Notes under the pieces: model-generated
What the model was told of the DNA's origin: nothing
Database searches by the model: none
Seen by the model: only the letters and a program-made list of their open reading frames with translations
Source: Bacteroidota bacterium
GTDB taxonomy: Bacteria > Bacteroidota > Bacteroidia > Chitinophagales > Saprospiraceae
Assembly (NCBI GenBank): GCA_003045895.1
Contig: PZPC01000006.1
Location: forward strand, 62,001 to 126,000
Reading direction: 5' to 3'
DNA length: 64,000 nucleotides
Program-made: the position numbers and the translations under genes
In this document: piece after piece, positions 1 through 64,000 of the stretch
Position numbering within the stretch: position 1 is the stretch's first letter
How the letters are laid out: every line of letters begins with the position of its first letter

Positions 1-129
1 TAACATGGTTTTACCCATGCGTACAACCACCGAGCCATCGGCCTGGGCTGCAAGCTTGCCTGTTTCAATAACTACCTCACGTCCGTCAGGCAGGTTGAAA
101 GAGGTTGTGATAGGATTTCTTTGTCCCAT
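1..129 (-). CDS. pnp: Polyribonucleotide nucleotidyltransferase, N-terminal 43 residues (partial)
   Basis: The translation begins [16 protein letters not shown] and continues through a conserved stretch ending [10 protein letters not shown], which matches the start of the first RNase PH domain of PNPase. PNPase is the phosphorolytic 3'-5' exoribonuclease of mRNA decay. Only 43 codons are present because the gene runs off the left edge of the window. It lies downstream of rpsO on the same strand, the widespread rpsO-pnp order, but a strong hairpin terminator separates the two here, so pnp may depend on readthrough or its own promoter. Confidence 0.9.
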
Positions 130-224
130 AATAAAATTTTGAGCGCAACTACATCGGGAATCGACCGCGCTCCTTAAAGTTCTATCTCCAAGCGCGTCAT
201 GATAGCAAAATGGTAGTCGCAATT

Positions 225-261
225 AAAAAAACGAAGCGCTGTTCCTGGTAGAACAGCGCTT
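225..261 (-). terminator. Rho-independent terminator of rpsO
   Basis: An 11-bp perfect stem (AAGCGCTGTTC / GAACAGCGCTT) with a 6-nt loop lies just after the rpsO stop codon. Read on the minus strand it is followed within two bases by seven T residues, the classic intrinsic terminator layout. It separates rpsO from pnp. Confidence 0.85.
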
Positions 262-275
262 TGCAGAGTATACTA

Positions 276-551
276 TTATTTACGGATACCTAACTTCTCG
301 ATCAAAGCACGATAGCCCTCGAGGTCTTTTTTAGCCAGGTAAGTCAGTAATTGCTTACGACGTCCAACCATTGTCAATAACGCTTTGCGACAAGCGTGAT
401 CCTTGTGGTGTTCCTTCAAGTGCTGGCTCAGCTCCTTGATACGGTAAGTGTACAAAGCGATCTGGCCTTCAGTGGAACCGGTGTTGGCTTGTGAGCCTCC
501 GTATTCGATGAAAATTTCCGCTTTCTTTTCTTTGGAAAGATAAACTGCCAT
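276..551 (-). CDS. rpsO: 30S ribosomal protein S15
   Basis: This 91-residue protein has the normal S15 length. It carries the H-x6-D-x-x-x-R-K-x-L-L core near residues 44-59 and the RRKQLLTYL segment at 64-72 that contacts 16S rRNA, and it ends in the typical IEKLGIRK tail. S15 is a primary binder of the central domain of 16S rRNA in the small subunit. It is transcribed on the minus strand ahead of pnp. A TATCTTTG -7 element lies about 90 bp upstream, and a strong terminator follows. Confidence 0.97.
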
Positions 552-913
552 GTGGTTAAATTATGCCATTAGTGATTACAAGAATCAGTTATAGCGAGGT
601 AAAAAACAATTGATAAATTGGCTCCATAGCCAAACGGGGGCAAAGATAGTACTATTTTACGGCATAAAAAGCATTAAAATGACTATTTTATAACCCGCTT
701 GCGCAAGGCACCTTTTGATTAAATGCTATTTCAGGAAATCATTACCGCTAAAAGCAGAAAATTCCCTTTCTTTGCAGCCAAAGCAGGATAATAGTGCCCG
801 CTGGCAAACCAAGCGCGAGCAGGTTTGTTAAAAATTAAGTCCTTTTATAGAAGGGACACCAACTGAATCAAAGAGTATATCTATTTTATAATCAATTAGC
901 GAAAACTCGCTTT
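552..913. other. Divergent intergenic region between rpsO and pdhA
   Basis: This 362-bp AT-rich gap separates the minus-strand rpsO from the plus-strand pdhA. It holds a clear minus-strand -7 element (641-648) and a weaker plus-strand candidate, TTTCTTTG at 767-774. I see no open frame, tRNA or strong hairpin in it. Confidence 0.6.
641..648 (-). promoter_or_regulatory. Bacteroidota -7 element for rpsO
   Basis: On the minus strand the sequence reads TATCTTTG, an exact match to the TAnnTTTG consensus of the Bacteroidota primary sigma factor. It gives a leader of roughly 80 nt for rpsO. No convincing -33 TTG is seen at the expected spacing. Confidence 0.55.
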
Positions 914-1945
914 ATGGCAACAGCAACACCGACCAAGAAAAGGGAGAGCAAAAAAACGGCAACTACCTATAGCAAGGAGCAGTACCTGGAATGGTATACC
1001 CTTATGTTGCGCATCCGGAAATTTGAACAAAAAGCCCTGATGGCCTATGGCCAGCAGAAGGTTCGTGGTTTTTGCCACGTATATATTGGCCAGGAAGCAG
1101 TCGCAGCGGGTATTGAGTCCGCCCTGATCCCGGGTGATGGTATTGTTACCGCTTATCGCCAGCACGGTACGGCTATTGGCCGGGGGATTTCCACCAAGGC
1201 CGCGATGGCTGAACTTTTTGGCAAAGCCACGGGGGTGAACAAAGGCAAAGGTGGTTCGATGCACTTTATGAGTAAAGCGCACAACTACTATGGTGGTAAT
1301 GGAATAGTAGGTGCACAAATCCCTATTGGTACGGGGATTGCTTTCGCCGAAAAATACAAGGGCACGAATAACCTTTGTGTGACGATGTTCGGCGACGGCG
1401 CTGCTCGTCAGGGTGCCCTACACGAAGCCTTCAACATGGCGATGACCTGGAAGCTGCCCGTACTCTACATTCTGGAGAATAACGGCTACGCTATGGGAAC
1501 TTCGATCAGTCGCACCTCCAATGTGGTGGACATGGTAAAGCTGGGTTTATCTTACGAAATGCCCAGTGAATCTGTTGACGGTATGGATCCTGCCGCAGTT
1601 CACGATGCTATTTCCCGGGCAGCAGCGCACATTCGTGCAGGAAAAGGGCCCTTTTACCTGGAGATTCGAACTTATCGCTACAAAGGCCACTCCGTTTCAG
1701 ATCCGGCTAAATACCGGACCAAAGAAGAAGTGAAAGAATACGAAGGCCGCGATCCGATTAAAGTTACCGAAAAACATATGCTTGCCAATAAGTTGGCCAC
1801 AGCAGCGGAGATAGAAGCCATCAAGACAGCGGTGAATGAGGAAATTGACGAGGCCTACGAATTTGCCGAAGCGTCTCCCCTACCCGATGCTTCCGAACTG
1901 TACACGGACAACTACACGCAAGCAGATTATCCTTACCTGACCTAA
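914..1945 (+). CDS. pdhA: Pyruvate dehydrogenase E1 component, alpha subunit
   Basis: This 343-residue protein has the thiamine diphosphate motif from GDG (160-162) to NN (189-190), the E1-alpha segment DGIVTAYRQHG (75-85) and a C-terminal phosphorylation-loop-like region YKGHSVSDP (256-264). The first 20 residues are a basic, low-complexity extension. With E1 beta, which is not in this window, it would decarboxylate pyruvate and reductively acetylate the lipoyl group of E2. The E1 beta and E2 genes are not adjacent, so the complex is encoded at split loci. A hairpin with a T-run follows the stop codon. A branched-chain 2-oxo acid E1 is the alternative but fits less well. Confidence 0.92.
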   Translation: MATATPTKKRESKKTATTYSKEQYLEWYTLMLRIRKFEQKALMAYGQQKVRGFCHVYIGQEAVAAGIESALIPGDGIVTAYRQHGTAIGRGISTKAAMAELFGKATGVNKGKGGSMHFMSKAHNYYGGNGIVGAQIPIGTGIAFAEKYKGTNNLCVTMFGDGAARQGALHEAFNMAMTWKLPVLYILENNGYAMGTSISRTSNVVDMVKLGLSYEMPSESVDGMDPAAVHDAISRAAAHIRAGKGPFYLEIRTYRYKGHSVSDPAKYRTKEEVKEYEGRDPIKVTEKHMLANKLATAAEIEAIKTAVNEEIDEAYEFAEASPLPDASELYTDNYTQADYPYLT

Positions 1946-1964
1946 GCCAGCCGAGAAAGCAGAT

Positions 1965-2020
1965 CAGGAACAAGAGCGATTTAAATTAGTCGGATAACTT
2001 GTTCTTGCTGCCGCTTTTTT
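1965..2020 (+). terminator. Terminator after pdhA
   Basis: CAGGAACAAG (1965-1974) pairs with CTTGTTCTTG (1998-2007), and a six-T run follows at about 2015-2020. The hairpin sits directly against the -7 element of the next gene, so the pdhA terminator and the next promoter are nested. Confidence 0.6.
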
Positions 2021-2023
2021 ATC

Positions 2024-2031
2024 TATCTTTG
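2024..2031 (+). promoter_or_regulatory. -7 element for the TPR gene
   Basis: TATCTTTG matches TAnnTTTG exactly and lies 35 nt before the ATG. A TTG at 1999-2001 is a possible -33 element with 22 nt spacing. Confidence 0.55.
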
Positions 2032-2065
2032 CGGGGTTTTAAAATTGACCAAGTAAAAAGCAACA

Positions 2066-2752
2066 ATGGCAAAGGAAAACAAAGGCAAATCACCAAGCGA
2101 AGAGACGCTGGCAAATGCTGCAGAAAAGCGATCGATCACCGACCTTTTCGAAGATAACAGAAACACAATCACCTACATTCTTATCGGAATTTTGGTGCTG
2201 GTAGCAGGTTATTTGCTCTACCGCAACATGGTATTGATCCCGAAAGAGAAAGAAGCTATTGAGCAAATGGCCCAGGCGCAATTGCAATTCGAACGCGATT
2301 CGTTTGCACTGGCCCTAACCAATCCTGCTCCTGGATTTATGGGATTTGTTGATTTGGCTAAAGAGTACAGTGGCACCAAAGCTGGCAACCTGTCGCTTTA
2401 TTACGCGGGGATCAGCTATTTACAAGTTGGCCAGTTCGCAGCTGCAATTGACTACCTCCAGGACTTTAGTCCTGTTGGTGATGTAACGCCAGCTATGAAG
2501 GCAGGTGCCCTGGGTGATGCCTACTCCGAAACCAACGATTTCGACCAGGCACTTTCTCAGTACAGCAAAGCAGCCAATAAAACCAATAATGCCCTGGTGG
2601 CAGCTTATTACCTGAAAAAACTGGGTATGCTCAGTGAACGTCAGGGCGACCTGAAAGCAGCTCGCGATGCCTACCAGACCATCAAAGACAAATACTTTGA
2701 TACGCCGGTAGCAACAGATATTGACAAATACCTGGTGCGCGTTCAAGGCTAA
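2066..2752 (+). CDS. TPR-containing single-pass membrane protein (YfgM-like)
   Basis: This 228-residue protein has a charged cytoplasmic N-terminus, one hydrophobic segment at about 35-52, and a C-terminal region of helical repeats of TPR type (for example ALGDAYSETNDFDQALSQYSKA). The layout resembles the YfgM/UPF0070 family, which anchors a TPR domain in the inner membrane and works with periplasmic chaperones and the Sec translocon. That role is family knowledge and is not shown here. It has its own promoter and a strong terminator, so it appears monocistronic between pdhA and ribH. Confidence 0.75.
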   Translation: MAKENKGKSPSEETLANAAEKRSITDLFEDNRNTITYILIGILVLVAGYLLYRNMVLIPKEKEAIEQMAQAQLQFERDSFALALTNPAPGFMGFVDLAKEYSGTKAGNLSLYYAGISYLQVGQFAAAIDYLQDFSPVGDVTPAMKAGALGDAYSETNDFDQALSQYSKAANKTNNALVAAYYLKKLGMLSERQGDLKAARDAYQTIKDKYFDTPVATDIDKYLVRVQG

Positions 2753-2774
2753 TTAACGCGCCGGTAAACGAATT

Positions 2775-2812
2775 AAAAAGGTAAGCTGTTTAGTAATAGC
2801 TTACCTTTTTTA
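2775..2812 (+). terminator. Intrinsic terminator after the TPR gene
   Basis: AAAAAGGTAAGCT (2775-2787) and AGCTTACCTTTTT (2798-2810) form a perfect 13-bp stem with a 10-nt loop, with U-rich sequence on the descending arm. It lies 28 bp before the ribH start. Confidence 0.88.
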
Positions 2813-2840
2813 TTGCTTGATCTAACCATAATTCTACCCT

Positions 2841-3359
2841 ATGGCCAGCACCCTGAAGAACCTGTCCACCTACGATCCGTCGAGCATGCCAACGGCTACG
2901 GAAATGACTTTCGGCATCGTTGTATCCGATTGGAACGAAAAAATAACCCATGCGCTTTACGAAGGCTGTTTGAACACCCTCCTGGAACACGGTGCAAAGG
3001 AAGACAACATCCATACCGTGCAGGTACCGGGAGCCTTTGAACTGCCCATTGGAGCCCGTTTACTGGCTGGCCACCACAATTGTGATGCGGTAATCTGCCT
3101 GGGTTGTGTAATCAAAGGGGAAACATCCCACAACGAATACATCAACATGTCGGTTGCTCAGGGCTTAACCAACATGAGCCTGACCAGTGGCCAGCCTTTT
3201 ATTTTTGGCTTGCTCACCACCAATGACGAACAGCAGGCGCTCGATCGTGCGGGGGGCCAACACGGGAACAAGGGGGTGGAAGCTGCCACTACCGCTATCC
3301 GGATGGCTGCGCTGCGGAAAGACTTGAAGCAGGCAGGAAAGGGTAAGATTGGATATTAG
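2841..3359 (+). CDS. ribH: 6,7-dimethyl-8-ribityllumazine synthase
   Basis: This 172-residue protein carries the lumazine synthase signatures: a substrate-binding loop near DWNEKIT (30-36), VPGAFELP (62-69), the CLGCVIKGETSHNEY segment (86-100) with the catalytic-loop His97, and the C-terminal NKGVEAA (144-150). It condenses 5-amino-6-ribitylaminouracil with dihydroxybutanone phosphate, the penultimate step of riboflavin synthesis. The N-terminal 20 residues are an extension. No FMN riboswitch is visible upstream, only the terminator of the previous gene, and the other rib genes are not in this window. Confidence 0.95.
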   Translation: MASTLKNLSTYDPSSMPTATEMTFGIVVSDWNEKITHALYEGCLNTLLEHGAKEDNIHTVQVPGAFELPIGARLLAGHHNCDAVICLGCVIKGETSHNEYINMSVAQGLTNMSLTSGQPFIFGLLTTNDEQQALDRAGGQHGNKGVEAATTAIRMAALRKDLKQAGKGKIGY

Positions 3360-3365
3360 GGAGAG

Positions 3366-3393
3366 GTGGAAAAGTGTGAAAGTGGAAAAGTGT
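3366..3393. repeat. Direct repeat of a 12-mer after ribH
   Basis: The 12-mer GTGGAAAAGTGT occurs twice (3366-3377 and 3382-3393), offset by 16 bp in a purine-rich stretch between the ribH stop and the terminator. Its function is unknown, and it may be only low-complexity sequence. Confidence 0.6.
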
Positions 3394-3426
3394 AAAGGGG
3401 AAAAACCCTGGACCAAACTTCTCCCG

Positions 3427-3490
3427 TGACTGATCAAAAAAAGTGGCCAGTTTTGCTTCATTGCAAAACTGGCCACTTTACGATCAGTCA
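3427..3490. terminator. Long bidirectional terminator between ribH and the OmpA gene
   Basis: A 64-bp inverted repeat. The outer arms are TGACTGATC and GATCAGTCA, and the inner arms AAAGTGGCCAGTTTTGC and GCAAAACTGGCCACTTT enclose a 6-nt loop. A-rich sequence on one side and T-rich on the other suit termination in both directions, as expected between convergent genes. Confidence 0.85.
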
Positions 3491-3509
3491 TTTAAAGCTT
3501 ATCCCAGGG

Positions 3510-5051
3510 TTACTGAATAATCAGGTCAAACTCTACCCGTCGATTAAGCGTGCGGCCCGAGGCACTGGAGTTGGGGGCAATGGGGTAATCTTCGCCAAAG
3601 CCATCGAAGGTCATTTTAGATGCCTTGGAACCTTTGGAAAGCAAGTATTCGTAGCAAGCGGCGGCACGTGCTTCCGACAATTCCTGGTTCTTTTTGGCAT
3701 CGCCTACGTTATCCGTGTGGCCCGCAATCCGCAGTTGGTAAGCTGGATAACGCTTCATAATATCCGCAATCTGATCCAGAATACTATAAGATTCGGGTTT
3801 AATAATGGCGCTGCCGGTTTCAAATTGTACCGCACGCATGGCCAGGCTGAGGACATCCTTGACCGACTCTTCGATCTCCGGGCAGCCCTTATTGGTCGTC
3901 AATCCTGCTTCTTCCGGACAGCGGTCATCAGCATCCATGATTCCATCACCATCGGTATCGGGGCAGCCACTATATGGCCCTGCTATTTTCGGGCAACGGT
4001 CATCGGCATCCCGCACCCCATCACCATCGGTGTCGGGGCAGCCTTGGGTGGCGGCTGTTCCCGCCTGATCCGGGCACTGGTCATCCTCATCCAGCACACC
4101 GTCTTCGTCGCGATCACTGCCTGGGCAGCCATTGTTGGCGGCCAGTCCGGCTTCGGTGGGGCAATTGTCGACACCATCGTGTAAGCCATCACCGTCCGTA
4201 TCCGGGCAACCTGCCATTTCCGGGCTTCCCGCAACCGTTGGGCACAAGTCTGCAGCATTCGCCACTCCGTCTCCATCCGTATCCGGACAGCCTTGCAGCG
4301 CCGCCAGCCCCGCTTCTTCCGGGCAAGCGTCTTCGGTGTCAATGACCCCATCGTTATCCGTGTCCGGACAACCGTTGGTAGCCACAGAGCCAGCAGCGGT
4401 GGGGCAAGCATCGTCCTTATTGGCAATGCCGTCGTTGTCGGTATCCGGGCAACCGTTGGTTTTGGGGGTTCCAAAAATTTCCGGACACTCATCGTTCCCA
4501 TCCAGGATGCCATCGCCATCGGTGTCTACCTGACCAAACTGGTACAAATAACCCAGACCCAGCTGTAAGTTATTGCGGGCCTCAGCAGCTGAGGAGCGGT
4601 ATTCCCCCTGTAAAGTCAGAAAAGAATTCTTGCCCATCATGTAGTTAAAACCAAGCCCGAGCGGTATTTGTACATTGCCATTATCCAGGTTCTCCAAAAC
4701 ATAACCAATCCCCCCCAAAAGGTAGGGGTTTAAGCGGTTGGTCGTACCGGCTGGAAAAAAGTGGATCAGCCCATCCAAACTGGTAATATTCCTGTTTTGG
4801 CGATCCCCCTCGACATTGGCAACACCGATTTTTAAGGGTATTGCTACCCCGAAATTTTTCATCAACATATACCGATAAACAACCTCCAGGCCAAAAGTTT
4901 GGTCCAATTCGACGTCATTTGGTGTTCCGTAATCAATGCCTAATACTTTGGCAGAAATAGCGTGCCGATCAAAATTGACTTCCTGGGTATATCCTGACAA
5001 AGACAGTAACAGGATCAATAACAGGGTCGAGAATTTTATTTTTATGTTCAT
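3510..5051 (-). CDS. OmpA-family outer membrane protein with eight thrombospondin type 3 repeats
   Basis: This 513-residue protein has a signal peptide (1-22), an N-terminal beta-barrel-like domain (about 25-170), eight calcium-binding TSP3 repeats of the DTDGDGxxDxxDxCP type (176-391), and a C-terminal OmpA peptidoglycan-binding domain (about 402-513). The last includes the GHTDNVGD motif and an Arg-rich end (GRTLNRRVEFD). The family ties the outer membrane to the cell wall, and the repeats make a rigid Ca-dependent spacer. It follows a T9SS cargo gene on the same strand with a 53-bp gap, so the two may be co-transcribed. The repeat block is a likely site of copy-number variation. Confidence 0.92.
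   Translation of the reverse strand: MNIKIKFSTLLLILLLSLSGYTQEVNFDRHAISAKVLGIDYGTPNDVELDQTFGLEVVYRYMLMKNFGVAIPLKIGVANVEGDRQNRNITSLDGLIHFFPAGTTNRLNPYLLGGIGYVLENLDNGNVQIPLGLGFNYMMGKNSFLTLQGEYRSSAAEARNNLQLGLGYLYQFGQVDTDGDGILDGNDECPEIFGTPKTNGCPDTDNDGIANKDDACPTAAGSVATNGCPDTDNDGVIDTEDACPEEAGLAALQGCPDTDGDGVANAADLCPTVAGSPEMAGCPDTDGDGLHDGVDNCPTEAGLAANNGCPGSDRDEDGVLDEDDQCPDQAGTAATQGCPDTDGDGVRDADDRCPKIAGPYSGCPDTDGDGIMDADDRCPEEAGLTTNKGCPEIEESVKDVLSLAMRAVQFETGSAIIKPESYSILDQIADIMKRYPAYQLRIAGHTDNVGDAKKNQELSEARAAACYEYLLSKGSKASKMTFDGFGEDYPIAPNSSASGRTLNRRVEFDLIIQ
3879..4526 (-). repeat. Tandem TSP3-coding repeats inside the OmpA gene
   Basis: About 650 bp encode eight copies of a roughly 25-28 residue unit. 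Seven begin DTDxDG and the sixth has an altered start (GSDRDEDG). Their opposite strand is also open because of the codon bias, but this is coding repeat DNA and not a non-coding array. Confidence 0.85.
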
Positions 5052-5104
5052 ATTTGTGTAGTTTTCAATAATACCAGCCCAATTACCAGGAACCAGGTCC
5101 GTAA

Positions 5105-6889
5105 TCAGGACTTAATAAGCATTCCCGTTTTTTCAGTTTGCCCGGAAGCTGCTTGCAATTGGTAAAAATACATGCCAGCAGGCAAAAACCCTAATTCCAA
5201 CCGCGCATTGTCCGGCAGCAGCATTTGCTGGGCAACGATCCGTCCGAAGGCATCGTACAACACCAACGTAATGGGCTTGAGCGCAGGACCATCAACGTAT
5301 AAAAAGTTTTGTACCGGATTGGGGTACAAACGCCAGGTCTCCGACTCTATTGGATCTTCCACCGGCGTTGAGCAGGCTAAATTCGGGTCATATTCCGCAG
5401 CAATAGTAGCCAGTGCACTGCACCCCGTATTATTGTCCAAGATGATAAGGGTATAATTTCCCGCAGCTTCGGCACATAATAACAGACTAGTAGCAGCAGG
5501 GATCGGTTCTCCTGCGTATAGCCAGTTGAACGAAAAATCTTGCGGAAGGTTACCCTCATCGGTCATTCTCAGCAAGTTGCCATTTTGGGACAAAGTGAAA
5601 GGCGATGGATTGGGGCTAAAAGCCACCGTTACGGGAGCAGCGGTTGCCTGGCAGCCCGCGGGAGAAGTATAGGTTACCCAGTAGCTACCGGCCTGGTCGA
5701 CGGTTAAATTAGGACCCGTAGCTGCAACAACCAGCATACTGTCCTGGTACCAGGTAAGCCCATCGGCGTAACTCGCCGCCAATTGCAAAGTTGTTCCTGC
5801 GCAATAAGGGGCCTCCGTTTCAATGACCAGGCTAGGCTGGGCCGGGATTTCGTAAACGGTGATCGTATCCACAGTGCGGATGGTGTCGACCGGATGGATC
5901 AGGGTAATGTCGACCAACAGATCGCCAGCACTCAGCGGTCCGGAAAGGGTACGGTTGAAATTAATGATCCCGCAAAGGTCATCCGCGCCATCAATACCCC
6001 CGTCGTCGTCAATGACGTGAAGTTCGTAGTTTCCCTCCTCGATGGGAATGAATACCTGATACGTAATGGGAAGGGTGGCATTACTGACAATAGGAGCAGT
6101 AAAAACGTATTCTCCGTCAGGGCCAAACAAATCGAATTTCAGATCAGGCCGGGTAAGCAAGTCCGTACAGGGCGTCTGGCTGATGACCACCTGGGTCATG
6201 AAAAAACCGGCTGTATCGACAATGGCTTCGTAATTAACGGCGTATTCTCCCGGGCTGGAGAACGTTTGGTCCTCCGGATTTTCGGCAGTGGTTGCATTGC
6301 CATTGCCAAAAAACCACAGGTAGCTGAAGCCAGGGTTTCCGCCGGAAGGAATGTTATTGATAAAGGAAGCCGTTACGGTTCCACAACCGGTACTGTTGAC
6401 CAGCGTAAAACCTTCACCGATTGATTGTGCGGGCTCAATAAGCAGCGGAAAAGCAATGGCGGTTTGGGTCGTAATAAAAGAAATGCGCGCCTCAATCACC
6501 ACTTCGATGGTATAAAGGCCAGGTAGTAGCGGCGTACCGCAAAATTTGACACAGCCGTCGGTTTCTTCCTGCACCGGAAAAATCAACTGGCTGGCTTCCC
6601 AACTCAATCCGGGCGGCAAACCAGCTACGGCCAGAATGGTTATCTCATCAATGTTCAGCCCGGCAGGTATACTGGGGTCAGTAGCGTTGACGGGGGTGGT
6701 ACTCTTCGGGAGCCGGAAGCTCAGGTCTTCATCGTAATAACGACTCGCCTCCCCGGCTGGCGCTGTTCCCAGAAAAATGGTATCGGCAGGAAGCACCGGT
6801 AAATCCACCACGCATCCGGGGCAACCCGATTGAGCGGCTAAAAAATGTACACTGCCTAAAAGCAGCAATAGGAATAGATTTCGCAACAT
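5105..6889 (-). CDS. T9SS cargo protein with PKD/Ig-like domains
   Basis: This 594-residue protein begins with a signal peptide (1-19, cut near LAAQ). It continues with a Cys-containing N-terminal domain, a PKD-like segment (SYLWFFGNG followed by SPGEYAVNY), an Ig-like segment around APYCAGTTLQL, and a C-terminal type A sorting domain of about 75 residues (LYPNPVQNFLYV to the end). Such proteins leave by the type IX system and are anchored or released at the surface. No catalytic motif is seen, so an adhesive or structural role is inferred. Its N-terminal half resembles the next cargo gene in layout, suggesting tandem paralogues. Confidence 0.85.
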   Translation of the reverse strand: MLRNLFLLLLLGSVHFLAAQSGCPGCVVDLPVLPADTIFLGTAPAGEASRYYDEDLSFRLPKSTTPVNATDPSIPAGLNIDEITILAVAGLPPGLSWEASQLIFPVQEETDGCVKFCGTPLLPGLYTIEVVIEARISFITTQTAIAFPLLIEPAQSIGEGFTLVNSTGCGTVTASFINNIPSGGNPGFSYLWFFGNGNATTAENPEDQTFSSPGEYAVNYEAIVDTAGFFMTQVVISQTPCTDLLTRPDLKFDLFGPDGEYVFTAPIVSNATLPITYQVFIPIEEGNYELHVIDDDGGIDGADDLCGIINFNRTLSGPLSAGDLLVDITLIHPVDTIRTVDTITVYEIPAQPSLVIETEAPYCAGTTLQLAASYADGLTWYQDSMLVVAATGPNLTVDQAGSYWVTYTSPAGCQATAAPVTVAFSPNPSPFTLSQNGNLLRMTDEGNLPQDFSFNWLYAGEPIPAATSLLLCAEAAGNYTLIILDNNTGCSALATIAAEYDPNLACSTPVEDPIESETWRLYPNPVQNFLYVDGPALKPITLVLYDAFGRIVAQQMLLPDNARLELGFLPAGMYFYQLQAASGQTEKTGMLIKS

Positions 6890-7046
6890 AATTTCTACTG
6901 TTTATGGGCGGAGAAAAGTAGATAGTTCCAGTAGAACGATAAGGAAGTATCAAAAATCCTTATCTGTGGACGATTGTTTTAACAAACGTCACGCATAACA
7001 GGCTGTTGCAAGGAGTGGAAAACAAAACCGTGGTAAAAGAAGAAGG

Positions 7047-7090
7047 AGGAGGACGACCCGTCTCTGGGCGTTGAAGCGGGTCGTCCCTCC
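7047..7090 (-). terminator. Hairpin after the 266-residue T9SS cargo gene
   Basis: GGAGGACGACCCG pairs with CGGGTCGTCCCTCC with one bulge and a loop of about 17 nt. It lies about 30 bp past the stop codon on the minus strand, and the following minus-strand sequence is pyrimidine-rich. Confidence 0.6.
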
Positions 7091-7120
7091 GTTATTTTAG
7101 TTTCCTTTTACCAAAAAACA

Positions 7121-7921
7121 CTAGCGTTGGATCAACAAACGACCAGAAGCCGCCTGATCGCCTTGCTGAAGGCTAAAAATGTACATGCCAACAGGCAGGT
7201 CACTGCCATCGAACTCGAAGTTGTTCTGGCCCGCGGCAAAATTCAGGGTCTTTTGCTGAACCTGAATGCCGATGGCATTGAAAACCCGCAAGTTGTAGGC
7301 ACCTCCCTGAGGAAGATCAACGGCGATCTGGGTGATCTCGCTGAACGGATTGGGTTGGATGCGCAGACCGAAAGCATTCTCGACAATGTTCTCGGTACCT
7401 ACCAGGCAGTTGGGGCTGCCTGCGGGCTGAACCGTAAAAAAGTAATTACCAGCTACCAGCGAACCATCGGGCAAGGTGTAAGGCAAAGTGCCTAAGCCCG
7501 TGCTAATGAGGACGTTGATTTTGAGGTCGTGCACCCCTACATCAGCAGCGGTGGCAGTGCCGTAAATCTGAATGCAACCCGGATCGGAAGGCGTGAACAC
7601 ACAATTGGGTGGATTACAGGAATAATCGAAAGCAGCAGGTAAATTGGTGATTCCCTGATCCGTTACCTGCACCTGGGTAATTGCAATTTCAGAGGTGCCA
7701 ATGGTGATGGTATTGGGGATGTTCACCTGGATGGTCGTTTCGTAATACCCGTCCACGCAGGCGGTGTCCTGGATACCGCGTTCAGGAAAATCTGCCTGGT
7801 AGGGCAAAGGAGAAACAATGACCGAATCCGGCAGTGACGTATCCACATCACAAGTTTGTGCCTGGAGCTGAAGTCCCCAGCCCAGGAGTAAAAAAATTGG
7901 TAAAAGGAAAAATCTTTTCAT
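7121..7921 (-). CDS. Small T9SS cargo protein
   Basis: This 266-residue protein starts at the ATG that opens the signal peptide (MKRFFLLPIFLLLGW, cut near LQAQ). An upstream in-frame start would add 14 residues that do not fit a signal peptide. The mature part has cysteines and ends in a type A sorting domain (IQPNPFSEITQI to GRLLIQR). The arrangement of an early Cys segment, an Ig-like beta domain and the tail parallels the 594-residue neighbour. There is no recognisable enzyme motif. It is divergent from the TonB receptor gene. Confidence 0.8.
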   Translation of the reverse strand: MKRFFLLPIFLLLGWGLQLQAQTCDVDTSLPDSVIVSPLPYQADFPERGIQDTACVDGYYETTIQVNIPNTITIGTSEIAITQVQVTDQGITNLPAAFDYSCNPPNCVFTPSDPGCIQIYGTATAADVGVHDLKINVLISTGLGTLPYTLPDGSLVAGNYFFTVQPAGSPNCLVGTENIVENAFGLRIQPNPFSEITQIAVDLPQGGAYNLRVFNAIGIQVQQKTLNFAAGQNNFEFDGSDLPVGMYIFSLQQGDQAASGRLLIQR

Positions 7922-8171
7922 TAGTATTGGTTTAATTGAGTCGCAATATTGCCTATTTTTCACGATAGTTTAAAGTATCATCCGGTAATTTTCTTGAGAA
8001 AAGACTTGAATTAGACAAGGAAATTTCAAATAATTCCAACAAACTACTATATTGCAGCCACAATGGCAATGCCATAGTTCCCTTTATTTTTTTTTGCAAC
8101 TCCCTACACTTCTCCTTCCTTTTCGGGATAAAACCCGAATACCATGCCCTTCCCTGGCGCACTTGCTGTAT

Positions 8172-8188
8172 TTATAAAACTTTTATAA
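8172..8188. promoter_or_regulatory. 17-bp perfect palindrome upstream of the TonB receptor
   Basis: TTATAAAA-C-TTTTATAA is an exact inverted repeat with a single central base, ending 17 nt before the receptor ATG. It could be an operator or a melted promoter element. The regulator is unknown. Confidence 0.45.
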
Positions 8189-8205
8189 CTGCCAAATTAT
8201 CTATT

Positions 8206-10497
8206 ATGCTGCATGCTGCACGTCTACTGGGATTTTTGCTCATTTTGTCCTTCGCATCTATCCTGAATGCACAAACGGGAATAATAAACGGGAAGGTCAC
8301 CGACGCAAAGACAAACGAACCCTTGTTAGGGGCAACCGTACAAACAAGCAATGAAGGGGTACAAACCGATGCGGACGGCAACTTTGAACTTGAACTGGCT
8401 CCTGGCAGCTATGTTTTGGATATCCGCTACCTTGGTTATACGACCTCTTCAACCAAGGTAACCATTGCCCACGGGCAAACCCAGACCCTTGACGTCCAAT
8501 TAACCGAGGAAATTACCCTCTTGAATACCGCTACGGTAAGTAGCAGTAAATTCGAGCAGTCACTGGGGGAAGTCACCGTTTCGTTAGAAGTGTTACGTCC
8601 CGACCTCATTGAAAGCACCGGAAAACTCACCCTCGACGAAGCGCTGCAGAAAATACCCGGGGTCACCGTAATTGACGGCCAGGCCAACATCCGGGGAGGA
8701 TCGGGCTTCAGCCAGGGAGCAGGCAGCCGGGTGCTGTTGCTCATGGATGATATTCCGATTCTGCAGGCCGACGCTGGTTACCCGCAATGGGACGATGTGC
8801 CGCTGGAAGTTATTCAACAGGTAGAAGTGGTCAAGGGAGCTTCTTCGGCTTTATACGGTTCTTCGGCTCTCAATGGCATTGTCAATGTCCGCACGGCCTA
8901 CGCTACCGCAGATCCCATCACGAAGGGGTCCATGTTTTCCACCGTTTACTTGTCTCCCAAGCGGGAAGAGTTGAAATGGTGGGACAGTTCACCCCGCGTT
9001 TTTGGCGCCAGCCTGAGCCACCGTCAGAAGATAAAAAAAGTGGACCTGGTATTAGGAGCCTACTACCTCAACGACGAAAGTTTCCGCAAAGATACCTACC
9101 GCAAATTTGGGCGGATGAATTTCAATGTCCGTCACCGTGCTACCGACCGGCTCACTTACGGGTTGGCGGGTAATTTCAACGTCGGTGAAAGTGGCTCTTA
9201 CTTCTACTGGTCGGGGATCAATACGGCGTTGGTGGGAGACACCTCTACCCTCGCTACCCGCAAGCGGTTGCGCTACAACCTGGACCCTAGTCTGACTTAC
9301 TTCGACAAAAGCAACAACCGGCACCGATTCCAAGGTCGTTTCTACAGCGTCGATAACGACAATGACCGCAACCAGAGCAACAAATCCAGTTTGTTCTATG
9401 CCGAGTACCAGTTTCAACGACGGTTCGAGGCGGCCAACCTGGTGCTAACCACCGGGATCGTAGCCAGCGGCAACCAGGTTCAGGCCGAATTGTATGGTGA
9501 CACCACCTTCACTTCCCAGAATTTTGCGGGTTACCTGCAAATGGACAAAAAGTTCTTCGACAAGCTCAATGCGGCTTTCGGCTTCCGCTACGAGCACAAC
9601 GTGCTTCATAATCCGGGGTTCAATTACGTGCTAAACAACATCGCCCAGGAGATTCTTCCGAGTGAGGAACGGGAAAGTTTACCCGTCTTCAGATTTGGGT
9701 TAAACTACCAGGCCAGCAAAGCAACCTTTGTCCGCGCCAGTTGGGGGCAAGGGTACCGCTATCCTACGATAGCCGAAAAATTCATCTTTACCAACGCCGG
9801 TGGCTTCTTCATTCAGCCCAGCCCCAGCCTCGGTTCAGAAACGGGTTGGTCGGCGGAAGTAGGAATCAAACAAGGTTACCGATTGGGTGCGTTTGAAGGC
9901 TTTCTGGATATCGCGGCCTTTAAAATGAAATACCAGGACATGATCGAATTCAACTGGACGGGTTCGGGGTTTCAATCCCTCAATATTGGGGGTACCGATA
10001 TAACGGGTGTTGAATTCACCATTGCCGGCAAAGGTACACTGGGTCGTATTCCTTTCCAATTGTTGACGGGTTACACCTACATCGATCCGACGTTCTCCGA
10101 CTTCGACCTGGAGGCGCCCAGCGGTACGCAGGCCCGTCAAAACGCACAAAACTCCTCCAGCCTCAACAATATCCTCAAGTACCGCTTCCGGCACTCCTTC
10201 AAATTCGACGGCGAATTGGATTTTGGCCAATTTCGGGTAGGGGCAGAATCTTTCCACAACAGCAACATGGAGGCCATTGATGGCTTGTTCCAGATTTTTA
10301 TTTCCGGGTTGAAGCAATTTCGCGACGAGCATCCCAATGGGTACTGGGTCCATAACCTGCGCGTGGCCTACGAGCCAACAGAGCACCTAAAAGCCTCCTT
10401 GCTATTCGGTAATATCCTTAATGCCGAGTACACCTTGCGGCCAGCCCTGATGGATGCACCCCGTAACATTACCCTCCGGTTAGACTTTAAACTATAG
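8206..10497 (+). CDS. TonB-dependent outer membrane receptor
   Basis: This 763-residue protein has a signal peptide (about 1-23), a carboxypeptidase-regulatory-like beta domain (GKVTDAKTNEPLLGATV, about 27-105), a plug domain (TLDEALQKIPGVTVIDG to NGIVNVRTA, about 140-233) and a 22-strand-type barrel ending in an aromatic/hydrophobic strand (NITLRLDFKL). The layout is that of Bacteroidota TonB receptors for siderophores, vitamins or peptides. At this length it is shorter than glycan SusC proteins, and no SusD gene follows. The ligand cannot be told from sequence. It lies divergent from a T9SS cargo gene and convergent with the M36 peptidase gene, with hairpins between. Confidence 0.9.
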   Translation: MLHAARLLGFLLILSFASILNAQTGIINGKVTDAKTNEPLLGATVQTSNEGVQTDADGNFELELAPGSYVLDIRYLGYTTSSTKVTIAHGQTQTLDVQLTEEITLLNTATVSSSKFEQSLGEVTVSLEVLRPDLIESTGKLTLDEALQKIPGVTVIDGQANIRGGSGFSQGAGSRVLLLMDDIPILQADAGYPQWDDVPLEVIQQVEVVKGASSALYGSSALNGIVNVRTAYATADPITKGSMFSTVYLSPKREELKWWDSSPRVFGASLSHRQKIKKVDLVLGAYYLNDESFRKDTYRKFGRMNFNVRHRATDRLTYGLAGNFNVGESGSYFYWSGINTALVGDTSTLATRKRLRYNLDPSLTYFDKSNNRHRFQGRFYSVDNDNDRNQSNKSSLFYAEYQFQRRFEAANLVLTTGIVASGNQVQAELYGDTTFTSQNFAGYLQMDKKFFDKLNAAFGFRYEHNVLHNPGFNYVLNNIAQEILPSEERESLPVFRFGLNYQASKATFVRASWGQGYRYPTIAEKFIFTNAGGFFIQPSPSLGSETGWSAEVGIKQGYRLGAFEGFLDIAAFKMKYQDMIEFNWTGSGFQSLNIGGTDITGVEFTIAGKGTLGRIPFQLLTGYTYIDPTFSDFDLEAPSGTQARQNAQNSSSLNNILKYRFRHSFKFDGELDFGQFRVGAESFHNSNMEAIDGLFQIFISGLKQFRDEHPNGYWVHNLRVAYEPTEHLKASLLFGNILNAEYTLRPALMDAPRNITLRLDFKL

Positions 10498-10555
10498 CCT
10501 GCTCAAGACACAAAATCGGGCGATGTCTACTTATCTCTCGATTTATTATGCCCTT

Positions 10556-10606
10556 CTGCGCGCCGGCCGGATCTTTCGAGTGAAGGTCGGCGCATTTTTT
10601 TTTTAA
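10556..10606 (+). terminator. Terminator after the TonB receptor gene
   Basis: A GC-rich imperfect stem (TGCGCGCCGGCC against GGTCGGCGCA) is followed directly by a run of ten T residues. Confidence 0.75.
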
Positions 10607-10624
10607 CCCTACCACGCATAAACC

Positions 10625-10664
10625 ATCAGCGGCCGCCTGGTCAATTGACCGGACGACCGCTGAT
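10625..10664 (-). terminator. Hairpin after the M36 peptidase gene
   Basis: ATCAGCGG and CCGCTGAT form outer arms around a central GGTCAATTGACC palindrome. The structure lies about 67 bp beyond the peptidase stop codon on the minus strand. The T-run is weak, so termination is likely but unproven. Confidence 0.5.
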
Positions 10665-10730
10665 AAGGTGTAAGCTGTTGGACGGCCCGGGGCTAGGCCG
10701 AAAAAAACTATCATTTAAACCAGGCGCACG

Positions 10731-13700
10731 TTACTGCAGCACGATACGCCGCGTAGTCACCTGGCCCTCGGTCCGCAACTGAATGATATAAACCCCGGCG
10801 CTCCAGGCGCTGAGATCGAGTTCCGCCTGCTGGAAGGCGTTGTATTCGGTCGTTTGGAGTAAGCGGCCTTCGATACTATAAACCCGAATAGCGACTTGTT
10901 CGGCCAGTGGTTCGGCCAACGCAACGGTAACCTTCCCTTTGGTCGGATTAGGAAACACCCGCAGCGGTAAATCCTGCGCCAGGTCAACGGCAGCGTTCGG
11001 CGTGGCGGCATAGACAACGGTTGTAACACGACTACACAATGCCTCGCCGTCGTTGTCGGTACAAGCAATATTGGTGATGGTCTGCAGGTTGCCTAACAGT
11101 TGGATATCGTCGATGAACCAACCTTCGCGGCCATTACCCGTATTGGTCGCAAAGCGAAACCGGATGTGTACCGTTTCCCCTGCAAAGGCAGATAGATCAG
11201 CGACCGAACGAATCCAGCCACTGCTGCTGCCGTGGAAAGCCGGCCGACCGGCAAGTGGGCTATCGGAGTTGGCTGCTAAGGCCGCTGCATACCCATTCTG
11301 CAGAAAGTTTTCACTACCTACATCCACCCAGGTTGCTCCGCCATCGGGAGAAATTTCGATTACCCCGCCGTCAAAATTGGTTTCGGTACGGTAAGTGTGC
11401 CAGAACAACAAGCCCGGATTTTGCCCGTCGAGAAAGACGGGGTCTTTCAATTCCAGGTACTGATCGGTACGCACCTCGACGTCCCTGGCGTACAGAGACA
11501 ATAATCCGGTAAAAGCATTGTTGATCCGCAACTGCCAACGGTCGGCCGTAAGTGGGTTAACAAATTCCCATTTTTGGGAATTGCTAATCCGGTCTTCAAA
11601 AACGGGATACGAAAACGGGGCTGCCGCCACCTGCAACTGGTAACTGCACGAAAATGCCTGGCCACTGGGCGCATCACCTAAGCTAATGATCAACTGCCCA
11701 TTTTCTTCCCGGATCGCACAATCAGAACTGCCTTCCACAAAGGTTGCACCCAGGGGAAGCTGATCAACCACTGTAGCTTCGGCGATGGCATTAGCCCGGC
11801 CATTACTGATTTCCAGGTTATAGGTAATAATATCTCCTGCTTCCGCCGTTGCTACACCTGTTTTCACCACGCGGAATACTGGCGGGCAGGTATTGGGTTT
11901 GTCAAAGGCTTCCTCGCCACCCACACTGGCACTGAACCCTAATCCGCGGCGGGCGAAAGTTTCCCAGATCAGACAGACATTGGCACCGCTGTTATTCACC
12001 TGATCAGCTTGTAGGATCGCATCACGCGCATCCAGGAAAGTAGGATTACAAGGTTGTATTTTCAAACCATCCAACACCAGTTGCATGGCGATATTGTTGC
12101 CACCAGTGCCGTTGTAAATATCATCGTCAAAGCCATATTCGTCGACCAGGTTCCAAAAAAGGTCCCAAATCGTTACGCACCAAACCGAACCGACACCGTG
12201 AGGTACTGAAACCGAATTGATATCGGAGTAGGTGTGGGGGTCAATTGACAGGTCACGGGAATAGGGAAACGGACGAATCCCGCCAGCTGTCGGTGCCGTA
12301 CCATTGGAATAGGTACCAATTCCACGTCCTTCTTCCGCAAAATCGGCTGAAGTAGTGGTCATGATCAAGGCGAACCAATCGCTCCAACCTTCGCCGGCCT
12401 GCTCAAAATTTGACAAGCAACCCGGTTGCGCCGGGCCACCCGTCAGCCGTCCGGAGATACCGTGGGTGTATTCGTGGGCGATTACCCCGTTGTCAAAATC
12501 ACTATCGCGGCCTGATGGCCCTGGCAGTGGAACTTCCAGGCTAGCGCCAGTCAATCTGATCAGCAGCCCGGGTAACGCTATTTTAATGGTGTTACAATCT
12601 TCTAAACTCAGCATGAGCACCGGGATGGTAACCTGGTCACCAACTGCGCCTGGTCCCATTGCCGAAAGGGCCGGACTTGCTTCATTATTGCAGATAATGA
12701 CTGCTATCGCACCCGCGTTTTCCGCCGCCCTGGCTTTGAAGCCAAATTCACACTCTCCGCGGTCTACCAGTGCAATTTTTCCCGCGATTTCAACCGCATT
12801 GACAATAGCCTCACAGCCATTGTTAACCAGCTCTACTTCGTCATTGACCAATACCACTGCTGCTTCCTGAAAGGTTCCTGTGGGGAATTCTCCGCCAAAA
12901 TTGGCGGCCAGGTATTCGTACCTTCCCGCCAGGGTGTCCGGGCTGGTTACCTGCAAACTTTCCTGCGTAGCTTCCGGCAAATCTCCCCCCCACAAGTACA
13001 TTTGCATCCGGGGGCGGTTGCCATCGGCGGGAGTGCTCATATTGGCGTTATTGGTTCCACTCCCGTCCAGGGCTTCGGCACGCACGTAATCTCCATCAGC
13101 TCCTCCATTCTCATAATTGTTGAACTGGAAGTTGCCCGCTGCTTCGTCAAAACCATACTGGTACCACACATCGTGCATGAGGTTGTTCCAGTAGAACAAG
13201 TTGGTCGTAGCAGCATCCAACTGGGCGTAAGGCCGGCCCAGGTCTGGATCAAAAGGAAAATCAAAACAAAGGGAATCCCCGCCGTCGGGCTCGCCGCCGG
13301 TAGATTCATTGCGGTCAAAAACATCGTGGTAGGCATGCACATTGTTACCCCTGGTGATGGTGTATTCGGCGCCTTCTACCCCATCCGTATCGTGCCAGCT
13401 AAAGGGAGAGGCAACCAAATCAAAGGGATTGACCACCAAAGCGCTATTGCCGTGGTTTGGGCTTTCCACGGTCAGGGGGAAAACGCGGTAAGCACTACCG
13501 TTATCACCAGGTCCGGTCAGAGTCACCGTCGTTGTTGACGTGTGGGAAGTAGCAGCGATTTTTGCTGCTGCACAATCATCCACAGGTGAGTTACCAAATT
13601 CACAGTGCGTCACCTGGTCGAAAAAATCCAATACTTCACCCGTCAGGGCATCTACCCGGGCCATCCACCAGTGCTGGGCACTGCGCTCATAAAGGTCAAC

Positions 13701-14234
13701 GTTCCAGGCCAGGCGAACCTGGTTGTCGGGTAAGGGCTGGTAAACGAGTTTAACCCGGATGGGTTCCAGCGCTAAGTCAGCCGGTTCGTAAACCGCTTCC
13801 TGGCTACTGGGCGTCGCCAATAACTTGAGCGGTGCACTGGCCGGAATTCGAAAATAAGCCCGCACCGCGTTGACCGCTCCTTCGGTAGATATGAGCGGGG
13901 TAATGGTGTTGACCGCCTGCGCCAGTTGAGGAACAAAGCGATTGCCCAGGCTTAACATGTTGCCGTCGGCCAGGATGTTGGCGTTCAGGATGGCATTGTG
14001 TACAGGTATACCAGCGTGGGTTTGCTGCAAATAAACGTGGGTTAGCTGGTTGTGCTTGGTTACCACCACGCTGCTTACCGCGTAATTGGCAATATCTGTA
14101 GCAGTCAGACCCAGTTCCTGGAAATGCTGTTTGAGATACTGATCAGTTTTGGCAAGGGGATCGCTAGCTTGAGCGGTTAGCCATTGGCAACTCCAAAAGA
14201 GCAAGAGCAGGAGCGTTGTTGTTTTTGTATACAT
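10731..14234 (-). CDS. Secreted M36 (fungalysin) zinc metallopeptidase with T9SS tail
   Basis: This 1167-residue protein has a signal peptide (about 1-22), an FTP-type propeptide (about 25-210) and an M36 catalytic domain with the zinc motif HEYTH (587-591) and the third ligand in GEGWSDW (614-620). A PA-like domain is inserted at about 455-560, between the two parts of the catalytic domain. A DUF11-like repeat, a jelly-roll region ending WFIDDIQLLG and a type A sorting domain follow. It should be an exported protease degrading extracellular protein. The propeptide suggests it is made as a zymogen. It is monocistronic, and a TACTTTTT-like -7 sequence lies just upstream of the start. Confidence 0.92.
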   Translation of the reverse strand: MYTKTTTLLLLLFWSCQWLTAQASDPLAKTDQYLKQHFQELGLTATDIANYAVSSVVVTKHNQLTHVYLQQTHAGIPVHNAILNANILADGNMLSLGNRFVPQLAQAVNTITPLISTEGAVNAVRAYFRIPASAPLKLLATPSSQEAVYEPADLALEPIRVKLVYQPLPDNQVRLAWNVDLYERSAQHWWMARVDALTGEVLDFFDQVTHCEFGNSPVDDCAAAKIAATSHTSTTTVTLTGPGDNGSAYRVFPLTVESPNHGNSALVVNPFDLVASPFSWHDTDGVEGAEYTITRGNNVHAYHDVFDRNESTGGEPDGGDSLCFDFPFDPDLGRPYAQLDAATTNLFYWNNLMHDVWYQYGFDEAAGNFQFNNYENGGADGDYVRAEALDGSGTNNANMSTPADGNRPRMQMYLWGGDLPEATQESLQVTSPDTLAGRYEYLAANFGGEFPTGTFQEAAVVLVNDEVELVNNGCEAIVNAVEIAGKIALVDRGECEFGFKARAAENAGAIAVIICNNEASPALSAMGPGAVGDQVTIPVLMLSLEDCNTIKIALPGLLIRLTGASLEVPLPGPSGRDSDFDNGVIAHEYTHGISGRLTGGPAQPGCLSNFEQAGEGWSDWFALIMTTTSADFAEEGRGIGTYSNGTAPTAGGIRPFPYSRDLSIDPHTYSDINSVSVPHGVGSVWCVTIWDLFWNLVDEYGFDDDIYNGTGGNNIAMQLVLDGLKIQPCNPTFLDARDAILQADQVNNSGANVCLIWETFARRGLGFSASVGGEEAFDKPNTCPPVFRVVKTGVATAEAGDIITYNLEISNGRANAIAEATVVDQLPLGATFVEGSSDCAIREENGQLIISLGDAPSGQAFSCSYQLQVAAAPFSYPVFEDRISNSQKWEFVNPLTADRWQLRINNAFTGLLSLYARDVEVRTDQYLELKDPVFLDGQNPGLLFWHTYRTETNFDGGVIEISPDGGATWVDVGSENFLQNGYAAALAANSDSPLAGRPAFHGSSSGWIRSVADLSAFAGETVHIRFRFATNTGNGREGWFIDDIQLLGNLQTITNIACTDNDGEALCSRVTTVVYAATPNAAVDLAQDLPLRVFPNPTKGKVTVALAEPLAEQVAIRVYSIEGRLLQTTEYNAFQQAELDLSAWSAGVYIIQLRTEGQVTTRRIVLQ

Positions 14235-14333
14235 AGTCCGAAAAAGTAGATAAGTAAATAGACTGAGAATAAAAATAGCATTAATTAAAACTGGTCTTTA
14301 AGAACTTAATCAAAAGAATATTTCTGTCAATTG

Positions 14334-14399
14334 GTTCAAACGCCACGAAAATAGTATGCTTAAAATAATTATTCGTGGTAAACAAAAAGTAGTTTGAAC
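14334..14399. promoter_or_regulatory. Nested inverted repeats upstream of pyrG
   Basis: GTTCAAAC (14334-14341) pairs with GTTTGAAC (14392-14399). Inside it CCACGAA (14343-14349) pairs with TTCGTGG (14372-14378). The structure lies about 60 bp before the pyrG ATG and could be a leader structure, or a terminator remnant in this divergent region. Confidence 0.35.
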
Positions 14400-14449
14400 T
14401 TGGGGCCGACAGTCTGTTGCATTTTAACTAGCTTTACATCCCGTAATAA

Positions 14450-16075
<1,626 letters not shown>

Positions 16076-16084
16076 GCCGGGCCG

Positions 16085-17503
16085 GTGAATAAAAAAAGAC
16101 ACTACGTCCGCCTGGGGGTCGGTTTAACGGCACTCGGGATCTGTTTACTGGTACGGGCCAATCCTTTTTTTTGGGATACCGTTCAGTTGGGTGCCATGCA
16201 AGGCGACTGGTTTTTTCAGCAAGGTTTTTCAACCTTCTTATTGCCCGATCGTATCGACAGTGGCCACATCCCTGCTTTTGGCTGGTACCTGGCTGGTCTG
16301 TGGAAAGTTTTCGGACAAAGTTTACTCGTTAGCCACCTGGCTATGGTTCCGTGGGTAGCCTTGGTTTTAGGACAAATCCTCCGACTGAGTAGCCGGGTCG
16401 GCAAGCAGTATGCCAGCCTCAGTGTACTCCTCTTTCTTGCCGATCCCGTGTTGTGCAGCCAGTTAACCATGATCAGCCCGGATGTGGTTCTCGCAGGCGC
16501 TTTTCTGCTAGCGGTCAATAGCATCCTTAACCACCAAAAAGGTTGGCTGGCGATAAGCATACTGCTGCTGGGGCTCGTCAGTTTACGCGGGATGCTGGTA
16601 GGGGTTGGTTTATTCCTTTGGCAAGTTTATCGTCTGCGAATTACCCCCGCATCAATTTCGGCGAAAGCATTGGTCACAACCCTCCTCCCCTATTTAGGTG
16701 GCGGCTTGGTCGCCTTAGCCTACCTGGCCTTCCACTTCGAGCAAAAAGGATGGGTGATTGTTCACGAAGATTCGCCGTGGGCAAGCAGCTTTGCCGTAGG
16801 CGGAATAGCCACCGGGGTGAAACAGTTGGCCATCCTGGGCTGGCGGATGCTCGATTATGGTCGGGTTTTCCTCCTGCTCATCCTCCTTTTAGCCTGGAGG
16901 CGTAGTGGTTGGCGCTGGGACAATCAAGTACGTGACAATGTTGCTTTGATTGTGATTCTTGGTATCGTTTTAGGCATACCAGGCATACTTAGTCCGGGTT
17001 TGGCCCAACACCGCTACCTCCTACCCTTGTTTTTAAGTATTACCTGGCTGGCGACCGTGCTGCTGCGCAGCGCTGTACCCAAGTCCTGGCGGGCAGCCTT
17101 TTTTACAATCGGCATAATCGGGTTGCTGAATGGTAACTGCTGGATTTATCCGAATAACGTTGCCCAAGGCTGGGATGCTACGTTGGCTCATCAATTCTAC
17201 TTTGAAGGAAGAAAAAATTGCAAGAATTTTTTATCTGAGGAAAATATAAACACAAATGAAGTCGGAACAGTATTCCCGGAAGTTGGTCCTTTGCACTACC
17301 GGGAGCTGAACGGAATTGCCGCTGGTTTTGCGCCACTGGATCTTGCGCACCAGCGTTACGTTTATTACAGCAATGTGATGAATGATTTCAGCGACGGGCA
17401 ACTGGCCGCCCTCGCCCACGACTGGCGGATCATTTTTGACTACCAAAAGGGAGGTGTTATTGTTCGGGTCTACGAACAAACTACCCGACCTTTGGAACAA
17501 TAG
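16085..17503 (+). CDS. Multi-pass membrane protein, GT-C glycosyltransferase-like
   Basis: This 472-residue protein has about 9-11 hydrophobic segments and a GTG start 9 bp after pyrG. The first periplasmic loop has an acidic motif (FFWDTVQ, about 28-34) followed by a GHIPAFGWYLAGLWKVFG stretch. That resembles the Asp-containing first loop of GT39/PMT/ArnT-type enzymes, which use polyprenyl-phosphate sugars. The C-terminal soluble part (about 370-472) has no recognised domain. The transfer reaction is inferred from topology and this loop only. Other possibilities are an O-antigen-type polymerase or an uncharacterised membrane family. Confidence 0.5.
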   Translation: MNKKRHYVRLGVGLTALGICLLVRANPFFWDTVQLGAMQGDWFFQQGFSTFLLPDRIDSGHIPAFGWYLAGLWKVFGQSLLVSHLAMVPWVALVLGQILRLSSRVGKQYASLSVLLFLADPVLCSQLTMISPDVVLAGAFLLAVNSILNHQKGWLAISILLLGLVSLRGMLVGVGLFLWQVYRLRITPASISAKALVTTLLPYLGGGLVALAYLAFHFEQKGWVIVHEDSPWASSFAVGGIATGVKQLAILGWRMLDYGRVFLLLILLLAWRRSGWRWDNQVRDNVALIVILGIVLGIPGILSPGLAQHRYLLPLFLSITWLATVLLRSAVPKSWRAAFFTIGIIGLLNGNCWIYPNNVAQGWDATLAHQFYFEGRKNCKNFLSEENINTNEVGTVFPEVGPLHYRELNGIAAGFAPLDLAHQRYVYYSNVMNDFSDGQLAALAHDWRIIFDYQKGGVIVRVYEQTTRPLEQ

Positions 17504-17575
17504 CAAAACCCGCGCGTAGCGGTCGGTACCTGATCTGGTCGTTGTTTTTTAAAATAGCCCTAACTGTAAATATTG

Positions 17576-18106
17576 ATGCGAAAATTAAAGCTGGAAGAAC
17601 TTGAAAGGGTAAGCACATCTGACTTCAAAGAGCAGATCAAGACCCCCGTGGTACTGGTGTTGGACAATGTGCGATCAGCCCTCAACGTAGGATCTGCCTT
17701 CCGTACCGCCGACGCCTTCGCCCTGGCCCATATCCACCTGTGTGGCATTACCGCTCAACCCCCACACCGGGAAATCCTTAAAACGGCATTAGGTGCCACC
17801 GATGCGGTCGACTGGACCTACCAGGCAAACGTGCTGGATGCTGTTCGGGATTTAAAAGAACGGGGATACCAAATTTGGGCGGTAGAGCAGGTGGCCGAGC
17901 GCACCTGGCTACAGGATTTTAATGCGTTGGCGGCCCAACCGCTGGCCCTGGTCTTTGGCAACGAAGTAGACGGGGTGAGCCAGGAAGTCATCCAGCTTTG
18001 CGATGGCGCCCTGGAAATACCCCAATTCGGCACCAAACATTCCCTCAATGTGTCGGTTTCCATAGGTATAGCTGTCTGGGAAATATTCCGGCAGTTGAAA
18101 TGGTGA
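17576..18106 (+). CDS. TrmH/SpoU-family RNA 2'-O-methyltransferase
   Basis: This 176-residue protein starts at the ATG, and a TTG one codon earlier is in frame. It carries the SPOUT motifs: NVRSALNVGSAFRTADAF (about 25-42), LVFGNEVDGVS (about 123-133) and the knot-forming KHSLNVSVSIGIA segment (about 154-166), which bind S-adenosylmethionine. The protein lacks the extra N-terminal substrate-binding domain of rRNA methylases such as RlmB, so a tRNA substrate (TrmH or TrmL type) is plausible. The EVE gene follows after 16 bp in the same direction. Confidence 0.85.
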   Translation: MRKLKLEELERVSTSDFKEQIKTPVVLVLDNVRSALNVGSAFRTADAFALAHIHLCGITAQPPHREILKTALGATDAVDWTYQANVLDAVRDLKERGYQIWAVEQVAERTWLQDFNALAAQPLALVFGNEVDGVSQEVIQLCDGALEIPQFGTKHSLNVSVSIGIAVWEIFRQLKW

Positions 18107-18122
18107 AATAAAGCGAAAAGCA

Positions 18123-18548
18123 ATGAATTACTGGCTCGTAAAATCGGAACCCTCTGAGTTTGGTTTCGCAGCTCTTCAGGCAGCTGGCCGCAGTGTTTGG
18201 GATGGTGTACGCAACTACCAGGCCCGCAACAACCTCCGCGCGATGAAAACCGGCGACCGGGTCCTTTTTTACCACAGTCGGGAAGGGTTAGCCATTGTGG
18301 GTCTCGCGGAAGTCGTTGGCGAAGCCTATCCCGATCCCACGGCAGCTACCGGCGATTGGTCTGCGGTAGATTTGGTAGCCCGGCAACCCTTGCCCTATCC
18401 GGTCCCCCTGACGCGCATTAAGCAACATCCGGCATTACAAAATTTAGGATTGGTCCGCAACGGCCGTTTGTCGGTTATGCCGGTCAGTGCCGAAGAATTT
18501 AGTATAATTATGGAGCTCGCCCAGCAAGGAGAGGATACAGCTGCTTAG
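18123..18548 (+). CDS. EVE domain protein
   Basis: This 141-residue protein is essentially one EVE domain: MNYWLVKSEPSEF at the start, WDGVRNYQARNNLRAMKTGDRVLFYHS in the middle, and the FSIIMELA end. EVE domains share the PUA fold and are thought to read modified bases in DNA or RNA. They occur in restriction systems and as stand-alone proteins. It probably shares a transcript with the upstream RNA methyltransferase gene, so a link to modified RNA is possible but is inference. Confidence 0.88.
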   Translation: MNYWLVKSEPSEFGFAALQAAGRSVWDGVRNYQARNNLRAMKTGDRVLFYHSREGLAIVGLAEVVGEAYPDPTAATGDWSAVDLVARQPLPYPVPLTRIKQHPALQNLGLVRNGRLSVMPVSAEEFSIIMELAQQGEDTAA

Positions 18549-18581
18549 GTTAAGCAAAATTCTTCCGTAAATTTTCGGGTA

Positions 18582-19433
18582 CTAAAATAAGGCTTGTTGT
18601 TTAATCTCCGTTTCCTTTTTTTCCGGTAGCAATACCGGTAGAATATCGGCCGGACTAAAGATGCGCTTCACTACGCGCAAGCGGTGGGTGTATTTGCCCT
18701 CCTGCTGGTTAAAGATGCCGAAATGATCAATGGCATCGATGCGGGCTTTGTCATGCACGTGGATAATTTTAGCATCGGGTAAAATAATGCCCGCGTGGTT
18801 GATACGGCCTTGGTTATTCTCAAAAAAGGCGATATCTCCCGGCAATGCCTTTTCTATAAAATCCACAATTTCGCCCCGATTGACCTGTTGCTCGGCGAGG
18901 CGGGGAAGATCATAACCAGCAATGCGGAAAGCCAATTGCACAAGTGCCGAACTATCAATACCAAAAATGGTGCGACCGCCCCAGAGGAAGGGCGCATTCA
19001 GTAGTTTGCGTGCCATTTTCAGAACCATGGCCGGGCCCTTCTTAATATCTTCCGGAAAAACGGCTTGCCCGCTGAAGGTATAGTCCTTATTGCCCAGCGC
19101 AAAACGCATGCCGTCAAAATAAGGTAAGCGGGACCCCAGGGTAATTGCCAGGGCTTCATCCGAGCCCATCAGCATGTGAAAAACATCCAGCGAATAGGCA
19201 AAATGTTGACTAAACAAATTGGCTTCCTCCGGGCTGAGGTCACGAAGTTGAGGACTTGGTGACCAGCCGATGTAATCATCCTGGAGACAGTGAACTTTGG
19301 TCCATTGCCGGCCTTTGGTTTCCAATACTTCTACCAGCTCTCCGAAGAGCAGTTGTGATCCCATTTCACTCCGATGGGTGGGTCCCAGCCGCACAGGAAC
19401 AACGGTAAGCGGACAAATGGCATAAACTGGCAT
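18582..19433 (-). CDS. NlpC/P60 (C40) protein with the catalytic Cys replaced by Ser
   Basis: I chose the ATG giving MPVYAICPLTVVPVR because this matches the usual start of the family. In-frame starts at 19454 (ATG) and 19478 (TTG) are possible. The protein (283 residues) has an N-terminal bacterial SH3-like region (about 1-60), a second SH3-like region, and a C40 domain from about 140. The expected D-C-S-G nucleophile motif reads FGIDSSAL, with AGT (Ser161) at the Cys position. The His-containing motif NHAGIIL and the later IIHVH are kept. Members cleave peptidoglycan stem peptides, but this one is probably inactive or altered. It has no evident signal peptide. Confidence 0.85.
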   Translation of the reverse strand: MPVYAICPLTVVPVRLGPTHRSEMGSQLLFGELVEVLETKGRQWTKVHCLQDDYIGWSPSPQLRDLSPEEANLFSQHFAYSLDVFHMLMGSDEALAITLGSRLPYFDGMRFALGNKDYTFSGQAVFPEDIKKGPAMVLKMARKLLNAPFLWGGRTIFGIDSSALVQLAFRIAGYDLPRLAEQQVNRGEIVDFIEKALPGDIAFFENNQGRINHAGIILPDAKIIHVHDKARIDAIDHFGIFNQQEGKYTHRLRVVKRIFSPADILPVLLPEKKETEIKQQALF

Positions 19434-19516
19434 CCGAGAGGTGTTTGGTAGCATTGGTAAAAATAGTTTTTTCTCCAAAATAAGGAAAGGAAATTATCCG
19501 TTAATCCGCTAAGCAG

Positions 19517-19524
19517 CAAAAGTA
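19517..19524 (-). promoter_or_regulatory. -7 element toward the NlpC/P60 gene
   Basis: CAAAAGTA on the plus strand reads TACTTTTG on the minus strand, an exact TAnnTTTG match. It forms one arm of an inverted repeat whose other arm is the -7 element of the divergent PorP/SprF gene. Confidence 0.55.
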
Positions 19525-19528
19525 GCAC

Positions 19529-19536
19529 TACTTTTG
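19529..19536 (+). promoter_or_regulatory. -7 element toward the PorP/SprF gene
   Basis: TACTTTTG, an exact TAnnTTTG match, lies 35 nt before the porP-like ATG. It is mirrored by the opposite-strand element at 19517-19524, only 4 bp away. Confidence 0.6.
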
Positions 19537-19571
19537 TGCTTTCATTTTATCGTTCGCCTCAGCAATTGCAT

Positions 19572-20633
19572 ATGAAATACTTTTCCCTCTTGTCATTTTT
19601 CCTTTTCCTGACGATGGTCTTAACCGCTCAGGATCAGCACTTTTCCCAGTTTTATGCTTCCCCCCTGACGCTCAATCCAGCCCTGACTGGTGCACTCGAA
19701 GGCAAATACCGGGTTTCGATGATTTACCGCGACCAATACCGGACCGCATTGGACAATCCTTACCAAACTTTTTCTGCCGCCGCTGATTTTCGCTATAAAA
19801 TCAAACAGTATAAGAAACGGTACCGCGATGCCGTCGGCGTAGGCGTGCTGTTTTACAATGACAAAGTCAACCAGATCAACTTTTCTACGAATCAGATCAT
19901 GGTTGCCGGCGCTTACCACAAAGCGCTCAATCCGGAAAGCGATCAGTTCCTTAGCCTGGGATTACAAATTGGGATGGTGCAGCGCAACGTCAATTATGAT
20001 CAATTGACTTTCGATGACCAATTCAATGGTACCAGCCAGTTTTCTGGTCCCAGCAGCGAAATTTTCCCCGAAAACAACTTTGCGTTTTCTGATTTCCAGG
20101 TAGGGCTGCACTACAGTTACGCGCCGCGGGGGAAAACCGGCATTTTTGCGGGTGCCGCTATGCACCATGTCACGGAACCAGAAATGAGTTTTTATTACCG
20201 CCAGTTGCCTGCCGACGACAAGGACGAACGGCTGAGCAATCTCCTGTATCGCAAGTACTCCGCACAGCTGGGCCTGCAAATCCCAATCGGAGAAGCTACC
20301 CAGCTGTCACCACGGGCGTTGATTTACAGCCAGGGGCCGGCCCTGACCTTCAATGCGGGCACAAACTTCCGCTTCCTGCTCGATGATATTTCCGGTACGG
20401 CCTTGCACCTGGGCGGATGGGTACGTCCGGTACGAAATGCCGACAATGGCTGGGAGATGGATGCCGTAGTAGCCATGGTAGGGCTGGAAAGATCTAATTT
20501 CCTGCTTGGCTTCAGCTACGACATTAGTCCTGGCCAATTGAATATCAACAATCGCAGTCAACGAACCTTTGAAATAAGTGCCGCTTACTTAGGTGAGTAC
20601 GAAGATGAGACGGTATTGTGTCCCAAATTTTAA
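19572..20633 (+). CDS. PorP/SprF-family type IX secretion membrane protein
   Basis: This 353-residue protein starts at the ATG opening the signal peptide (MKYFSLLSFFLFLTMV, cut before QDQHFSQF). The QDQHFSQFYASPLTLNPALTG start of the mature protein is the hallmark of PorP/SprF. The rest alternates beta strands as in an outer membrane barrel. Family members work with the type IX translocon, and some pair with a specific secreted cargo such as SprB. The window holds several T9SS cargo proteins but no SprB-like giant adhesin. The gene is convergent with an HSDR_N gene, and the two stop codons overlap in one TTAA. Confidence 0.93.
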   Translation: MKYFSLLSFFLFLTMVLTAQDQHFSQFYASPLTLNPALTGALEGKYRVSMIYRDQYRTALDNPYQTFSAAADFRYKIKQYKKRYRDAVGVGVLFYNDKVNQINFSTNQIMVAGAYHKALNPESDQFLSLGLQIGMVQRNVNYDQLTFDDQFNGTSQFSGPSSEIFPENNFAFSDFQVGLHYSYAPRGKTGIFAGAAMHHVTEPEMSFYYRQLPADDKDERLSNLLYRKYSAQLGLQIPIGEATQLSPRALIYSQGPALTFNAGTNFRFLLDDISGTALHLGGWVRPVRNADNGWEMDAVVAMVGLERSNFLLGFSYDISPGQLNINNRSQRTFEISAAYLGEYEDETVLCPKF

Positions 20634-21097
20634 CCTCCCGCCAGGTAATCAGGGATAGCCGCCAGGAAAGAAAAAGTTTTGGCCTGGAAATCAATCGCAC
20701 AGCAATAAGCCTGGGGGCCATTGCACACCAATAGGAAAGGAACTTGCAAGGGTATGTTGTAAGTAGCGATCTGACGAAAAACAACCTGGTTGAGCGAAAC
20801 GGTGGGCGCTTTGCATTCTACCAGTAACCACGGGTTCATGGCTTGATCAAAGATCAGGATATCACAGCGTTTTTGGAGGCCGTTGAGCGTAAGCCCCCGT
20901 TCGATGGCAATCCGGTTTTTACTAACCCCTAACGCGGTCATTAAATACTGGATTAAGAGTTGACGGACGAGCTCTTCGGGTTGTAAAACCAACCACTTGT
21001 TACGGATAGGATCCCAAAGATAGCGGGTCTCCCCCTGGTGCTTTATACGGAGAAGGGATTGATAAAATGGTAAATTCAAGTCTAGAGAAGTATCCAA
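20630..21097 (-). CDS. Orphan HSDR_N domain protein (PD-(D/E)xK nuclease-like)
   Basis: This 155-residue protein begins with TTG, the only usable start after an in-frame stop. It is a single domain like the N-terminus of type I restriction HsdR subunits. The PD-(D/E)xK-type residues are visible as CDILIF (Asp about residue 82) and LVECKAP (Glu-x-Lys about 96-98), followed by a QIATYN segment. There is no helicase domain and no HsdM/HsdS nearby, so this is not a restriction system. Stand-alone copies are common in Bacteroidota, and their substrate is unknown. Confidence 0.85.
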   Translation of the reverse strand: MDTSLDLNLPFYQSLLRIKHQGETRYLWDPIRNKWLVLQPEELVRQLLIQYLMTALGVSKNRIAIERGLTLNGLQKRCDILIFDQAMNPWLLVECKAPTVSLNQVVFRQIATYNIPLQVPFLLVCNGPQAYCCAIDFQAKTFSFLAAIPDYLAGG

Positions 21098-21174
21098 AGG
21101 TGTGGGTTTTCAGCAAATAATGATAATTTTTTTTAAATTGACACCGTTTAGGTTATACCTTTTCCAATAAAATG

Positions 21175-21205
21175 TTGTTTAGACAATGAAATTCATTTAC
21201 CTTTC
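21175..21205 (+). promoter_or_regulatory. Promoter of the LysM gene
   Basis: A TTG at 21175-21177 is followed after 20 nt by TACCTTTC (21198-21205), close to TTG-N19-21-TAnnTTTG. The LysM gene ATG lies 24 nt further on. Confidence 0.5.
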
Positions 21206-21229
21206 GGAGCAAGAAAATCATTTTTTTCC

Positions 21230-23221
21230 ATGAAGTGTACAACAATAATAATGACCGTGGGCCTTTTCCTGGCTCTGAACTTAACGCTTTCAGCCGCACA
21301 ATTCTATATTTTATTCGATGCTTCCTGCATGGATAGGCTGGAGTACAACTACAACCGACCTGACGGAAAAGGTGACTACCTGGTTTACCACGTCAATATA
21401 AAATCGGGAGAAAAGCTGGTGCTGGAAATTGGAACCGAAAGCGCCAATGAACAAAATTACCTGCCTACGCCCAACCTGAGTTGTAACAGTGGTGGCTTTG
21501 ACCAGGGCTTAATGCGCCGTATCAATGCAAACATTGATGAAGTTTTTTTGGTTTACCAGAAAAACGCCCAAAAATACGTGGTTTCACCCATTGTGAATGC
21601 GGCGTTTTATACCAAAACGGGAACGGTTATTTCCTACGATTCACCTAAATATCGTTTCCGTTTTGATACGGAATACGGAACGATCGGTGAAAATATTGCA
21701 ATCAACAACCCCGGCGCAAAAGTCTATTTCGAAGGTCGCATGGAAAATGATTGTACCGGTGCTTATTTGTTCCGACAGTTGTCACCTCAATCCGCTTACC
21801 CGCTCATCGATCTGACGGTATCACCAGAGATCGGTATAATTGAAGAACGCAGCGGCGCAAATGCGGCAGTAGCGATGAACAATAAGCTGGTGTTAAACCG
21901 GGTGAATGGCAAATCGCTCGATCGCTACCTGCAAGAAGTGTGTGGTACCGAACCAGGATCCAGTGGTTCTGTCGTTAGCGCAGCTGCCCTCAATACGATG
22001 CCAAACAGTTATTACGCGGGCGGAGCAACCATCAATCCTTCGCCCATGAATTTGCCTGCAGGGGCTATTCTTCCGGGCGGACAACTGGCAAACCCAACGC
22101 CAACTACTGCTCCTGCTACGATCGCTGCCGCTCCTGTTTTTACGGCTACTACACCTACGGCTACGCTTCCTGCGGCTACGCCTCCTACGCATACGGTTGC
22201 TGCGGGAGAAACCCTCTACGGTATTGCCAAAGCGAATAATATAAGTGTCAATGATTTAAAATCGTGGAACGGCCTCAGCTCAAATGTTATCCGGCGGGGG
22301 AAGGTGCTACAACTGGCTCCTCCGACCAACAGCACTGCACCGGAAACTACCAGCGGATTTATTGCAGCGAAAGGTGGCAATAGTTCGGGCACCACCTTAT
22401 CGGGTACACCGGCACCTTACGGGCCAACGGACAGTCAACGAATAATGACCGCTGACGATACGAAAATACATATTGTTAAACCAGGAGAAACCCTTTCTTC
22501 TATCGCCTTGGAATATGGTTACACCGCCAAGCGTTTCCGGGAAATGAACGACCTGGGGACCAGTGATTACGTCAAGGTGGGCCAACGCCTGCGTACGACG
22601 GACTGCGAATGCCCCCCCGCCAGTGCTTCGGTCAGCAATACCGGTACCCTGGCGCCAAGTGTACCCAATAGCTTCGAAAATACCGGAGGCCGACTGTCAC
22701 CTGGTGACCTGACTGCCCGTACACCTTTCACCAGTAATCAGCCGCTCATTACCACCAACAACTCGGGGTTATTGGTCAGAAATACGGGTGGGCTGCCCGC
22801 AACGGCCGTGCCCGTGCCCAGTGTTCCCGTGACCACGGTTGATTCCCGCTACAATGCGGTGGTGCCCCCTGCTTACGACGCGCCGGCGCCTCAGCGCTCG
22901 CTTTCCAGCGTAGAGCAGGTACAAAACCGGGCCATTGGTAACACCACTGATTTTGGCAGCCCGGTCAGTACCAGCCCGGCAGCGAAAGCCAGTCCATTTC
23001 CTACCCCCAATGCACCTTTACAAAGTAGCCAGTTGGCCCAACAACCCGACTCCTACTCCCAAAGCAGCAGTAACCAACGACGGGTACACATTGTCGCCAG
23101 CGGCGAAAGTCTCTATGGTATTTCACGTCGTTACAACACGACTCCTGATCGCCTTCGCCAACTTAACAACCTGGGGCCCAATGATCCGATCTTGGAATTC
23201 CAACGGCTGTACATAGAATAA
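21230..23221 (+). CDS. Secreted protein with three LysM domains
   Basis: This 663-residue protein has a signal peptide (about 1-23, cut after SAAQ). An N-terminal domain of about 230 residues is not recognised. Three LysM domains follow at about 321-362, 414-456 and 620-663, each opening with a [T/I]V-x-x-G-E-[T/S]L-type sequence. Long Pro/Ala/Thr/Ser-rich linkers join them. LysM binds peptidoglycan glycan strands, so the protein probably sits on the periplasmic cell wall. No peptidase or amidase domain is visible, so it may be a scaffold or carry an unknown activity in its N-terminal domain. A hairpin follows the stop codon. Confidence 0.85.
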   Translation: MKCTTIIMTVGLFLALNLTLSAAQFYILFDASCMDRLEYNYNRPDGKGDYLVYHVNIKSGEKLVLEIGTESANEQNYLPTPNLSCNSGGFDQGLMRRINANIDEVFLVYQKNAQKYVVSPIVNAAFYTKTGTVISYDSPKYRFRFDTEYGTIGENIAINNPGAKVYFEGRMENDCTGAYLFRQLSPQSAYPLIDLTVSPEIGIIEERSGANAAVAMNNKLVLNRVNGKSLDRYLQEVCGTEPGSSGSVVSAAALNTMPNSYYAGGATINPSPMNLPAGAILPGGQLANPTPTTAPATIAAAPVFTATTPTATLPAATPPTHTVAAGETLYGIAKANNISVNDLKSWNGLSSNVIRRGKVLQLAPPTNSTAPETTSGFIAAKGGNSSGTTLSGTPAPYGPTDSQRIMTADDTKIHIVKPGETLSSIALEYGYTAKRFREMNDLGTSDYVKVGQRLRTTDCECPPASASVSNTGTLAPSVPNSFENTGGRLSPGDLTARTPFTSNQPLITTNNSGLLVRNTGGLPATAVPVPSVPVTTVDSRYNAVVPPAYDAPAPQRSLSSVEQVQNRAIGNTTDFGSPVSTSPAAKASPFPTPNAPLQSSQLAQQPDSYSQSSSNQRRVHIVASGESLYGISRRYNTTPDRLRQLNNLGPNDPILEFQRLYIE

Positions 23222-23269
23222 AGCACCACTTCTATGGTGTTACGCAACCCATTTAATGGTTGGTAAAAC

Positions 23270-23306
23270 AGAAAGGGTTTTTCGGTGTGTCCGAAAAACC
23301 CTTTCT
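23270..23306 (+). terminator. Terminator after the LysM gene
   Basis: AGAAAGGGTTTTTCGG and CCGAAAAACCCTTTCT make a perfect 16-bp stem with a 5-nt loop, followed by the T-rich TTGTTAACTTT. Confidence 0.8.
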
Positions 23307-23355
23307 TTGTTAACTTTCGGCCAAGAAAACGCAGACCAAATTTGTACGTACCATT

Positions 23356-24435
23356 ATGATTTTACTAATAACCTATGCGCTGATTGCCATTTTCCTCTCC
23401 TTCCTGTGCTCGATCTGGGAAGCCGTATTACTGAGTCTGCCCGATTCCTATGTTGAAATGAAGGTTGCAGCAGGCGACCCTACTGGTCCGATCCTTAAAG
23501 ACATGAAAGCGGATATTTCCAAACCGCTTTCGGCTATTCTTTCACTCAATACCATTGCCCATACGGTAGGTGCTATTCTGGTAGGCAAACAAGCGGAATC
23601 TTATTTTGCTACGGGTGGTTTTCATCTGGGGGGCGTCGATGTTCCCTTCACCGGAATAGTGGCAACCCTAATGACCCTGGGCGTCTTGTTGATTTCAGAG
23701 ATTGTCCCCAAATCAATCGGTGCCAATAATTGGAAGAAGCTGGCCCCCATCACGGCGCGTTCACTCAAAGTAGTTACTTTTTCGATGTATCCGCTGGTCG
23801 TTATGAGTAAGTTCATCACCGATCGACTGGGTAATGGCGGGCACGGTGCCAAGATCAGCAGGGAAGAACTTTCCGCTATTGCGCAAATGGGTACCCGCGA
23901 GGGTGTTTTTCATGCGGGGGAATCCACGATCATTAAGAACCTGATGCGTTTCCACCTGATCAAAGCCCGCTCCATAATGACCCCCCGAACCGTCGTGCGG
24001 GCAGCTAACCAGGAACGTAGTATCAGCGATTTTTATGAAAACAGTGCCGATTTGCCCTTTAGCCGCATTCCGGTTTTTGACACCACCAAAGACCACATCA
24101 CTGGCTATATCCTCAAGGACGTTCTTTTAGAAAAACTAGTAAAACAAGAAGGACAAGATCCGCTGAAAAGTATTATTCGCCCCATCACCGTGGTTGATGA
24201 AGATCAGGATATTCAATCTGTTTTTAATCATTTACTCAGTAGCAGAGAACATGTTGCCCTCGTAGTTGATCAATTTGGCGGCATGGCTGGCATCATCACC
24301 TTTGAAGACGTCATCGAGACCTTGTTGGGCCTGGAGATTGTCGACGAGTTGGACAGCACCGAAGACATGCAGCACCTCGCCCGCCAAAACTGGGAGAAGC
24401 GCGCCAAGACACTAGGGCTCATCCAGGGCAATTGA
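23356..24435 (+). CDS. CNNM (DUF21)/CBS-pair membrane protein
   Basis: This 359-residue protein has an N-terminal DUF21/CNNM domain with about four membrane segments (residues 1-160, including LSLNTIAHTVGA). A CBS pair follows (about 205-335; IMTPRTVV and FGGMAGIITFEDVIETLLG). It ends without the CorC/HlyC C-terminal domain. The family is linked to magnesium or cobalt export and is often named hemolysin-like, a historical label. Its stop codon lies 8 bp from that of the convergent leuS gene. Confidence 0.88.
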   Translation: MILLITYALIAIFLSFLCSIWEAVLLSLPDSYVEMKVAAGDPTGPILKDMKADISKPLSAILSLNTIAHTVGAILVGKQAESYFATGGFHLGGVDVPFTGIVATLMTLGVLLISEIVPKSIGANNWKKLAPITARSLKVVTFSMYPLVVMSKFITDRLGNGGHGAKISREELSAIAQMGTREGVFHAGESTIIKNLMRFHLIKARSIMTPRTVVRAANQERSISDFYENSADLPFSRIPVFDTTKDHITGYILKDVLLEKLVKQEGQDPLKSIIRPITVVDEDQDIQSVFNHLLSSREHVALVVDQFGGMAGIITFEDVIETLLGLEIVDELDSTEDMQHLARQNWEKRAKTLGLIQGN

Positions 24436-24443
24436 CCACTGCC

Positions 24444-27266
24444 CTACCCCACCACAATGTTGATCATCCGACCAGGTACCACAATTACTTTACGTACGGT
24501 CACGCCTTCCAGGTACTTCTGGATGTCTTCCAGCGCCGGGGCTGCTTTTTCCAGTTCAGTTTTGGTACTGGCGGCTGGAAAATCCACGGTGATACGGGTT
24601 TTTCCGTTGATGGCAATGGGGTACGTGATGTGATCTTCTACCAACCATTGTTCTTCCAGCGTTGGCCAGGCCGCATGGTGAATGCTGGTGGTGTGTCCTA
24701 ATTTTTCCCACAGCTCTTCGGTCAGGTGTACCGCAAAAGGAGCCATCAGCACCAGCAATGGTTCCAGTACGGCCCGCTTGTGGCTCTTCAGGCGCCCCAA
24801 TTCATTGGTGGCGACCATAAAAGCACTTACGCAGGTGTTGAAGGAGAACCGTTCAACATCCTCCGTTACTTTTTTGATAGCCGTATGGAGCACTTTTTGT
24901 TCCTCTCTGGCAGGTGCTTCATCCGTCACCAGCCACTGTTCATTTTGGTAAAACAAGCGCCAGAAACTATTCAAAAAACGGCTAACGCCGTTGATACTGT
25001 TGGTATTCCAGGGCTTGGCTTGTTCCAGTGGCCCCAGGAACATTTCGTACATCCGGAAGGCATCGGCGCCGTAACGGGCAATGACATCATCGGGGTTGAC
25101 CACGTTGAAATAGCGCTTCGACATTTTGCCCACTTCGCTCTTCGTAACCAGCTGACCTGCTGCATTGGTCACAAAGTTGGCCGTCGCGTAGTCGGGGCGC
25201 CAGGTTTTAAATTGGGCCAGACCGGCGGCATCGAGATAAGACTCTTCCTTACCGTAGTCTTGTACGAAGTCAACGTGTACCGGGATGAGGGCAAATTCCG
25301 CCTGTGGGAAATCGCCCAGTTTATCGGCAGAAACAAAGGTTCGGGTAAGATCGCCTTCTTCCGCCTTGATCAGGTGAATGTATTCGATGACGCCCTGGAT
25401 CATCCCTTGGTTAATCAGCCTGGTGGCATATTCTTGTTGGGGCACCAGGCCCAAATCATAGAGGAAATGGTTCCAGAAACGACTGTAGAGCAAGTGGCCT
25501 ACCGCATGCTCCGATCCACCAATGTATAAATCTACTCCCTGCCAATAATTGACAGCTTCTTCACCGACAAAACGATCGCTATTTTGTGGATCCATGTAGC
25601 GGTACCAATACCAGGAAGAACCAGCCCAACCGGGCATGGTACTCAGCTCATAATCGTATTTACCCTGGTATTTCCAGTTTTCTGCGCGGCCCAGGGGTGG
25701 TTCACCCGTTTCGGTAGGCAGGTATTTATCTACTGCAGGTAAAACCAGCGGCAGGTCGCTTTCGGCGATCAAATAAGGTACATCATCCTTCCAGTAAACG
25801 GGAACAGGTTCGCCCCAGTAGCGTTGGCGACTGAAAACGGCGTTCCGCAGTCGGTACTGGATTTTTCCTTTACCCATTCCTTTTTCCTCCAGCCAGGCGG
25901 TTAAGGTTGGTACCGCTTCTTCGTAATTTAATCCGTTGATGATTCCCGAGTTGATATACCGCCCTTCTTTGGTGGCATCGGCTTCCTGGCTCAAGTTTTG
26001 TTGGGCGTCTAAAATCGGGATGATCGGCAATCCGAAATGGGTGGCAAAATTCCAGTCGCGCTGATCACCAGAAGGTACAGCCATTACGGCACCTGTACCG
26101 TATCCTGCTAAAACGTAGTCGGCAATATAGATCGGAACAGCTTCCCCGTTGGCCGGATTCACACAATAGGCGCCCGTAAAAGCACCGGTTACCCGCTTTA
26201 CTTCTGCCATGCGTTCTACCTCGGAGCGCGAAGCCGCCCAGGTACGGTATTCGTCCACTTCAGCCCGGTGAGCAGCAGTAGTGATGAGATCGACCAGTTC
26301 ATGTTCTGGGGCCAGCACCATAAAAGAAACCCCGTAGATGGTATCTACCCGGGTCGTAAATACTTCAATTTGCCTTTGGGCATCTTTTACCAGCGGGAAT
26401 TTTACGCTGGCGCCCTGGGAGCGGCCGATCCAATTGCGTTGCTGCTCCTTTAAGCTGTGGGGCCAATCCAATTGATCCAGGCCTTCCAGCAAGCGATCGG
26501 CATAGGCGGTAATGCGCATGCTCCACTGGGCCATCAGTTTGCGTTCAACCGGATACCCGCCACGCTCGCTCACGCCGTCTTTGACTTCATCATTCGACAA
26601 AACCGTGCCGAGTGCCGGACACCAATTGACGTAGCTTTCTTCGGGAAACGTTAAGCGGTAGTTCAGCAGAAACAGCTCCCGGGCACGCTCGTCCATGGCC
26701 GTCCAATCGGCGGCTGAAATCGTGGGAGTAGCTTCATCACAAACCGCCTGCAGCCCCGCATTGCCATTCTTTTCCAGGCGGGCGACCAAATCGGCGATGG
26801 GCAGGGCCTGGCCAACGTGTTGGTCAAAATAAGACTTAAACAATTGCTGAAAGATCCACTGCGTCCAGCGGTAATAGGATGGATCGCTCGTGCGTACCTC
26901 CCGGCTCCAGTCAAAAGAAAAACCCAGGTTTTCGAGCTGTTGGCGGTAGCGGTTGATGTTTTCTTCCGTGGCTATTGCGGGATGGATGCCGGTTTGAATG
27001 GCATACTGCTCGGCCGGTAAACCAAAAGAATCATATCCCATGGGGTGGAGCACATTGAAGCCTTGCAGTCGTTTGTAACGCGCAAAAATATCTGATGCAA
27101 TATAACCAAGCGGATGACCAACATGCAACCCTGCTCCGGATGGATAAGGAAACATATCCAGTACATAGTATTTGGGGCGATCGCTCTTATTGCTTACCTG
27201 GTAGGTACCCTGTGTCTCCCAATTTTTCCGCCACTTTTGCTCAATTTCGCGAGCTTGGTATTCCAT
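24444..27266 (-). CDS. leuS: Leucyl-tRNA synthetase
   Basis: This 940-residue class I synthetase has the HIGH-type motif HVGH (48-51) and KMSKR at 714-718. The editing CP1 domain, with its T-rich GTGAVMAVPSGDQRD segment, lies between them. It is longer than the roughly 860 residues of the E. coli enzyme. The extra length includes an insertion before the KMSKS loop (around IHLIKAEEGDLTRTF), as I recall for Bacteroidota enzymes. It charges tRNA-Leu with leucine. The minus-strand sequence TATCTTCG at 27344-27351 is a likely -7 element. Confidence 0.96.
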   Translation of the reverse strand: MEYQAREIEQKWRKNWETQGTYQVSNKSDRPKYYVLDMFPYPSGAGLHVGHPLGYIASDIFARYKRLQGFNVLHPMGYDSFGLPAEQYAIQTGIHPAIATEENINRYRQQLENLGFSFDWSREVRTSDPSYYRWTQWIFQQLFKSYFDQHVGQALPIADLVARLEKNGNAGLQAVCDEATPTISAADWTAMDERARELFLLNYRLTFPEESYVNWCPALGTVLSNDEVKDGVSERGGYPVERKLMAQWSMRITAYADRLLEGLDQLDWPHSLKEQQRNWIGRSQGASVKFPLVKDAQRQIEVFTTRVDTIYGVSFMVLAPEHELVDLITTAAHRAEVDEYRTWAASRSEVERMAEVKRVTGAFTGAYCVNPANGEAVPIYIADYVLAGYGTGAVMAVPSGDQRDWNFATHFGLPIIPILDAQQNLSQEADATKEGRYINSGIINGLNYEEAVPTLTAWLEEKGMGKGKIQYRLRNAVFSRQRYWGEPVPVYWKDDVPYLIAESDLPLVLPAVDKYLPTETGEPPLGRAENWKYQGKYDYELSTMPGWAGSSWYWYRYMDPQNSDRFVGEEAVNYWQGVDLYIGGSEHAVGHLLYSRFWNHFLYDLGLVPQQEYATRLINQGMIQGVIEYIHLIKAEEGDLTRTFVSADKLGDFPQAEFALIPVHVDFVQDYGKEESYLDAAGLAQFKTWRPDYATANFVTNAAGQLVTKSEVGKMSKRYFNVVNPDDVIARYGADAFRMYEMFLGPLEQAKPWNTNSINGVSRFLNSFWRLFYQNEQWLVTDEAPAREEQKVLHTAIKKVTEDVERFSFNTCVSAFMVATNELGRLKSHKRAVLEPLLVLMAPFAVHLTEELWEKLGHTTSIHHAAWPTLEEQWLVEDHITYPIAINGKTRITVDFPAASTKTELEKAAPALEDIQKYLEGVTVRKVIVVPGRMINIVVG

Positions 27267-27470
27267 CTTTTAACTTTTACGGTTTACCGGGCAACAGCAA
27301 CAGCTTACTGGCTGGTTCCCCGATCATCCTGGAAAATAAAGCGCGAAGATAATTAAGAAAAACAGAAGCGCAAGTAATATACTGGCAGCAATCTATTAGA
27401 CAAAACCGTTAATACTTCCGTAATTTGTGTACAAATGGTCTTTTCTTGTGCTCACCACCTCTTCAGAAAT

Positions 27471-27995
27471 ATGAAAAACACCGTCCTGCTGCTGCTGTTT
27501 GCCTTGTTGTTGACTTCTTGTCTGGAGGATCCAATAACCATTCCCGACGAAATCATCGGCCTGGCTCCTGTATACGCTTCCGAAAATTGGCAAGAAATCA
27601 CAATCACTGGCCCTCGTGCGATAGAAAACCTGGGGAAAATTTACTACAAAAACCCTTATATTTTTGCTACCGAGCGGGGTCGGGGGATTCACCTGATCAA
27701 CAATACTGATCCGGAAAACCCGCTGCCGCTGGCTTTTATTCAAATTGCGGGTAATTCCGATCTGGCGGTGCGGGGCCAGGTGCTTTATGCCAATAGTGTG
27801 AGTGACCTGGTAGCGCTGGACATCAGCAACCTGGACAGTTTGCGGGTCGTTGACCGACAGGTTGGTGTTTTCCGAATCAACGGAGAGGCGTATCCCGAGA
27901 ATTACAACGGCTTCTTTGAGTGTGTGGATCCGAATCTCGGGCAGGTGGTGGGCTGGTACGAAACGACCCTCCGCCAACCGCAATGCTGGCGATAA
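27471..27995 (+). CDS. Lipoprotein matching the N-terminal half of LVIVD-type beta-propeller proteins
   Basis: This 174-residue protein starts at the ATG opening a lipoprotein signal (MKNTVLLLLFALLLTSC, Cys17 in the lipobox). The mature part contains GKIYYKNPYIFATERGRGIH and LYANSVSDLVALDISNL, typical of one or two blades of an LVIVD-repeat propeller. It stops at QCWR with a genuine TAA. In related proteins known to me both halves form one chain of about 400 residues. Here the next gene supplies the rest, after 100 bp. The role is unknown, presumably at the outer membrane. Confidence 0.65.
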   Translation: MKNTVLLLLFALLLTSCLEDPITIPDEIIGLAPVYASENWQEITITGPRAIENLGKIYYKNPYIFATERGRGIHLINNTDPENPLPLAFIQIAGNSDLAVRGQVLYANSVSDLVALDISNLDSLRVVDRQVGVFRINGEAYPENYNGFFECVDPNLGQVVGWYETTLRQPQCWR

Positions 27996-28095
27996 TCGTT
28001 CTGCCTGTGCCCCTGGCTGGTACCGTACCCACCCGTTACTTTCCAGGCAAAGTGACTGTTTTAGAAAAATGCCGTTCCTATAAAAAACAACAGCT

Positions 28096-28848
28096 ATGCG
28101 TTATCTATTGCTACTCCTGATGTGTGTTCAACTCGCCGGTTGCGAACAAGATGCTGCGGCCCCTGTTGATACGGCCAGCAGTTCTGGTCAGGGAGGCTCG
28201 TTGGCGCGTTTCACCATTGTTGGCAATTTCCTGTACACGTTGGAGCTCGACCGATTAAAATGGTTTGCCCTGGCCGCCGACGGTAGCCTGACAGCCAGGG
28301 GCGAGCAGGAACTCAGTGCCGGTAAAGAGACGATTTTCCCCCTGGACGATCTGCTGTTTGTGGGCGCCACAGACGGATTGAGTATTTTTCAACTTGCCGC
28401 TGATGGCAGCCCAACCCTACGTTCAGAAATCCGGCACTTTGCCGCTTGCGACCCCGTAGTCGCCAATGAGCGCTACGCCTACGTCACGCTGCGGCTGGAA
28501 AGTTGTGCGGGGCTCTTCAGACCCATGACAGCAGAAGATGTGCTCAACATTTACGATGTCCAGGATATTCAAAACCCCACCCCGGTTGCCAGCTACCCCA
28601 TGATCGACCCGCGTGGCCTGGGGCTGGCCGGAAATATTCTTTTTCTGTGCGAAGGGGCCGCCGGGCTGAAGGTACTCGACGTGACCGACCCACTGGCGGT
28701 AACTACGATTGACTTCCTCGCCAATGTGCACGCCAACGACGTGATCGTGTTGCCAGCGTCGCTTTTGGTAATTGGCCCGCAAGCCATTTTACAATACGAC
28801 TACACCGATCCGCAAAGGTTAAAGTTACTATCTACGATTTCGCTGTAA
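28096..28848 (+). CDS. Lipoprotein matching the C-terminal half of LVIVD-type beta-propeller proteins
   Basis: This 250-residue protein has its own lipoprotein signal (MRYLLLLLMCVQLAGC, Cys16) and an in-frame stop 15 nt upstream of the ATG, so it is a separate gene. After a short linker come propeller blades: LARFTIVGNFLYTLE, ACDPVVANERYAYVTLR, GLGLAGNILFLCEGAAGLKVLDV and LQYDYTDPQRLKLLSTI. Ligand and function are unknown. It probably forms one unit with the preceding lipoprotein. Confidence 0.75.
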   Translation: MRYLLLLLMCVQLAGCEQDAAAPVDTASSSGQGGSLARFTIVGNFLYTLELDRLKWFALAADGSLTARGEQELSAGKETIFPLDDLLFVGATDGLSIFQLAADGSPTLRSEIRHFAACDPVVANERYAYVTLRLESCAGLFRPMTAEDVLNIYDVQDIQNPTPVASYPMIDPRGLGLAGNILFLCEGAAGLKVLDVTDPLAVTTIDFLANVHANDVIVLPASLLVIGPQAILQYDYTDPQRLKLLSTISL

Positions 28849-28883
28849 ATTTTGCGCCTATCCGTTCTGGTCTGAACAACCGC

Positions 28884-28891
28884 GGGGGGGG
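28884..28891. repeat. G8 homopolymer upstream of the glycosyltransferase gene
   Basis: Eight consecutive G residues lie 41 bp before the glycosyltransferase ATG, in the intergenic region where a promoter would sit. Length changes here could alter expression, but nothing shows that they do. Confidence 0.6.
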
Positions 28892-28932
28892 CAAAAATTA
28901 GTAATTACAGCATAAATTTTGTTGCTTTGAGG

Positions 28933-29790
28933 ATGAATTACGCCGTCATTATTCCCGTGTACAACGAGGAACTGTATTTAGCCGCCGCTCTGGACTCCCT
29001 GATGGCGCAAAGCCTGCTGCCCAGTCAGGTGATTATTGTTAACGATGGATCTACCGATGGCACACCGGCGATCATTGCCCAGTATTCCCAGCAGTATTCC
29101 CAGCTAAAGGTGGTTCATAAGCAAGAAAAAAAGACCTACCGGATAGGCGGAACCGTCGTCGAAAATTTTCAACTTGGCTATGCTGCGCTCCAACCGGATT
29201 TCGAGTTTGTCGTAAAGTTGGATGCGGATATCACCTTACCAGTGCATTACTTTGCGACGATTGCACAACATTTCAGCAGCCGTCCCAAGTTAGGTCTGGC
29301 TGGTGGCAAACAGTTGATGTTGAAAAACAAGGAATGGGTTTACGAACCCATCGGCGATCCTGACCACGTGAAAGGCCCCTGTAAATCTTACCGCAAAGCC
29401 TGTTTGGAAAGTATGAAGGGGTTGCGGCCCACCATTGGTTGGGATTCTGCTGATGAGATGCTGGCGCAATTTTACGGCTGGGAAGTTTTGGTGGATGATC
29501 AATTACTCATTCACCATCATCGGTTGACCGGCACCAATACCGGACAGTTTGCCGTACGCCGCCGCATTGGGCACGGATTCTATCGCATTCGTTACGGTTT
29601 TTTCGTCAGTGCTTTTTCTGCCCTTAAGTCGGCTTTGCGGACGCCGCCCTACCTGGTTTCCGGGATTGCCATCTTCCTGGGCTATTTGGAGGCCTGGATA
29701 CGTCGTGACACCTTTGCGGTAACGGAAGAAGAAGGGCAATATATTCGACAATTCCGTTGGCAACGCATGCTGAAAAAGTTAAAAAATTGA
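28933..29790 (+). CDS. Family 2 glycosyltransferase
   Basis: This 285-residue protein starts MNYAVIIPVYNEE. It has the GT-A signatures IIVNDGSTDGT (about 34-44) and the metal-binding KLDADI (about 96-101), followed by an acceptor-side WDSADEM segment. There is one hydrophobic segment near 225-245 (LVSGIAIFLGYLEAW). It probably adds a sugar to a lipid-linked or surface glycan, but donor and acceptor are unknown. It leads a co-directional run with ftsX, the DUF3098 gene, uppP and truB, which fits envelope synthesis. The ATG was preferred over a TTG two codons upstream. Confidence 0.88.
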   Translation: MNYAVIIPVYNEELYLAAALDSLMAQSLLPSQVIIVNDGSTDGTPAIIAQYSQQYSQLKVVHKQEKKTYRIGGTVVENFQLGYAALQPDFEFVVKLDADITLPVHYFATIAQHFSSRPKLGLAGGKQLMLKNKEWVYEPIGDPDHVKGPCKSYRKACLESMKGLRPTIGWDSADEMLAQFYGWEVLVDDQLLIHHHRLTGTNTGQFAVRRRIGHGFYRIRYGFFVSAFSALKSALRTPPYLVSGIAIFLGYLEAWIRRDTFAVTEEEGQYIRQFRWQRMLKKLKN

Positions 29791-29817
29791 TTGGGCGCAC
29801 ATTCCGCGAATAAAACT

Positions 29818-29825
29818 TACTTTTG
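29818..29825 (+). promoter_or_regulatory. -7 element almost touching the ftsX start
   Basis: TACTTTTG, an exact TAnnTTTG match, ends 4 nt before the ftsX ATG. A transcript starting at the usual distance would begin at or inside the start codon, which suggests a leaderless mRNA if the element is real. Confidence 0.4.
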
Positions 29826-29829
29826 CTAA

Positions 29830-30705
29830 ATGAGCAAGGCCATCTATACGCCGCCGCGGCAAAGACCAAATTATCTTTACACCATTATCAGTGTAAGTGC
29901 CGTATTATTTTTGCTGGGCTTTTTCGGGCTTGTTTTGCTGCAGACTCACCAATTGACCAAAGCCCTCAAAGAACAGGTTGACATTATTGTAGAACTAGTT
30001 GCCGGCACCGAGGAAGATTCCCGGGCAGCGTTGGAGCGGCAGCTCAATAATTTTGCCTTCGTGTTGCCCCATTCCGTAACGTTTACTTCGCGGGAAGCAG
30101 CCTTGGAACTGATGAGTGATGAGCTGGGCGAAGACTTGCTCAATCTGGATCTACCCAATCCGCTTTACGACATTTTTACTTTCAACGTGAGTGCCCGATA
30201 TTTAACGGGTGACAGCCTGACGGAAATCCGGAACCTGCTTATCCAGCAACCTATTGTTACCGATGTGTACTACCAGGAAAGCCTGGTTGATCAACTGGCC
30301 CGCAATATGAAAAAATTGAGTTGGATTCTTTTGGCCGTGGCTGGTTTGTTTGTCTTGTTGGCTCTTACCGTCATTCACAATACCATCCGGCTGGCACTCT
30401 ATGCCAACCGCTTTCTGATCAAAACGCAAGAGTTGGTAGGCGCCACCTGGGAGTTTATTTCCCGCCCCTACCTGCGCAAAGCCCTGGGGCATGGCTTAAC
30501 CAGTGCCTTGCTGGCTATTGGGCTACTGTTAGCCTTCCAATTCTGGTTACAGTTGCAACTGCCCGAGATTCGCAAACTTCAGTCTCCCCTGGCATTTGGC
30601 GCCTTGTTCTTAGGGTTGATCATTCTGGGTATGCTGATCAATTGGCTCAGCACTTATTTTGTTGTCCGCAAGTATCTCCGTCTGCGGGAAGAAGATTTGT
30701 ATTAG
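29830..30705 (+). CDS. ftsX: Cell division protein FtsX
   Basis: This 291-residue protein has the FtsX layout: a short cytoplasmic N-terminus, a membrane segment at about 20-40, an extracytoplasmic domain (about 45-160) and three C-terminal membrane segments (about 167-187, 215-240 and 255-275). FtsX with the ATPase FtsE regulates peptidoglycan hydrolases at the division site. No ftsE gene is adjacent. The order ftsX-DUF3098-uppP-truB is common in Bacteroidota, which supports the call. Confidence 0.88.
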   Translation: MSKAIYTPPRQRPNYLYTIISVSAVLFLLGFFGLVLLQTHQLTKALKEQVDIIVELVAGTEEDSRAALERQLNNFAFVLPHSVTFTSREAALELMSDELGEDLLNLDLPNPLYDIFTFNVSARYLTGDSLTEIRNLLIQQPIVTDVYYQESLVDQLARNMKKLSWILLAVAGLFVLLALTVIHNTIRLALYANRFLIKTQELVGATWEFISRPYLRKALGHGLTSALLAIGLLLAFQFWLQLQLPEIRKLQSPLAFGALFLGLIILGMLINWLSTYFVVRKYLRLREEDLY

Positions 30706-30724
30706 CAATTCCCAGAATGTCGCT

Positions 30725-30732
30725 TATCTTTG
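30725..30732 (+). promoter_or_regulatory. -7 element upstream of the DUF3098 gene
   Basis: TATCTTTG matches TAnnTTTG exactly, 28 nt before the ATG of the DUF3098 gene. It would give an internal promoter in the ftsX-truB run. Confidence 0.5.
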
Positions 30733-30760
30733 CGGCATTGAATGAAACTTCCACTTGTCC

Positions 30761-31090
30761 ATGAGTACCAATAAGCCAAATAAAAAGAAAGTCGTTGTGA
30801 CTACGACGAGTAGCAACGACCCTGGTCGCGGAGCAGCCCAGCCACGCACGCGTGCCACTGCGGCAGCCCCCTCCTCCGTCGATTTCACCTTTAGTCGGGA
30901 AACCTATATCTGGATGGGCGTTGGCTTTGTGCTGGTCGTGCTGGGTATGCTGCTGATGGGAGGTGGCCATATGCCCGACTCCAACACCTGGGATGATCGT
31001 ATTATCTACAGCACCCGTCGTACCCTCCTGGCTCCTATCGTTATTCTGGCGGGTCTGGTAGTAGAGGTTTATGCTATTTTCAAAAAATAA
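30761..31090 (+). CDS. DUF3098 membrane protein
   Basis: This 109-residue protein has a basic N-terminus rich in Lys, Thr and Ala. Two hydrophobic segments follow (about 48-66, around WMGVGFVLVVLGMLLMGG, and about 85-105), with the DUF3098 signature MPDSNTWDDRIIYSTRR between them. The function of the family is unknown. Its constant place between ftsX and uppP suggests an envelope or division role. The ATG was preferred to a TTG two codons upstream. Confidence 0.85.
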   Translation: MSTNKPNKKKVVVTTTSSNDPGRGAAQPRTRATAAAPSSVDFTFSRETYIWMGVGFVLVVLGMLLMGGGHMPDSNTWDDRIIYSTRRTLLAPIVILAGLVVEVYAIFKK

Positions 31091-31133
31091 GGTTTTCCAT
31101 TTCGTCCGAACCTTCAAATAACCTTCATCATCT

Positions 31134-31925
31134 GTGGAAGCTTTACGTGCTGCCCTGCTGGGAATTATCCAGGGCCTAACTGAGTTCTTGCCGGTCAGTA
31201 GTAGTGGACACCTGGAATTGGCCAAATTCTTCCTGGGAGACACCAGTACGGCCGAAGATAGCCTGCTGATGACCATCGTCCTCCACGCCGCTACGGCCCT
31301 CAGTACCCTCGTGGTGTTTCGCAAGGATGTTGGCGAAATTTTGCGTGGACTGTTTGCATTCAAAAACAACGAAGCTTTTCAGTTTAGCCTCAAGATTGTG
31401 GTATCCATGATTCCCGCGGCTTTCATGGGGCTTTGTTTTGCCGACGAAATCGAGCAACTCTTCGCACAGCGTATTCCCCTGGTAGCCGCGATGCTGGGAC
31501 TAACAGGGCTGCTGCTGCTACTCGCTGACCGGGCCAAGTCTACAGAAAAGCCCGTTAGCCTAGTCAATGCACTGATTATTGGTATTGCGCAGGCCATCGC
31601 CATTATACCGGGCATTTCCCGTTCGGGTGCAACCATCAGTACTTCCGTCTTACTGGGCATTGATCGCGAGCGCGCGGCCCGCTTCTCTTTCCTCATGGTG
31701 GTTCCCCTCATTTTAGGTAAGATCAGCAAAGATGTACTCGACGGAGAACTCACGGATTCCCCCAACACCATTCCTTTGCTAATTGGTTTTACAACAGCCT
31801 TTCTGAGCGGCCTATGGGCTTGTACCTGGATGATTAAACTGGTAAAAAACAGCCAGTTGAAGTATTTTGCTGTATATTGTTTTGTGATTGCTGCTGTCGC
31901 CCTGATCGCGTGGGCATTTCATTAA
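31134..31925 (+). CDS. uppP: Undecaprenyl-diphosphate phosphatase
   Basis: This 263-residue membrane protein starts with GTG. It has the two family motifs: IIQGLTEFLPVSSSGHLEL near the N-terminus, with the acidic EFLPVSSSGH signature, and PGISRSGATIS at about 159-169 with its phosphate-binding Arg. About eight membrane segments are present. It recycles undecaprenyl pyrophosphate for peptidoglycan and other wall polymers and confers bacitracin tolerance in other bacteria. truB follows after 13 bp. Confidence 0.96.
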   Translation: MEALRAALLGIIQGLTEFLPVSSSGHLELAKFFLGDTSTAEDSLLMTIVLHAATALSTLVVFRKDVGEILRGLFAFKNNEAFQFSLKIVVSMIPAAFMGLCFADEIEQLFAQRIPLVAAMLGLTGLLLLLADRAKSTEKPVSLVNALIIGIAQAIAIIPGISRSGATISTSVLLGIDRERAARFSFLMVVPLILGKISKDVLDGELTDSPNTIPLLIGFTTAFLSGLWACTWMIKLVKNSQLKYFAVYCFVIAAVALIAWAFH

Positions 31926-31938
31926 ATAAAATAGTACA

Positions 31939-32676
31939 ATGAACGAAGCGGAGCTTCCTCCCTTATCTGAACTCGATTTCCAGGCTGGTGCCACCCTACT
32001 GGTTGACAAACCACAAGATTGGACCTCCTTTGATGTAGTCAATAAGATTCGATTTCGGCTGCGTAAACTTACCGGCGTCAAAAGGATTAAAGTTGGCCAT
32101 GCCGGCACCCTGGATCCGCTGGCCACCGGACTACTTATCATTTGCACGGGCAAATCCACCAAGAAACTGACCGACTTCCAGGGCCTGGACAAAGAATACA
32201 CCGGCACCTTTCGGCTGGGTGGTTCCACTCCTTCCTACGATTCAGAAACGAAAGTAGATCACGTTTTTCCTTACGAACACATTACCGAAGGCATGCTGGA
32301 AGCCGCACGACAACAGTTTGTCGGCACCATTCAGCAAGTGCCTCCCATGTATTCGGCCATAAAAGTAGACGGACAGCCCCTGTACAAACGGGCTCGCCAG
32401 GGGGAAGTCATTGAGATCAAGGCCCGCACAGTACAACTGTTCGAATTTGAGCTGACGGACCTCCAGCTGCCGGATGTTAGCTTCCGGCTCCATTGCTCCA
32501 AAGGTACTTACGTGCGCTCCCTGGCTCACGACATGGGGCATATGCTTGATAGTGGGGCCTACCTGACGGCGTTGCGACGCACCAAAGTAGGCGATTTCCA
32601 TATCGAAAATGCCTGGAATCTGGAGGAGTTGATTCGCGAATTGGATGAATTGTTGGAAGAAAGGTCGCTCGCTTAA
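31939..32676 (+). CDS. truB: tRNA pseudouridine(55) synthase
   Basis: This 245-residue protein has the TruB N-terminal motif DKPQDWTSFDVV (about 24-35) and the catalytic GHAGTLDPLATGLL segment with Asp59. The KGTYVRSLAHDMG motif (about 190-202) is also present. It isomerises U55 in the T-loop of tRNAs. The C-terminal PUA domain of the longer E. coli enzyme is reduced or absent. The stop codon overlaps that of the convergent prmC in a shared TTAA. Confidence 0.95.
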   Translation: MNEAELPPLSELDFQAGATLLVDKPQDWTSFDVVNKIRFRLRKLTGVKRIKVGHAGTLDPLATGLLIICTGKSTKKLTDFQGLDKEYTGTFRLGGSTPSYDSETKVDHVFPYEHITEGMLEAARQQFVGTIQQVPPMYSAIKVDGQPLYKRARQGEVIEIKARTVQLFEFELTDLQLPDVSFRLHCSKGTYVRSLAHDMGHMLDSGAYLTALRRTKVGDFHIENAWNLEELIRELDELLEERSLA

Positions 32677-33518
32677 CCTTTTCTCCCCCGCCACATGCGT
32701 GGCTTGCGTTGCAGATCATTGCGCAACTCCCCTTTTTGGAAACCCAATTGGTTGCCCAACTCCGCTACTTCAGCGGCGTTGAACTCATTGCATTCAAAAA
32801 ACAATTGGCCATTTGGCAGCAGATGGGTTTGGGCGAAAGCCATAATGTGGCGATAGAACACCAACGGATCTTCGTCGGGCACAAACAAGGCCAGCGCCGG
32901 TTCGTGCAGTAAAACGTCGGCAGACATGAGATCCGATTCCTGGTGTGGAATGTACGGCGGGTTGCTGACAATCATATCAAACTGGGGCAACAACTCCCGC
33001 TGGGTAGCATCCAGAATATCTACCTGCTGGAAATAAATAGTCGCCTCGTAGCGGTTGGCGTTTTGCCGGGCAATCAACAGGGCTGGCTCACTGACGTCAA
33101 TGGCCCATATTTCAGAATCGGGCCAGGCGTGTTTCACGGCAACCGGAATGCAACCGCTCCCCGTACCGATATCAAGGATACGAGGTGTTGTTGGAAACAT
33201 GGCACATTCCTCCAAAACCCATTCCACCAACTCCTCCGTTTCGGGGCGGGGAATAAGTACGGCCGGGCTGACCGCCAGTTTGATGTTATAAAAATCGGCC
33301 TGCCCCAGGATGTATTGCAGGGGTTCACCCGCTAGCAGACGGTCTTGTATTTGTTGCAATTGCTGTTCTTCTTCAGCGGTCAGTTCCCGATCGCGGCGAC
33401 CCGTGTGCCAGTCCAGCACATCCTCAAAAAGGATACAACAGAGCGAGCGGGCTTCACCTTGGCCAAAATGTGGATGCAAGGCGGAAAAGATTTCCTCGAA
33501 AGCGGCAGCAGTCATCAT
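32673..33518 (-). CDS. prmC: Peptide chain release factor N5-glutamine methyltransferase
   Basis: This 281-residue protein has a helical N-terminal release-factor-binding domain (about 1-85), the SAM-binding motif ILDIGTGSGCIPVA (about 114-127) and the catalytic NPPY motif at 186-189. It methylates the Gln of the GGQ motif in release factors RF1 and RF2. Its start overlaps the nspC stop codon (TGATG), so the two are translationally coupled. Two adjacent Met codons make the first residue uncertain by one. Confidence 0.95.
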   Translation of the reverse strand: MMTAAAFEEIFSALHPHFGQGEARSLCCILFEDVLDWHTGRRDRELTAEEEQQLQQIQDRLLAGEPLQYILGQADFYNIKLAVSPAVLIPRPETEELVEWVLEECAMFPTTPRILDIGTGSGCIPVAVKHAWPDSEIWAIDVSEPALLIARQNANRYEATIYFQQVDILDATQRELLPQFDMIVSNPPYIPHQESDLMSADVLLHEPALALFVPDEDPLVFYRHIMAFAQTHLLPNGQLFFECNEFNAAEVAELGNQLGFQKGELRNDLQRKPRMWRGRKG

Positions 33519-34654
33519 CAGCCAAGACGGTTTTTAAAGTCTTCGTAATTGAAACGGCGAATAACGTCTAATTCGCCATTCATTTTCATTATCGCAATAT
33601 CCGGATGTTTAACGCCATTGAACATGGTGGTTTTCACCATGGTGTAGTGGATCATGTCTTCTAAAATGAGGTGATCACCTACGTGCAGCTCGTTGGGGAA
33701 GCTGTATTCCGTCAGGTAATCGCCGGCCAGGCAACTTACGCCCCCCATGCGGTAGGTCGGTAATCCGGGTTGCGGATCACTGGCGCCGCGGATAACCGGG
33801 CGGTACGGCATTTCGAGGGTATCGGGCATGTGAGCGGTAAAAGAAACATCCAACAAGGCTGTTTTTACCCCGTAGTTTTCCACAATATCCAAAACCCTGG
33901 CGTACAGGTAGCCCGTTTGCCAGGCAATGGCACTCCCAGGTTCCATAATCACCTCCAGATGGGGGTAGCGCTGGCGAAAGGCGGTAAGTACGCCCACCAG
34001 GTGCTCCCGATCATAGTCGGAGCGGGTCATCAGGTGCCCGCCCCCAAAGTTGACCCACTTCAGCTGCGGTAAAAAATGACCAAATTTTTCCTCAAAAGCC
34101 GCCAGGGTACGCTCAAAAGAAAAACTGGAGGACTCGCAAAGCGTATGGAAGTGTAATCCTTCTATCCCCGCTGGTAAGCCCGCCGCCAGATTCGGCAGCG
34201 TTTCGCCAAGGCGGCCAATCGGAGAAGCCGGATTGTACAAGTCAGTGGTTACCTCGGAGTACTCCGGATTGACCCGGAGGCCAGGAGACACCCGGGGGTG
34301 GTGCTTTTCCACCCGTTCGCGGTAAAAGGCGTACTGGCTCAGGGAGTTAAACGTCAAATGACTGCTGTACCCGAGCAACTTATCAAAATCCTCGGGCAGA
34401 TATGCCGGGGAGTAGGTATGCGCCTTGCACCCCATCTCCTCGTAGATCAGCCGGGCCTCGGCCAGGGAGGAAGCCGTAGCACCACTCAGGTATTTTGCCA
34501 CCAGCGGAAAAACGGGCCACATCGAAAAAGCCTTGAGGGCCAGGATAATGCGTACGCCGGCTTTTTGCTGGACGGCAGCAATGGCTTCCAGGTTGCGGAT
34601 TAATTTTTCTTCCTCCAGGACGAAAGCTGGCGAAGGGATCGTTTGTTCTTGCAT
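33518..34654 (-). CDS. nspC: Carboxynorspermidine/carboxyspermidine decarboxylase
   Basis: This 378-residue protein of the alanine-racemase-fold decarboxylase group has the PLP-lysine motif LALKAFSMW with Lys41. It also has FHTLCESSSF (about 166-175) and a C-terminal CLAGDYL segment with the active-site Cys, typical of NspC. It decarboxylates carboxynorspermidine or carboxyspermidine made by the enzyme of the gene 15 bp upstream. This is the alternative route to spermidine-type polyamines found in Bacteroidota and Vibrio. Which polyamine is made here cannot be told. Confidence 0.93.
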   Translation of the reverse strand: MQEQTIPSPAFVLEEEKLIRNLEAIAAVQQKAGVRIILALKAFSMWPVFPLVAKYLSGATASSLAEARLIYEEMGCKAHTYSPAYLPEDFDKLLGYSSHLTFNSLSQYAFYRERVEKHHPRVSPGLRVNPEYSEVTTDLYNPASPIGRLGETLPNLAAGLPAGIEGLHFHTLCESSSFSFERTLAAFEEKFGHFLPQLKWVNFGGGHLMTRSDYDREHLVGVLTAFRQRYPHLEVIMEPGSAIAWQTGYLYARVLDIVENYGVKTALLDVSFTAHMPDTLEMPYRPVIRGASDPQPGLPTYRMGGVSCLAGDYLTEYSFPNELHVGDHLILEDMIHYTMVKTTMFNGVKHPDIAIMKMNGELDVIRRFNYEDFKNRLG

Positions 34655-34669
34655 AAAAGAAGGATAAAA

Positions 34670-35875
34670 CTAAAACTCCAGGTCTACATTTTCCTTTTCG
34701 TGCCAGGGCAAGCCGTGTTTAGCCAGTGCCTCCAGGAAAGGATCGGGGTTGAATTCTTCGACGTTTTTCACGCCAACGCCGGTCCATTTGCCCGTGAGCA
34801 TCATCATAGCGCCAGTCATGGCAGGTACACCAGTGGTATAACTGATCCCCTGGGTGCCCGTTTCCTGGTAAGCGGCTTCGTGGCTGCAGTTGTTCCAGAT
34901 GTAATAGGTCTTTTCCGCCCCATCTTTGACCCCGCGAATCCGGCAACCAATACTGGTTTGTCCGGTATAGTTTTTCCCCAGATCTCCGGGGTCGGGCAGT
35001 ACTGATTTGAGAAATTCCAAGGGAATGATTGGCACGCCCTGGTGCATTACCGGTTCAATTCCGGCCATACCAATATTCTGAATGACCCGTAGGTGGGTCA
35101 GGTACTCATCGCCGAAAGTCATCCAAAAACGCGCCCGTTTGAGGGTCGGAAAGTTCTTGACCAGTGACTCCAATTCTTCGTGGTAAATGACGTAAGAATT
35201 CTTGGGGCCAATATCCGGGTAGTTGAGCACCTGCATTATTTCGTGGGGTTCGGTTTCTACCCACTCCCCGTTTTCCCAATAGCGACCTTTCTGCGTTACC
35301 TCCCGGATATTGATTTCCGGATTAAAATTGGTAGCGAAGGCTTTACCATGGTCACCGGCGTTGGCATCGACAATATCGAGGTAGTGGATTTCATCGAAAA
35401 AATGCTTGGCAGCCCGGGCCGTGAAAACACCGGTTACCCCTGGATCAAAGCCACATCCCAGCACCGCCAGGAGGCCTTTCTCGCGAAAGCGATCCTGGTA
35501 AGCCCACTGCCAGCTGTATTCAAACTTGGCTTCGTCTTTGGGTTCATAATTGGCGGTATCCAGGTAGTTGACGCCGGTCTCCAGACAAGCATCCATGATG
35601 GTCAGGTCTTGGTATGGTAGGGCGACGTTGATGATCAATTCCGGGCCGTAACTCCGAATAAGTTCCACCAGTTGTGGGACATTGTCAGCATCTACGGTAG
35701 CTGTTTGTATATTTTCATAGCCCAATTGGCTTTTGATATCTTTGGCAATCACATCACATTTCGACTGGGTGCGGCTGGCCAATAAAATGCCGGAAAAAAC
35801 TTCCGGATGCTGCGCGCATTTGAAGGTCGTCACCCGGCCTACTCCGCCCGCTCCGATAATAAGTACTTTGGACAT
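34670..35875 (-). CDS. Carboxynorspermidine/carboxyspermidine synthase (saccharopine dehydrogenase family)
   Basis: This 401-residue protein starts SKVLIIGAGGVGRVTTFKCA, a Rossmann fold for NADPH. It continues with conserved family segments such as NVALPYQDLTIMDACLE and LGCGFDPGVTGVF. Next to nspC, it is best read as the dehydrogenase that condenses aspartate semialdehyde with a diamine to give the carboxylated polyamine. Lysine-degrading saccharopine dehydrogenase is the sequence alternative, but the neighbour argues against it. An exact TACCTTTG -7 element lies about 40 bp upstream on its strand. Confidence 0.92.
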   Translation of the reverse strand: MSKVLIIGAGGVGRVTTFKCAQHPEVFSGILLASRTQSKCDVIAKDIKSQLGYENIQTATVDADNVPQLVELIRSYGPELIINVALPYQDLTIMDACLETGVNYLDTANYEPKDEAKFEYSWQWAYQDRFREKGLLAVLGCGFDPGVTGVFTARAAKHFFDEIHYLDIVDANAGDHGKAFATNFNPEINIREVTQKGRYWENGEWVETEPHEIMQVLNYPDIGPKNSYVIYHEELESLVKNFPTLKRARFWMTFGDEYLTHLRVIQNIGMAGIEPVMHQGVPIIPLEFLKSVLPDPGDLGKNYTGQTSIGCRIRGVKDGAEKTYYIWNNCSHEAAYQETGTQGISYTTGVPAMTGAMMMLTGKWTGVGVKNVEEFNPDPFLEALAKHGLPWHEKENVDLEF

Positions 35876-35910
35876 TAAACAGTAAAATTTTATTGGTTAG
35901 TGTTGAGCTA

Positions 35911-35918
35911 CAAAGGTA
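35911..35918 (-). promoter_or_regulatory. -7 element of the polyamine operon
   Basis: The minus strand reads TACCTTTG, an exact TAnnTTTG match, 35 nt before the start of the carboxynorspermidine synthase gene. It would drive the synthase, nspC and prmC together. Confidence 0.55.
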
Positions 35919-35991
35919 AGCAATCCAGGAGGGAATTTTACGGTTGACCGGCCGGGGTTTTAAGACATCTTTGTTTTGGCACAAGGACAGG

Positions 35992-37356
35992 CTAACGGAT
36001 TACCACCCAATAGTCGACCTGAACGGGCGCTTGTCCGGCCAGTATTTCCCAATCAGGGCCATTTTCCAAGAGTTGGATGGCCAGCAAGTTACTTGCCGGA
36101 TGAGAGCTTTCCAGCACCTGAAAATTGACGGGGCGACCGTTGTCCTGAATGCTAAAAAGCAACCGCACCCTGGCCCGACCACTATTGGGAGGTGTATTTT
36201 CGCGAATGTAGCGCGTCAGCCGCACAAAGCCGCCTACGGGTGCTGCCCGGGAGGAACTGTTCTTTTCTTTAATCGTGTCTGGTACACGCTGCCCCCGGGT
36301 AGCCCCTAACCCGGTAACCACGACTTCGTCCAGTTGTACGTCATCTTCGGATAGCACCACCAGGTTTTCGGTTGATTGAATGTCCACTTGTTGGGTGGAA
36401 TAGCCGGTGTAACTCACTTCGAGCCGGTTGCTGTTTTCGGCGACCGACAACCGGAAAAAGCCATCAAAATCAGAGACGGTTCCGTTCGCACGCCCAACTT
36501 CCAGGACATGGACACCGATGAGCGGATAACCATCCTGGTCCGTGACCCGGCCCTCCACGATCTTAAATCCAGGCCGTGCTTCGGGTACGCCGCTATTCGA
36601 TATCCTGGTATCCAGGTAACTACCGGGCAGAATCACCTTAGGCTGGGCGGCGGCTGGGCTGGGTGGCGGTGGTGGTGGTGGCGGTGGCGGCGCCGAGCGG
36701 GCAACTGTTGCGGATCGGGCGAGCGGAGCTTCCCGTTCAGCTAAATCGGTCGCTTCAGCCAAAATTGGTGATGTTGCGCTAGTGGTTTCCAGTGGGGTAT
36801 TGAAGGCGTTCGGCTCAACAGCTGCGCCCGCTAAATCAGCAGCGGGTTTATTTTTTTTACCGGAAGTTGCCGGGATACCAATCGCCCTGGCAGGAACCGC
36901 CCCGGCAATGGATTCCGAATTAGCAGTCCATGCCGTATCAGGGTTAAGAAGAGGGCTATCCTGTTCTTTTGTCGCCAGCGACGGGGGTTGGGTGCCGACC
37001 GGATGAAGAACAGCCGGGGTGTTTTCTTCCATGGCCAACTCCATGCTGGTATGGGCTTGTTGTTCGGTCAGTAGCCACCAGGCTGTTGCTACAACCAAAA
37101 CCGCTGCCGCAACCCGACTCCAGCGCGGAAGCCGGAGGAAAACATTTTTTTTCTTTTGGCCGGTCAACTTTTGTCGGAGGTTGGCTATGCGGGCCGCGTG
37201 ATCAGCCGATGGCAAGGAGCGGTAGCCCTGCAAAGCTTCGCGAAAAAAAACGTCCTGGGCGGCAGCAGCTTGCAACTCCTGTTCTTCGCGTGCCGTGATT
37301 TCGCCTGAAATCCAGCGTTGCAGCAACTGGTTAATATGTTTTTCCTGGTTATTCAC
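35992..37356 (-). CDS. Membrane partner of an ECF sigma factor, with carboxypeptidase-like and TonB-C-like domains
   Basis: I chose the GTG start (VNNQEKHINQLLQRW) that overlaps the sigma-factor stop codon by 8 bp, giving 454 residues. The N-terminal 60 residues look like an anti-sigma helical region, followed by one membrane segment (VAAAVLVVATAWWLL, about 94-108). Then come a long Ala/Pro/Thr-rich periplasmic linker with ten prolines in a row, a carboxypeptidase-regulatory-like beta domain (VEGRVTDQDGYPLIGV) and a TonB-C-like end. It probably holds the sigma factor until an envelope signal arrives. That role is inferred from coupling and layout. Confidence 0.75.
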   Translation of the reverse strand: MNNQEKHINQLLQRWISGEITAREEQELQAAAAQDVFFREALQGYRSLPSADHAARIANLRQKLTGQKKKNVFLRLPRWSRVAAAVLVVATAWWLLTEQQAHTSMELAMEENTPAVLHPVGTQPPSLATKEQDSPLLNPDTAWTANSESIAGAVPARAIGIPATSGKKNKPAADLAGAAVEPNAFNTPLETTSATSPILAEATDLAEREAPLARSATVARSAPPPPPPPPPPSPAAAQPKVILPGSYLDTRISNSGVPEARPGFKIVEGRVTDQDGYPLIGVHVLEVGRANGTVSDFDGFFRLSVAENSNRLEVSYTGYSTQQVDIQSTENLVVLSEDDVQLDEVVVTGLGATRGQRVPDTIKEKNSSSRAAPVGGFVRLTRYIRENTPPNSGRARVRLLFSIQDNGRPVNFQVLESSHPASNLLAIQLLENGPDWEILAGQAPVQVDYWVVIR

Positions 37357-37942
37357 CTGATGTATTCCGATTTTCCCGTTCTTCAATGCACTTGCGCAAA
37401 TTGCGGCGCCCGTTCTGGATATTAGACCGCACCTGCCCGACGGATTCCTGCCGAAATTCGGCAATTGTCAGGTAAGAATGGCCTTCGAAATAAAACAACT
37501 GTACACAAGCTATTTGTTGTTCATTCAACTGATCCAGGCAAGCCCGGAGGACAATTTCCCGATCCTGGTCAGGCATTTCCTCGTCTAGTGGATGCCAGAT
37601 CTCAGCCGATTGCACAATCAGCGGGTCAATATTTTCCATTATCTCCCGCTTTTCCCGACGCAATTGCATCAGGCAATGGTTCCTGACAAAGGTATGTAGC
37701 CAATTTTTGAAATTGCGGACCTGGTGCTGGGGAAGTTTTTCCTGTAATTCGATGTAAATGGCCATGACCGCGTCCTCGGCCCGATCTTCGGTTTTCAGGT
37801 ACCTGATGGCCAAACCATAACTGAGTGCCAGGTACCGGTTGAATAAACTGGCCAAAGCCTCTTTATCCTCCTCCCCTTGGAAGCGAGCCAGCAGATCTGC
37901 ATCAGATTCAGGCTTTTCCTTACCGCGGAGGTAACGGAGCAT
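37349..37942 (-). CDS. ECF-type RNA polymerase sigma factor
   Basis: This 197-residue protein has sigma region 2 around YLKTEDRAEDAVMAIYIELQ (about 53-72) and region 4 with a helix-turn-helix at about 140-185 (YLTIAEFRQESVGQVRSNIQNGRRNL). It overlaps its membrane partner by 8 bp, so stoichiometric production is likely. The regulon cannot be read from the window. It lies 44 bp downstream of der on the same strand. Confidence 0.9.
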   Translation of the reverse strand: MLRYLRGKEKPESDADLLARFQGEEDKEALASLFNRYLALSYGLAIRYLKTEDRAEDAVMAIYIELQEKLPQHQVRNFKNWLHTFVRNHCLMQLRREKREIMENIDPLIVQSAEIWHPLDEEMPDQDREIVLRACLDQLNEQQIACVQLFYFEGHSYLTIAEFRQESVGQVRSNIQNGRRNLRKCIEERENRNTSGE

Positions 37943-37986
37943 ATGGACGATGTTGAGTTTAGAGGTTCTCTGGTTAAGCTACCACC

Positions 37987-39288
37987 TTATTTCTTGCGAA
38001 AGTAAACACTTACGGGCACCCCTTTAAAGTTGAAATTTTCCCGCAACTGGTTCTCCAGGTAATTTTGGTAACTTTCTTTAACGTGTTTGGGGTTGCTACA
38101 GAAAAAAGCAAAGGCCGGAAACGACATGGGCAACTGGGTAACGTATTTGATTTTCACCAGTCGGCCGCGGTGGGCTGGTGGGTTGTGTCGTTCAACGGCT
38201 TCCAACATTTTTTCGTTCAACTCGGAAGTAGAAATACGTCGGGTACGATTTTCGAAGACCTCCAGCGCTGCCTCCACGGCTTGAAAAATGCGAACCTTGT
38301 CCAGGGCAGAAACAAACAGAATGGGTAAGTCGGTAAAGGGCGAAAACCGGCGGCGAATCTCCAGTTCAAAATCCCTGGCCGTATTGGTCTCTTTGGGTAC
38401 CAGGTCCCACTTGTTCACCAGGATAACGATTCCTTTGTGGCGGCGCTGGGCCAGCCGAAAAATGCTGAGGTCCTGCGCTTCCACGCCCAGGGTAGCATCC
38501 AGCATGAGCAGGATAACGTCAGATTCTTCCAGTGCTTTAATGGCGCGCATGACCGAATAAAACTCCAGGTCTTCGTGGACCTTGGCTTTCTTGCGGATGC
38601 CGGCGGTATCGATGAGTAAAAACTCCTTCCCAAATTTGTTGTAGTGGGTATGGATAGAATCACGCGTAGTGCCCGCCAGGTTGGTAACAATATTGCGTTC
38701 CTCCCCCAACAGGGCGTTGGTCAGGCTGGATTTTCCGACGTTGGGCTGCCCAACGATAGCCAACCGGGGCAATTTGTTTTCTTCCCGTTCTTCTTCTTCG
38801 ATGTATTCGGTTAACGCGTCTAATAACTCTCCCGTGCCGCTACCGGTCATCGAAGACAAAAAGTAGGTGTGTTCGAAGCCAAGGCTCCAAAACTCGTTGG
38901 CATCCAATTGCCGCTGGTGGTTATCTACCTTGTTGACCGTCAGAAAAACAGGTTTCTTGGTACGGCGCAACATTTCGGCAACCTGTTCATCCAGATCGGT
39001 CAGCCCGGTGGTGACGTCCACCATAAAAATAATTACGCCTGCTTCTTCAATTGCGATTTGAACCTGCGAACGAATGGCTGCCTCGTAAATGTCTTCCGAA
39101 TTGCGAACAAACCCGCCGGTATCCACCACCGTAAAGGTCTTTCCATTCCAATAGCTGGACCCATACTGCCGATCGCGGGTTACCCCACTTTCATCATCAA
39201 TAATGGCCTGACGTTCTCCTATTAATCGGTTATAAAGCGTAGACTTTCCTACATTCGGACGGCCCACGATCGCTACTATATTTCCCAT
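37987..39288 (-). CDS. der: GTPase Der (EngA)
   Basis: Starting at MGNIVAIVGRPNVGKST, the 433-residue protein has two tandem GTPase domains. Their P-loops are GRPNVGKS (9-16) and GQPNVGKS (180-187), with DTGG/DTAG switch motifs and NKVD/NKWD base-specificity motifs. A KH-like C-terminal domain follows. Der is essential for 50S ribosome assembly. A longer in-frame reading with 34 extra residues exists but lies in the promoter region, so the shorter start is preferred. Confidence 0.97.
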   Translation of the reverse strand: MGNIVAIVGRPNVGKSTLYNRLIGERQAIIDDESGVTRDRQYGSSYWNGKTFTVVDTGGFVRNSEDIYEAAIRSQVQIAIEEAGVIIFMVDVTTGLTDLDEQVAEMLRRTKKPVFLTVNKVDNHQRQLDANEFWSLGFEHTYFLSSMTGSGTGELLDALTEYIEEEEREENKLPRLAIVGQPNVGKSSLTNALLGEERNIVTNLAGTTRDSIHTHYNKFGKEFLLIDTAGIRKKAKVHEDLEFYSVMRAIKALEESDVILLMLDATLGVEAQDLSIFRLAQRRHKGIVILVNKWDLVPKETNTARDFELEIRRRFSPFTDLPILFVSALDKVRIFQAVEAALEVFENRTRRISTSELNEKMLEAVERHNPPAHRGRLVKIKYVTQLPMSFPAFAFFCSNPKHVKESYQNYLENQLRENFNFKGVPVSVYFRKK

Positions 39289-39323
39289 TGCTTGGTAAAA
39301 TAACTGGTTTTTTAAACAAGGGG

Positions 39324-39331
39324 CAAAGATA
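39324..39331 (-). promoter_or_regulatory. -7 element of der
   Basis: The minus strand reads TATCTTTG, an exact TAnnTTTG match, 35 nt before the der ATG. This supports the shorter der start. Confidence 0.55.
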
Positions 39332-39472
39332 CGGATTATATGTGCGACTAGCGATGTATTCTTCCAATCGTTTACACAAATACCCAACAAGGTGGCTTGT
39401 TTTACCCCTGGTTTCAGCTATTTCCGGGCCGCAGGCGCCGGATGGCGGCGAAACCGCTAACAAAAATTCCAA

Positions 39473-39488
39473 CCGTGTGCGCACACGG
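39473..39488. promoter_or_regulatory. 16-bp perfect palindrome, likely operator of the LacI-type regulator
   Basis: CCGTGTGCGCACACGG is an exact palindrome with a central CG-rich step, as in many LacI-family operators. It lies 15 bp upstream of the TACTTTTG -7 element, where the -33 element should be, and 52 bp before the deaminase gene. The LacI-type regulator is the second gene of the same operon, so autoregulation is the simplest reading. Confidence 0.6.
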
Positions 39489-39503
39489 CACACAAAAAAG
39501 ACC

Positions 39504-39511
39504 TACTTTTG
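39504..39511 (+). promoter_or_regulatory. -7 element of the amino-sugar operon
   Basis: TACTTTTG matches TAnnTTTG exactly, 29 nt before the deaminase ATG. No TTG is found at the -33 position, which is occupied by the palindrome. Confidence 0.6.
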
Positions 39512-39540
39512 TCTTATCCACTCACCAAACCCGGCCCTCC

Positions 39541-41496
39541 ATGCAGCCAACAACATCCACCAACGCACCCAATCCCCAGCTCAAATACACCTTCAAAACA
39601 CTGGAGCGCATTCCGGTAAAAATCTGGCAATCACCCGAGGCGGCATCCCGACACGTGGCGCAATCTATTGCCCTGGCCATCCGGCAAAAACAACAGGAGG
39701 GAGAACACATTGTCCTTGGCCTGGCGACGGGCTCCTCCCCTATTCGGGTCTACCAGGAGCTGATCCGCTTGCACCGGGAAGAAAATTTAAGCTTTCGAAA
39801 TGTCATTACCTTCAATCTGGATGAGTATTACCCCTTAGAGCCGACTGCTGCCCAGAGCTACGTTCGCTTTATGCACGAGTACCTTTTCGACCACATTGAC
39901 ATCCGGCCGGAAAACATCCACATTCCCGATGGAACCATTCCCCTGGAGGCGGTAGGCAATTACTGCGAAGCCTACGAAAAAAAGATCAACCTGGCAGGTG
40001 GTATTGATATCCAATTGTTGGGGATAGGCCGCACGGGGCACATTGGTTTCAATGAGCCGGGGTCCTGGGAAAGCTCCCTGACCCGCATTGTCCGGTTGGA
40101 CAACATTACCCGTAAGGATGCGGCCAATGACTTTGGGGGCATCGAAAATGTCCCTTACCGCGCCATCACCATGGGCATAAAAACCATTTTGAATGCCCGG
40201 GCCGTGTACCTGCTGGCCTGGGGCCAGCACAAAGCACAGGTGGTTCGCGATGCGGTGGAAGGCGAAATCACCACCACGCTGCCCTCGTCTTTTTTGCAAA
40301 AACACCCCAATGTGCGCTTTTTCATTGACGAAGCTGCCGCCGAAGAGCTGACCAAGATCAAGACGCCCTGGCTGGTCGGGATGTGCCAATGGGACAACAA
40401 GCTGGCCGCGAAAGCGGTCATTTGGCTATCGCAAAAAGTGGGTAAGCCCATTTTAAAACTCACGAACGAAGACTATACCGAAAACAGCCTCAGCGAATTA
40501 ATTCTGGAATACGACTCAGCCTACAGTCTCAACATTGAAATATTCAACCGACTGCAGCATACCATTACGGGGTGGCCAGGCGGCAAACCCAATGTAGACG
40601 ACACCAACCGCCCAGAGCGCAGCCTACCGGCCAAAAAGCGGGTGGTCATTTTCAGCCCGCACCCCGACGACGATGTGATCAGCATGGGTGGTACCTTTCT
40701 GCGGCTGGTAGAACAAGGCCACGAGGTACACGTCGCCTACCAAACCAGTGGTAACATTGCCGTTCACGATCACGATGCTTTGCGCTTTATTGAGTTCATG
40801 GAGGAGTTTGGCAACTTGCACCACCTCCACACCGAAACCAGTGCGGCGCTGTTCGCCAAGGCCCGTGCCGACCTTGGCAGCACGCCGCTGGGCAACAGTG
40901 CTACCCACGAGTCCCTCACCATCAAAGGGCTCATTCGCCGGGGAGAAGCCCGGGCTGGTGCGCGCTTCTGTGGTTTATCTGATGCCCAAATACACTTCCT
41001 CGACCTGCCGTTTTACGAAACAGGATCGGTACGTAAGAAACCTTTTGGCAGCGTTGACATTCAGCTCACCAAAGACTTTCTCAACACCATCCGTCCCCAC
41101 CAGGTTTTTGCGGCCGGCGACCTGGCCGACCCCAATGGTACCCATCGGGTTTGTCTGGACATTATTACCACGGCATTCCACCAGCTGGCCGCTGAAAAGT
41201 GGATGAAAAACTGCTGGTTGTGGCTCTACCGGGGCGCCTGGCAAGAGTGGCCCATCCACGAGATCGAAATGGCCATTCCGTTGAGCCCCGACCAGGTCGC
41301 GAAAAAACGCCGGGGCATTTACATGCACCAGTCGCAAAAAGACAGTCCGCCATTTCCCGGTAACGACGAAAGGGAGTTTTGGGAACGGGCCGAAGACCGC
41401 AACCGGGAAACCGCTCACCTGTACCGGCAACTGGGTTTGGCCGAATACGAAGCGATGGAGGCCTTCCAACGCTGGCAAATGCCCCCAACGGCTTGA
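39541..41496 (+). CDS. nagB: Glucosamine-6-phosphate deaminase fused to a PIG-L/LmbE deacetylase domain
   Basis: This 651-residue protein starts at MQPTTSTNAPNP, just after the promoter. The N-terminal NagB domain (about 20-270) has GLATGSSPIRVY, NLDEYYPL and LGIGRTGHIGFNEPGS. The C-terminal domain from about 365 is PIG-L type, with the zinc motif SPHPDDD (372-378) and a later GTHR. The fusion is known in Bacteroidota. It would turn glucosamine-6-phosphate into fructose-6-phosphate and ammonia, with a linked N-deacetylation step on an unknown amino-sugar substrate. Its stop codon overlaps the start of the regulator gene. Confidence 0.9.
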   Translation: MQPTTSTNAPNPQLKYTFKTLERIPVKIWQSPEAASRHVAQSIALAIRQKQQEGEHIVLGLATGSSPIRVYQELIRLHREENLSFRNVITFNLDEYYPLEPTAAQSYVRFMHEYLFDHIDIRPENIHIPDGTIPLEAVGNYCEAYEKKINLAGGIDIQLLGIGRTGHIGFNEPGSWESSLTRIVRLDNITRKDAANDFGGIENVPYRAITMGIKTILNARAVYLLAWGQHKAQVVRDAVEGEITTTLPSSFLQKHPNVRFFIDEAAAEELTKIKTPWLVGMCQWDNKLAAKAVIWLSQKVGKPILKLTNEDYTENSLSELILEYDSAYSLNIEIFNRLQHTITGWPGGKPNVDDTNRPERSLPAKKRVVIFSPHPDDDVISMGGTFLRLVEQGHEVHVAYQTSGNIAVHDHDALRFIEFMEEFGNLHHLHTETSAALFAKARADLGSTPLGNSATHESLTIKGLIRRGEARAGARFCGLSDAQIHFLDLPFYETGSVRKKPFGSVDIQLTKDFLNTIRPHQVFAAGDLADPNGTHRVCLDIITTAFHQLAAEKWMKNCWLWLYRGAWQEWPIHEIEMAIPLSPDQVAKKRRGIYMHQSQKDSPPFPGNDEREFWERAEDRNRETAHLYRQLGLAEYEAMEAFQRWQMPPTA

Positions 41497-42569
41497 AGCG
41501 AATCCGCATAAAAGACATTGCCACCCGGGCCGGGGTTTCTACCGGCACGGTAGATCGGGTATTGCACCAACGTGGTGAGGTATCGGTAGCCGCCCGGTCC
41601 AAGGTCAACAAAGCCCTGGAGGAGTTGGGCTACGAACGCAACTTCCTGGCCAGCACCCTTGCTTTCAATCGCACCTATACGATTGGGGTGCTGCTGCCTT
41701 TTCCTGAAACAGACGACTACTGGCAAGCCATTAACCAGGGGGTTATCCGGGCACAGCAAACCCTGCAACATTTTGGCCTCGCTATGCAATGCCATTATTT
41801 TGAGTTGGCCAACCCGCGCCATTTCGCCGAGTGTGCCAACCGCTTGCTGGCAGATCCACCCGCCGCCTTTCTGTTTGCTCCGCTTTTTCAACTGGAAGGA
41901 CAAGAGTTGGCGCAGCGGCTCCAGGCCATGGCCGTGCCCTATCTGATGATCAACAGTCAACTCCCCCACGCCAATGCCTTGTGCTACGTTGGCCAGGATG
42001 CTTACCAGGCTGGCTTTCTGGCTGGTCGGCTGCTGGGCCAGGCCATCCCCACAGCAGCGCTACCCCTTCTTCTACACCTCGATCAAGACGCCGCAAATGC
42101 CCCGCATTTGCAAGCTAAAGCCCACGGCTTTAAAGCTTATTTCACCCAACAGGGTCTCCCTCAGCCGCAAGTTATCGAACGGGAGATAAAACACTTCAAC
42201 TCCCCTACCGAGCTATTAACAACCTTGCAGGCTATCCTGAACGAAGAACCAAAAATCGGCGGTATTTTCGTCACCAACTCACGGGCACACCTGGTTGCTG
42301 CTGCCTGGACCGCCTCGAGCCAACCCCACCTTCCCCTCATTGGCTTCGACCCCCTACCGGCTAACCTGGCAGCATTGCGCCAGGGGAAAATACATGCCCT
42401 CATCCACCAGCACCCAAAGGCCCAGGGTTATCTGGGCCTGCTAACGCTTTCTGACCACCTGCTGCGAAAAGCCACTATTCCGCCTTTAAAGCTCCTCCCC
42501 CTCGATATCGTGCTGCGCGAAAACATGGACTACCTGGACGGCTGGGATATTCTGGTAGGACTGGTGTGA
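41493..42569 (+). CDS. LacI-family transcriptional regulator
   Basis: The TTG start overlapping the upstream stop (TTGA) gives LKRIRIKDIATRAGVSTGTVDRVLH, a typical LacI helix-turn-helix and hinge. The 358-residue protein then has a periplasmic-binding-protein-like sensor domain (about 62-350; TIGVLLPFPETDDYW, LPLIGFDPLPANL). It probably senses an amino sugar or its phosphate and represses its own operon through the palindrome at 39473-39488. No other suitable start codon precedes the helix-turn-helix. Confidence 0.9.
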   Translation: MKRIRIKDIATRAGVSTGTVDRVLHQRGEVSVAARSKVNKALEELGYERNFLASTLAFNRTYTIGVLLPFPETDDYWQAINQGVIRAQQTLQHFGLAMQCHYFELANPRHFAECANRLLADPPAAFLFAPLFQLEGQELAQRLQAMAVPYLMINSQLPHANALCYVGQDAYQAGFLAGRLLGQAIPTAALPLLLHLDQDAANAPHLQAKAHGFKAYFTQQGLPQPQVIEREIKHFNSPTELLTTLQAILNEEPKIGGIFVTNSRAHLVAAAWTASSQPHLPLIGFDPLPANLAALRQGKIHALIHQHPKAQGYLGLLTLSDHLLRKATIPPLKLLPLDIVLRENMDYLDGWDILVGLV

Positions 42570-42610
42570 TCATCAGCTCTTTTCAAACCTTGTGCTTTGC
42601 CTCTGCTGCC

Positions 42611-42622
42611 TGACAAAAATCA
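42611..42622. promoter_or_regulatory. FNR/CRP-like half-conserved palindrome
   Basis: TGAC-AAAA-ATCA lies 75 bp before the ATG of the 256-residue protein gene. One arm has C instead of T compared with TGAT-N4-ATCA. On its own it is weak. It is listed because the same core recurs upstream of four other places in this region. Confidence 0.35.
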
Positions 42623-42697
42623 TTGGTGGTCTTAAGTTCTATCATCAAAAGAATTGTATAATTCCTTTAATTTTAAAAAATAAATACCCTATAAACG

Positions 42698-43468
42698 ATG
42701 AAGTATAAATCCAATGCGTCGTGGGCAAGGATTGTCCGTCAGGTTAGTTTGCTGTTATTGCTTGCTTTATTCTTATCCAACCAACAGTCACCCCAACATA
42801 TCCCCCCTTTTATCTTTCCGGAATTGGATCAGCCAGTCGTCAGTTTATGGTTGGCAGCAACAGCCAATGATTCGGCTCAAACGCGTGCACAACTCAAGGA
42901 AGTAAAGCGGCAGTGGCAAATTCACAAAGCAGATGTGGAAGACTTTCCATTAACTGTCTGTAATCCTTATTTGATTGGTGGCACGATCGATGCTTTATTG
43001 GTTCAGATGCAGCGCGCTCAGGCTGTACCCGATTACGATGAACTGACCGGATTGAGTTATCACTTCCTCTGGGAATTCAAAACTGTCCGCGCCTTTCATC
43101 GACAAAATTATTACCCTTTGGATGCGTGGTGGGATGTTTACAACCTCCATCAGGAAATTTCCTTTGCGACCCACGACCCCGAATTAGGACTGTTGGAATG
43201 GCAGGAATTGGAATGCATGTTTGATGAATTCGTCTGTCTGCTTGAGGAATACGAAGCGAAGGCAGAAGCCAATCTGACGCGGTATGCACCAAGGGTAGAT
43301 GAAGATGCCCATAAGGACGCCATGAACCGAATTTACGTCTGCATCAATGATTACAAGCAGGCTCTGACTACAGGCTACCGGGATCGTTTACTCACGCCTT
43401 GTGAGGAGATCGCAGCAGGATTGAAGCTAATCCTGACCTGCTATACCAAGGAAGGTGTAACCCTTTGA
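42698..43468 (+). CDS. Exported protein of unknown function
   Basis: I do not recognise this 256-residue protein. It has a hydrophobic N-terminal segment (about 14-27, QVSLLLLLALFLSN) that could be a signal peptide or anchor. A mostly alpha-helical, acidic mature part follows, with six cysteines (in TVCNP, ELECMF, FVCLL, IYVCIN, TPCEEI and LTCYT) and aromatic stretches such as YYPLDAWWDVYNLH. It is the first gene of the stress island and precedes hsp20 by 52 bp. A TATAAT-like stretch at 42657-42662 and an FNR-like half-conserved site lie upstream. Confidence 0.7.
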   Translation: MKYKSNASWARIVRQVSLLLLLALFLSNQQSPQHIPPFIFPELDQPVVSLWLAATANDSAQTRAQLKEVKRQWQIHKADVEDFPLTVCNPYLIGGTIDALLVQMQRAQAVPDYDELTGLSYHFLWEFKTVRAFHRQNYYPLDAWWDVYNLHQEISFATHDPELGLLEWQELECMFDEFVCLLEEYEAKAEANLTRYAPRVDEDAHKDAMNRIYVCINDYKQALTTGYRDRLLTPCEEIAAGLKLILTCYTKEGVTL

Positions 43469-43520
43469 AGTTTTGCGCTCGAGAAGCGTTGTTCCATATT
43501 TATAACCAAAAACCAAAGCT

Positions 43521-43958
43521 ATGTCTATTATCAAATGGAATGATCGGACTGCACTACCAACAGTCACCACCGTTTTCGACGATTTCTTTAGTGATGATCA
43601 AGGCTTTTTCAAAGTCTTATCCGCAAGCGAATCCGTTCCTGCCGCTAATATTGTTGAGAACGAAAAAAACTACACCCTTGAATTAGCCATTCCGGGTGTG
43701 TCGAAGAAAGACCTGAAAATTGAGGTCGACAACAATATGATTCGCATCAGTTCCGAAAAGGAGGAAAGTAGGGAAACCAGCGAAAAAAATTACACGCGTC
43801 GGGAGTATAGTTTTAATGCGTTCAGCCGTTCTTTCCGGCTACCCGACAATGTTGATCCCGAAAAAGTTGCTGCCAACTACAACAACGGAATTCTAACGGT
43901 GGAAATCACCAAAACGAAGCCGGGTAAGTCCGCGATGAAGACGATTCCCATATCCTAA
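43521..43958 (+). CDS. Hsp20/alpha-crystallin small heat-shock protein
   Basis: This 145-residue protein has a short N-terminal arm and an alpha-crystallin domain from about 40. Visible in it are NYTLELAIPGVSKKDLKIEV (about 50-69), the YTRREYSFNAFSRSF strand (about 92-106) and a late NNGILTVEI. These proteins hold unfolding proteins as ATP-independent chaperones. Its place in a cluster with universal stress proteins fits a stress or dormancy role. A terminator-like hairpin follows. Confidence 0.95.
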   Translation: MSIIKWNDRTALPTVTTVFDDFFSDDQGFFKVLSASESVPAANIVENEKNYTLELAIPGVSKKDLKIEVDNNMIRISSEKEESRETSEKNYTRREYSFNAFSRSFRLPDNVDPEKVAANYNNGILTVEITKTKPGKSAMKTIPIS

Positions 43959-43973
43959 ATCGGAGTGATTTAA

Positions 43974-44007
43974 CCTATCCGGGGCAAAACAACTTTCCCC
44001 GGATAGG
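43974..44007 (+). terminator. Hairpin after hsp20
   Basis: CCTATCCGGGG (43974-43984) and CCCCGGATAGG (43997-44007) form a perfect 11-bp stem with a 12-nt loop. The following AATTTGG has only a short T-run, so termination may be partial. The next ATG is 27 nt downstream. Confidence 0.6.
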
Positions 44008-44034
44008 AATTTGGCCCCAAATCCAATAGCCTAT

Positions 44035-45123
44035 ATGCTACGCTACCTACTTCTTTGCCTACTTGCGCTGCACGGTTTAATCCATTTACTGGGCTTTGTC
44101 AAGGCCTTTGCCATAGCTCCGGCAAATCAGCTTACAGCGACCATTAGCAAACCAATGGGTTTGCTCTGGTTAGTGGCAGCCGCCTTGCTGCTGGTTACTA
44201 CTTTTCTATTGATGCGCAGGAGTGGGCACTGGTTTTGGTGGGCTTTCCTAGCTATTGGTTTATCCCAGGTGCTCCTTATCCTGTACTGGCAAGAAACCAA
44301 ATTCGGCACTTTACCCAATCTTGTCCTCTTATTGACAGCCATTGTGGCGCTGAGCAATTGGCGCTTTGAATCGCGCTACCAACAAGATGTAGCAGCTAGC
44401 CTGCGGCGTACTGCCACAACAATAATGGATACAATAGGCGAACAAGATTTGGCCCATCTTCCACTGCCAGTGCAAGGGTACCTGCGCTACGTGGGGGTCG
44501 TTGGCCAACCCAAAGTGAACAACTTTCGTGCAACCTGGACCGGATTCATGCGCGAGAAAGGCAAAGATTGGTTTCCTTTTACGGCCGAACAATATAATTT
44601 CTGTGCGGAACCGGAACGTTTATTCTTTATGAAAGCAAAACTCAAAGGACTGTCCACTTATGGTTACCATGCTTACAGCGACGGAGAAGCCAGTATGTTG
44701 GTAAAAGTGTTGTCCTTGTTTCCAGTAGTGGATTTGCAGGAAAAAGAGCTCTTCAAGGCCGAGACGGTAACTTTCTTCAATGACCTATGCCTGCTTGCAC
44801 CCGCTGCGCTAATTGATAAAAATATTCAGTGGGAAACGATTGATCCCACTACCGTTCGCGCCTTCTTTAACAACCGGGACGTAACGGTTTCAGCTGTTCT
44901 TCATTTTAACGAGGAAGGCCAACTCATTAATTTTGTTTCGGATGACCGCCTGGAGGTGGCCAGCAAACAGGCTTTCCGGTTCTCCACCCCCTTGGCTAAC
45001 TACCGAAAATTTGGTAAATTCCAGTTGTTAGGTTATGGAGAAGCCAAATGGCACTATCCCGAGGGAGAATTTATTTACGGTAAGTTTTACCTACAAGACC
45101 TGACCTACAACATTGAACCATAA
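44035..45123 (+). CDS. Membrane protein of the DUF6544 type
   Basis: This 362-residue protein has about four N-terminal membrane segments (residues 1-115). A soluble domain follows with PVQGYLRYVGVVGQPKV, RLFFMKAKLKGLSTYGYHAY and TVTFFNDLCLLAPAALID. These strings fit a conserved bacterial family that I recall as DUF6544, but the family name is uncertain. Its function is unknown. It starts at the ATG opening a hydrophobic segment. The next gene begins directly after its stop codon (TAAATG), so the two are coupled. Confidence 0.65.
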   Translation: MLRYLLLCLLALHGLIHLLGFVKAFAIAPANQLTATISKPMGLLWLVAAALLLVTTFLLMRRSGHWFWWAFLAIGLSQVLLILYWQETKFGTLPNLVLLLTAIVALSNWRFESRYQQDVAASLRRTATTIMDTIGEQDLAHLPLPVQGYLRYVGVVGQPKVNNFRATWTGFMREKGKDWFPFTAEQYNFCAEPERLFFMKAKLKGLSTYGYHAYSDGEASMLVKVLSLFPVVDLQEKELFKAETVTFFNDLCLLAPAALIDKNIQWETIDPTTVRAFFNNRDVTVSAVLHFNEEGQLINFVSDDRLEVASKQAFRFSTPLANYRKFGKFQLLGYGEAKWHYPEGEFIYGKFYLQDLTYNIEP

Positions 45124-45714
45124 ATGAAGCAAAAAATAATGGGGCAAAAAACCATTTGGATCCTGGGAATTGTAGCTTTCGTTTGGGGCATGCTCACCTT
45201 GTACGTGGAGAAAGCAGGGCCCAAACAAGCTGTTTCCTTCGGAAACCCCAATGCCCGGAAGCACGTATTGATCGTTTACGACCCTGATCCTTTGTACAAT
45301 CTGGACGAGCAAGTCTGCCAAAATTTGGCGCAAGGGCTGGCCAAAGCCAATTGTTACGTTGAGGTACAATCCGTGGCTGTTGCCCGCGAGGAAATGAACA
45401 AGACCTTTGACCTCTATGTGTTTTGTGCCAATACGTACAATTGGTCACCCGATTGGGTATTAGTAGGTTACATTAATCGGCACCCCCATCTGGAGAACCA
45501 ACCGGTGGTAGCCATTACCCTGGGCGGAGGTTCTACCGCGCGATCTCAACGCCTGTTGGAAAAAAAGATCCTACGAAAAAAGGCAAAACTTTTAGCCATT
45601 AAATCCTTGTGGTTGTGGCGGCCAAACGATGAAAACCGAATGACCGAAAGCAACGTTAAGGTAGCCGTTTCGATCGCCCATGACTGGGGCATAGCCTTGG
45701 CAACCGAATTATAA
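45124..45714 (+). CDS. Membrane-anchored flavodoxin-fold-like protein
   Basis: This 196-residue protein has one N-terminal membrane segment (about 9-27). A soluble domain follows that starts RKHVLIVYDPDPLYNLDEQVCQNLA and later has TFDLYVFCANTYNW and VVAITLGGG. The alternation suggests a flavodoxin-like alpha/beta fold, but no sure FMN-binding loop is seen. It begins right after the DUF6544-type gene, so the pair likely acts together. A role in redox chemistry at the membrane is speculation. Confidence 0.5.
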   Translation: MKQKIMGQKTIWILGIVAFVWGMLTLYVEKAGPKQAVSFGNPNARKHVLIVYDPDPLYNLDEQVCQNLAQGLAKANCYVEVQSVAVAREEMNKTFDLYVFCANTYNWSPDWVLVGYINRHPHLENQPVVAITLGGGSTARSQRLLEKKILRKKAKLLAIKSLWLWRPNDENRMTESNVKVAVSIAHDWGIALATEL

Positions 45715-45747
45715 TGCCCCTTGTTTTTGTATCATTAACCAATTGCA

Positions 45748-46812
45748 ATGCAATACCATTCATTAACCCGGCTTTTATTTTCCAGGATGAGTCAGGGGGT
45801 TATTGGGATTTTATTCATCCTGGTTTTCGCTGGAAGTTGTCGGCATTCTACGCCGGCCAGTAAGGAGGTACCCCTCCCCAAAGGATTGTCCGTCAACACC
45901 GAAAAAGTAACCGCCCCTGTCCCTATCCCTTATCCGGTAACGCACGACGTACCCATTCGCACCTACTTCGAATTCATGGACAGCCTGTTGGCACATTTCG
46001 ACAGTGTGCTGAATTACCCCCTTAACGAGCATTTGCTTGTACGCTATAACCCCTGGCTGATTGATACCCTGGCACATACGGACTATTACTACCTGATGGA
46101 GCAGGGTATCTTCAACGAAGATCCGCAGGGTTTACTGGCTTTGCGACAAGGAGAAATCCTCTTGATCCCTGATTCGTTGCAATCGGATTCTCTCTGGCGA
46201 CTGATGGACCAAACCAGCCTGGACATCAATATCCCCGCTTTTCAGTTGCGAATTCTGGAAGGCGAAAAGGTGCGGTATACTTTCCCCATCAGGGTGGGGC
46301 AAAACAAGAAAAAATACCTGGCCATGGCTGGCCGGGTAGTCGATTTGCGAACGCAAACCGGTGTCGGTTACATCTGGCGCATTAACAAGAATCCGGTCTT
46401 CATTAACCCCAAAAACAACCATCGCTACGAAGTTACCCGCCGCGATGATGGGAAAGTCACGAAACTCCCCCGTATCCCCTGGCTAGATCCCGAGTTGGAC
46501 GGACACCGCTTCGGGCAGTTGATCCATCCGACCACCAATCCGGAGACGCTTGGCAAAGCTTATTCCAATGGCTGTATAGGCATGCGCGAAGGAGATATGT
46601 GGCGCGTCTATTACCATGCGCCGATTGGTACCCGAATCGTTTTTCGTTACGATCTGGAAGAAATTAACGCCCAGGGTGATACCATCCGTTATAAAAACAT
46701 TTATCCAGGCTATGAACACCCGCGCAACCGGGCGGCCATCCTGGCGGCTGCCGCTGGCGTTTTGCCAGCTGGCCAAGACCCTACCATGGCCACCTTATGT
46801 GATTGCCGCTAG
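45748..46812 (+). CDS. Lipoprotein L,D-transpeptidase (YkuD family)
   Basis: This 354-residue protein has a lipoprotein signal whose lipobox is FAGSC (Cys31). The YkuD domain (about 160-310) carries the catalytic SNGCIGMR motif with Cys276 and an upstream LIHPTT His. The usual HG in the motif is NG here, a common variant. L,D-transpeptidases make 3-3 peptidoglycan crosslinks or attach proteins to the wall, and they become important in slow growth. The stress-cluster setting fits that. A second ATG at residue 14 is an alternative start. Confidence 0.88.
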   Translation: MQYHSLTRLLFSRMSQGVIGILFILVFAGSCRHSTPASKEVPLPKGLSVNTEKVTAPVPIPYPVTHDVPIRTYFEFMDSLLAHFDSVLNYPLNEHLLVRYNPWLIDTLAHTDYYYLMEQGIFNEDPQGLLALRQGEILLIPDSLQSDSLWRLMDQTSLDINIPAFQLRILEGEKVRYTFPIRVGQNKKKYLAMAGRVVDLRTQTGVGYIWRINKNPVFINPKNNHRYEVTRRDDGKVTKLPRIPWLDPELDGHRFGQLIHPTTNPETLGKAYSNGCIGMREGDMWRVYYHAPIGTRIVFRYDLEEINAQGDTIRYKNIYPGYEHPRNRAAILAAAAGVLPAGQDPTMATLCDCR

Positions 46813-46870
46813 CGGTGATACCCACTGGTGAACCCTGATTCGATTCCATTACCCGTTAAACCTAAGCCCT

Positions 46871-47674
46871 ATGAAAATTTTATGTCCTACCGATTTTTCT
46901 AATTGTTCCGTTAACGCCTGCCGCTGGGCTGCCCAATTCCTCGACACCCTGGGCGGAGGACAATTGGAACTCTTGAACTGTCTCAACATTGTCAGTCGAT
47001 CCGAAATGTTTATCAAACTGGATGACATTTACCAGGAACGTGCAGAAGAGGACTTAAGCGAATTGATCAAAACCCTCCAGGAAATTAGCTCTGCGGTGGT
47101 TATTACCGCCAAGGTGGTTAAAGCTGCTCCGAAATATTTCCTACCTGACTACCTGAAACACAACGATTTCGATTTCGTTGTTACCGGCACCAAAGGGCTG
47201 ACTGCCCTGAAAGACATGACGGTAGGTAGCGTAACGGCTCACCTGATGGACCGATCGGAAGTTCCGGTTTTGGCTATTCCCTCCAACTCGGTGTATGCCC
47301 CGGTAAAACAATTGGTAATGGGCGTGGATAACCAAACCCAAGTAAAAAAAGGCGCGTTGGCACCATTGGTAAAATTGCTTGAACGCTCAGCGGCACAGTT
47401 ACAAGTGGTTCATACCTTGAATGCGGAGGAATCGGCCAGCGAACTCCATCCGGATATCGCAGCTGAATTGGTGGGGGTAAACTATGAATTTTCAAATATT
47501 TCGGCAAACAACGCCATCGCCCAGGCGCTCACCCAATTTTGCTACAGCAAGGAGGCCGACATCCTGGTATTGCTTCATCGGCAGAGGCACTGGTGGGAAC
47601 GGTTGTTCTACAACAGCTTCACCAAATCGTCCCTTTTTGAGATCGAACTGCCCTTTTTAATTATTTCCGTTTAA
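46871..47674 (+). CDS. Tandem-domain universal stress protein (267 residues)
   Basis: Two UspA domains sit in tandem. The first starts KILCPTDFSNCSVNACRWAA and has the nucleotide-binding pattern G-x2-G-x9-G-S (GTKGLTALKDMTVGS, about 117-131). The second (about 140-267) starts VKQLVMGVDNQ and lacks that pattern. USPs of this sort bind ATP and increase survival under starvation or low oxygen. The stop codon overlaps that of the convergent CBS gene in one TTAA. It is one of three USPs in this island. Confidence 0.9.
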   Translation: MKILCPTDFSNCSVNACRWAAQFLDTLGGGQLELLNCLNIVSRSEMFIKLDDIYQERAEEDLSELIKTLQEISSAVVITAKVVKAAPKYFLPDYLKHNDFDFVVTGTKGLTALKDMTVGSVTAHLMDRSEVPVLAIPSNSVYAPVKQLVMGVDNQTQVKKGALAPLVKLLERSAAQLQVVHTLNAEESASELHPDIAAELVGVNYEFSNISANNAIAQALTQFCYSKEADILVLLHRQRHWWERLFYNSFTKSSLFEIELPFLIISV

Positions 47675-48096
47675 AGGACTGGCAGCCCCAATAAATCAAA
47701 TACAGATACAATTCCTACCAACTGCTTTTTAGCGTTGACCACGGGTAGGGCGTGAAAACGATTTTCGCGAAAGATATCAACTGCTGAAGCAATGGTATCT
47801 TCAGGAGAACGGGTGACGACGGGCTTGCTCATCACTTCGCTGACCAAAAGGGAGCGAAAAATATCCTTATTGATGCGCTCTGCATCCTTCAGGCGAAAGA
47901 TAGTAAAGGTATCCTGTACCAGGCAATAATCTGTTTTACTGATCATCCCAACTACTTTCCCATCATCGTCTACGACCGGAAGGTGGTGGATAGGATTGTT
48001 CCTAAATATTTCATCCACCCGCAGTAAAGTATCGTGCGGCTTTACCGTATTGACTTGGGTGCGCATAACCTGACCAATGGAAGTCGTATGTATCAT
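47671..48096 (-). CDS. CBS-pair protein
   Basis: This 141-residue protein is a single CBS pair: VMRTQVNTVKPHDTLLRV and HLPVVDDDGKVVGMISKTD in the first motif, VMSKPVVTRSPEDTIASAVDIF and ALPVVNAKKQLVGIVSVFDLLG in the second. CBS pairs bind adenine nucleotides and act as energy sensors. A stand-alone pair next to USP genes parallels the hypoxic-response CBS proteins of actinobacteria. That is an analogy, not proof. No FNR-like site is seen directly upstream. Confidence 0.92.
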   Translation of the reverse strand: MIHTTSIGQVMRTQVNTVKPHDTLLRVDEIFRNNPIHHLPVVDDDGKVVGMISKTDYCLVQDTFTIFRLKDAERINKDIFRSLLVSEVMSKPVVTRSPEDTIASAVDIFRENRFHALPVVNAKKQLVGIVSVFDLLGLPVL

Positions 48097-48197
48097 CTTT
48101 CTGATTTTTGCTAACCCGGATTAGATAATCGACCGAAAACAAAGCGATCACTTAAATCCTGGTCCGTTGATTGCCCCCACTGCCGGGTGGCATAAAT

Positions 48198-48229
48198 TAG
48201 CGCATGATGGAGAACCCGAACATGCGCTA
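48198..48229 (-). terminator. Hairpin after the GerW-type gene
   Basis: TAGCGCATG and CATGCGCTA form a perfect 9-bp stem around a 14-nt loop, about 30 bp beyond the GerW-type stop codon on the minus strand. The T-run lies before rather than after the stem, so it may be a processing or regulatory hairpin instead. Confidence 0.45.
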
Positions 48230-48255
48230 AATAAAAAAACTAAGTGAAAAAAATC

Positions 48256-48627
48256 TCAATTGGAAGCAGACTTGCCTTCTTTTTTATTTTCCAGGTATTT
48301 ACTCAATAAATCCGGAACTTTTTCAAAAGCTGCTACTAATCCCCGGTTGGTTTTGGTACTTACGAAAGCGATTTCGCTTTCCCGCGAAACCAGAAACCCA
48401 ATGGGTTCGATACCCATTCCCGCCCCTACCGCACCTCCTTCGCCATGGCCGGTTTTGGGTGCTTCTCCCTCGCCACCGCCACTACCGAAACCCATCCCCA
48501 CCCGAATGACAGGAATACAGGAATATTCTCCCAACGTAAATGGGGAACCGATAACGGTTTCTGTTTTGGCTTCGTTTTGGATGAAAGTTGTGACGCGTTC
48601 CAGTAATTTTTCAAATTGCATTTCCAT
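48256..48627 (-). CDS. GerW/YtfJ-family protein
   Basis: Starting at MEMQFEKLLERV, this 123-residue protein has the GerW pattern: ETVIGSPFTLGEYSCIPVIRVGMGFGSGGGEG and a later GIEPIGFLVSRESEIAFVS. In Bacillus the protein (YtfJ) is linked to spore germination, but many non-sporulating bacteria have it and its basic role is unknown. Here it follows a YtfI-like gene, the same pair as in Bacillus. Met3 or an upstream ATG (48651) are alternative starts. Confidence 0.88.
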   Translation of the reverse strand: MEMQFEKLLERVTTFIQNEAKTETVIGSPFTLGEYSCIPVIRVGMGFGSGGGEGEAPKTGHGEGGAVGAGMGIEPIGFLVSRESEIAFVSTKTNRGLVAAFEKVPDLLSKYLENKKEGKSASN

Positions 48628-48659
48628 AATTAAAGGGATTAAGATTAACAATTAAAGTA

Positions 48660-49169
48660 TTACAGTAGAACCGCAACCAGCAACCGGTAAGGTCGATTTT
48701 TAACAATGCATACTATTTCTTCTTTGCCGCAGTAGTTTATTGTCAATTTCCGCTTTTCGTTGTTCAAAAAAAAGAAAAGTGGAAACAGCAAACTATTCCA
48801 AATAAAATCGTCCGTATCCAGATTAACCCGTAGCACTTTCACCTCAAAACTATTGAGGATTCGCCGCATTTTCCGCCACCAGTTGACCTTTCGCTTCTTT
48901 CGTTTTTTCCGCACTTTTGACTGGTCTTTTCGATTGGAATCGGCTGGTTTTCGGTAGTCTAGGGGGTAAAAATCTTTTTTCCAAAAAAAGACGCGCAACT
49001 GAACCACCACTTCTTCCTCTATCATTCGGAACCGGATGTTGGCGATAGAACGCCACGCTATCAAATAACGATCCGTTCGGGTATCAATATGCAACTCAAT
49101 CGGCGCGATCAATAGCCAGGCTAAAAACCCTATAATAACCAGTAAAACACTTGCGACAAATAGCATCAT
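48660..49169 (-). CDS. DUF2953/YtfI-like membrane protein
   Basis: This 169-residue protein has one N-terminal membrane segment (about 4-22). It continues with IELHIDTRTDRYLIAWRSIANIRF, a very basic stretch (KVRKKRKKRK, about 88-97), and a beta-rich end. It lies just upstream of the GerW-type gene, with a 32-bp gap. The order and layout match the ytfI-ytfJ pair. The family assignment is tentative because the sequence is divergent. Its function is unknown. Confidence 0.6.
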   Translation of the reverse strand: MMLFVASVLLVIIGFLAWLLIAPIELHIDTRTDRYLIAWRSIANIRFRMIEEEVVVQLRVFFWKKDFYPLDYRKPADSNRKDQSKVRKKRKKRKVNWWRKMRRILNSFEVKVLRVNLDTDDFIWNSLLFPLFFFLNNEKRKLTINYCGKEEIVCIVKNRPYRLLVAVLL

Positions 49170-49284
49170 AGCAACGTTTACAGTACTTGTTATTCAGCCT
49201 GTTCAGCCTTTAATAATAGTAGATTAATAGTATAAAATTACGGATAAATTTCAATAAAATTTAGTGGAAACATCAATCCGGAAA

Positions 49285-49298
49285 TTGATTTTTATCAT
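49285..49298. promoter_or_regulatory. FNR-like site between the YtfI-like and AhpD-like genes
   Basis: TTGAT-TTTT-ATCAT matches nine of ten bases of TTGAT-N4-ATCAA. It lies 65 bp before the AhpD-like ATG and 115 bp from the divergent YtfI-like start, so it could serve either gene. It is the best-matching site of the five. Confidence 0.55.
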
Positions 49299-49363
49299 CG
49301 CTTTCTCTCGGCAAAAAATAGAATATTGAAACATTAAAATATTGAATCAAACCCGAGTTCAGC

Positions 49364-49726
49364 ATGAAAAACTATCCCGAACATTACAACCAAATTCTTG
49401 CGTTAATGCAGGAAGTAGGTCATGATTTGCCTTCTACGATGAGTGCTTTTGGTCGGTTGCACCGGGCGGGAGTCAGTCCTGGTGAGTTATCTCCCCAAAC
49501 GAAGGAACTCATTGCGCTTGCTATTGCCGTTGTTTTGCGTTGCGATAGCTGCGTAGCCTTTCATGTGCACGATACCCTCAAAGCCGGGGCCAGCCACGGG
49601 GCCATTATGGAAGCCTTGAGTGTGGCGATTATGATGGGTGGTGGTCCGGCCGTTATGTATGCGTGTGAAGCCTTGGCGGCGTTGAAACAGTTTGAGGAGG
49701 AGAAAAAAATCAAAATCCCAGCCTGA
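49364..49726 (+). CDS. AhpD-like carboxymuconolactone decarboxylase family protein
   Basis: This 120-residue protein is a single CMD domain with the redox motif E-x11-C-x2-C-x3-H in ELIALAIAVVLRCDSCVAFH (about 46-65). Members of the AhpD side of the family act as thiol peroxidase partners. A 9-bp direct repeat (AATATTGAA at 49322-49330 and 49338-49346) precedes the start. The HAD-ATPase fusion gene follows after 38 bp on the same strand. Confidence 0.9.
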   Translation: MKNYPEHYNQILALMQEVGHDLPSTMSAFGRLHRAGVSPGELSPQTKELIALAIAVVLRCDSCVAFHVHDTLKAGASHGAIMEALSVAIMMGGGPAVMYACEALAALKQFEEEKKIKIPA

Positions 49727-49764
49727 TCCTCCCGTATTGACTCCCTATTAATAAATCCGTTCAT

Positions 49765-51540
49765 ATGCATCTAAATATTTTCGCGCTGGATTTAGACGGC
49801 ACCTTGGCGGAAAATGACCAGGTGGCACCAGCTACCTGGAAAATCTTACGAAAGGCCAAAAGCAAGGGCTTTCGTTTTATCCTGGTCACCGGACGCAGAT
49901 TAGAAGAGTTGGCAGCAATAGGTCCTTTTGAAACCTATTTCGAAGCTATTGTTGCTGAAAACGGGGCTGTTATTCATTTTGTCGCCAGTGATACGGTTAT
50001 TATGCCTTTTGGATCGGTTGCGGCAGACATCATTCAGGAACTAGGGACCTTAAATATTCCGGTGACCCGCGGCATGGCTATTGCGGCCACCTGGAAACCA
50101 CACGATCAGCAGATTTTAAACGTCTTAGCAGCAAGAGGATTTCCCGTCACCCTGGAATACAATCGGGAAGCCGTCATGTTGCTTCCGCCGGGGGCCACAA
50201 AAGGGACGGGGCTGCTGGCGGCGCTGCAAGAGTTAGGTTATTCTTATCACAATGTCCTCGCAATTGGTGATGCTGAAAATGATCGCAGTCTGTTTTCTAC
50301 GGCAGAATACGCCGTTGCCGTAGCAAATGCCGATCCAGGGATAAAAAAAACAACAGATCTCACGCTTGCCTTACCCAACGGTGCTGGTATTCAACAATTC
50401 ATGGATGGCCTCATCAATAATAAAAACACCCTCCACTCGACTCGCTCCAAGCACCTGATTACCCTTGGAAAAAAACGCGACCAAAGCCCTTTTCAGCTCA
50501 GCACATTTCATTTCATCGACGGTAATTTAGGTGTTTTTGGCGCCAGTGGCAGTGGTAAATCCTGGCTCTCCGGCTTGTTGGCGGAAGCCCTGTTGCTAAA
50601 AGATTATCAAATCTGCATCATTGATCCGGAAGGAGATCACCGCAATATTAAAAAATTCCCGCACACGATTTTGCTGGGTGGCACGGCGGTACCACCGCCA
50701 GCGTTGGATCAGGTAGCCACCCTTTTGGAGTATTCCACCCTCAACATTATTCTCGATTTGTCTTTGTATACCAAAGACCAACAGATAGTCTACGTTCAGG
50801 ATCTGCTTCAGCTTTTTTGTTCACTACGCAACCGCAGAGGAAAACCACACTGGATTTTGCTGGAAGAGGCGCACTACTTCTGTTCCAGTAACGACGACCA
50901 GATTACCTTGTTGCTGCACCGGTTGATGGAGCAAGGCGGATTGAGCCTGGTGTCCTATCGCCCGAGTCAGTTGGCGCCTGATCTATTGAAAAAACTGGAT
51001 CAATGGTTATTTACCTACACAAAAAGCCAGGAAGAGTTGGAGGCGATTAAAACCATGCTGCCGGAATCTGCTATCCAAGAACACGACTTTCCGGCGTGTT
51101 TATTTTTACTGGGCAACCAACAAGCCTATTATTGTTCCAAAAACAAACCGGATACGCCCCTTGTCGCCACTACCTTAATTGAATTCAGCAATCTTAGCCG
51201 GATGGTTCCCCATGTGCGGCATTTACACAAATACCTGCATGCCCCGCTGGCTCGTGACAAACAATTTTTTTTTAAAAATGATGGTCAGGATAAGAAGTTG
51301 TTGGTAGCAGCAAACCTCCATGATTTCAGCGAAATGCTACCGCAACTACCCATGAGCGTTCTTAAATACCACCTCTATCGGGGTGATTTTAAAAATTGGC
51401 TGCAGCATAGCGTACACGATCACGAGTTGGCCCGTCTGGTACAAAAAATAACCAATCGGCAACTCCCCGATGAATTACTAAAAAGTAGCCTGACAGAAAC
51501 GGTAGCGATCCGGATTGCGGCATTAGAAAGCCTACTTTAA
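49765..51540 (+). CDS. Fusion of a HAD-IIB (Cof-type) phosphatase with a HerA/VirB4-like P-loop ATPase
   Basis: This 591-residue protein has two parts. Residues 1 to about 215 are a HAD-IIB phosphatase: DLDGT (9-13), VTGRR, and AIGDAENDRSLF near 171-182. From about 235 a P-loop ATPase follows: Walker A GASGSGKS (259-266), IIDPEGDH, and Walker B-like WILLEEAH (363-370). About 215 residues beyond have no recognised motif. The ATPase recalls HerA/DUF853-type proteins. Substrates of either half are unknown. It follows the AhpD-like gene and overlaps the convergent USP gene by 9 bp. Confidence 0.75.
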   Translation: MHLNIFALDLDGTLAENDQVAPATWKILRKAKSKGFRFILVTGRRLEELAAIGPFETYFEAIVAENGAVIHFVASDTVIMPFGSVAADIIQELGTLNIPVTRGMAIAATWKPHDQQILNVLAARGFPVTLEYNREAVMLLPPGATKGTGLLAALQELGYSYHNVLAIGDAENDRSLFSTAEYAVAVANADPGIKKTTDLTLALPNGAGIQQFMDGLINNKNTLHSTRSKHLITLGKKRDQSPFQLSTFHFIDGNLGVFGASGSGKSWLSGLLAEALLLKDYQICIIDPEGDHRNIKKFPHTILLGGTAVPPPALDQVATLLEYSTLNIILDLSLYTKDQQIVYVQDLLQLFCSLRNRRGKPHWILLEEAHYFCSSNDDQITLLLHRLMEQGGLSLVSYRPSQLAPDLLKKLDQWLFTYTKSQEELEAIKTMLPESAIQEHDFPACLFLLGNQQAYYCSKNKPDTPLVATTLIEFSNLSRMVPHVRHLHKYLHAPLARDKQFFFKNDGQDKKLLVAANLHDFSEMLPQLPMSVLKYHLYRGDFKNWLQHSVHDHELARLVQKITNRQLPDELLKSSLTETVAIRIAALESLL

Positions 51541-52386
51541 TATCAACAGTGGCGTTTTCGACAGAAAAGCGAGTTGGCGGGTCATCGATTGGTGGAGGAT
51601 ACGGGCAGATACATTGCGTGGTGGCCGGTGCATGACCAATAAATTTATCGACCAGCTTTCCGCAAATTCGGCTAATTGCTCCGCAATATTTTGGTTATTG
51701 AGTTGATGAAAAGTCATTTTTTTCCCCAGGGGGCAATCGGCAAAGAAATGTTGCAGTTCCTCCATACGGATAGGCTCCGTCTCCTCCTCATGTTCTGCGA
51801 CTACATGAACGATTCGATAAACAGGGTTAAAGGGTTGTAATACCCGGCTGGCTTGCCAGATGTGGTAAGGGTCGGCAGTGGACAGATTGGCGGCATAGGC
51901 CACGTTTTGAAGTTTATCCTGTTTAACTTGTTCCGGGATTACCATTACCGGACAAGGTGCTTTACGGATAACAGTTGTTGTCACGCTACCCAGCAATCGT
52001 TCCAGGACGCTGTGTTCACCCTGGGTTCCCATAACGATCAAGTCTATTTCGTGTTGCTCCGCGTATTCGCTGATGAGCCGGGCAGGAACGCCGATCTCTA
52101 CTTTAGCAATAACTTCGGGTGGGTTTTGTAAATCGTGGGCCGCCTGCACGCGCACCATGCCCTGGTCCACCATATCTTGCATAACCAACTTGGCCACCTC
52201 TACTTTTTTCTCCGTCACAACCAGCGACACCCCCGGCAAGTCCATGGCATCAGGTTCAGGATAGACCAGGTGAAGCAGGGTAATCTGTGCCTGGTATTGA
52301 TCGGCAAACCACAATAAATAGCGAAAAGCATTGTTGGCCGTTTCAGAAAAATCGGTAGGAAAAAGAATTTTCTTGATGCTGTGCAT
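51532..52386 (-). CDS. Tandem-domain universal stress protein (284 residues)
   Basis: The first UspA domain starts KKILFPTDFSETANNAFRYL and has the G-x2-G-x9-G-S pattern (GTQGEHSVLERLLGS, about 119-133). The second domain (about 160-284) is divergent. It is the last gene of a three-gene minus-strand operon with the ATP-binding kinase and the APH-like kinase, with only 5 bp to the latter. Its end overlaps the HAD-ATPase gene tail-to-tail. Confidence 0.9.
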   Translation of the reverse strand: MHSIKKILFPTDFSETANNAFRYLLWFADQYQAQITLLHLVYPEPDAMDLPGVSLVVTEKKVEVAKLVMQDMVDQGMVRVQAAHDLQNPPEVIAKVEIGVPARLISEYAEQHEIDLIVMGTQGEHSVLERLLGSVTTTVIRKAPCPVMVIPEQVKQDKLQNVAYAANLSTADPYHIWQASRVLQPFNPVYRIVHVVAEHEEETEPIRMEELQHFFADCPLGKKMTFHQLNNQNIAEQLAEFAESWSINLLVMHRPPRNVSARILHQSMTRQLAFLSKTPLLILK

Positions 52387-52391
52387 AGGAA

Positions 52392-53435
52392 CTACTTTAC
52401 GGTTTTCAGCGATCTTTTGTTAAATGGAAAATGGTTCAAATAATTGGTACGGTAGTGCTGCATCAGCCAGAAATAGGTTTCCAAACGCTGCAAATGAAAG
52501 GTACGGGTAGCATCATCGGTCGCCTGTTCTGCTTTTAAGGCATTTACTTTGAGGCGAATATTGGCCCGGTAGAATTTGTAATAATGGAAAAGCAAATGAT
52601 CTGCTTCTTGCAGAAAAACAGGATAAATAGCAGTATAGTGTTGTAAAAATGGGGTATTGAGTTCCGGACGCCGGTAGGCATCTATATCCATACAAAAGAA
52701 AGCCAACTCATCAATGATATCTACTTCGCGGAACTGGTCGTTAAATTCGACACAATCAAAAATAACGGGTTGGTCGAGCAGGAAAATATTGCTGGTGTGC
52801 AAATCTCCGTGTCCATCGATAAAAAACCCTTCTTCGTACCGTTCCCTGAGCCGGTAAGCATGGGTACGCAGAAAGTGTTGGGAAAATGTGACCCAATTGT
52901 CCAACTGTCCGCCCGCTGCGGCACCCAACTGCTGGACTACGGTGTTTTTTACGGCTAAAATATCCGCAAAAGCAACATGGATTGCCGTAGAACTGGGCGG
53001 CATTTTTACGCGATCGGCCTGGGTGTGAAAACGGGTTAATTGTTCCGCCAGTTGATGCATCTGCGGCACCTTCACTTCGTCTTTTTCCAGGAGCCGGTTC
53101 ATGAGTCGGTTTTCATCCATTCGTTTCATGACGACAGCATAGTCTATTACCTCGCCTACCTCGCCACCAATCTTTAGGCCACCTGGTGTTTGCCGAATGG
53201 GGTCTACTCCCAGATACATCCCTTCCGTTAGCCTGCGATTCAGCAACACTTCCCGTTCGCAATAATACTTGCGTGCTGCCAGCGTAGAAAAATTCAGAAA
53301 GGAAAACCGAACCGGTTTTTTGATTTTGTACCCGCGATCAGGGGTTAGTAAAACCCATGAAATGTGGGTTTCCACGAGTTCTACACTCCCCATATCCATG
53401 GTTTGTAAAAGCTGCTGAATGCTTGTTTTATCCAT
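52392..53435 (-). CDS. APH-like phosphotransferase
   Basis: The ATG at 53435 overlaps the upstream kinase stop codon (ATGGATAA) and gives 347 residues. The APH-fold core has the catalytic HGDLHTSNIFL segment and the DCVEFND acid motif. Such domains are annotated as aminoglycoside phosphotransferases, but this group is unlikely to be for resistance. In many bacteria it is fused to an ATP-binding kinase domain in one protein of about 500 residues. Here the two domains are separate overlapping genes. The substrate is unknown. Confidence 0.85.
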   Translation of the reverse strand: MDKTSIQQLLQTMDMGSVELVETHISWVLLTPDRGYKIKKPVRFSFLNFSTLAARKYYCEREVLLNRRLTEGMYLGVDPIRQTPGGLKIGGEVGEVIDYAVVMKRMDENRLMNRLLEKDEVKVPQMHQLAEQLTRFHTQADRVKMPPSSTAIHVAFADILAVKNTVVQQLGAAAGGQLDNWVTFSQHFLRTHAYRLRERYEEGFFIDGHGDLHTSNIFLLDQPVIFDCVEFNDQFREVDIIDELAFFCMDIDAYRRPELNTPFLQHYTAIYPVFLQEADHLLFHYYKFYRANIRLKVNALKAEQATDDATRTFHLQRLETYFWLMQHYRTNYLNHFPFNKRSLKTVK

Positions 53436-53955
53436 GAAAGGTGGGGATTTCAAAAAGATTCAGGTAATTTTTAGCTGCTCCTACCATTTTTCCAATACAA
53501 GCATGGTCAGATGCTATGGCCAGATGCGGTACATCCAGGGGTTCGTAGTCGGCCTTCAACTTGAGATAAACATCGAAATCAGCTTCACTATCTGGCCGGT
53601 GGTAACTCACGCGCTGACGAATAACTTCTTCATCGGCCAGAAGTTCAATCCAGACAATCGGCACATGGTACTGCTTCGCCAACTGTTCGTAAGGATCCCG
53701 CAACAACTTGGTATAGAAAGTAGCATCAACAATTACACTTTCATCACGTTCCAGGCAAGCTTCGGCTTCCCGCAATAAATTGGCATAAACAACCGACTTG
53801 GAAGTAGGACTATAATTACCCCACCGGCCGATATTTTTTCGAATGATATCACTGTTCAGGTGTTTGATATCAAGCGCGGCCGACAAAGCACGGGCAAAGG
53901 TAGTTTTGCCCGAACCGGGTAATCCGGTAATGAGGATTAATTTTGGGCTTTTCAT
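53428..53955 (-). CDS. Small P-loop kinase, partner of the APH-like gene
   Basis: This 175-residue protein starts MKSPKLILITGLPGSGKTT with a P-loop at 11-18. It continues with LNSDIIRKNIGRW and VIVDATFY, as in zeta-toxin/gluconate-kinase-type AAA_33 kinases. It corresponds to the C-terminal domain of bifunctional APH/ATP-binding proteins but is encoded upstream of the APH-like gene and overlaps it by 8 bp. An in-frame start eight codons upstream is possible. Confidence 0.88.
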   Translation of the reverse strand: MKSPKLILITGLPGSGKTTFARALSAALDIKHLNSDIIRKNIGRWGNYSPTSKSVVYANLLREAEACLERDESVIVDATFYTKLLRDPYEQLAKQYHVPIVWIELLADEEVIRQRVSYHRPDSEADFDVYLKLKADYEPLDVPHLAIASDHACIGKMVGAAKNYLNLFEIPTFHG

Positions 53956-54005
53956 GGTTTGCAATTGGATTTCTTGCAAAATCGCGGTTTACAACCCGAA
54001 AATCA

Positions 54006-54019
54006 ATGACATAAATCAA
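54006..54019. promoter_or_regulatory. FNR-like site upstream of the kinase-USP operon
   Basis: ATGAC-ATAA-ATCAA matches eight of ten bases of TTGAT-N4-ATCAA. It lies 50 bp before the minus-strand kinase ATG. A separate CTGACA/TGTCAG inverted repeat begins 2 bp further on. Confidence 0.45.
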
Positions 54020-54064
54020 CCTGACAGATGATCTTGTCAGAATTTTAGACCGAGTGTTGATATG

Positions 54065-54076
54065 TGATTAAAATCA
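54065..54076. promoter_or_regulatory. FNR/CRP-like palindrome upstream of the 222-residue lipoprotein gene
   Basis: TGAT-TAAA-ATCA fits the core exactly. With its flanks (TGTGATTAAAATCACC) it also fits the CRP half-sites TGTGA-N6-TCACA in nine of ten bases. It lies 97 bp before the lipoprotein ATG, in the divergent region with the kinase operon. Confidence 0.5.
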
Positions 54077-54173
54077 CCTATCTATTTGTATTGATTCTCT
54101 GACATTTTTTGTACTTAGTCAATACTTTGGTATCCAATGGATATTGATTTTGATTTTACCAAATAAGCTACCA

Positions 54174-54842
54174 ATGAAAAATATGATTCTTTGGCTCCTA
54201 TTAGCCAATACCTTCCTGTTGACGTGTGACCCCCCAATTGCTTTCACCAAGCCTCAGCCCGATGTCTACCCGGCCGCTACTGCCTTTGAACCAGCCTACC
54301 AGGGTTCCTATTTTTGTACGGGCGATTCGGCCATTTTACACGTGACGGACCAGGGTATCTACAAAGAAAAAACAATTGAATTTGAAACGACGCTGGAAGA
54401 AATAAAAGCCACCAAAGGCGTTCACCTGGAGGGTGACCAGTTGTACTTTGACCGGTCAGCCGAACCTATTGACCTCATTTATTTGGATGATAATGTGGTA
54501 AGTGGGCAGTTGGTACTTAGAGACACCCTCTTTTGGTTGCGGTATGGGCAAGTTCTCAAATACTACAAAGGCCACCAGGTACTCAACAAAAAACTACCCA
54601 ATAAGCAATGGGCGGTACAGGTACTCAGCATGGATGAAGACGGAAATTTGACCTTATTTACCACCAAACTACCCGAGGACCTGGCGGAACTGGAGGCCAT
54701 CACCCCGGTTACCGACATCTCCACCGAGGAGCATACCCAATACCTGATTGCCCCCAATGTCGCCGAGTTCAGAAAATTGCTCACGACCCAACTCATCTTT
54801 GAAGCATGCGATTATTTTGAGCGATTGCCCGGCACGTTGTAG
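54174..54842 (+). CDS. Lipoprotein of unknown function
   Basis: This 222-residue protein starts at an ATG opening a lipoprotein signal (MKNMILWLLLANTFLLTC, Cys18). The mature part is beta-rich and acidic, with SYFCTGDSAILHV and repeated short strands. I do not recognise the family. It sits in the stress island with an FNR/CRP-like palindrome upstream and a TACTTTGG near-consensus -7 sequence about 40 nt before the start. A perfect hairpin follows. Confidence 0.65.
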   Translation: MKNMILWLLLANTFLLTCDPPIAFTKPQPDVYPAATAFEPAYQGSYFCTGDSAILHVTDQGIYKEKTIEFETTLEEIKATKGVHLEGDQLYFDRSAEPIDLIYLDDNVVSGQLVLRDTLFWLRYGQVLKYYKGHQVLNKKLPNKQWAVQVLSMDEDGNLTLFTTKLPEDLAELEAITPVTDISTEEHTQYLIAPNVAEFRKLLTTQLIFEACDYFERLPGTL

Positions 54843-54902
54843 CGATTGTACTGTCCCAGACCCCGAAAATCTTTCCCAACAACAAGGGCCAAACGCTACA
54901 GG

Positions 54903-54936
54903 CCAGGCCTGCAAGACAATGTACTTGCAGGCCTGG
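54903..54936. terminator. Bidirectional hairpin between convergent genes
   Basis: CCAGGCCTGCAAG and CTTGCAGGCCTGG form a perfect 13-bp stem with an 8-nt loop. It lies between the stop codons of the lipoprotein and the 314-residue USP. No good T-run is present on either side. Confidence 0.6.
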
Positions 54937-54985
54937 GCGTAAAATGATCATTGGTTAGCGGTTGGGAACAGCCAAGGTGGCGGCT

Positions 54986-55930
54986 CTATTTCACCACCAG
55001 CGTTGGGATCGTATTGTTAATGGAAAGCAAGTGATCCGTTACGCTTCCCATCAGGAGTAGTTCTACCTTTGAATGCCCTTTGGCTCCCATGATTACCAGA
55101 TCGAATTCGTTTTCCACTGCGTAATCCATGATGTAATGAGCCGTAGCGGGGAAAGTTTTAGGAATCAAAATCTTCTTGATGTATTCCCGACCTTCAGGGG
55201 CATAAGAAGATAGAAAGAGGTCAAAAGCCTCCATGCGGTCACCTTCTACCATTTGTTGGAATTCTTCTGCTGTTTTCGATAGCCGAAATGGTGACAAATT
55301 AGGCGTGTCATAAACATTCAGACAAATAATCTTTACCGGTTCAGCTAGTTGCTTATTGATAGCCAGCGCCTGTTGTAAGGCCCGGGCCGAATGTTCCGAA
55401 AAGTCGATAGGGACTAAGATACTACGCAACCTATTCCAGGATGCCTCGGGAACCACCAATGCATTAACGGTTGCCTTGCGCACCATATTCTTCGCCAAAA
55501 TAGCATGACTTCCAGCTAGTTTCTTCTTCCCGATTACCACCAGGTCGGCCTCTATTTCCGCAGCTTCCGCCAACAACTCTTCCAAGGGATCGCCAGTGCG
55601 AGCCAGATAAGTGGTATTTTTAATATGGGCTTTTTTTACCAAAAGCTGGATATCTCCACCCAGCTGTTCCGTTACTTCTTCTTTGATATGTTGCTGCTCC
55701 ACCAGCAATTCCAACTCATCTGCACTTCCCGTTGTGAAAAGATCAAAACGGGGGACTACGTGCAGAAAACAGGCTGCGTGGACAGGAACCTGGCTCCCTA
55801 AAAAATCGAGGTATTTCAACAAGTGCTCGTCGGTATCATTTAATGCCAAACCTACCAAAGCTTGTTTGACCTCAAACTTGGCAACAACCATTTCTTCCGA
55901 TGGTTGGGTACTGTTTTTTGACTCTTTCAT
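54986..55930 (-). CDS. Tandem-domain universal stress protein (314 residues)
   Basis: Two UspA domains: the first (about 20-160) is divergent. The second (about 165-314) starts LRSILVPIDFSEHSARALQQAL and carries the G-x2-G-x9-G-S nucleotide-binding pattern (GAKGHSKVELLLMGS, about 285-299). The other two USPs of this island have the pattern in their first domain instead. The gene lies 22 bp downstream of the 119-residue protein gene and shares its probable promoter. Confidence 0.9.
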   Translation of the reverse strand: MKESKNSTQPSEEMVVAKFEVKQALVGLALNDTDEHLLKYLDFLGSQVPVHAACFLHVVPRFDLFTTGSADELELLVEQQHIKEEVTEQLGGDIQLLVKKAHIKNTTYLARTGDPLEELLAEAAEIEADLVVIGKKKLAGSHAILAKNMVRKATVNALVVPEASWNRLRSILVPIDFSEHSARALQQALAINKQLAEPVKIICLNVYDTPNLSPFRLSKTAEEFQQMVEGDRMEAFDLFLSSYAPEGREYIKKILIPKTFPATAHYIMDYAVENEFDLVIMGAKGHSKVELLLMGSVTDHLLSINNTIPTLVVK

Positions 55931-55952
55931 TTAGGATGTTTTTAGGCTCGGT

Positions 55953-56312
55953 TTATGCTTGAATGGAATGTAACCCTTTCCGGTTTTGGACCTCCAGGGT
56001 CCAATCATCGGTGATGGTGGTTTGCAACCAAAGGTCATTGGAACGCCGAAATATCTGTACGTGCAGGCCAAAGCGGGATTCCATCTCGGCCTCAAAATCA
56101 GCCACCGTCTTTGTAGGCCGCAACTCCACGTCACCCGCCTGTAATTCCGGGTTAATTTTAGCAAGGGGCAAACTGACCTCGTAGGTCAACTTCCGGGGAG
56201 ACCCCTGGTGATCGAGGTGGCCTTTTTTATAAAAAGCGATCTTAAGCCCCGGAAAAATGGCGTGGAACTCTTCTTGTATTTCGGCGATGGTTCGGTTTGG
56301 ACTAATTTTCAT
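55953..56312 (-). CDS. Small protein of unknown function, first gene of a USP operon
   Basis: This 119-residue soluble protein is unrecognised. It starts MKISPNRTIAEIQEEFHAIFPGL and has a similar second half (TVADFEAEMESRFGLHVQIF). The two halves look like an internal duplication of a short alpha/beta unit (compare TIAEIQEEFHAIFPGLKIAFYK with the latter). No signal peptide or membrane segment is present. A USP gene follows and an FNR-like palindrome lies 69 bp upstream. Confidence 0.7.
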   Translation of the reverse strand: MKISPNRTIAEIQEEFHAIFPGLKIAFYKKGHLDHQGSPRKLTYEVSLPLAKINPELQAGDVELRPTKTVADFEAEMESRFGLHVQIFRRSNDLWLQTTITDDWTLEVQNRKGLHSIQA

Positions 56313-56381
56313 GGCTCATTTTTATGCTGCAAATTAGCCGCTTAGACCTTCGGATTCGTTGACGATATTCAACTCCAAAGG

Positions 56382-56393
56382 TGATTTACATCA
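56382..56393. promoter_or_regulatory. FNR-like palindrome upstream of the 119-residue gene and USP
   Basis: TGAT-TTAC-ATCA fits the core exactly, with G and G as flanking bases. On the minus strand a TAATTTG element at 56330-56336 is a plausible -7 sequence, which would place the palindrome about 60 nt upstream of the transcript start, a usual class I activator position. Confidence 0.5.
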
Positions 56394-56407
56394 GCCCGAT
56401 CGTTCAG

Positions 56408-57394
56408 CTAGAATTGTTCCAGCAGGACCTTGACGCGGTCGGAAAGCTGGCTACGGGCAGCAGGAGAAAGTTGCTCCTCCACCACATCGCGCAGGCGCAA
56501 AAAATGCCAATCCAGGCTTCCGGCCGTTGGGCAATAACGGAATACGAGCACCGAGTCGGGATGGAAATTGGTAATGTACGGGGCCGGATCGGCCATATCC
56601 AGGCTGTTATTGATACCTGAGCCCAGCAAGTGGATACCTTCAGGCGTAGTAAACTGGTAGCCTTTGCTGTTCATCCCCACATCGCCCCCCACCAGGGTGA
56701 CCTGAATACCCCGCTGCTGCAACTGCACCAGGGAGGGGCGTATTTCAGCAGAAAAATCGCCGGTAGCCCGGCAATCTGGCCGCACGGGCATCCCCGTTAC
56801 GTTATCCGGACGCAGTGTATCTCCCTGGAAATTGCGTTTGTCTTCATTGAGCAAGCCATGGTGGTGAAGGATGACCAACTGGGACGCGGATTTGATGGTA
56901 TCCAGTACGGTGGTCAGCCATTGAATCTGTGCTGCTTTTCGCGCACAGTCGGTAGCCGGGGGTGTCCAGGCGTTGTGCCAGAACAGGTTGGTATTCAACA
57001 CGATGATTTGCAGACCGTCCTGCCGGGTCGTGTAGTAATCACCCCGGCCAGTAGCCTGGCGCAACAAGGCTTCGTCTCCTTCCAGCAAATCGTGGTTCCC
57101 CCAGGCCCAGTGGGTGGTCTGCTGTGTCAGGCCAAAAATATGGTCCAGGTACTGTAAAGTGGCCTCCGATTTGCTGGTCCGCCCGCAGACGTCTCCGCCC
57201 AGCCACACCCCTGCATATCGGGAAAAATCCAATAACTCCAGGCGAGGATCCAAGCTGTTTTCGGTGTACCAATCGTAGGGATGCCCCAGGAAAATAAATT
57301 CCTGACAAGGCGTAGCAGGAGCTGTTTTGTCTTTGCGCAAGCAGGCGAATAGCAACAGGGACAGGGTACCAACCAGGCAAAATCGCCAACTCAT
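56408..57394 (-). CDS. Lipoprotein metallophosphatase
   Basis: This 328-residue protein has a lipoprotein signal with lipobox LFAC (Cys18). Calcineurin-type metallophosphatase motifs follow: FLGHPYDW at the first metal site, WLGGDVCGR, WGNHDLLEG and VILHHHGL. The first motif is H-x-x-D rather than D-x-H, so metal binding may differ. The substrate is unknown. Its start overlaps the stop of the coiled-coil gene by 4 bp (ATGA), so the two are translationally coupled. Confidence 0.85.
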   Translation of the reverse strand: MSWRFCLVGTLSLLLFACLRKDKTAPATPCQEFIFLGHPYDWYTENSLDPRLELLDFSRYAGVWLGGDVCGRTSKSEATLQYLDHIFGLTQQTTHWAWGNHDLLEGDEALLRQATGRGDYYTTRQDGLQIIVLNTNLFWHNAWTPPATDCARKAAQIQWLTTVLDTIKSASQLVILHHHGLLNEDKRNFQGDTLRPDNVTGMPVRPDCRATGDFSAEIRPSLVQLQQRGIQVTLVGGDVGMNSKGYQFTTPEGIHLLGSGINNSLDMADPAPYITNFHPDSVLVFRYCPTAGSLDWHFLRLRDVVEEQLSPAARSQLSDRVKVLLEQF

Positions 57395-58068
57395 GAGGCG
57401 AGTATTTTTTCCAATTCTTTTTGCAAATGCAACACGTCTTCGAGGCCGCTGCTGCTCTGCATGCGGGTAGAAAGATCCTGAATAACTTCCAGGGAGGTCG
57501 TTTCGCGTTCTACGTCCCAGCGCAGGGCTTCCATAGCGGCCAGGTCATCGTAGTGTTGCTCCCGGTATTGTTCCAGCTCCCGCTTTTTGTGCTCCAGGGT
57601 AGCGAGCAATTGGTGTTGTTCCAACAAGGATTCCAATTTGGTGGCGCATTGTTGGTAAAAAAGCACTTTGGTTTGCCGCAAGGTGTTTTCTTGCTCAAAG
57701 CCGTGTACCAGTCGGCGGGTTTCGGCGGCTACCGACTCGGGGAGTTGCCGTCCGGCGCGCAGCTGCTTTTCCAGTTCCTGCTTGCTTTTAAGAATTTGTT
57801 GTTGCTCCTGGCGCAGCTTTTCCACCTGTTCCTGACAGGCTTGCAAACGGCTTTGAATTTGCCCCACCGTCGTTTGTTCAAAAGCTTTGGCCGTTGTTTT
57901 TTCTTCCCAATCCTGGCGCCACCACCACCAAAGCACCCCCACCAATGCAGCAGCCAGGATAATAAACAGGAAGAATCGCATAAAAGGTAAAAACCGCAGG
58001 ATCAACAACAACGACAACAAGGCTGCTGTACCCCCAAAAACCAATCTCGTGACATCCGTATTGCGCAT
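57391..58068 (-). CDS. Membrane-anchored coiled-coil protein
   Basis: This 225-residue protein has one or two hydrophobic N-terminal segments (about 10-48, LVFGGTAALLSLLLILRFLPFMRFFLFIIL). A long Gln/Glu/Leu-rich coiled coil follows (about 60-215). I see no catalytic motif. It is the upstream gene of the pair with the metallophosphatase and may place it at the membrane. It is divergent from the DUF4956 gene. Confidence 0.7.
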   Translation of the reverse strand: MRNTDVTRLVFGGTAALLSLLLILRFLPFMRFFLFIILAAALVGVLWWWWRQDWEEKTTAKAFEQTTVGQIQSRLQACQEQVEKLRQEQQQILKSKQELEKQLRAGRQLPESVAAETRRLVHGFEQENTLRQTKVLFYQQCATKLESLLEQHQLLATLEHKKRELEQYREQHYDDLAAMEALRWDVERETTSLEVIQDLSTRMQSSSGLEDVLHLQKELEKILAS

Positions 58069-58165
58069 AACTCAAAACTAAGGAACGTTTGCACAATAAC
58101 AAGGCTTTTTTCATGGCTTTTTCGACGGATTAACATTTTTTAAAGCCAATCCTGAAAAAGGGGGT

Positions 58166-58173
58166 TATTTTTG
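58166..58173 (+). promoter_or_regulatory. -7 element of the DUF4956-CotH operon
   Basis: TATTTTTG matches TAnnTTTG exactly, 16 nt before the DUF4956 ATG. The short distance implies a 5' leader of only about 10 nt. Confidence 0.5.
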
Positions 58174-58189
58174 CGCCAAAGCCCGCAAC

Positions 58190-58879
58190 ATGGATTTTTT
58201 ACAAGAACTTCAAGAACGATACATTCAGGAATTCTCCAACAATGTGCCCCTGGCCGAATTCCTGTTCAATATTTTCATCGCCAGCCTTTTGGCCAGTCTG
58301 GTCCGCCTGTTTTATATCCACTACGGCAACGCGGTCTCCAACCGGCGGCGCTTTGGCAACAATTTTCTGCCCCTGGCCCTGGGCACCTTGTTGGTCATTA
58401 TGATCGTCAAATCTTCCATTGCCCTTTCCCTGGGCCTGGTGGGAGCCTTGTCCATTGTCCGCTTCCGGGCCGCGATCAAGGATCCCGAAGAGCTGGTTTA
58501 CCTGTTTATGACCATTGGGTTGGGCCTGGCTTGCGGGGCCAACCAACCCCTGCTGGCGGTCATTGCCATCGTCGTTATTTTGGGTGTGCTCTGGATCAGC
58601 AAACGCCTGACGGGAGAAAGCCAGCAACACACCTCCGGGCGGTTGTTTCTCAACATCACCACCGATACGAATGACCTGGACCAGGTAACGGCCATACTCG
58701 TGGCCCACCTCCCCTACGTGGAACTCAAACGCCTCGACACCCTGGAAACAGGCCTGGACATGGCTTTTGTAGCCCGGGCAGACTCGCCGCAACAGATCAA
58801 CCAATTGCAGCAGGCCCTGCGGCAACTTTCGCCAGGTACCCGCCTGTCCCTGCTGGAACAACCTGAACTCATCGTTTAA
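58190..58879 (+). CDS. DUF4956 membrane protein
   Basis: This 229-residue protein has four membrane segments (about 20-42, 58-78, 82-95 and 112-135). The DUF4956 core LVGALSIVRFRAAIKDPEELVYLFMTIGLGLACG is present, and a soluble C-terminal domain follows. The family is often beside CotH-like kinases and VTC-type polyphosphate polymerases. Its stop codon and the next start share TAATG, so it is translationally coupled to the CotH gene. Confidence 0.88.
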   Translation: MDFLQELQERYIQEFSNNVPLAEFLFNIFIASLLASLVRLFYIHYGNAVSNRRRFGNNFLPLALGTLLVIMIVKSSIALSLGLVGALSIVRFRAAIKDPEELVYLFMTIGLGLACGANQPLLAVIAIVVILGVLWISKRLTGESQQHTSGRLFLNITTDTNDLDQVTAILVAHLPYVELKRLDTLETGLDMAFVARADSPQQINQLQQALRQLSPGTRLSLLEQPELIV

Positions 58880-61800
58880 TGCTACTCTCTTCCCAAAACG
58901 ACCGGCAGGGCCTGGGCCGGGAACGCAACTTCCTGGGCCTCGGGCTATTGGTAGCAGCGGCGGCCGTCATTGCTTTGCTGTGGCAAGTAGACCCCCAGGT
59001 AACCCCCAGCACCCCGGAACGGATAGCCTGTGATGCCGAACGCTCACGGGGCGACTTTTTTTACAATGGGGACTTCAAATTCGAAGGCGCGCAGTTTCGC
59101 AGTGCAGCAGCAGCGCACAGTGGACGTTACAGCCTGGCCTTTCCCGTCGGCTCCGAAGTACAGTACGGCTTTAACATCGTTCTGGACCAGGTGCGGCCCG
59201 GTGAGGTATACGAAGTCAGTGTCTGGAGCCATGGCAACGAACAAGCAACCGCCAAACTGGCCGTCCAGGGGCGCAAGCCGGCAGGTCTTTATTTTGAGAC
59301 GGCCCAAATCGAAACCGTCGATGCCGCTGGCTGGGCGTTGCACCGCCTGCGTTTTCATATTCCTTTTCAAACTCCCCCCTCCCAGCTCGGGGTTTACGTG
59401 TACGCCAATGGGAGCCAGCCGGTTTACTTCGATGATCTGATGATCAAAAAAGTAGACCGCTGGGATGCCGAAAAATTCAAACCCACCCAGTTGCGGATCG
59501 AGCTGGATCAAAAAGCGCTCCGCCAATTGGAGGATAAACGCGCAGCAGCGCTCCGCAATGGCGTACTCCAAACCAGTGAAGATGACTGGGTAGATGGCCA
59601 GGTACAAGCGCCTGAAGGATCCACAATGGCAGCCAAAGTAAGGCTAAAAGGAGACTGGCTCGACCACCTGCGGAGCAACAAATGGTCGTTTCGGATAAAA
59701 TTGAAAGGTGCCCACTCCTGGCGCGGCATGCAAACTTTCAGCCTGCACACGCCGGCGGCCCGTTACTTCCTGCACGAGTGGCTTCTGCACCGTTTTTGGG
59801 AACAAGAAGATGTACTAACCACGCGGTACGACTTTATTGAACTCCTCATCAACGGAGAATCACGCGGCATTTACGCCTACGAAGAACATTTTGAAAAACA
59901 ACTGGTTGAATCCCAGCAAAGGCGGGAAGGACCTATTGTGAAATTCAGCGAAGAAGGCTTCTGGGCAGGTATGAGCCGACAACTGACCAGCTACGGCTTC
60001 ATTCGGCCAGGCAGCGGTCATTCCGGACAAAACCTGGCCAATGCTCCGGTTGTTGCCTTCAACGAAACCGAAATACGACAAGATACGATCCAGTCGCGCC
60101 TCTACCAGCAGGCCCACTTGTTGCTGGAAGCCTACCGCCAGGGCAACAGCACGCCCGAGCAGGTTTTTGACCTGGAAAAACTAGCCCGTTACTACGCTGG
60201 CTGCGACCTCCTCAATGGCTACCACGGTATTGTCTGGCACAACCAACGGTTCTATTACAACCCCCTGATCGGACAACTCGAACCCATCGGTTTCGATGGC
60301 TTTGCGGACCGGCCGACCAATCGGTACCACTTTCTGGCGGAAGGAGCCCTGCACCCCGACCAACTGGACGGCATTTCCTTGCCCGCTTTCCTGCTCCAGG
60401 ATACGACCTTTGTACGCATCTATCTGGCCACTCTGGAACGCCTCACCCGCCCCGAAGCATGGGCCGCCTTTTTTGCTGCGAATGAGGAAGAATGGACGGC
60501 CCGCCTGAATTGGCTCCAAATGGAATTCCCCGATTACCAGCCCGATGCGCAAACGCTGGCGAGTGAAGTAGCTTTTGTGCGCTCCCACCTCCTTCCTTTT
60601 GCCGAAACCAGTTTGCGCACCTACCGGCAGCCCGGGGGGGGCATCCTGGTCAATAATACCCACACCCTACCCCTGGTCATCAAAGGCTACAGCTCTTCGC
60701 CAAACTACCTGGGCCGGCTCTTGGACACGGCCATCTGGCTACCCGCTGCTCCGGTGCGCAAACTGTGGACAAAACTCCGCCAGGAAACCGGACCTTCCCA
60801 ATTCCGCGGCCTGGATTTTTGGAACGAACAAGCGCTGGCCGAACAGACCACCCCTTATTTTACGGCTATTCAATTGCCTGCCGCTGCCCGCTACCTCTAT
60901 TTCCAGATTCCGGGTTGGGATACGCTACTCGTCAGTGCCATCAATGACTTGGCTCCGCCAACGGGTGTTCCTGCGGCACAGCCATTCCGGCAAGCCAGCC
61001 AGGCAAAAGACTTTCCTTCCCTGCGTTGGAACGAAGCGCGTAAAATCATCTTTGTTCCGGCCGGAGAGCACCTGTTTACCCGTGATCTCATCGTAGGAAA
61101 AAATCACGAACTCCACCTGGCGCCGGGGGCCATTATCCAGCTCAACAAGGGATCAGCCATCATTAGCTACGGCGCAGTACGGGCGATTGGAGCGGAAGAA
61201 TTACCCATTGAGATCACCACGACCGATGGTACCGGGCAGGGCCTACAGGTATTCAACGCAGCTACCGCTTCGGTGCTGAAACGGGTTGTTTTCCGGGGTC
61301 TCACCAACTTGCACAAGGGAGACTGGGCGTTAACGGGCGCCGTGACTTTCCTGGCCTCCGCCGTCCAAATAGAGGAATGCCTTTTTATTAACAACCACAG
61401 CGAGGATGCCCTTAATATGATTCGCAGCACTTTTAGTCTTATCAATTGCGTCTTCCGGCAAATCAGTTCCGATGCTTTTGACAGCGATTTCTGTAAAGGA
61501 ACCCTCACCAATTGTTTCTTTACCGAGGTCGTCAACGATGGCATGGATTTTTCGGGTAGTGTAATTACGGTGGTGGATGCCCACACCAAAGGGTGTGGCG
61601 ACAAAGGCATCAGTGCGGGAGAAGCCAGTGACATCACGGTGCTCGGTGCCGTCATCGAACAAAGCCCCATCGGGATTGCTTCCAAAGATGAATCCACCGT
61701 CAATGCCCGCAATATCCAATTGACGGACTGCGGACAAGGGTTGGTTGTTTTCCAGAAGAAACCTGAATACGGGCCTGCTTTCCTTTTGGTGGAAGGCCTG

Positions 61801-61881
61801 CAACTGAAAAATGTAACCCGGTTATACCAAATTGGCCCGGGAAGTCGTTTGCAAATCGATGATGTTTTACACGAAAACTAA
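58879..61881 (+). CDS. CotH-like kinase with a C-terminal beta-helix
   Basis: This 1000-residue protein has an N-terminal anchor (about 17-37), a carbohydrate-binding-like beta domain (about 55-195) and a CotH domain (about 205-560) with KVRLKGDWLDHL, SFRIKLKG, NGESRGIYAYEEHF and FDGFADRPTN. A right-handed beta-helix end (about 730-985) with parallel-repeat strands follows. CotH proteins phosphorylate Ser in other proteins. The helix may present or bind a glycan. A G8 run at 60634-60641 lies inside the coding sequence. The exact target is unknown. Confidence 0.8.
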   Translation: MLLSSQNDRQGLGRERNFLGLGLLVAAAAVIALLWQVDPQVTPSTPERIACDAERSRGDFFYNGDFKFEGAQFRSAAAAHSGRYSLAFPVGSEVQYGFNIVLDQVRPGEVYEVSVWSHGNEQATAKLAVQGRKPAGLYFETAQIETVDAAGWALHRLRFHIPFQTPPSQLGVYVYANGSQPVYFDDLMIKKVDRWDAEKFKPTQLRIELDQKALRQLEDKRAAALRNGVLQTSEDDWVDGQVQAPEGSTMAAKVRLKGDWLDHLRSNKWSFRIKLKGAHSWRGMQTFSLHTPAARYFLHEWLLHRFWEQEDVLTTRYDFIELLINGESRGIYAYEEHFEKQLVESQQRREGPIVKFSEEGFWAGMSRQLTSYGFIRPGSGHSGQNLANAPVVAFNETEIRQDTIQSRLYQQAHLLLEAYRQGNSTPEQVFDLEKLARYYAGCDLLNGYHGIVWHNQRFYYNPLIGQLEPIGFDGFADRPTNRYHFLAEGALHPDQLDGISLPAFLLQDTTFVRIYLATLERLTRPEAWAAFFAANEEEWTARLNWLQMEFPDYQPDAQTLASEVAFVRSHLLPFAETSLRTYRQPGGGILVNNTHTLPLVIKGYSSSPNYLGRLLDTAIWLPAAPVRKLWTKLRQETGPSQFRGLDFWNEQALAEQTTPYFTAIQLPAAARYLYFQIPGWDTLLVSAINDLAPPTGVPAAQPFRQASQAKDFPSLRWNEARKIIFVPAGEHLFTRDLIVGKNHELHLAPGAIIQLNKGSAIISYGAVRAIGAEELPIEITTTDGTGQGLQVFNAATASVLKRVVFRGLTNLHKGDWALTGAVTFLASAVQIEECLFINNHSEDALNMIRSTFSLINCVFRQISSDAFDSDFCKGTLTNCFFTEVVNDGMDFSGSVITVVDAHTKGCGDKGISAGEASDITVLGAVIEQSPIGIASKDESTVNARNIQLTDCGQGLVVFQKKPEYGPAFLLVEGLQLKNVTRLYQIGPGSRLQIDDVLHEN

Positions 61882-61951
61882 CGAATTAATGACACGAGGT
61901 GCTTATCTTACGGGTATCTATCAGGGTTTACTAACCATTAAGCTATCATTC

Positions 61952-62893
61952 ATGCGAATTCCTCTACTGCTTTTGTCTTTGTTGATCGGTGCGGCAGCTC
62001 CGGCGCAAACGTTCCAATGGAATGGAAACACCAGTGCCAAAACCCCCGAACCGGTAGCCAAGGATGCCCTGGCCGATGAAATAGGGTATGCCATCTATTA
62101 CGCCGATTATCTGGATGGGAATCCTACTGCATTGGGTGAAATTTACCACCAGGACATGATGACTGCCGGCCACAAAAAACTCCCGCTGGGCACCATTGTC
62201 AAGGTCACCCGTCTGGATAATGGCCTCAATACCACCGTTCGCATCAACGACCGCGGCGGTTATGGGGAAGATTGTGTCATCGACCTGAGTAAAGCGGCGG
62301 CGGCCCAGATTGATCTGCTCCGCGTAGGCCGTACCCGGGTTAAGCTCACCGTCATGGGCTACAGCAACAGCAACCCGTCCACGTCGGCCAATTACCAAAC
62401 CGCGGCGCGTAAGGAGCCTCAGTTGACCGCCCGTAGTGTTGCCCAACCAGCAGTGTATACCTACGAGCCGGTATCCGCACCGGTACCGGCACCCAGCAAT
62501 AACAGTGGTCTTACGGCTAGAACAATCTCCAGCCCGGCGACTAATTCAGCCCCCTACTCCAACGACAACCAACCTGCGTTGCAGGCCCGGGGTATTCCTC
62601 AAGCTTCGGTTAGGCAGGGTGTGGAAGAAGTAGCTATTCTGGCCAATCCCGTCAATGGATTTGCCGTTCAGCTGGGTTCTTACAATGAATTCTCCAACGC
62701 CGAACGCCACGTCGTCACCTTACAACGCAGAGGTTTTAATAGCCTCTTCGTACTCCAGGAGAAGCGGGCCGACGGGGCAACGATCAACCGGGTCATAGCC
62801 GCTCCGTTTACTGCTGTGTCCGATGCCCAGAACTACCTCGAGGAACTCCGGCAATATCACCAGATGGAAGGTCTGGTGGTGCAGTTGCGGTAG
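61952..62893 (+). CDS. rlpA: RlpA-like protein with SPOR domain
   Basis: Starting at the signal peptide (MRIPLLLLSLLIGAAAPAQ), the 313-residue protein has an RlpA-type double-psi beta-barrel (about 30-130, GHKKLPLGTIVKVTRLDNG, RINDRGGY and VIDLSKAAAAQI) with the catalytic-type Asp kept. After a Pro/Ser/Ala-rich linker comes a C-terminal SPOR domain (about 230-313, FAVQLGSYNEF). RlpA enzymes are lytic transglycosylases that cut denuded glycan at the division septum, where SPOR places them. Earlier in-frame starts would read into the CotH gene. Confidence 0.92.
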   Translation: MRIPLLLLSLLIGAAAPAQTFQWNGNTSAKTPEPVAKDALADEIGYAIYYADYLDGNPTALGEIYHQDMMTAGHKKLPLGTIVKVTRLDNGLNTTVRINDRGGYGEDCVIDLSKAAAAQIDLLRVGRTRVKLTVMGYSNSNPSTSANYQTAARKEPQLTARSVAQPAVYTYEPVSAPVPAPSNNSGLTARTISSPATNSAPYSNDNQPALQARGIPQASVRQGVEEVAILANPVNGFAVQLGSYNEFSNAERHVVTLQRRGFNSLFVLQEKRADGATINRVIAAPFTAVSDAQNYLEELRQYHQMEGLVVQLR

Positions 62894-62944
62894 GAAACTA
62901 AACAACCTGATTAGATCACCTCCTAACGGTTGCCGAACTGATAA

Positions 62945-62983
62945 AAAAATGCGTAAGCCAAGTGACTTGGCTTACGCATTTTT
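62945..62983. terminator. Bidirectional terminator between rlpA and the MATE gene
   Basis: AAAAATGCGTAAGCCAAGT and ACTTGGCTTACGCATTTTT form 19-bp arms around one base. T and A runs flank the structure, so it can stop transcripts from both sides. Confidence 0.9.
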
Positions 62984-62995
62984 GTTTTTATTGGT

Positions 62996-64000
62996 TTACA
63001 ACCGTCCGTGCCAACGGCGGGAATACAGGTACCACAACGACCAGCCACTGACCAGTAGCCAGTAGAAGATCTCGACCGCCCAGGTCCAGGCCAGGCTGGC
63101 GTGAACGTACTCGACCAACACATAAATATAGATGAGGTAAAAGGCAATGGCAAAGGCCTGAATTTTCAGTGCATAGCCCGAAGCGCCCACCCCCGAAACA
63201 CTACTAAAAATGACGCTTCCAATAGAAAAGATGGACAAGATACCCGCCAATACGTAAAATACAGGTGTCGCTTTGGTGATGAGTGGAATGCCTTCGGCGC
63301 CGAGAAAAGGCTGGAGGAAAAAATGCGGAAAAAAGATAACCGGCAAGGTAATCAGGGCCGTGATGAATAAAGAGAAAACTCCCGTTTTCAAAATGATTGG
63401 AATAACAGCCTGGCGCTTGCGGTGACCAATAAAGCCACCTACCAGGGTGCTAATCCCCGCGGCGAATCCCCAACTGGGAATAGACAGTACCAGGTAGACC
63501 ATCTGGGCCAAAATGGTGATCGCCAGCGCTTCTTCCCCCAGATTTTCTACAATAGCCATGAACAGAAACCAACTCCCCAGCCCAATGATCGGTTGTAACA
63601 CCAGGGGAATGGATAGGATATATTGCTCCCGAATTAACGCCCAGTTCAACCGGGGCCACTGAAAGATGCGGTAACGCCGGTTCTGGCGATCCCAGATCAT
63701 GTACAGGATGAAGGCTACGAAGGCCGCCACTTCGGCCAGAGTAGATGCCAGCCCCGCACCCGCAATTCCCATGGCCGGAAAACCGTAATGGCCAAAGATG
63801 AGCGCATAATCCAACACGATATTGACGACGGCTAATAAAAACGTATCGAAAATCAAAAAACGGGGTCGGGCAATACCGGTATACAAAGAAATGAGCGCTA
63901 CGCCGGTATAGGAAAAAAAGACACCGTACTTACGGGTGCTGACATATTCCAGGCTTTTTTCGAAGACTACCGGAGAATCGACCAATACCTTGAAGAGGTA
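62996..64000 (-). CDS. MATE-family multidrug/organic cation transporter (partial)
   Basis: The frame is open to the right edge of the window, so the N-terminal part of the protein is missing. The visible 334 residues contain about nine membrane segments with MATE-type segments, such as LAVVNIVLDYALIFGHYGFPAMGIAGAGLAST and ILSIPLVLQPIIGLGSWFLFM. These are typical of the second half of the first bundle and the second bundle. MATE proteins export drugs or metabolites using sodium or proton gradients. The substrate is unknown. Confidence 0.9.
   Translation of the reverse strand, partial: YLFKVLVDSPVVFEKSLEYVSTRKYGVFFSYTGVALISLYTGIARPRFLIFDTFLLAVVNIVLDYALIFGHYGFPAMGIAGAGLASTLAEVAAFVAFILYMIWDRQNRRYRIFQWPRLNWALIREQYILSIPLVLQPIIGLGSWFLFMAIVENLGEEALAITILAQMVYLVLSIPSWGFAAGISTLVGGFIGHRKRQAVIPIILKTGVFSLFITALITLPVIFFPHFFLQPFLGAEGIPLITKATPVFYVLAGILSIFSIGSVIFSSVSGVGASGYALKIQAFAIAFYLIYIYVLVEYVHASLAWTWAVEIFYWLLVSGWSLWYLYSRRWHGRL

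Follow-up and report, generated by a model that had tools for sequence, protein, structure and literature searches.

The island analysed here occupies 13.8 kb of a 64-kb stretch of DNA, referred to as the window, and its composition is distinct (46.4% GC, versus 51.0% and 53.6% in the flanks). Its genes and candidate promoter elements are listed in Table 1. Pfam searches agree with the gene types previously proposed for Hsp20, three Usp proteins, the CBS pair, YtfJ/GerW, the AhpD-like CMD protein, the HAD and HerA-like ATPase and AAA_33, but return no match at E 0.001 for the 256-aa, 353-aa (kinase-like), 119-aa and 232-aa (lipoprotein-like) proteins. For the HAD-HerA ATPase, matches were obtained in 64 of 395 genomes, its own included, all the others being partial and distant; a search of the genome contigs gave no match, and no full-length relative was found in 59 relatives, with a weak partial match in G018 alone. 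Footprinting by means of this gene was unproductive, the full-length match being limited to its own genome among 60.

Table 1. Genes and candidate promoter elements of the island (window positions).
Feature	Position	Strand	Remarks
256-aa protein	42698..43468	+	no Pfam or NCBIfam family
Hsp20 small heat-shock protein	43521..43958	+	Pfam
Usp protein, 267 aa	46871..47674	+	Pfam; no site directly upstream
Stand-alone CBS pair protein	47671..48096	-	Pfam
YtfJ/GerW-family protein	48256..48651	-	Pfam; start from ORF list
169-aa protein	48660..49169	-	no Pfam family
AhpD-like CMD-family protein	49364..49726	+	Pfam
HAD hydrolase + HerA/DUF87-like ATPase fusion	49765..51540	+	Pfam
Usp protein, 284 aa	51532..52386	-	Pfam
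353-aa protein	52392..53453	-	'kinase-like' in the original prediction; no Pfam or NCBIfam family
AAA_33 ATP-binding protein	53428..53979	-	Pfam
232-aa lipoprotein-like protein	54144..54842	+	no Pfam family
Tandem Usp protein, 314 aa	54986..55930	-	Pfam
119-aa protein	55953..56312	-	unnamed family recurring beside receiver-Crp gene; no Pfam family
Candidate upstream operator TGACAAAAATCA	42611..42622	+	256-aa/Hsp20 promoter; model position near -63
Degenerate downstream candidate operator TAAGTTCTATCA	42633..42644	+	near -41, exactly 22 bp from 42611
-7 box-like TAATTTTA	42668..42675	+	23 nt past downstream operator; one mismatch to TANNTTTG
Candidate operator TGATTTTTATCA	49286..49297	.	between 169-aa/YtfJ side (-) and AhpD/HAD-HerA (+)
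-7 box-like TAAATTTT	49256..49263	-	22 nt past site 49286 read on - strand
Candidate operator TGACATAAATCA	54007..54018	.	separates AAA/kinase-like/Usp genes (-) from lipoprotein-like gene (+)
Candidate operator TGATTAAAATCA	54065..54076	.	flanks GTG..CAC; intergenic region of 54007
Candidate upstream operator TGATGTAAATCA (read on -)	56382..56393	-	119-aa/Usp promoter; near -63
Downstream candidate operator TGAATATCGTCA	56360..56371	-	one mismatch; near -41, exactly 22 bp from 56382
-7 box-like TAATTTGC	56329..56336	-	begins 23 nt past downstream operator

The original prediction placed exact TGATN4ATCA sites at 49286, 54065 and 56382, and variants with one C at 42611 and 54007, all of them between genes. 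Both the coordinates and, by the window gene calls, the intergenic location are right, but the list is not complete. The window scan gave three further matches: an exact one at 24195, coding according to a simple gene caller; an exact one at 43738 within the Hsp20 ORF (43521-43958), which is taken as chance; and a degenerate one at 40349 within ORF 39397-41496. Five exact matches compare with 0.73 expected, and eight degenerate matches with 2.63 expected, counts reached in 0 of 100 dinucleotide shuffles in either case. However, the whole genome (5.57 Mb) contains 153 exact sites, one per 36 kb, which is above the rate suggested by shuffling, and the argument that such a site is expected only once per 64 kb is therefore modest evidence. 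At the genome's own rate, the Poisson probability is ~0.03 for five exact sites in 64 kb, a value that favours chance occurrence of short AT-rich intergenic palindromes unrelated to the proposed regulon, and ~6e-4 for four in the 13.8-kb island, whose limits were set when the positions of the sites were already known.

The arrangement of the promoters bears on that explanation. The full layout, an operator pair followed by a box, is present at two window promoters (42611/42633 and 56382/56360). Under a composite score for two operators and the box, hand-weighted and not trained, the first reaches 22.6 and the second 23.6, the highest value in the window; none of 200 block shuffles attains these scores. 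In the first, the left half of TAAGTTCTATCA carries two mismatches and its right half is perfect; in the second, the TTTG of TAATTTGC is nearer by one base than that of TANNTTTG. The other three of the five flagged sites lack the full layout and do no better than coding DNA or shuffles: site 49286 (17.1 on the - strand, 15.5 on the +) is inseparable from the coding match 24195 (17.1), and sites 54007 and 54065 score at shuffle level. Scores of at least 16 are absent from a 283-kb background of the same genome, though three matches (one above 22) occur in 120 kb of its other stretches; the Usp loci L065 and L069, both of which have exact sites, yield none of at least 17. With both operators and the box in register at two promoters, we consider a chance origin of the island sites improbable.

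Counting the bare 12-mer was rejected as proof because the motif is too common. All 14 matches in the 283-kb background are coding, and in stretches of the genome partly chosen for their sites there are 23 matches in 129 kb of intergenic and 55 in 679 kb of coding DNA (~2.2-fold). The intergenic/coding splits come from a simple purpose-made gene caller, whose start for the 256-aa gene is too far downstream and which overlooked Usp frames at C156 and C31. Among the own-genome sites examined, 20 of 29 are intergenic, TGACTTTAATCA sites being included in the count. The 12-mer alone discriminates poorly; promoter context discriminates well. The TGACTTTAATCA sites with the common flank TTGACTTTAATCA (C29, C76, C91, C138) may represent another element.

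Sites in this genome precede hemN/ccoI, nosZ, [NiFe] hydrogenase, SQR, CBS and Usp genes, members that are typical of low-oxygen responses and agree with the low-oxygen regulon first proposed. Between hemN and the ccoI-type ATPase gene of the cbb3 cluster the sites are in tandem, one exact and one with one mismatch; no site was found ahead of the genome's other heme-copper oxidase.

A Crp/Fnr-type gene had been anticipated as the reader of the motif, and the best candidate does have a Crp-type effector and DNA-binding part. It lies outside the window, on contig C8, and encodes a 348-aa protein with Response_reg, cNMP_binding and HTH_Crp_2 domains. The latter two domains and a Glu/Arg pair in the recognition helix place it in the Crp/Fnr superfamily. 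Asp52, Glu313 and Arg317 are shared by all 21 fusions aligned; the last two make up the Glu/Arg pair. Cys51 of the receiver is the only alignment column with more than five Cys. In the stretch taken for the cAMP pocket only Gly209 and Ala224 are invariant, and the alignment columns displayed hold no conserved Arg/Ser pair such as would contact cAMP.

The gene before the fusion encodes a PAS, HisKA and HATPase_c kinase, and the site TGACATTAATCA lies upstream of the operon of both. The best PDB matches of its PAS domain are FixL (E ~1e-27), and these alignments take in the HD-Y and GIGR stretches; the NCBIfam FixL model matches in its PAS part (E 1.2e-39), at 136 of 850 bits and far under the whole-protein cut-off. 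By these matches the kinase is of FixL type, a histidine kinase with a PAS domain of the heme-binding FixL class, and would be expected to bind heme. Of 20 fusion loci, 15 have a PAS kinase gene immediately ahead of the fusion, and the FixL heme stretch (IIGIGREV) is clear in only four of those 15 kinases; heme oxygen sensing may therefore hold for part of the fusion family. As the candidate is itself a response regulator, with receiver and Crp parts fused beside a FixL-type kinase, the original idea of a Crp/Fnr-type factor acting instead of a two-component system was not borne out. The original prediction also likened the island's gene types to the actinobacterial DosR hypoxia regulon, which in mycobacteria combines heme-sensor two-component logic with Usp, Hsp20 and CBS-type genes. 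DosR itself has a LuxR-type output and a different operator, whereas the output of the present candidate is Crp-type and the core of the flagged motif is TGA-N6-TCA; control of the island by a DosR-like receiver-LuxR system is accordingly very improbable.

The operator geometry is seen more clearly across genomes. In the surroundings of the fusion gene, 20 other genomes together show 72 TGAYN4RTCA sites in 44.7 kb of intergenic DNA and 24 in 355.3 kb of coding DNA, so that the intergenic excess put forward as a test of the motif is ~24-fold around the regulator gene, but only ~2.2-fold in the island's own genome. TGA-N6-TCA occurs 89 times between genes, versus 9-26 times for other spacers, and 14 of the 19 close intergenic pairs (<=80 bp) are exactly 22 bp apart. 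Matches to the TANNTTTG -7 box lie 23 nt (nine) or 45 nt (six) after a site in 15 of 16 cases, one lying elsewhere, and by these distances the sites would fall near -41 and -63. Immediately ahead of TGA, 40% of the sites have A and 17% have T; the outer T is therefore not conserved. In a replication with 13 named loci, there were 36 sites in 20.7 kb of intergenic versus 15 in 124.2 kb of coding DNA and the box was found at 23 or 45 nt in 8 of 14 cases; 0 of 4 close pairs were at 22 bp.

Paired sites follow the fusion among 395 genomes of the phylum: 38 of 56 with a full-length fusion carry them (18 lack an exact tandem), versus 13 of 339 without it and, within the class, 6 of 42 without it, P values here ignoring the relatedness of genomes and the full-length limit of 1e-60 having been set at a gap in the ranking (~4e-64 to 5e-40). 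On a rival reading, for which the 13 exceptions speak, the motif would be read by a stand-alone Crp/Fnr protein of the island's own genome (C150 in the first place, or C31), or by several paralogues, the fusion having a partial role or none. Three of the 13 genomes (G327, G362, G439) have four tandems each and also hold stand-alone Crp relatives with 35-40% identity to the Crp part, and the recognition helix of C150 (SREAVSRML) keeps the Glu and Arg of the fusion at the same spacing. Against this, 17 of the 64 tandems listed are no more than 15 kb from a fusion gene, where 0.42 would be expected, the fusion's own operon has a site, and the Glu/Arg pair is missing from the paralogues C141 and C147, as is its Glu from C31. 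We regard a stand-alone reader as unlikely, if less so than chance.

Upstream of relatives of the window genes, the conservation expected of an operator was found for the lipoprotein-like gene (1 of 1), for CBS (4 of 8 listed) and for the 119-aa gene (2 of 4), but not for Hsp20 (0 of 3). The lipoprotein-like relative (L196, 18338-19018) adjoins a receiver-Crp gene and has a site 49 bp upstream. The 119-aa family was found beside the receiver-Crp gene in 4 of 20 loci; its predicted fold has a mean pLDDT of 81.2 in a model built from three sequences, and its best match in PDB has an E of 0.25, with none at E <=0.001.

The motif, its spacing, the position of the box, the domain architecture, the co-occurrence and the linkage are observed, and on these grounds TGA[CT]N4[AG]TCA is probably the operator of a low-oxygen regulon run by the FixL-like heme-PAS kinase and the receiver-Crp fusion. 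The kinase would feed the adjoining fusion: when oxygen leaves the heme, it would phosphorylate Asp52 of the receiver, and the Crp part would bind DNA near -41 as a dimer, which a further dimer, placed exactly 22 bp upstream near -63, would often accompany. We infer activation rather than repression, RNA polymerase being activated at the TAnnTTTG -7 box. Among the predicted targets are the fusion's own operon, cbb3-oxidase biogenesis, hemN, nosZ, [NiFe] hydrogenase and SQR, along with numerous Usp and CBS genes. The window island would be one outpost of the regulon, reached through at least two promoters.

In rhizobia, FixJ is a receiver with a LuxR/GerE-type output and FixK a stand-alone Crp protein. 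The system proposed here shares with FixL-FixJ-FixK the FixL-type heme-PAS kinase, a Crp-type terminal activator and the cbb3-oxidase and hemN targets. It differs in its TAnnTTTG promoters, in its frequent 22-bp operator pairs and in the adjoining regulator, the output of which is Crp-type and not LuxR/GerE-type, which sets it apart from FixJ. As the receiver is fused to the Crp part, one protein could therefore do the jobs of both FixJ and FixK. The TGA-N6-TCA core is shared with FNR (site TTGATN4ATCAA) and Anr/Dnr of Proteobacteria, as are targets of anaerobic, denitrification and Usp kinds; unlike FNR, the 21 aligned fusions have no conserved cysteine set for a [4Fe-4S] cluster, and the signal would enter through the receiver domain. 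With E. coli CRP the fusion shares the effector and HTH domain family and, by its predicted site position, the class-II placement near -41; it departs from CRP by its N-terminal receiver.

In the parts of the published literature searched, including PMC4999443, PMC8510549 and PMC9723704 and with thin coverage of subscription papers and preprints, neither a receiver-Crp fusion with FixL nor the motif was found. A flavobacterial transcriptome study reports cbb3 oxidase to be strongly induced under oxygen limitation (PMC9723704); its main text mentions neither Crp nor Fnr nor a response regulator. In many Bacteroidota the proposed switch also seems to govern genes of microaerobic respiration. With somewhat less confidence than for the operator itself, we favour a widespread and apparently undescribed oxygen switch of this phylum, in which a FixL-like kinase and a receiver-Crp protein acting at operator pairs of fixed -41/-63 geometry on TAnnTTTG promoters would set microaerobic respiration together with an extensive quiescence programme of Usp and CBS genes, accessory islands being recruited by gaining promoters. 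A candidate regulator, its operator, their geometry and a target list make low-oxygen sensing in these Bacteroidota directly testable, suggest functions for the orphan families of Usp, CBS and small proteins, and bear on the control of nosZ, and with it of nitrous oxide reduction, in the phylum.

The exact motif TGATN4ATCA and its degenerate form TGAYN4RTCA were located in the window, and the five sites flagged in the original prediction are all present as described, together with further matches (see the table). Five exact sites compare with 0.73 expected from shuffles. As the whole genome holds 153 (one per 36 kb), this excess is modest (P about 0.03); that of the island is better (P about 6e-4), its limits having been drawn with the sites in view. 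The 283-kb background, drawn from the initial 20 kb of 20 contigs, has 14 TGAYN4RTCA matches, all of them coding. In stretches of this genome partly picked for having sites, the preference for intergenic DNA is modest: 23 sites fall in 129 kb between genes and 55 in 679 kb of coding DNA. The motif's own letter order does best of 24 there, the runner-up reaching 14 intergenic matches. The bare 12-mer is insufficient, and the case has to have further support.

AT-rich forms of the motif are mostly intergenic. TGACNWWAATCA has 31 sites genome-wide (reversed control, 3), 20 of the 29 classifiable ones being intergenic, two of them in the window, and 9 coding; TGATWWWWATCA has 13 (reversed control, 0), of which 11 are intergenic, two again in the window. 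These counts are to be read against an intergenic share of 14-19% of bases by our own gene calls, and an AT-rich pattern is expected to favour intergenic DNA somewhat. TTGACTTTAATCA, with similar flanks, is common to four promoters (L111, L118, L121 and L128, on contigs C29, C76, C91 and C138), possibly as a different regulatory element overlapping the motif consensus.

A search for Crp/Fnr genes yielded five HTH_Crp_2 proteins. The one on contig C8 is a 348-aa fusion of Response_reg, cNMP_binding and HTH_Crp_2 domains, preceded by a PAS-HisKA-HATPase_c kinase gene; a TGACATTAATCA site is present in the intergenic region that the operon shares with a divergent CBS gene. The closest PDB entries to the kinase PAS domain are FixL (E about 1e-27), and its EHDGY and IIGIGR stretches line up with those of FixL, the histidine of the former being, we assume, the heme ligand. 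Receiver Asp52 and helix residues Glu313 and Arg317 are identical in 21 of 21 aligned fusions, among which no conserved cysteine set was found. Among the other Crp proteins, by eye, that on C150 has the Glu/Arg pair, that on C31 lacks the Glu and those on C141 and C147 lack both. The C31 protein is encoded close to a Usp gene and to others that look, by eye, like membrane-transporter and FAD-oxidoreductase genes; it is perhaps a sulfur-related regulator.

We then considered 20 kb around the fusion gene in 20 other genomes, picked for this gene and not for sites. These regulator loci contain 72 sites in 44.7 kb intergenic and 24 in 355.3 kb coding DNA, so that the intergenic preference predicted is evident here. 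Intergenic TGA-Nk-TCA peaks at k = 6 (89, vs 9-26 for other k from 0 to 14), and of the 19 intergenic pairs no more than 80 bp apart, 14 have a spacing of exactly 22 bp. Downstream of 69 unique sites (98 site-gene pairs), TANNTTTG occurs nine times at +23, six times at +45 and once elsewhere; as paired sites have boxes in common, those at +23/+45 are ten distinct boxes. With TANNTTTG read as a TAnnTTTG-type -7 box, these offsets presumably put the sites' centres near -41 (class II) and -63. The flavobacterial sigma-A -7 box is TAnnTTTG (PMC9723704). By our reading, the gene immediately before that of the fusion encodes a PAS kinase in 15 of the 20 loci, with a clear IIGIGREV heme stretch in four of these (L188, L205, L206 and L207); neighbours, by eye from protein starts, include ccoNO, CcoI-type ATPase, HemN, Usp and CBS genes. 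A replication set of 13 loci, those with full-length matches among 80 listed rows, all with Bacteroidota titles (including Chitinophaga filiformis, Jiulongibacter sediminis, Mucilaginibacter psychrotolerans and Sphingobacterium corticibacter), gave 36 sites in 20.7 kb intergenic vs 15 in 124.2 kb coding DNA, and in 8 of 14 cases the box stands at one of the two offsets, 23 or 45; none of its four close pairs is at 22 bp.

Window promoters were ranked by a hand-weighted composite score (a downstream site, an optional site 22 bp upstream and a box at 22-24 nt). The lower of the two top scores is reached by none of 200 block shuffles, and no score of at least 16 occurs in the 283-kb background. 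The layout is not entirely specific, as three scores of at least 16, one of them exceeding 22, occur in 120 kb of other stretches of this genome (L079-L084); nor is it required, as L065 and L069, two Usp loci where exact sites are present, reach no score of 17. On these scores the 256-aa/Hsp20 and 119-aa/Usp promoters would be strong regulon members and the other three flagged sites plausible ones.

Coordinates of motif sites and genes (window positions unless a locus or contig is given)
Position	Feature	Composite score
24195	further match, coding	17.1
40349	further match, degenerate	
42570-56400	island	
42611 (with 42633)	flagged site	22.6
43738	further match, within Hsp20 ORF	
49286	flagged site	17.1 towards YtfJ side, equal to 24195
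49765-51540	HAD-IIB hydrolase fused to HerA/DUF87-like ATPase	
54007	flagged site	about 13, shuffle level
54065	flagged site	about 13, shuffle level
55953-56312	119-aa protein	
56382 (with 56360)	flagged site	23.6
L070 (C31), 8600-13564	stretch with Crp protein near Usp gene	
L216 (C123), 9713-10651	313-aa protein	
C45, 3848-14292	heme-copper oxidase cluster	

Of 21 window proteins tested, 10 have relatives at the regulator loci of the 20 genomes (Usp at 8-9 loci, the 119-aa protein at 4, CBS and Hsp20 at 3 each, others at 1); the other 11, including the 256-aa, YtfJ, HAD-HerA and kinase-like proteins, have none there. The 119-aa protein represents a small family without a Pfam or NCBIfam model that recurs beside the fusion gene (L195, L196, L199 and L203; also L218 and L220), often with an operator upstream; its predicted fold (pLDDT 81) has no significant PDB match. 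The HAD-HerA fusion is apparently missing in near relatives, none of 59 having a full-length counterpart. GC content drops sharply at both island ends (46.4% vs 51.0% and 53.6% in the flanks), which, with the HAD-HerA gene, fits acquisition of the island.

Elsewhere in the genome, intergenic sites adjoin Usp (C16, C90) and CBS protein (C8, C90) genes, the FixL-like kinase operon (C8), nosZ (TIGR04246, E 2e-193) with a divergent Rrf2 gene, and [NiFe] hydrogenase small subunit and type III SQR genes, and also those for a DnaJ protein, a baeRF-family protein, a phosphoribosyltransferase, a START-domain protein and 2-oxoglutarate dehydrogenase E1. The 13 Usp matches correspond by position to 9 proteins, 6 of them encoded elsewhere than in the window; upstream DNA was compared for five of these (all but C31). 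Three have an exact site, at 75 bp (C90), 49 bp (C16) and about 170 bp (C156); the C25 gene has one-mismatch sites only and that on C58 no upstream site among the matches listed. On C16, the shared hemN/CcoI-type ATPase promoter, upstream of a ccoNO-Q-P-G-H-like cluster, has TGACAAAAGTCA and, 22 bp on, TGATTTAAGGCA with one mismatch; ccoNO has a one-mismatch site only. Neither type of site lies upstream of the C45 heme-copper oxidase cluster, aa3-type by our reading, the one exact site of that stretch preceding a separate 275-aa gene. Gene names in these clusters beyond family matches were assigned by eye. A 313-aa protein on C123, which by eye is similar to the 353-aa kinase-like protein of the window, lies near two operator-bearing promoters, which we read as a second stress cluster.

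Across 395 genomes of the phylum, exact 22-bp tandems are present in 51 (reversed control, 1) and a full-length fusion (E 1e-60 or less, a limit of our choice) in 56, all in the class of the window. Tandems occur in 38 of the 56 genomes with the fusion (37 of 55 leaving out the window's own) vs 13 of 339 without it, and within the class in 38 of 56 vs 6 of 42 (Fisher 4e-28 and 1e-7, values that ignore relatedness). Contrary cases are of two kinds: 18 fusion genomes have no exact tandem, while four tandems each are present in G327, G362 and G439, where there is no full-length fusion. The tandem listing for 24 of the fusion genomes has 64 entries, of which 17, in 11 genomes, lie within 15 kb of a fusion gene (0.42 expected).

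Binding, signal and activation are proposed for the candidate regulator from sequence, and the system would work like FixL-FixK. Identity with FixL-FixJ-FixK was rejected because the test for FixJ was negative. The low-oxygen regulon and Crp/Fnr-type factor of the original prediction are supported, but its exclusion of a two-component system is not, the candidate response regulator being itself Crp-type. Most probably, the organism has a low-oxygen regulon under two-component control, in which the response regulator would be the Crp-type factor.
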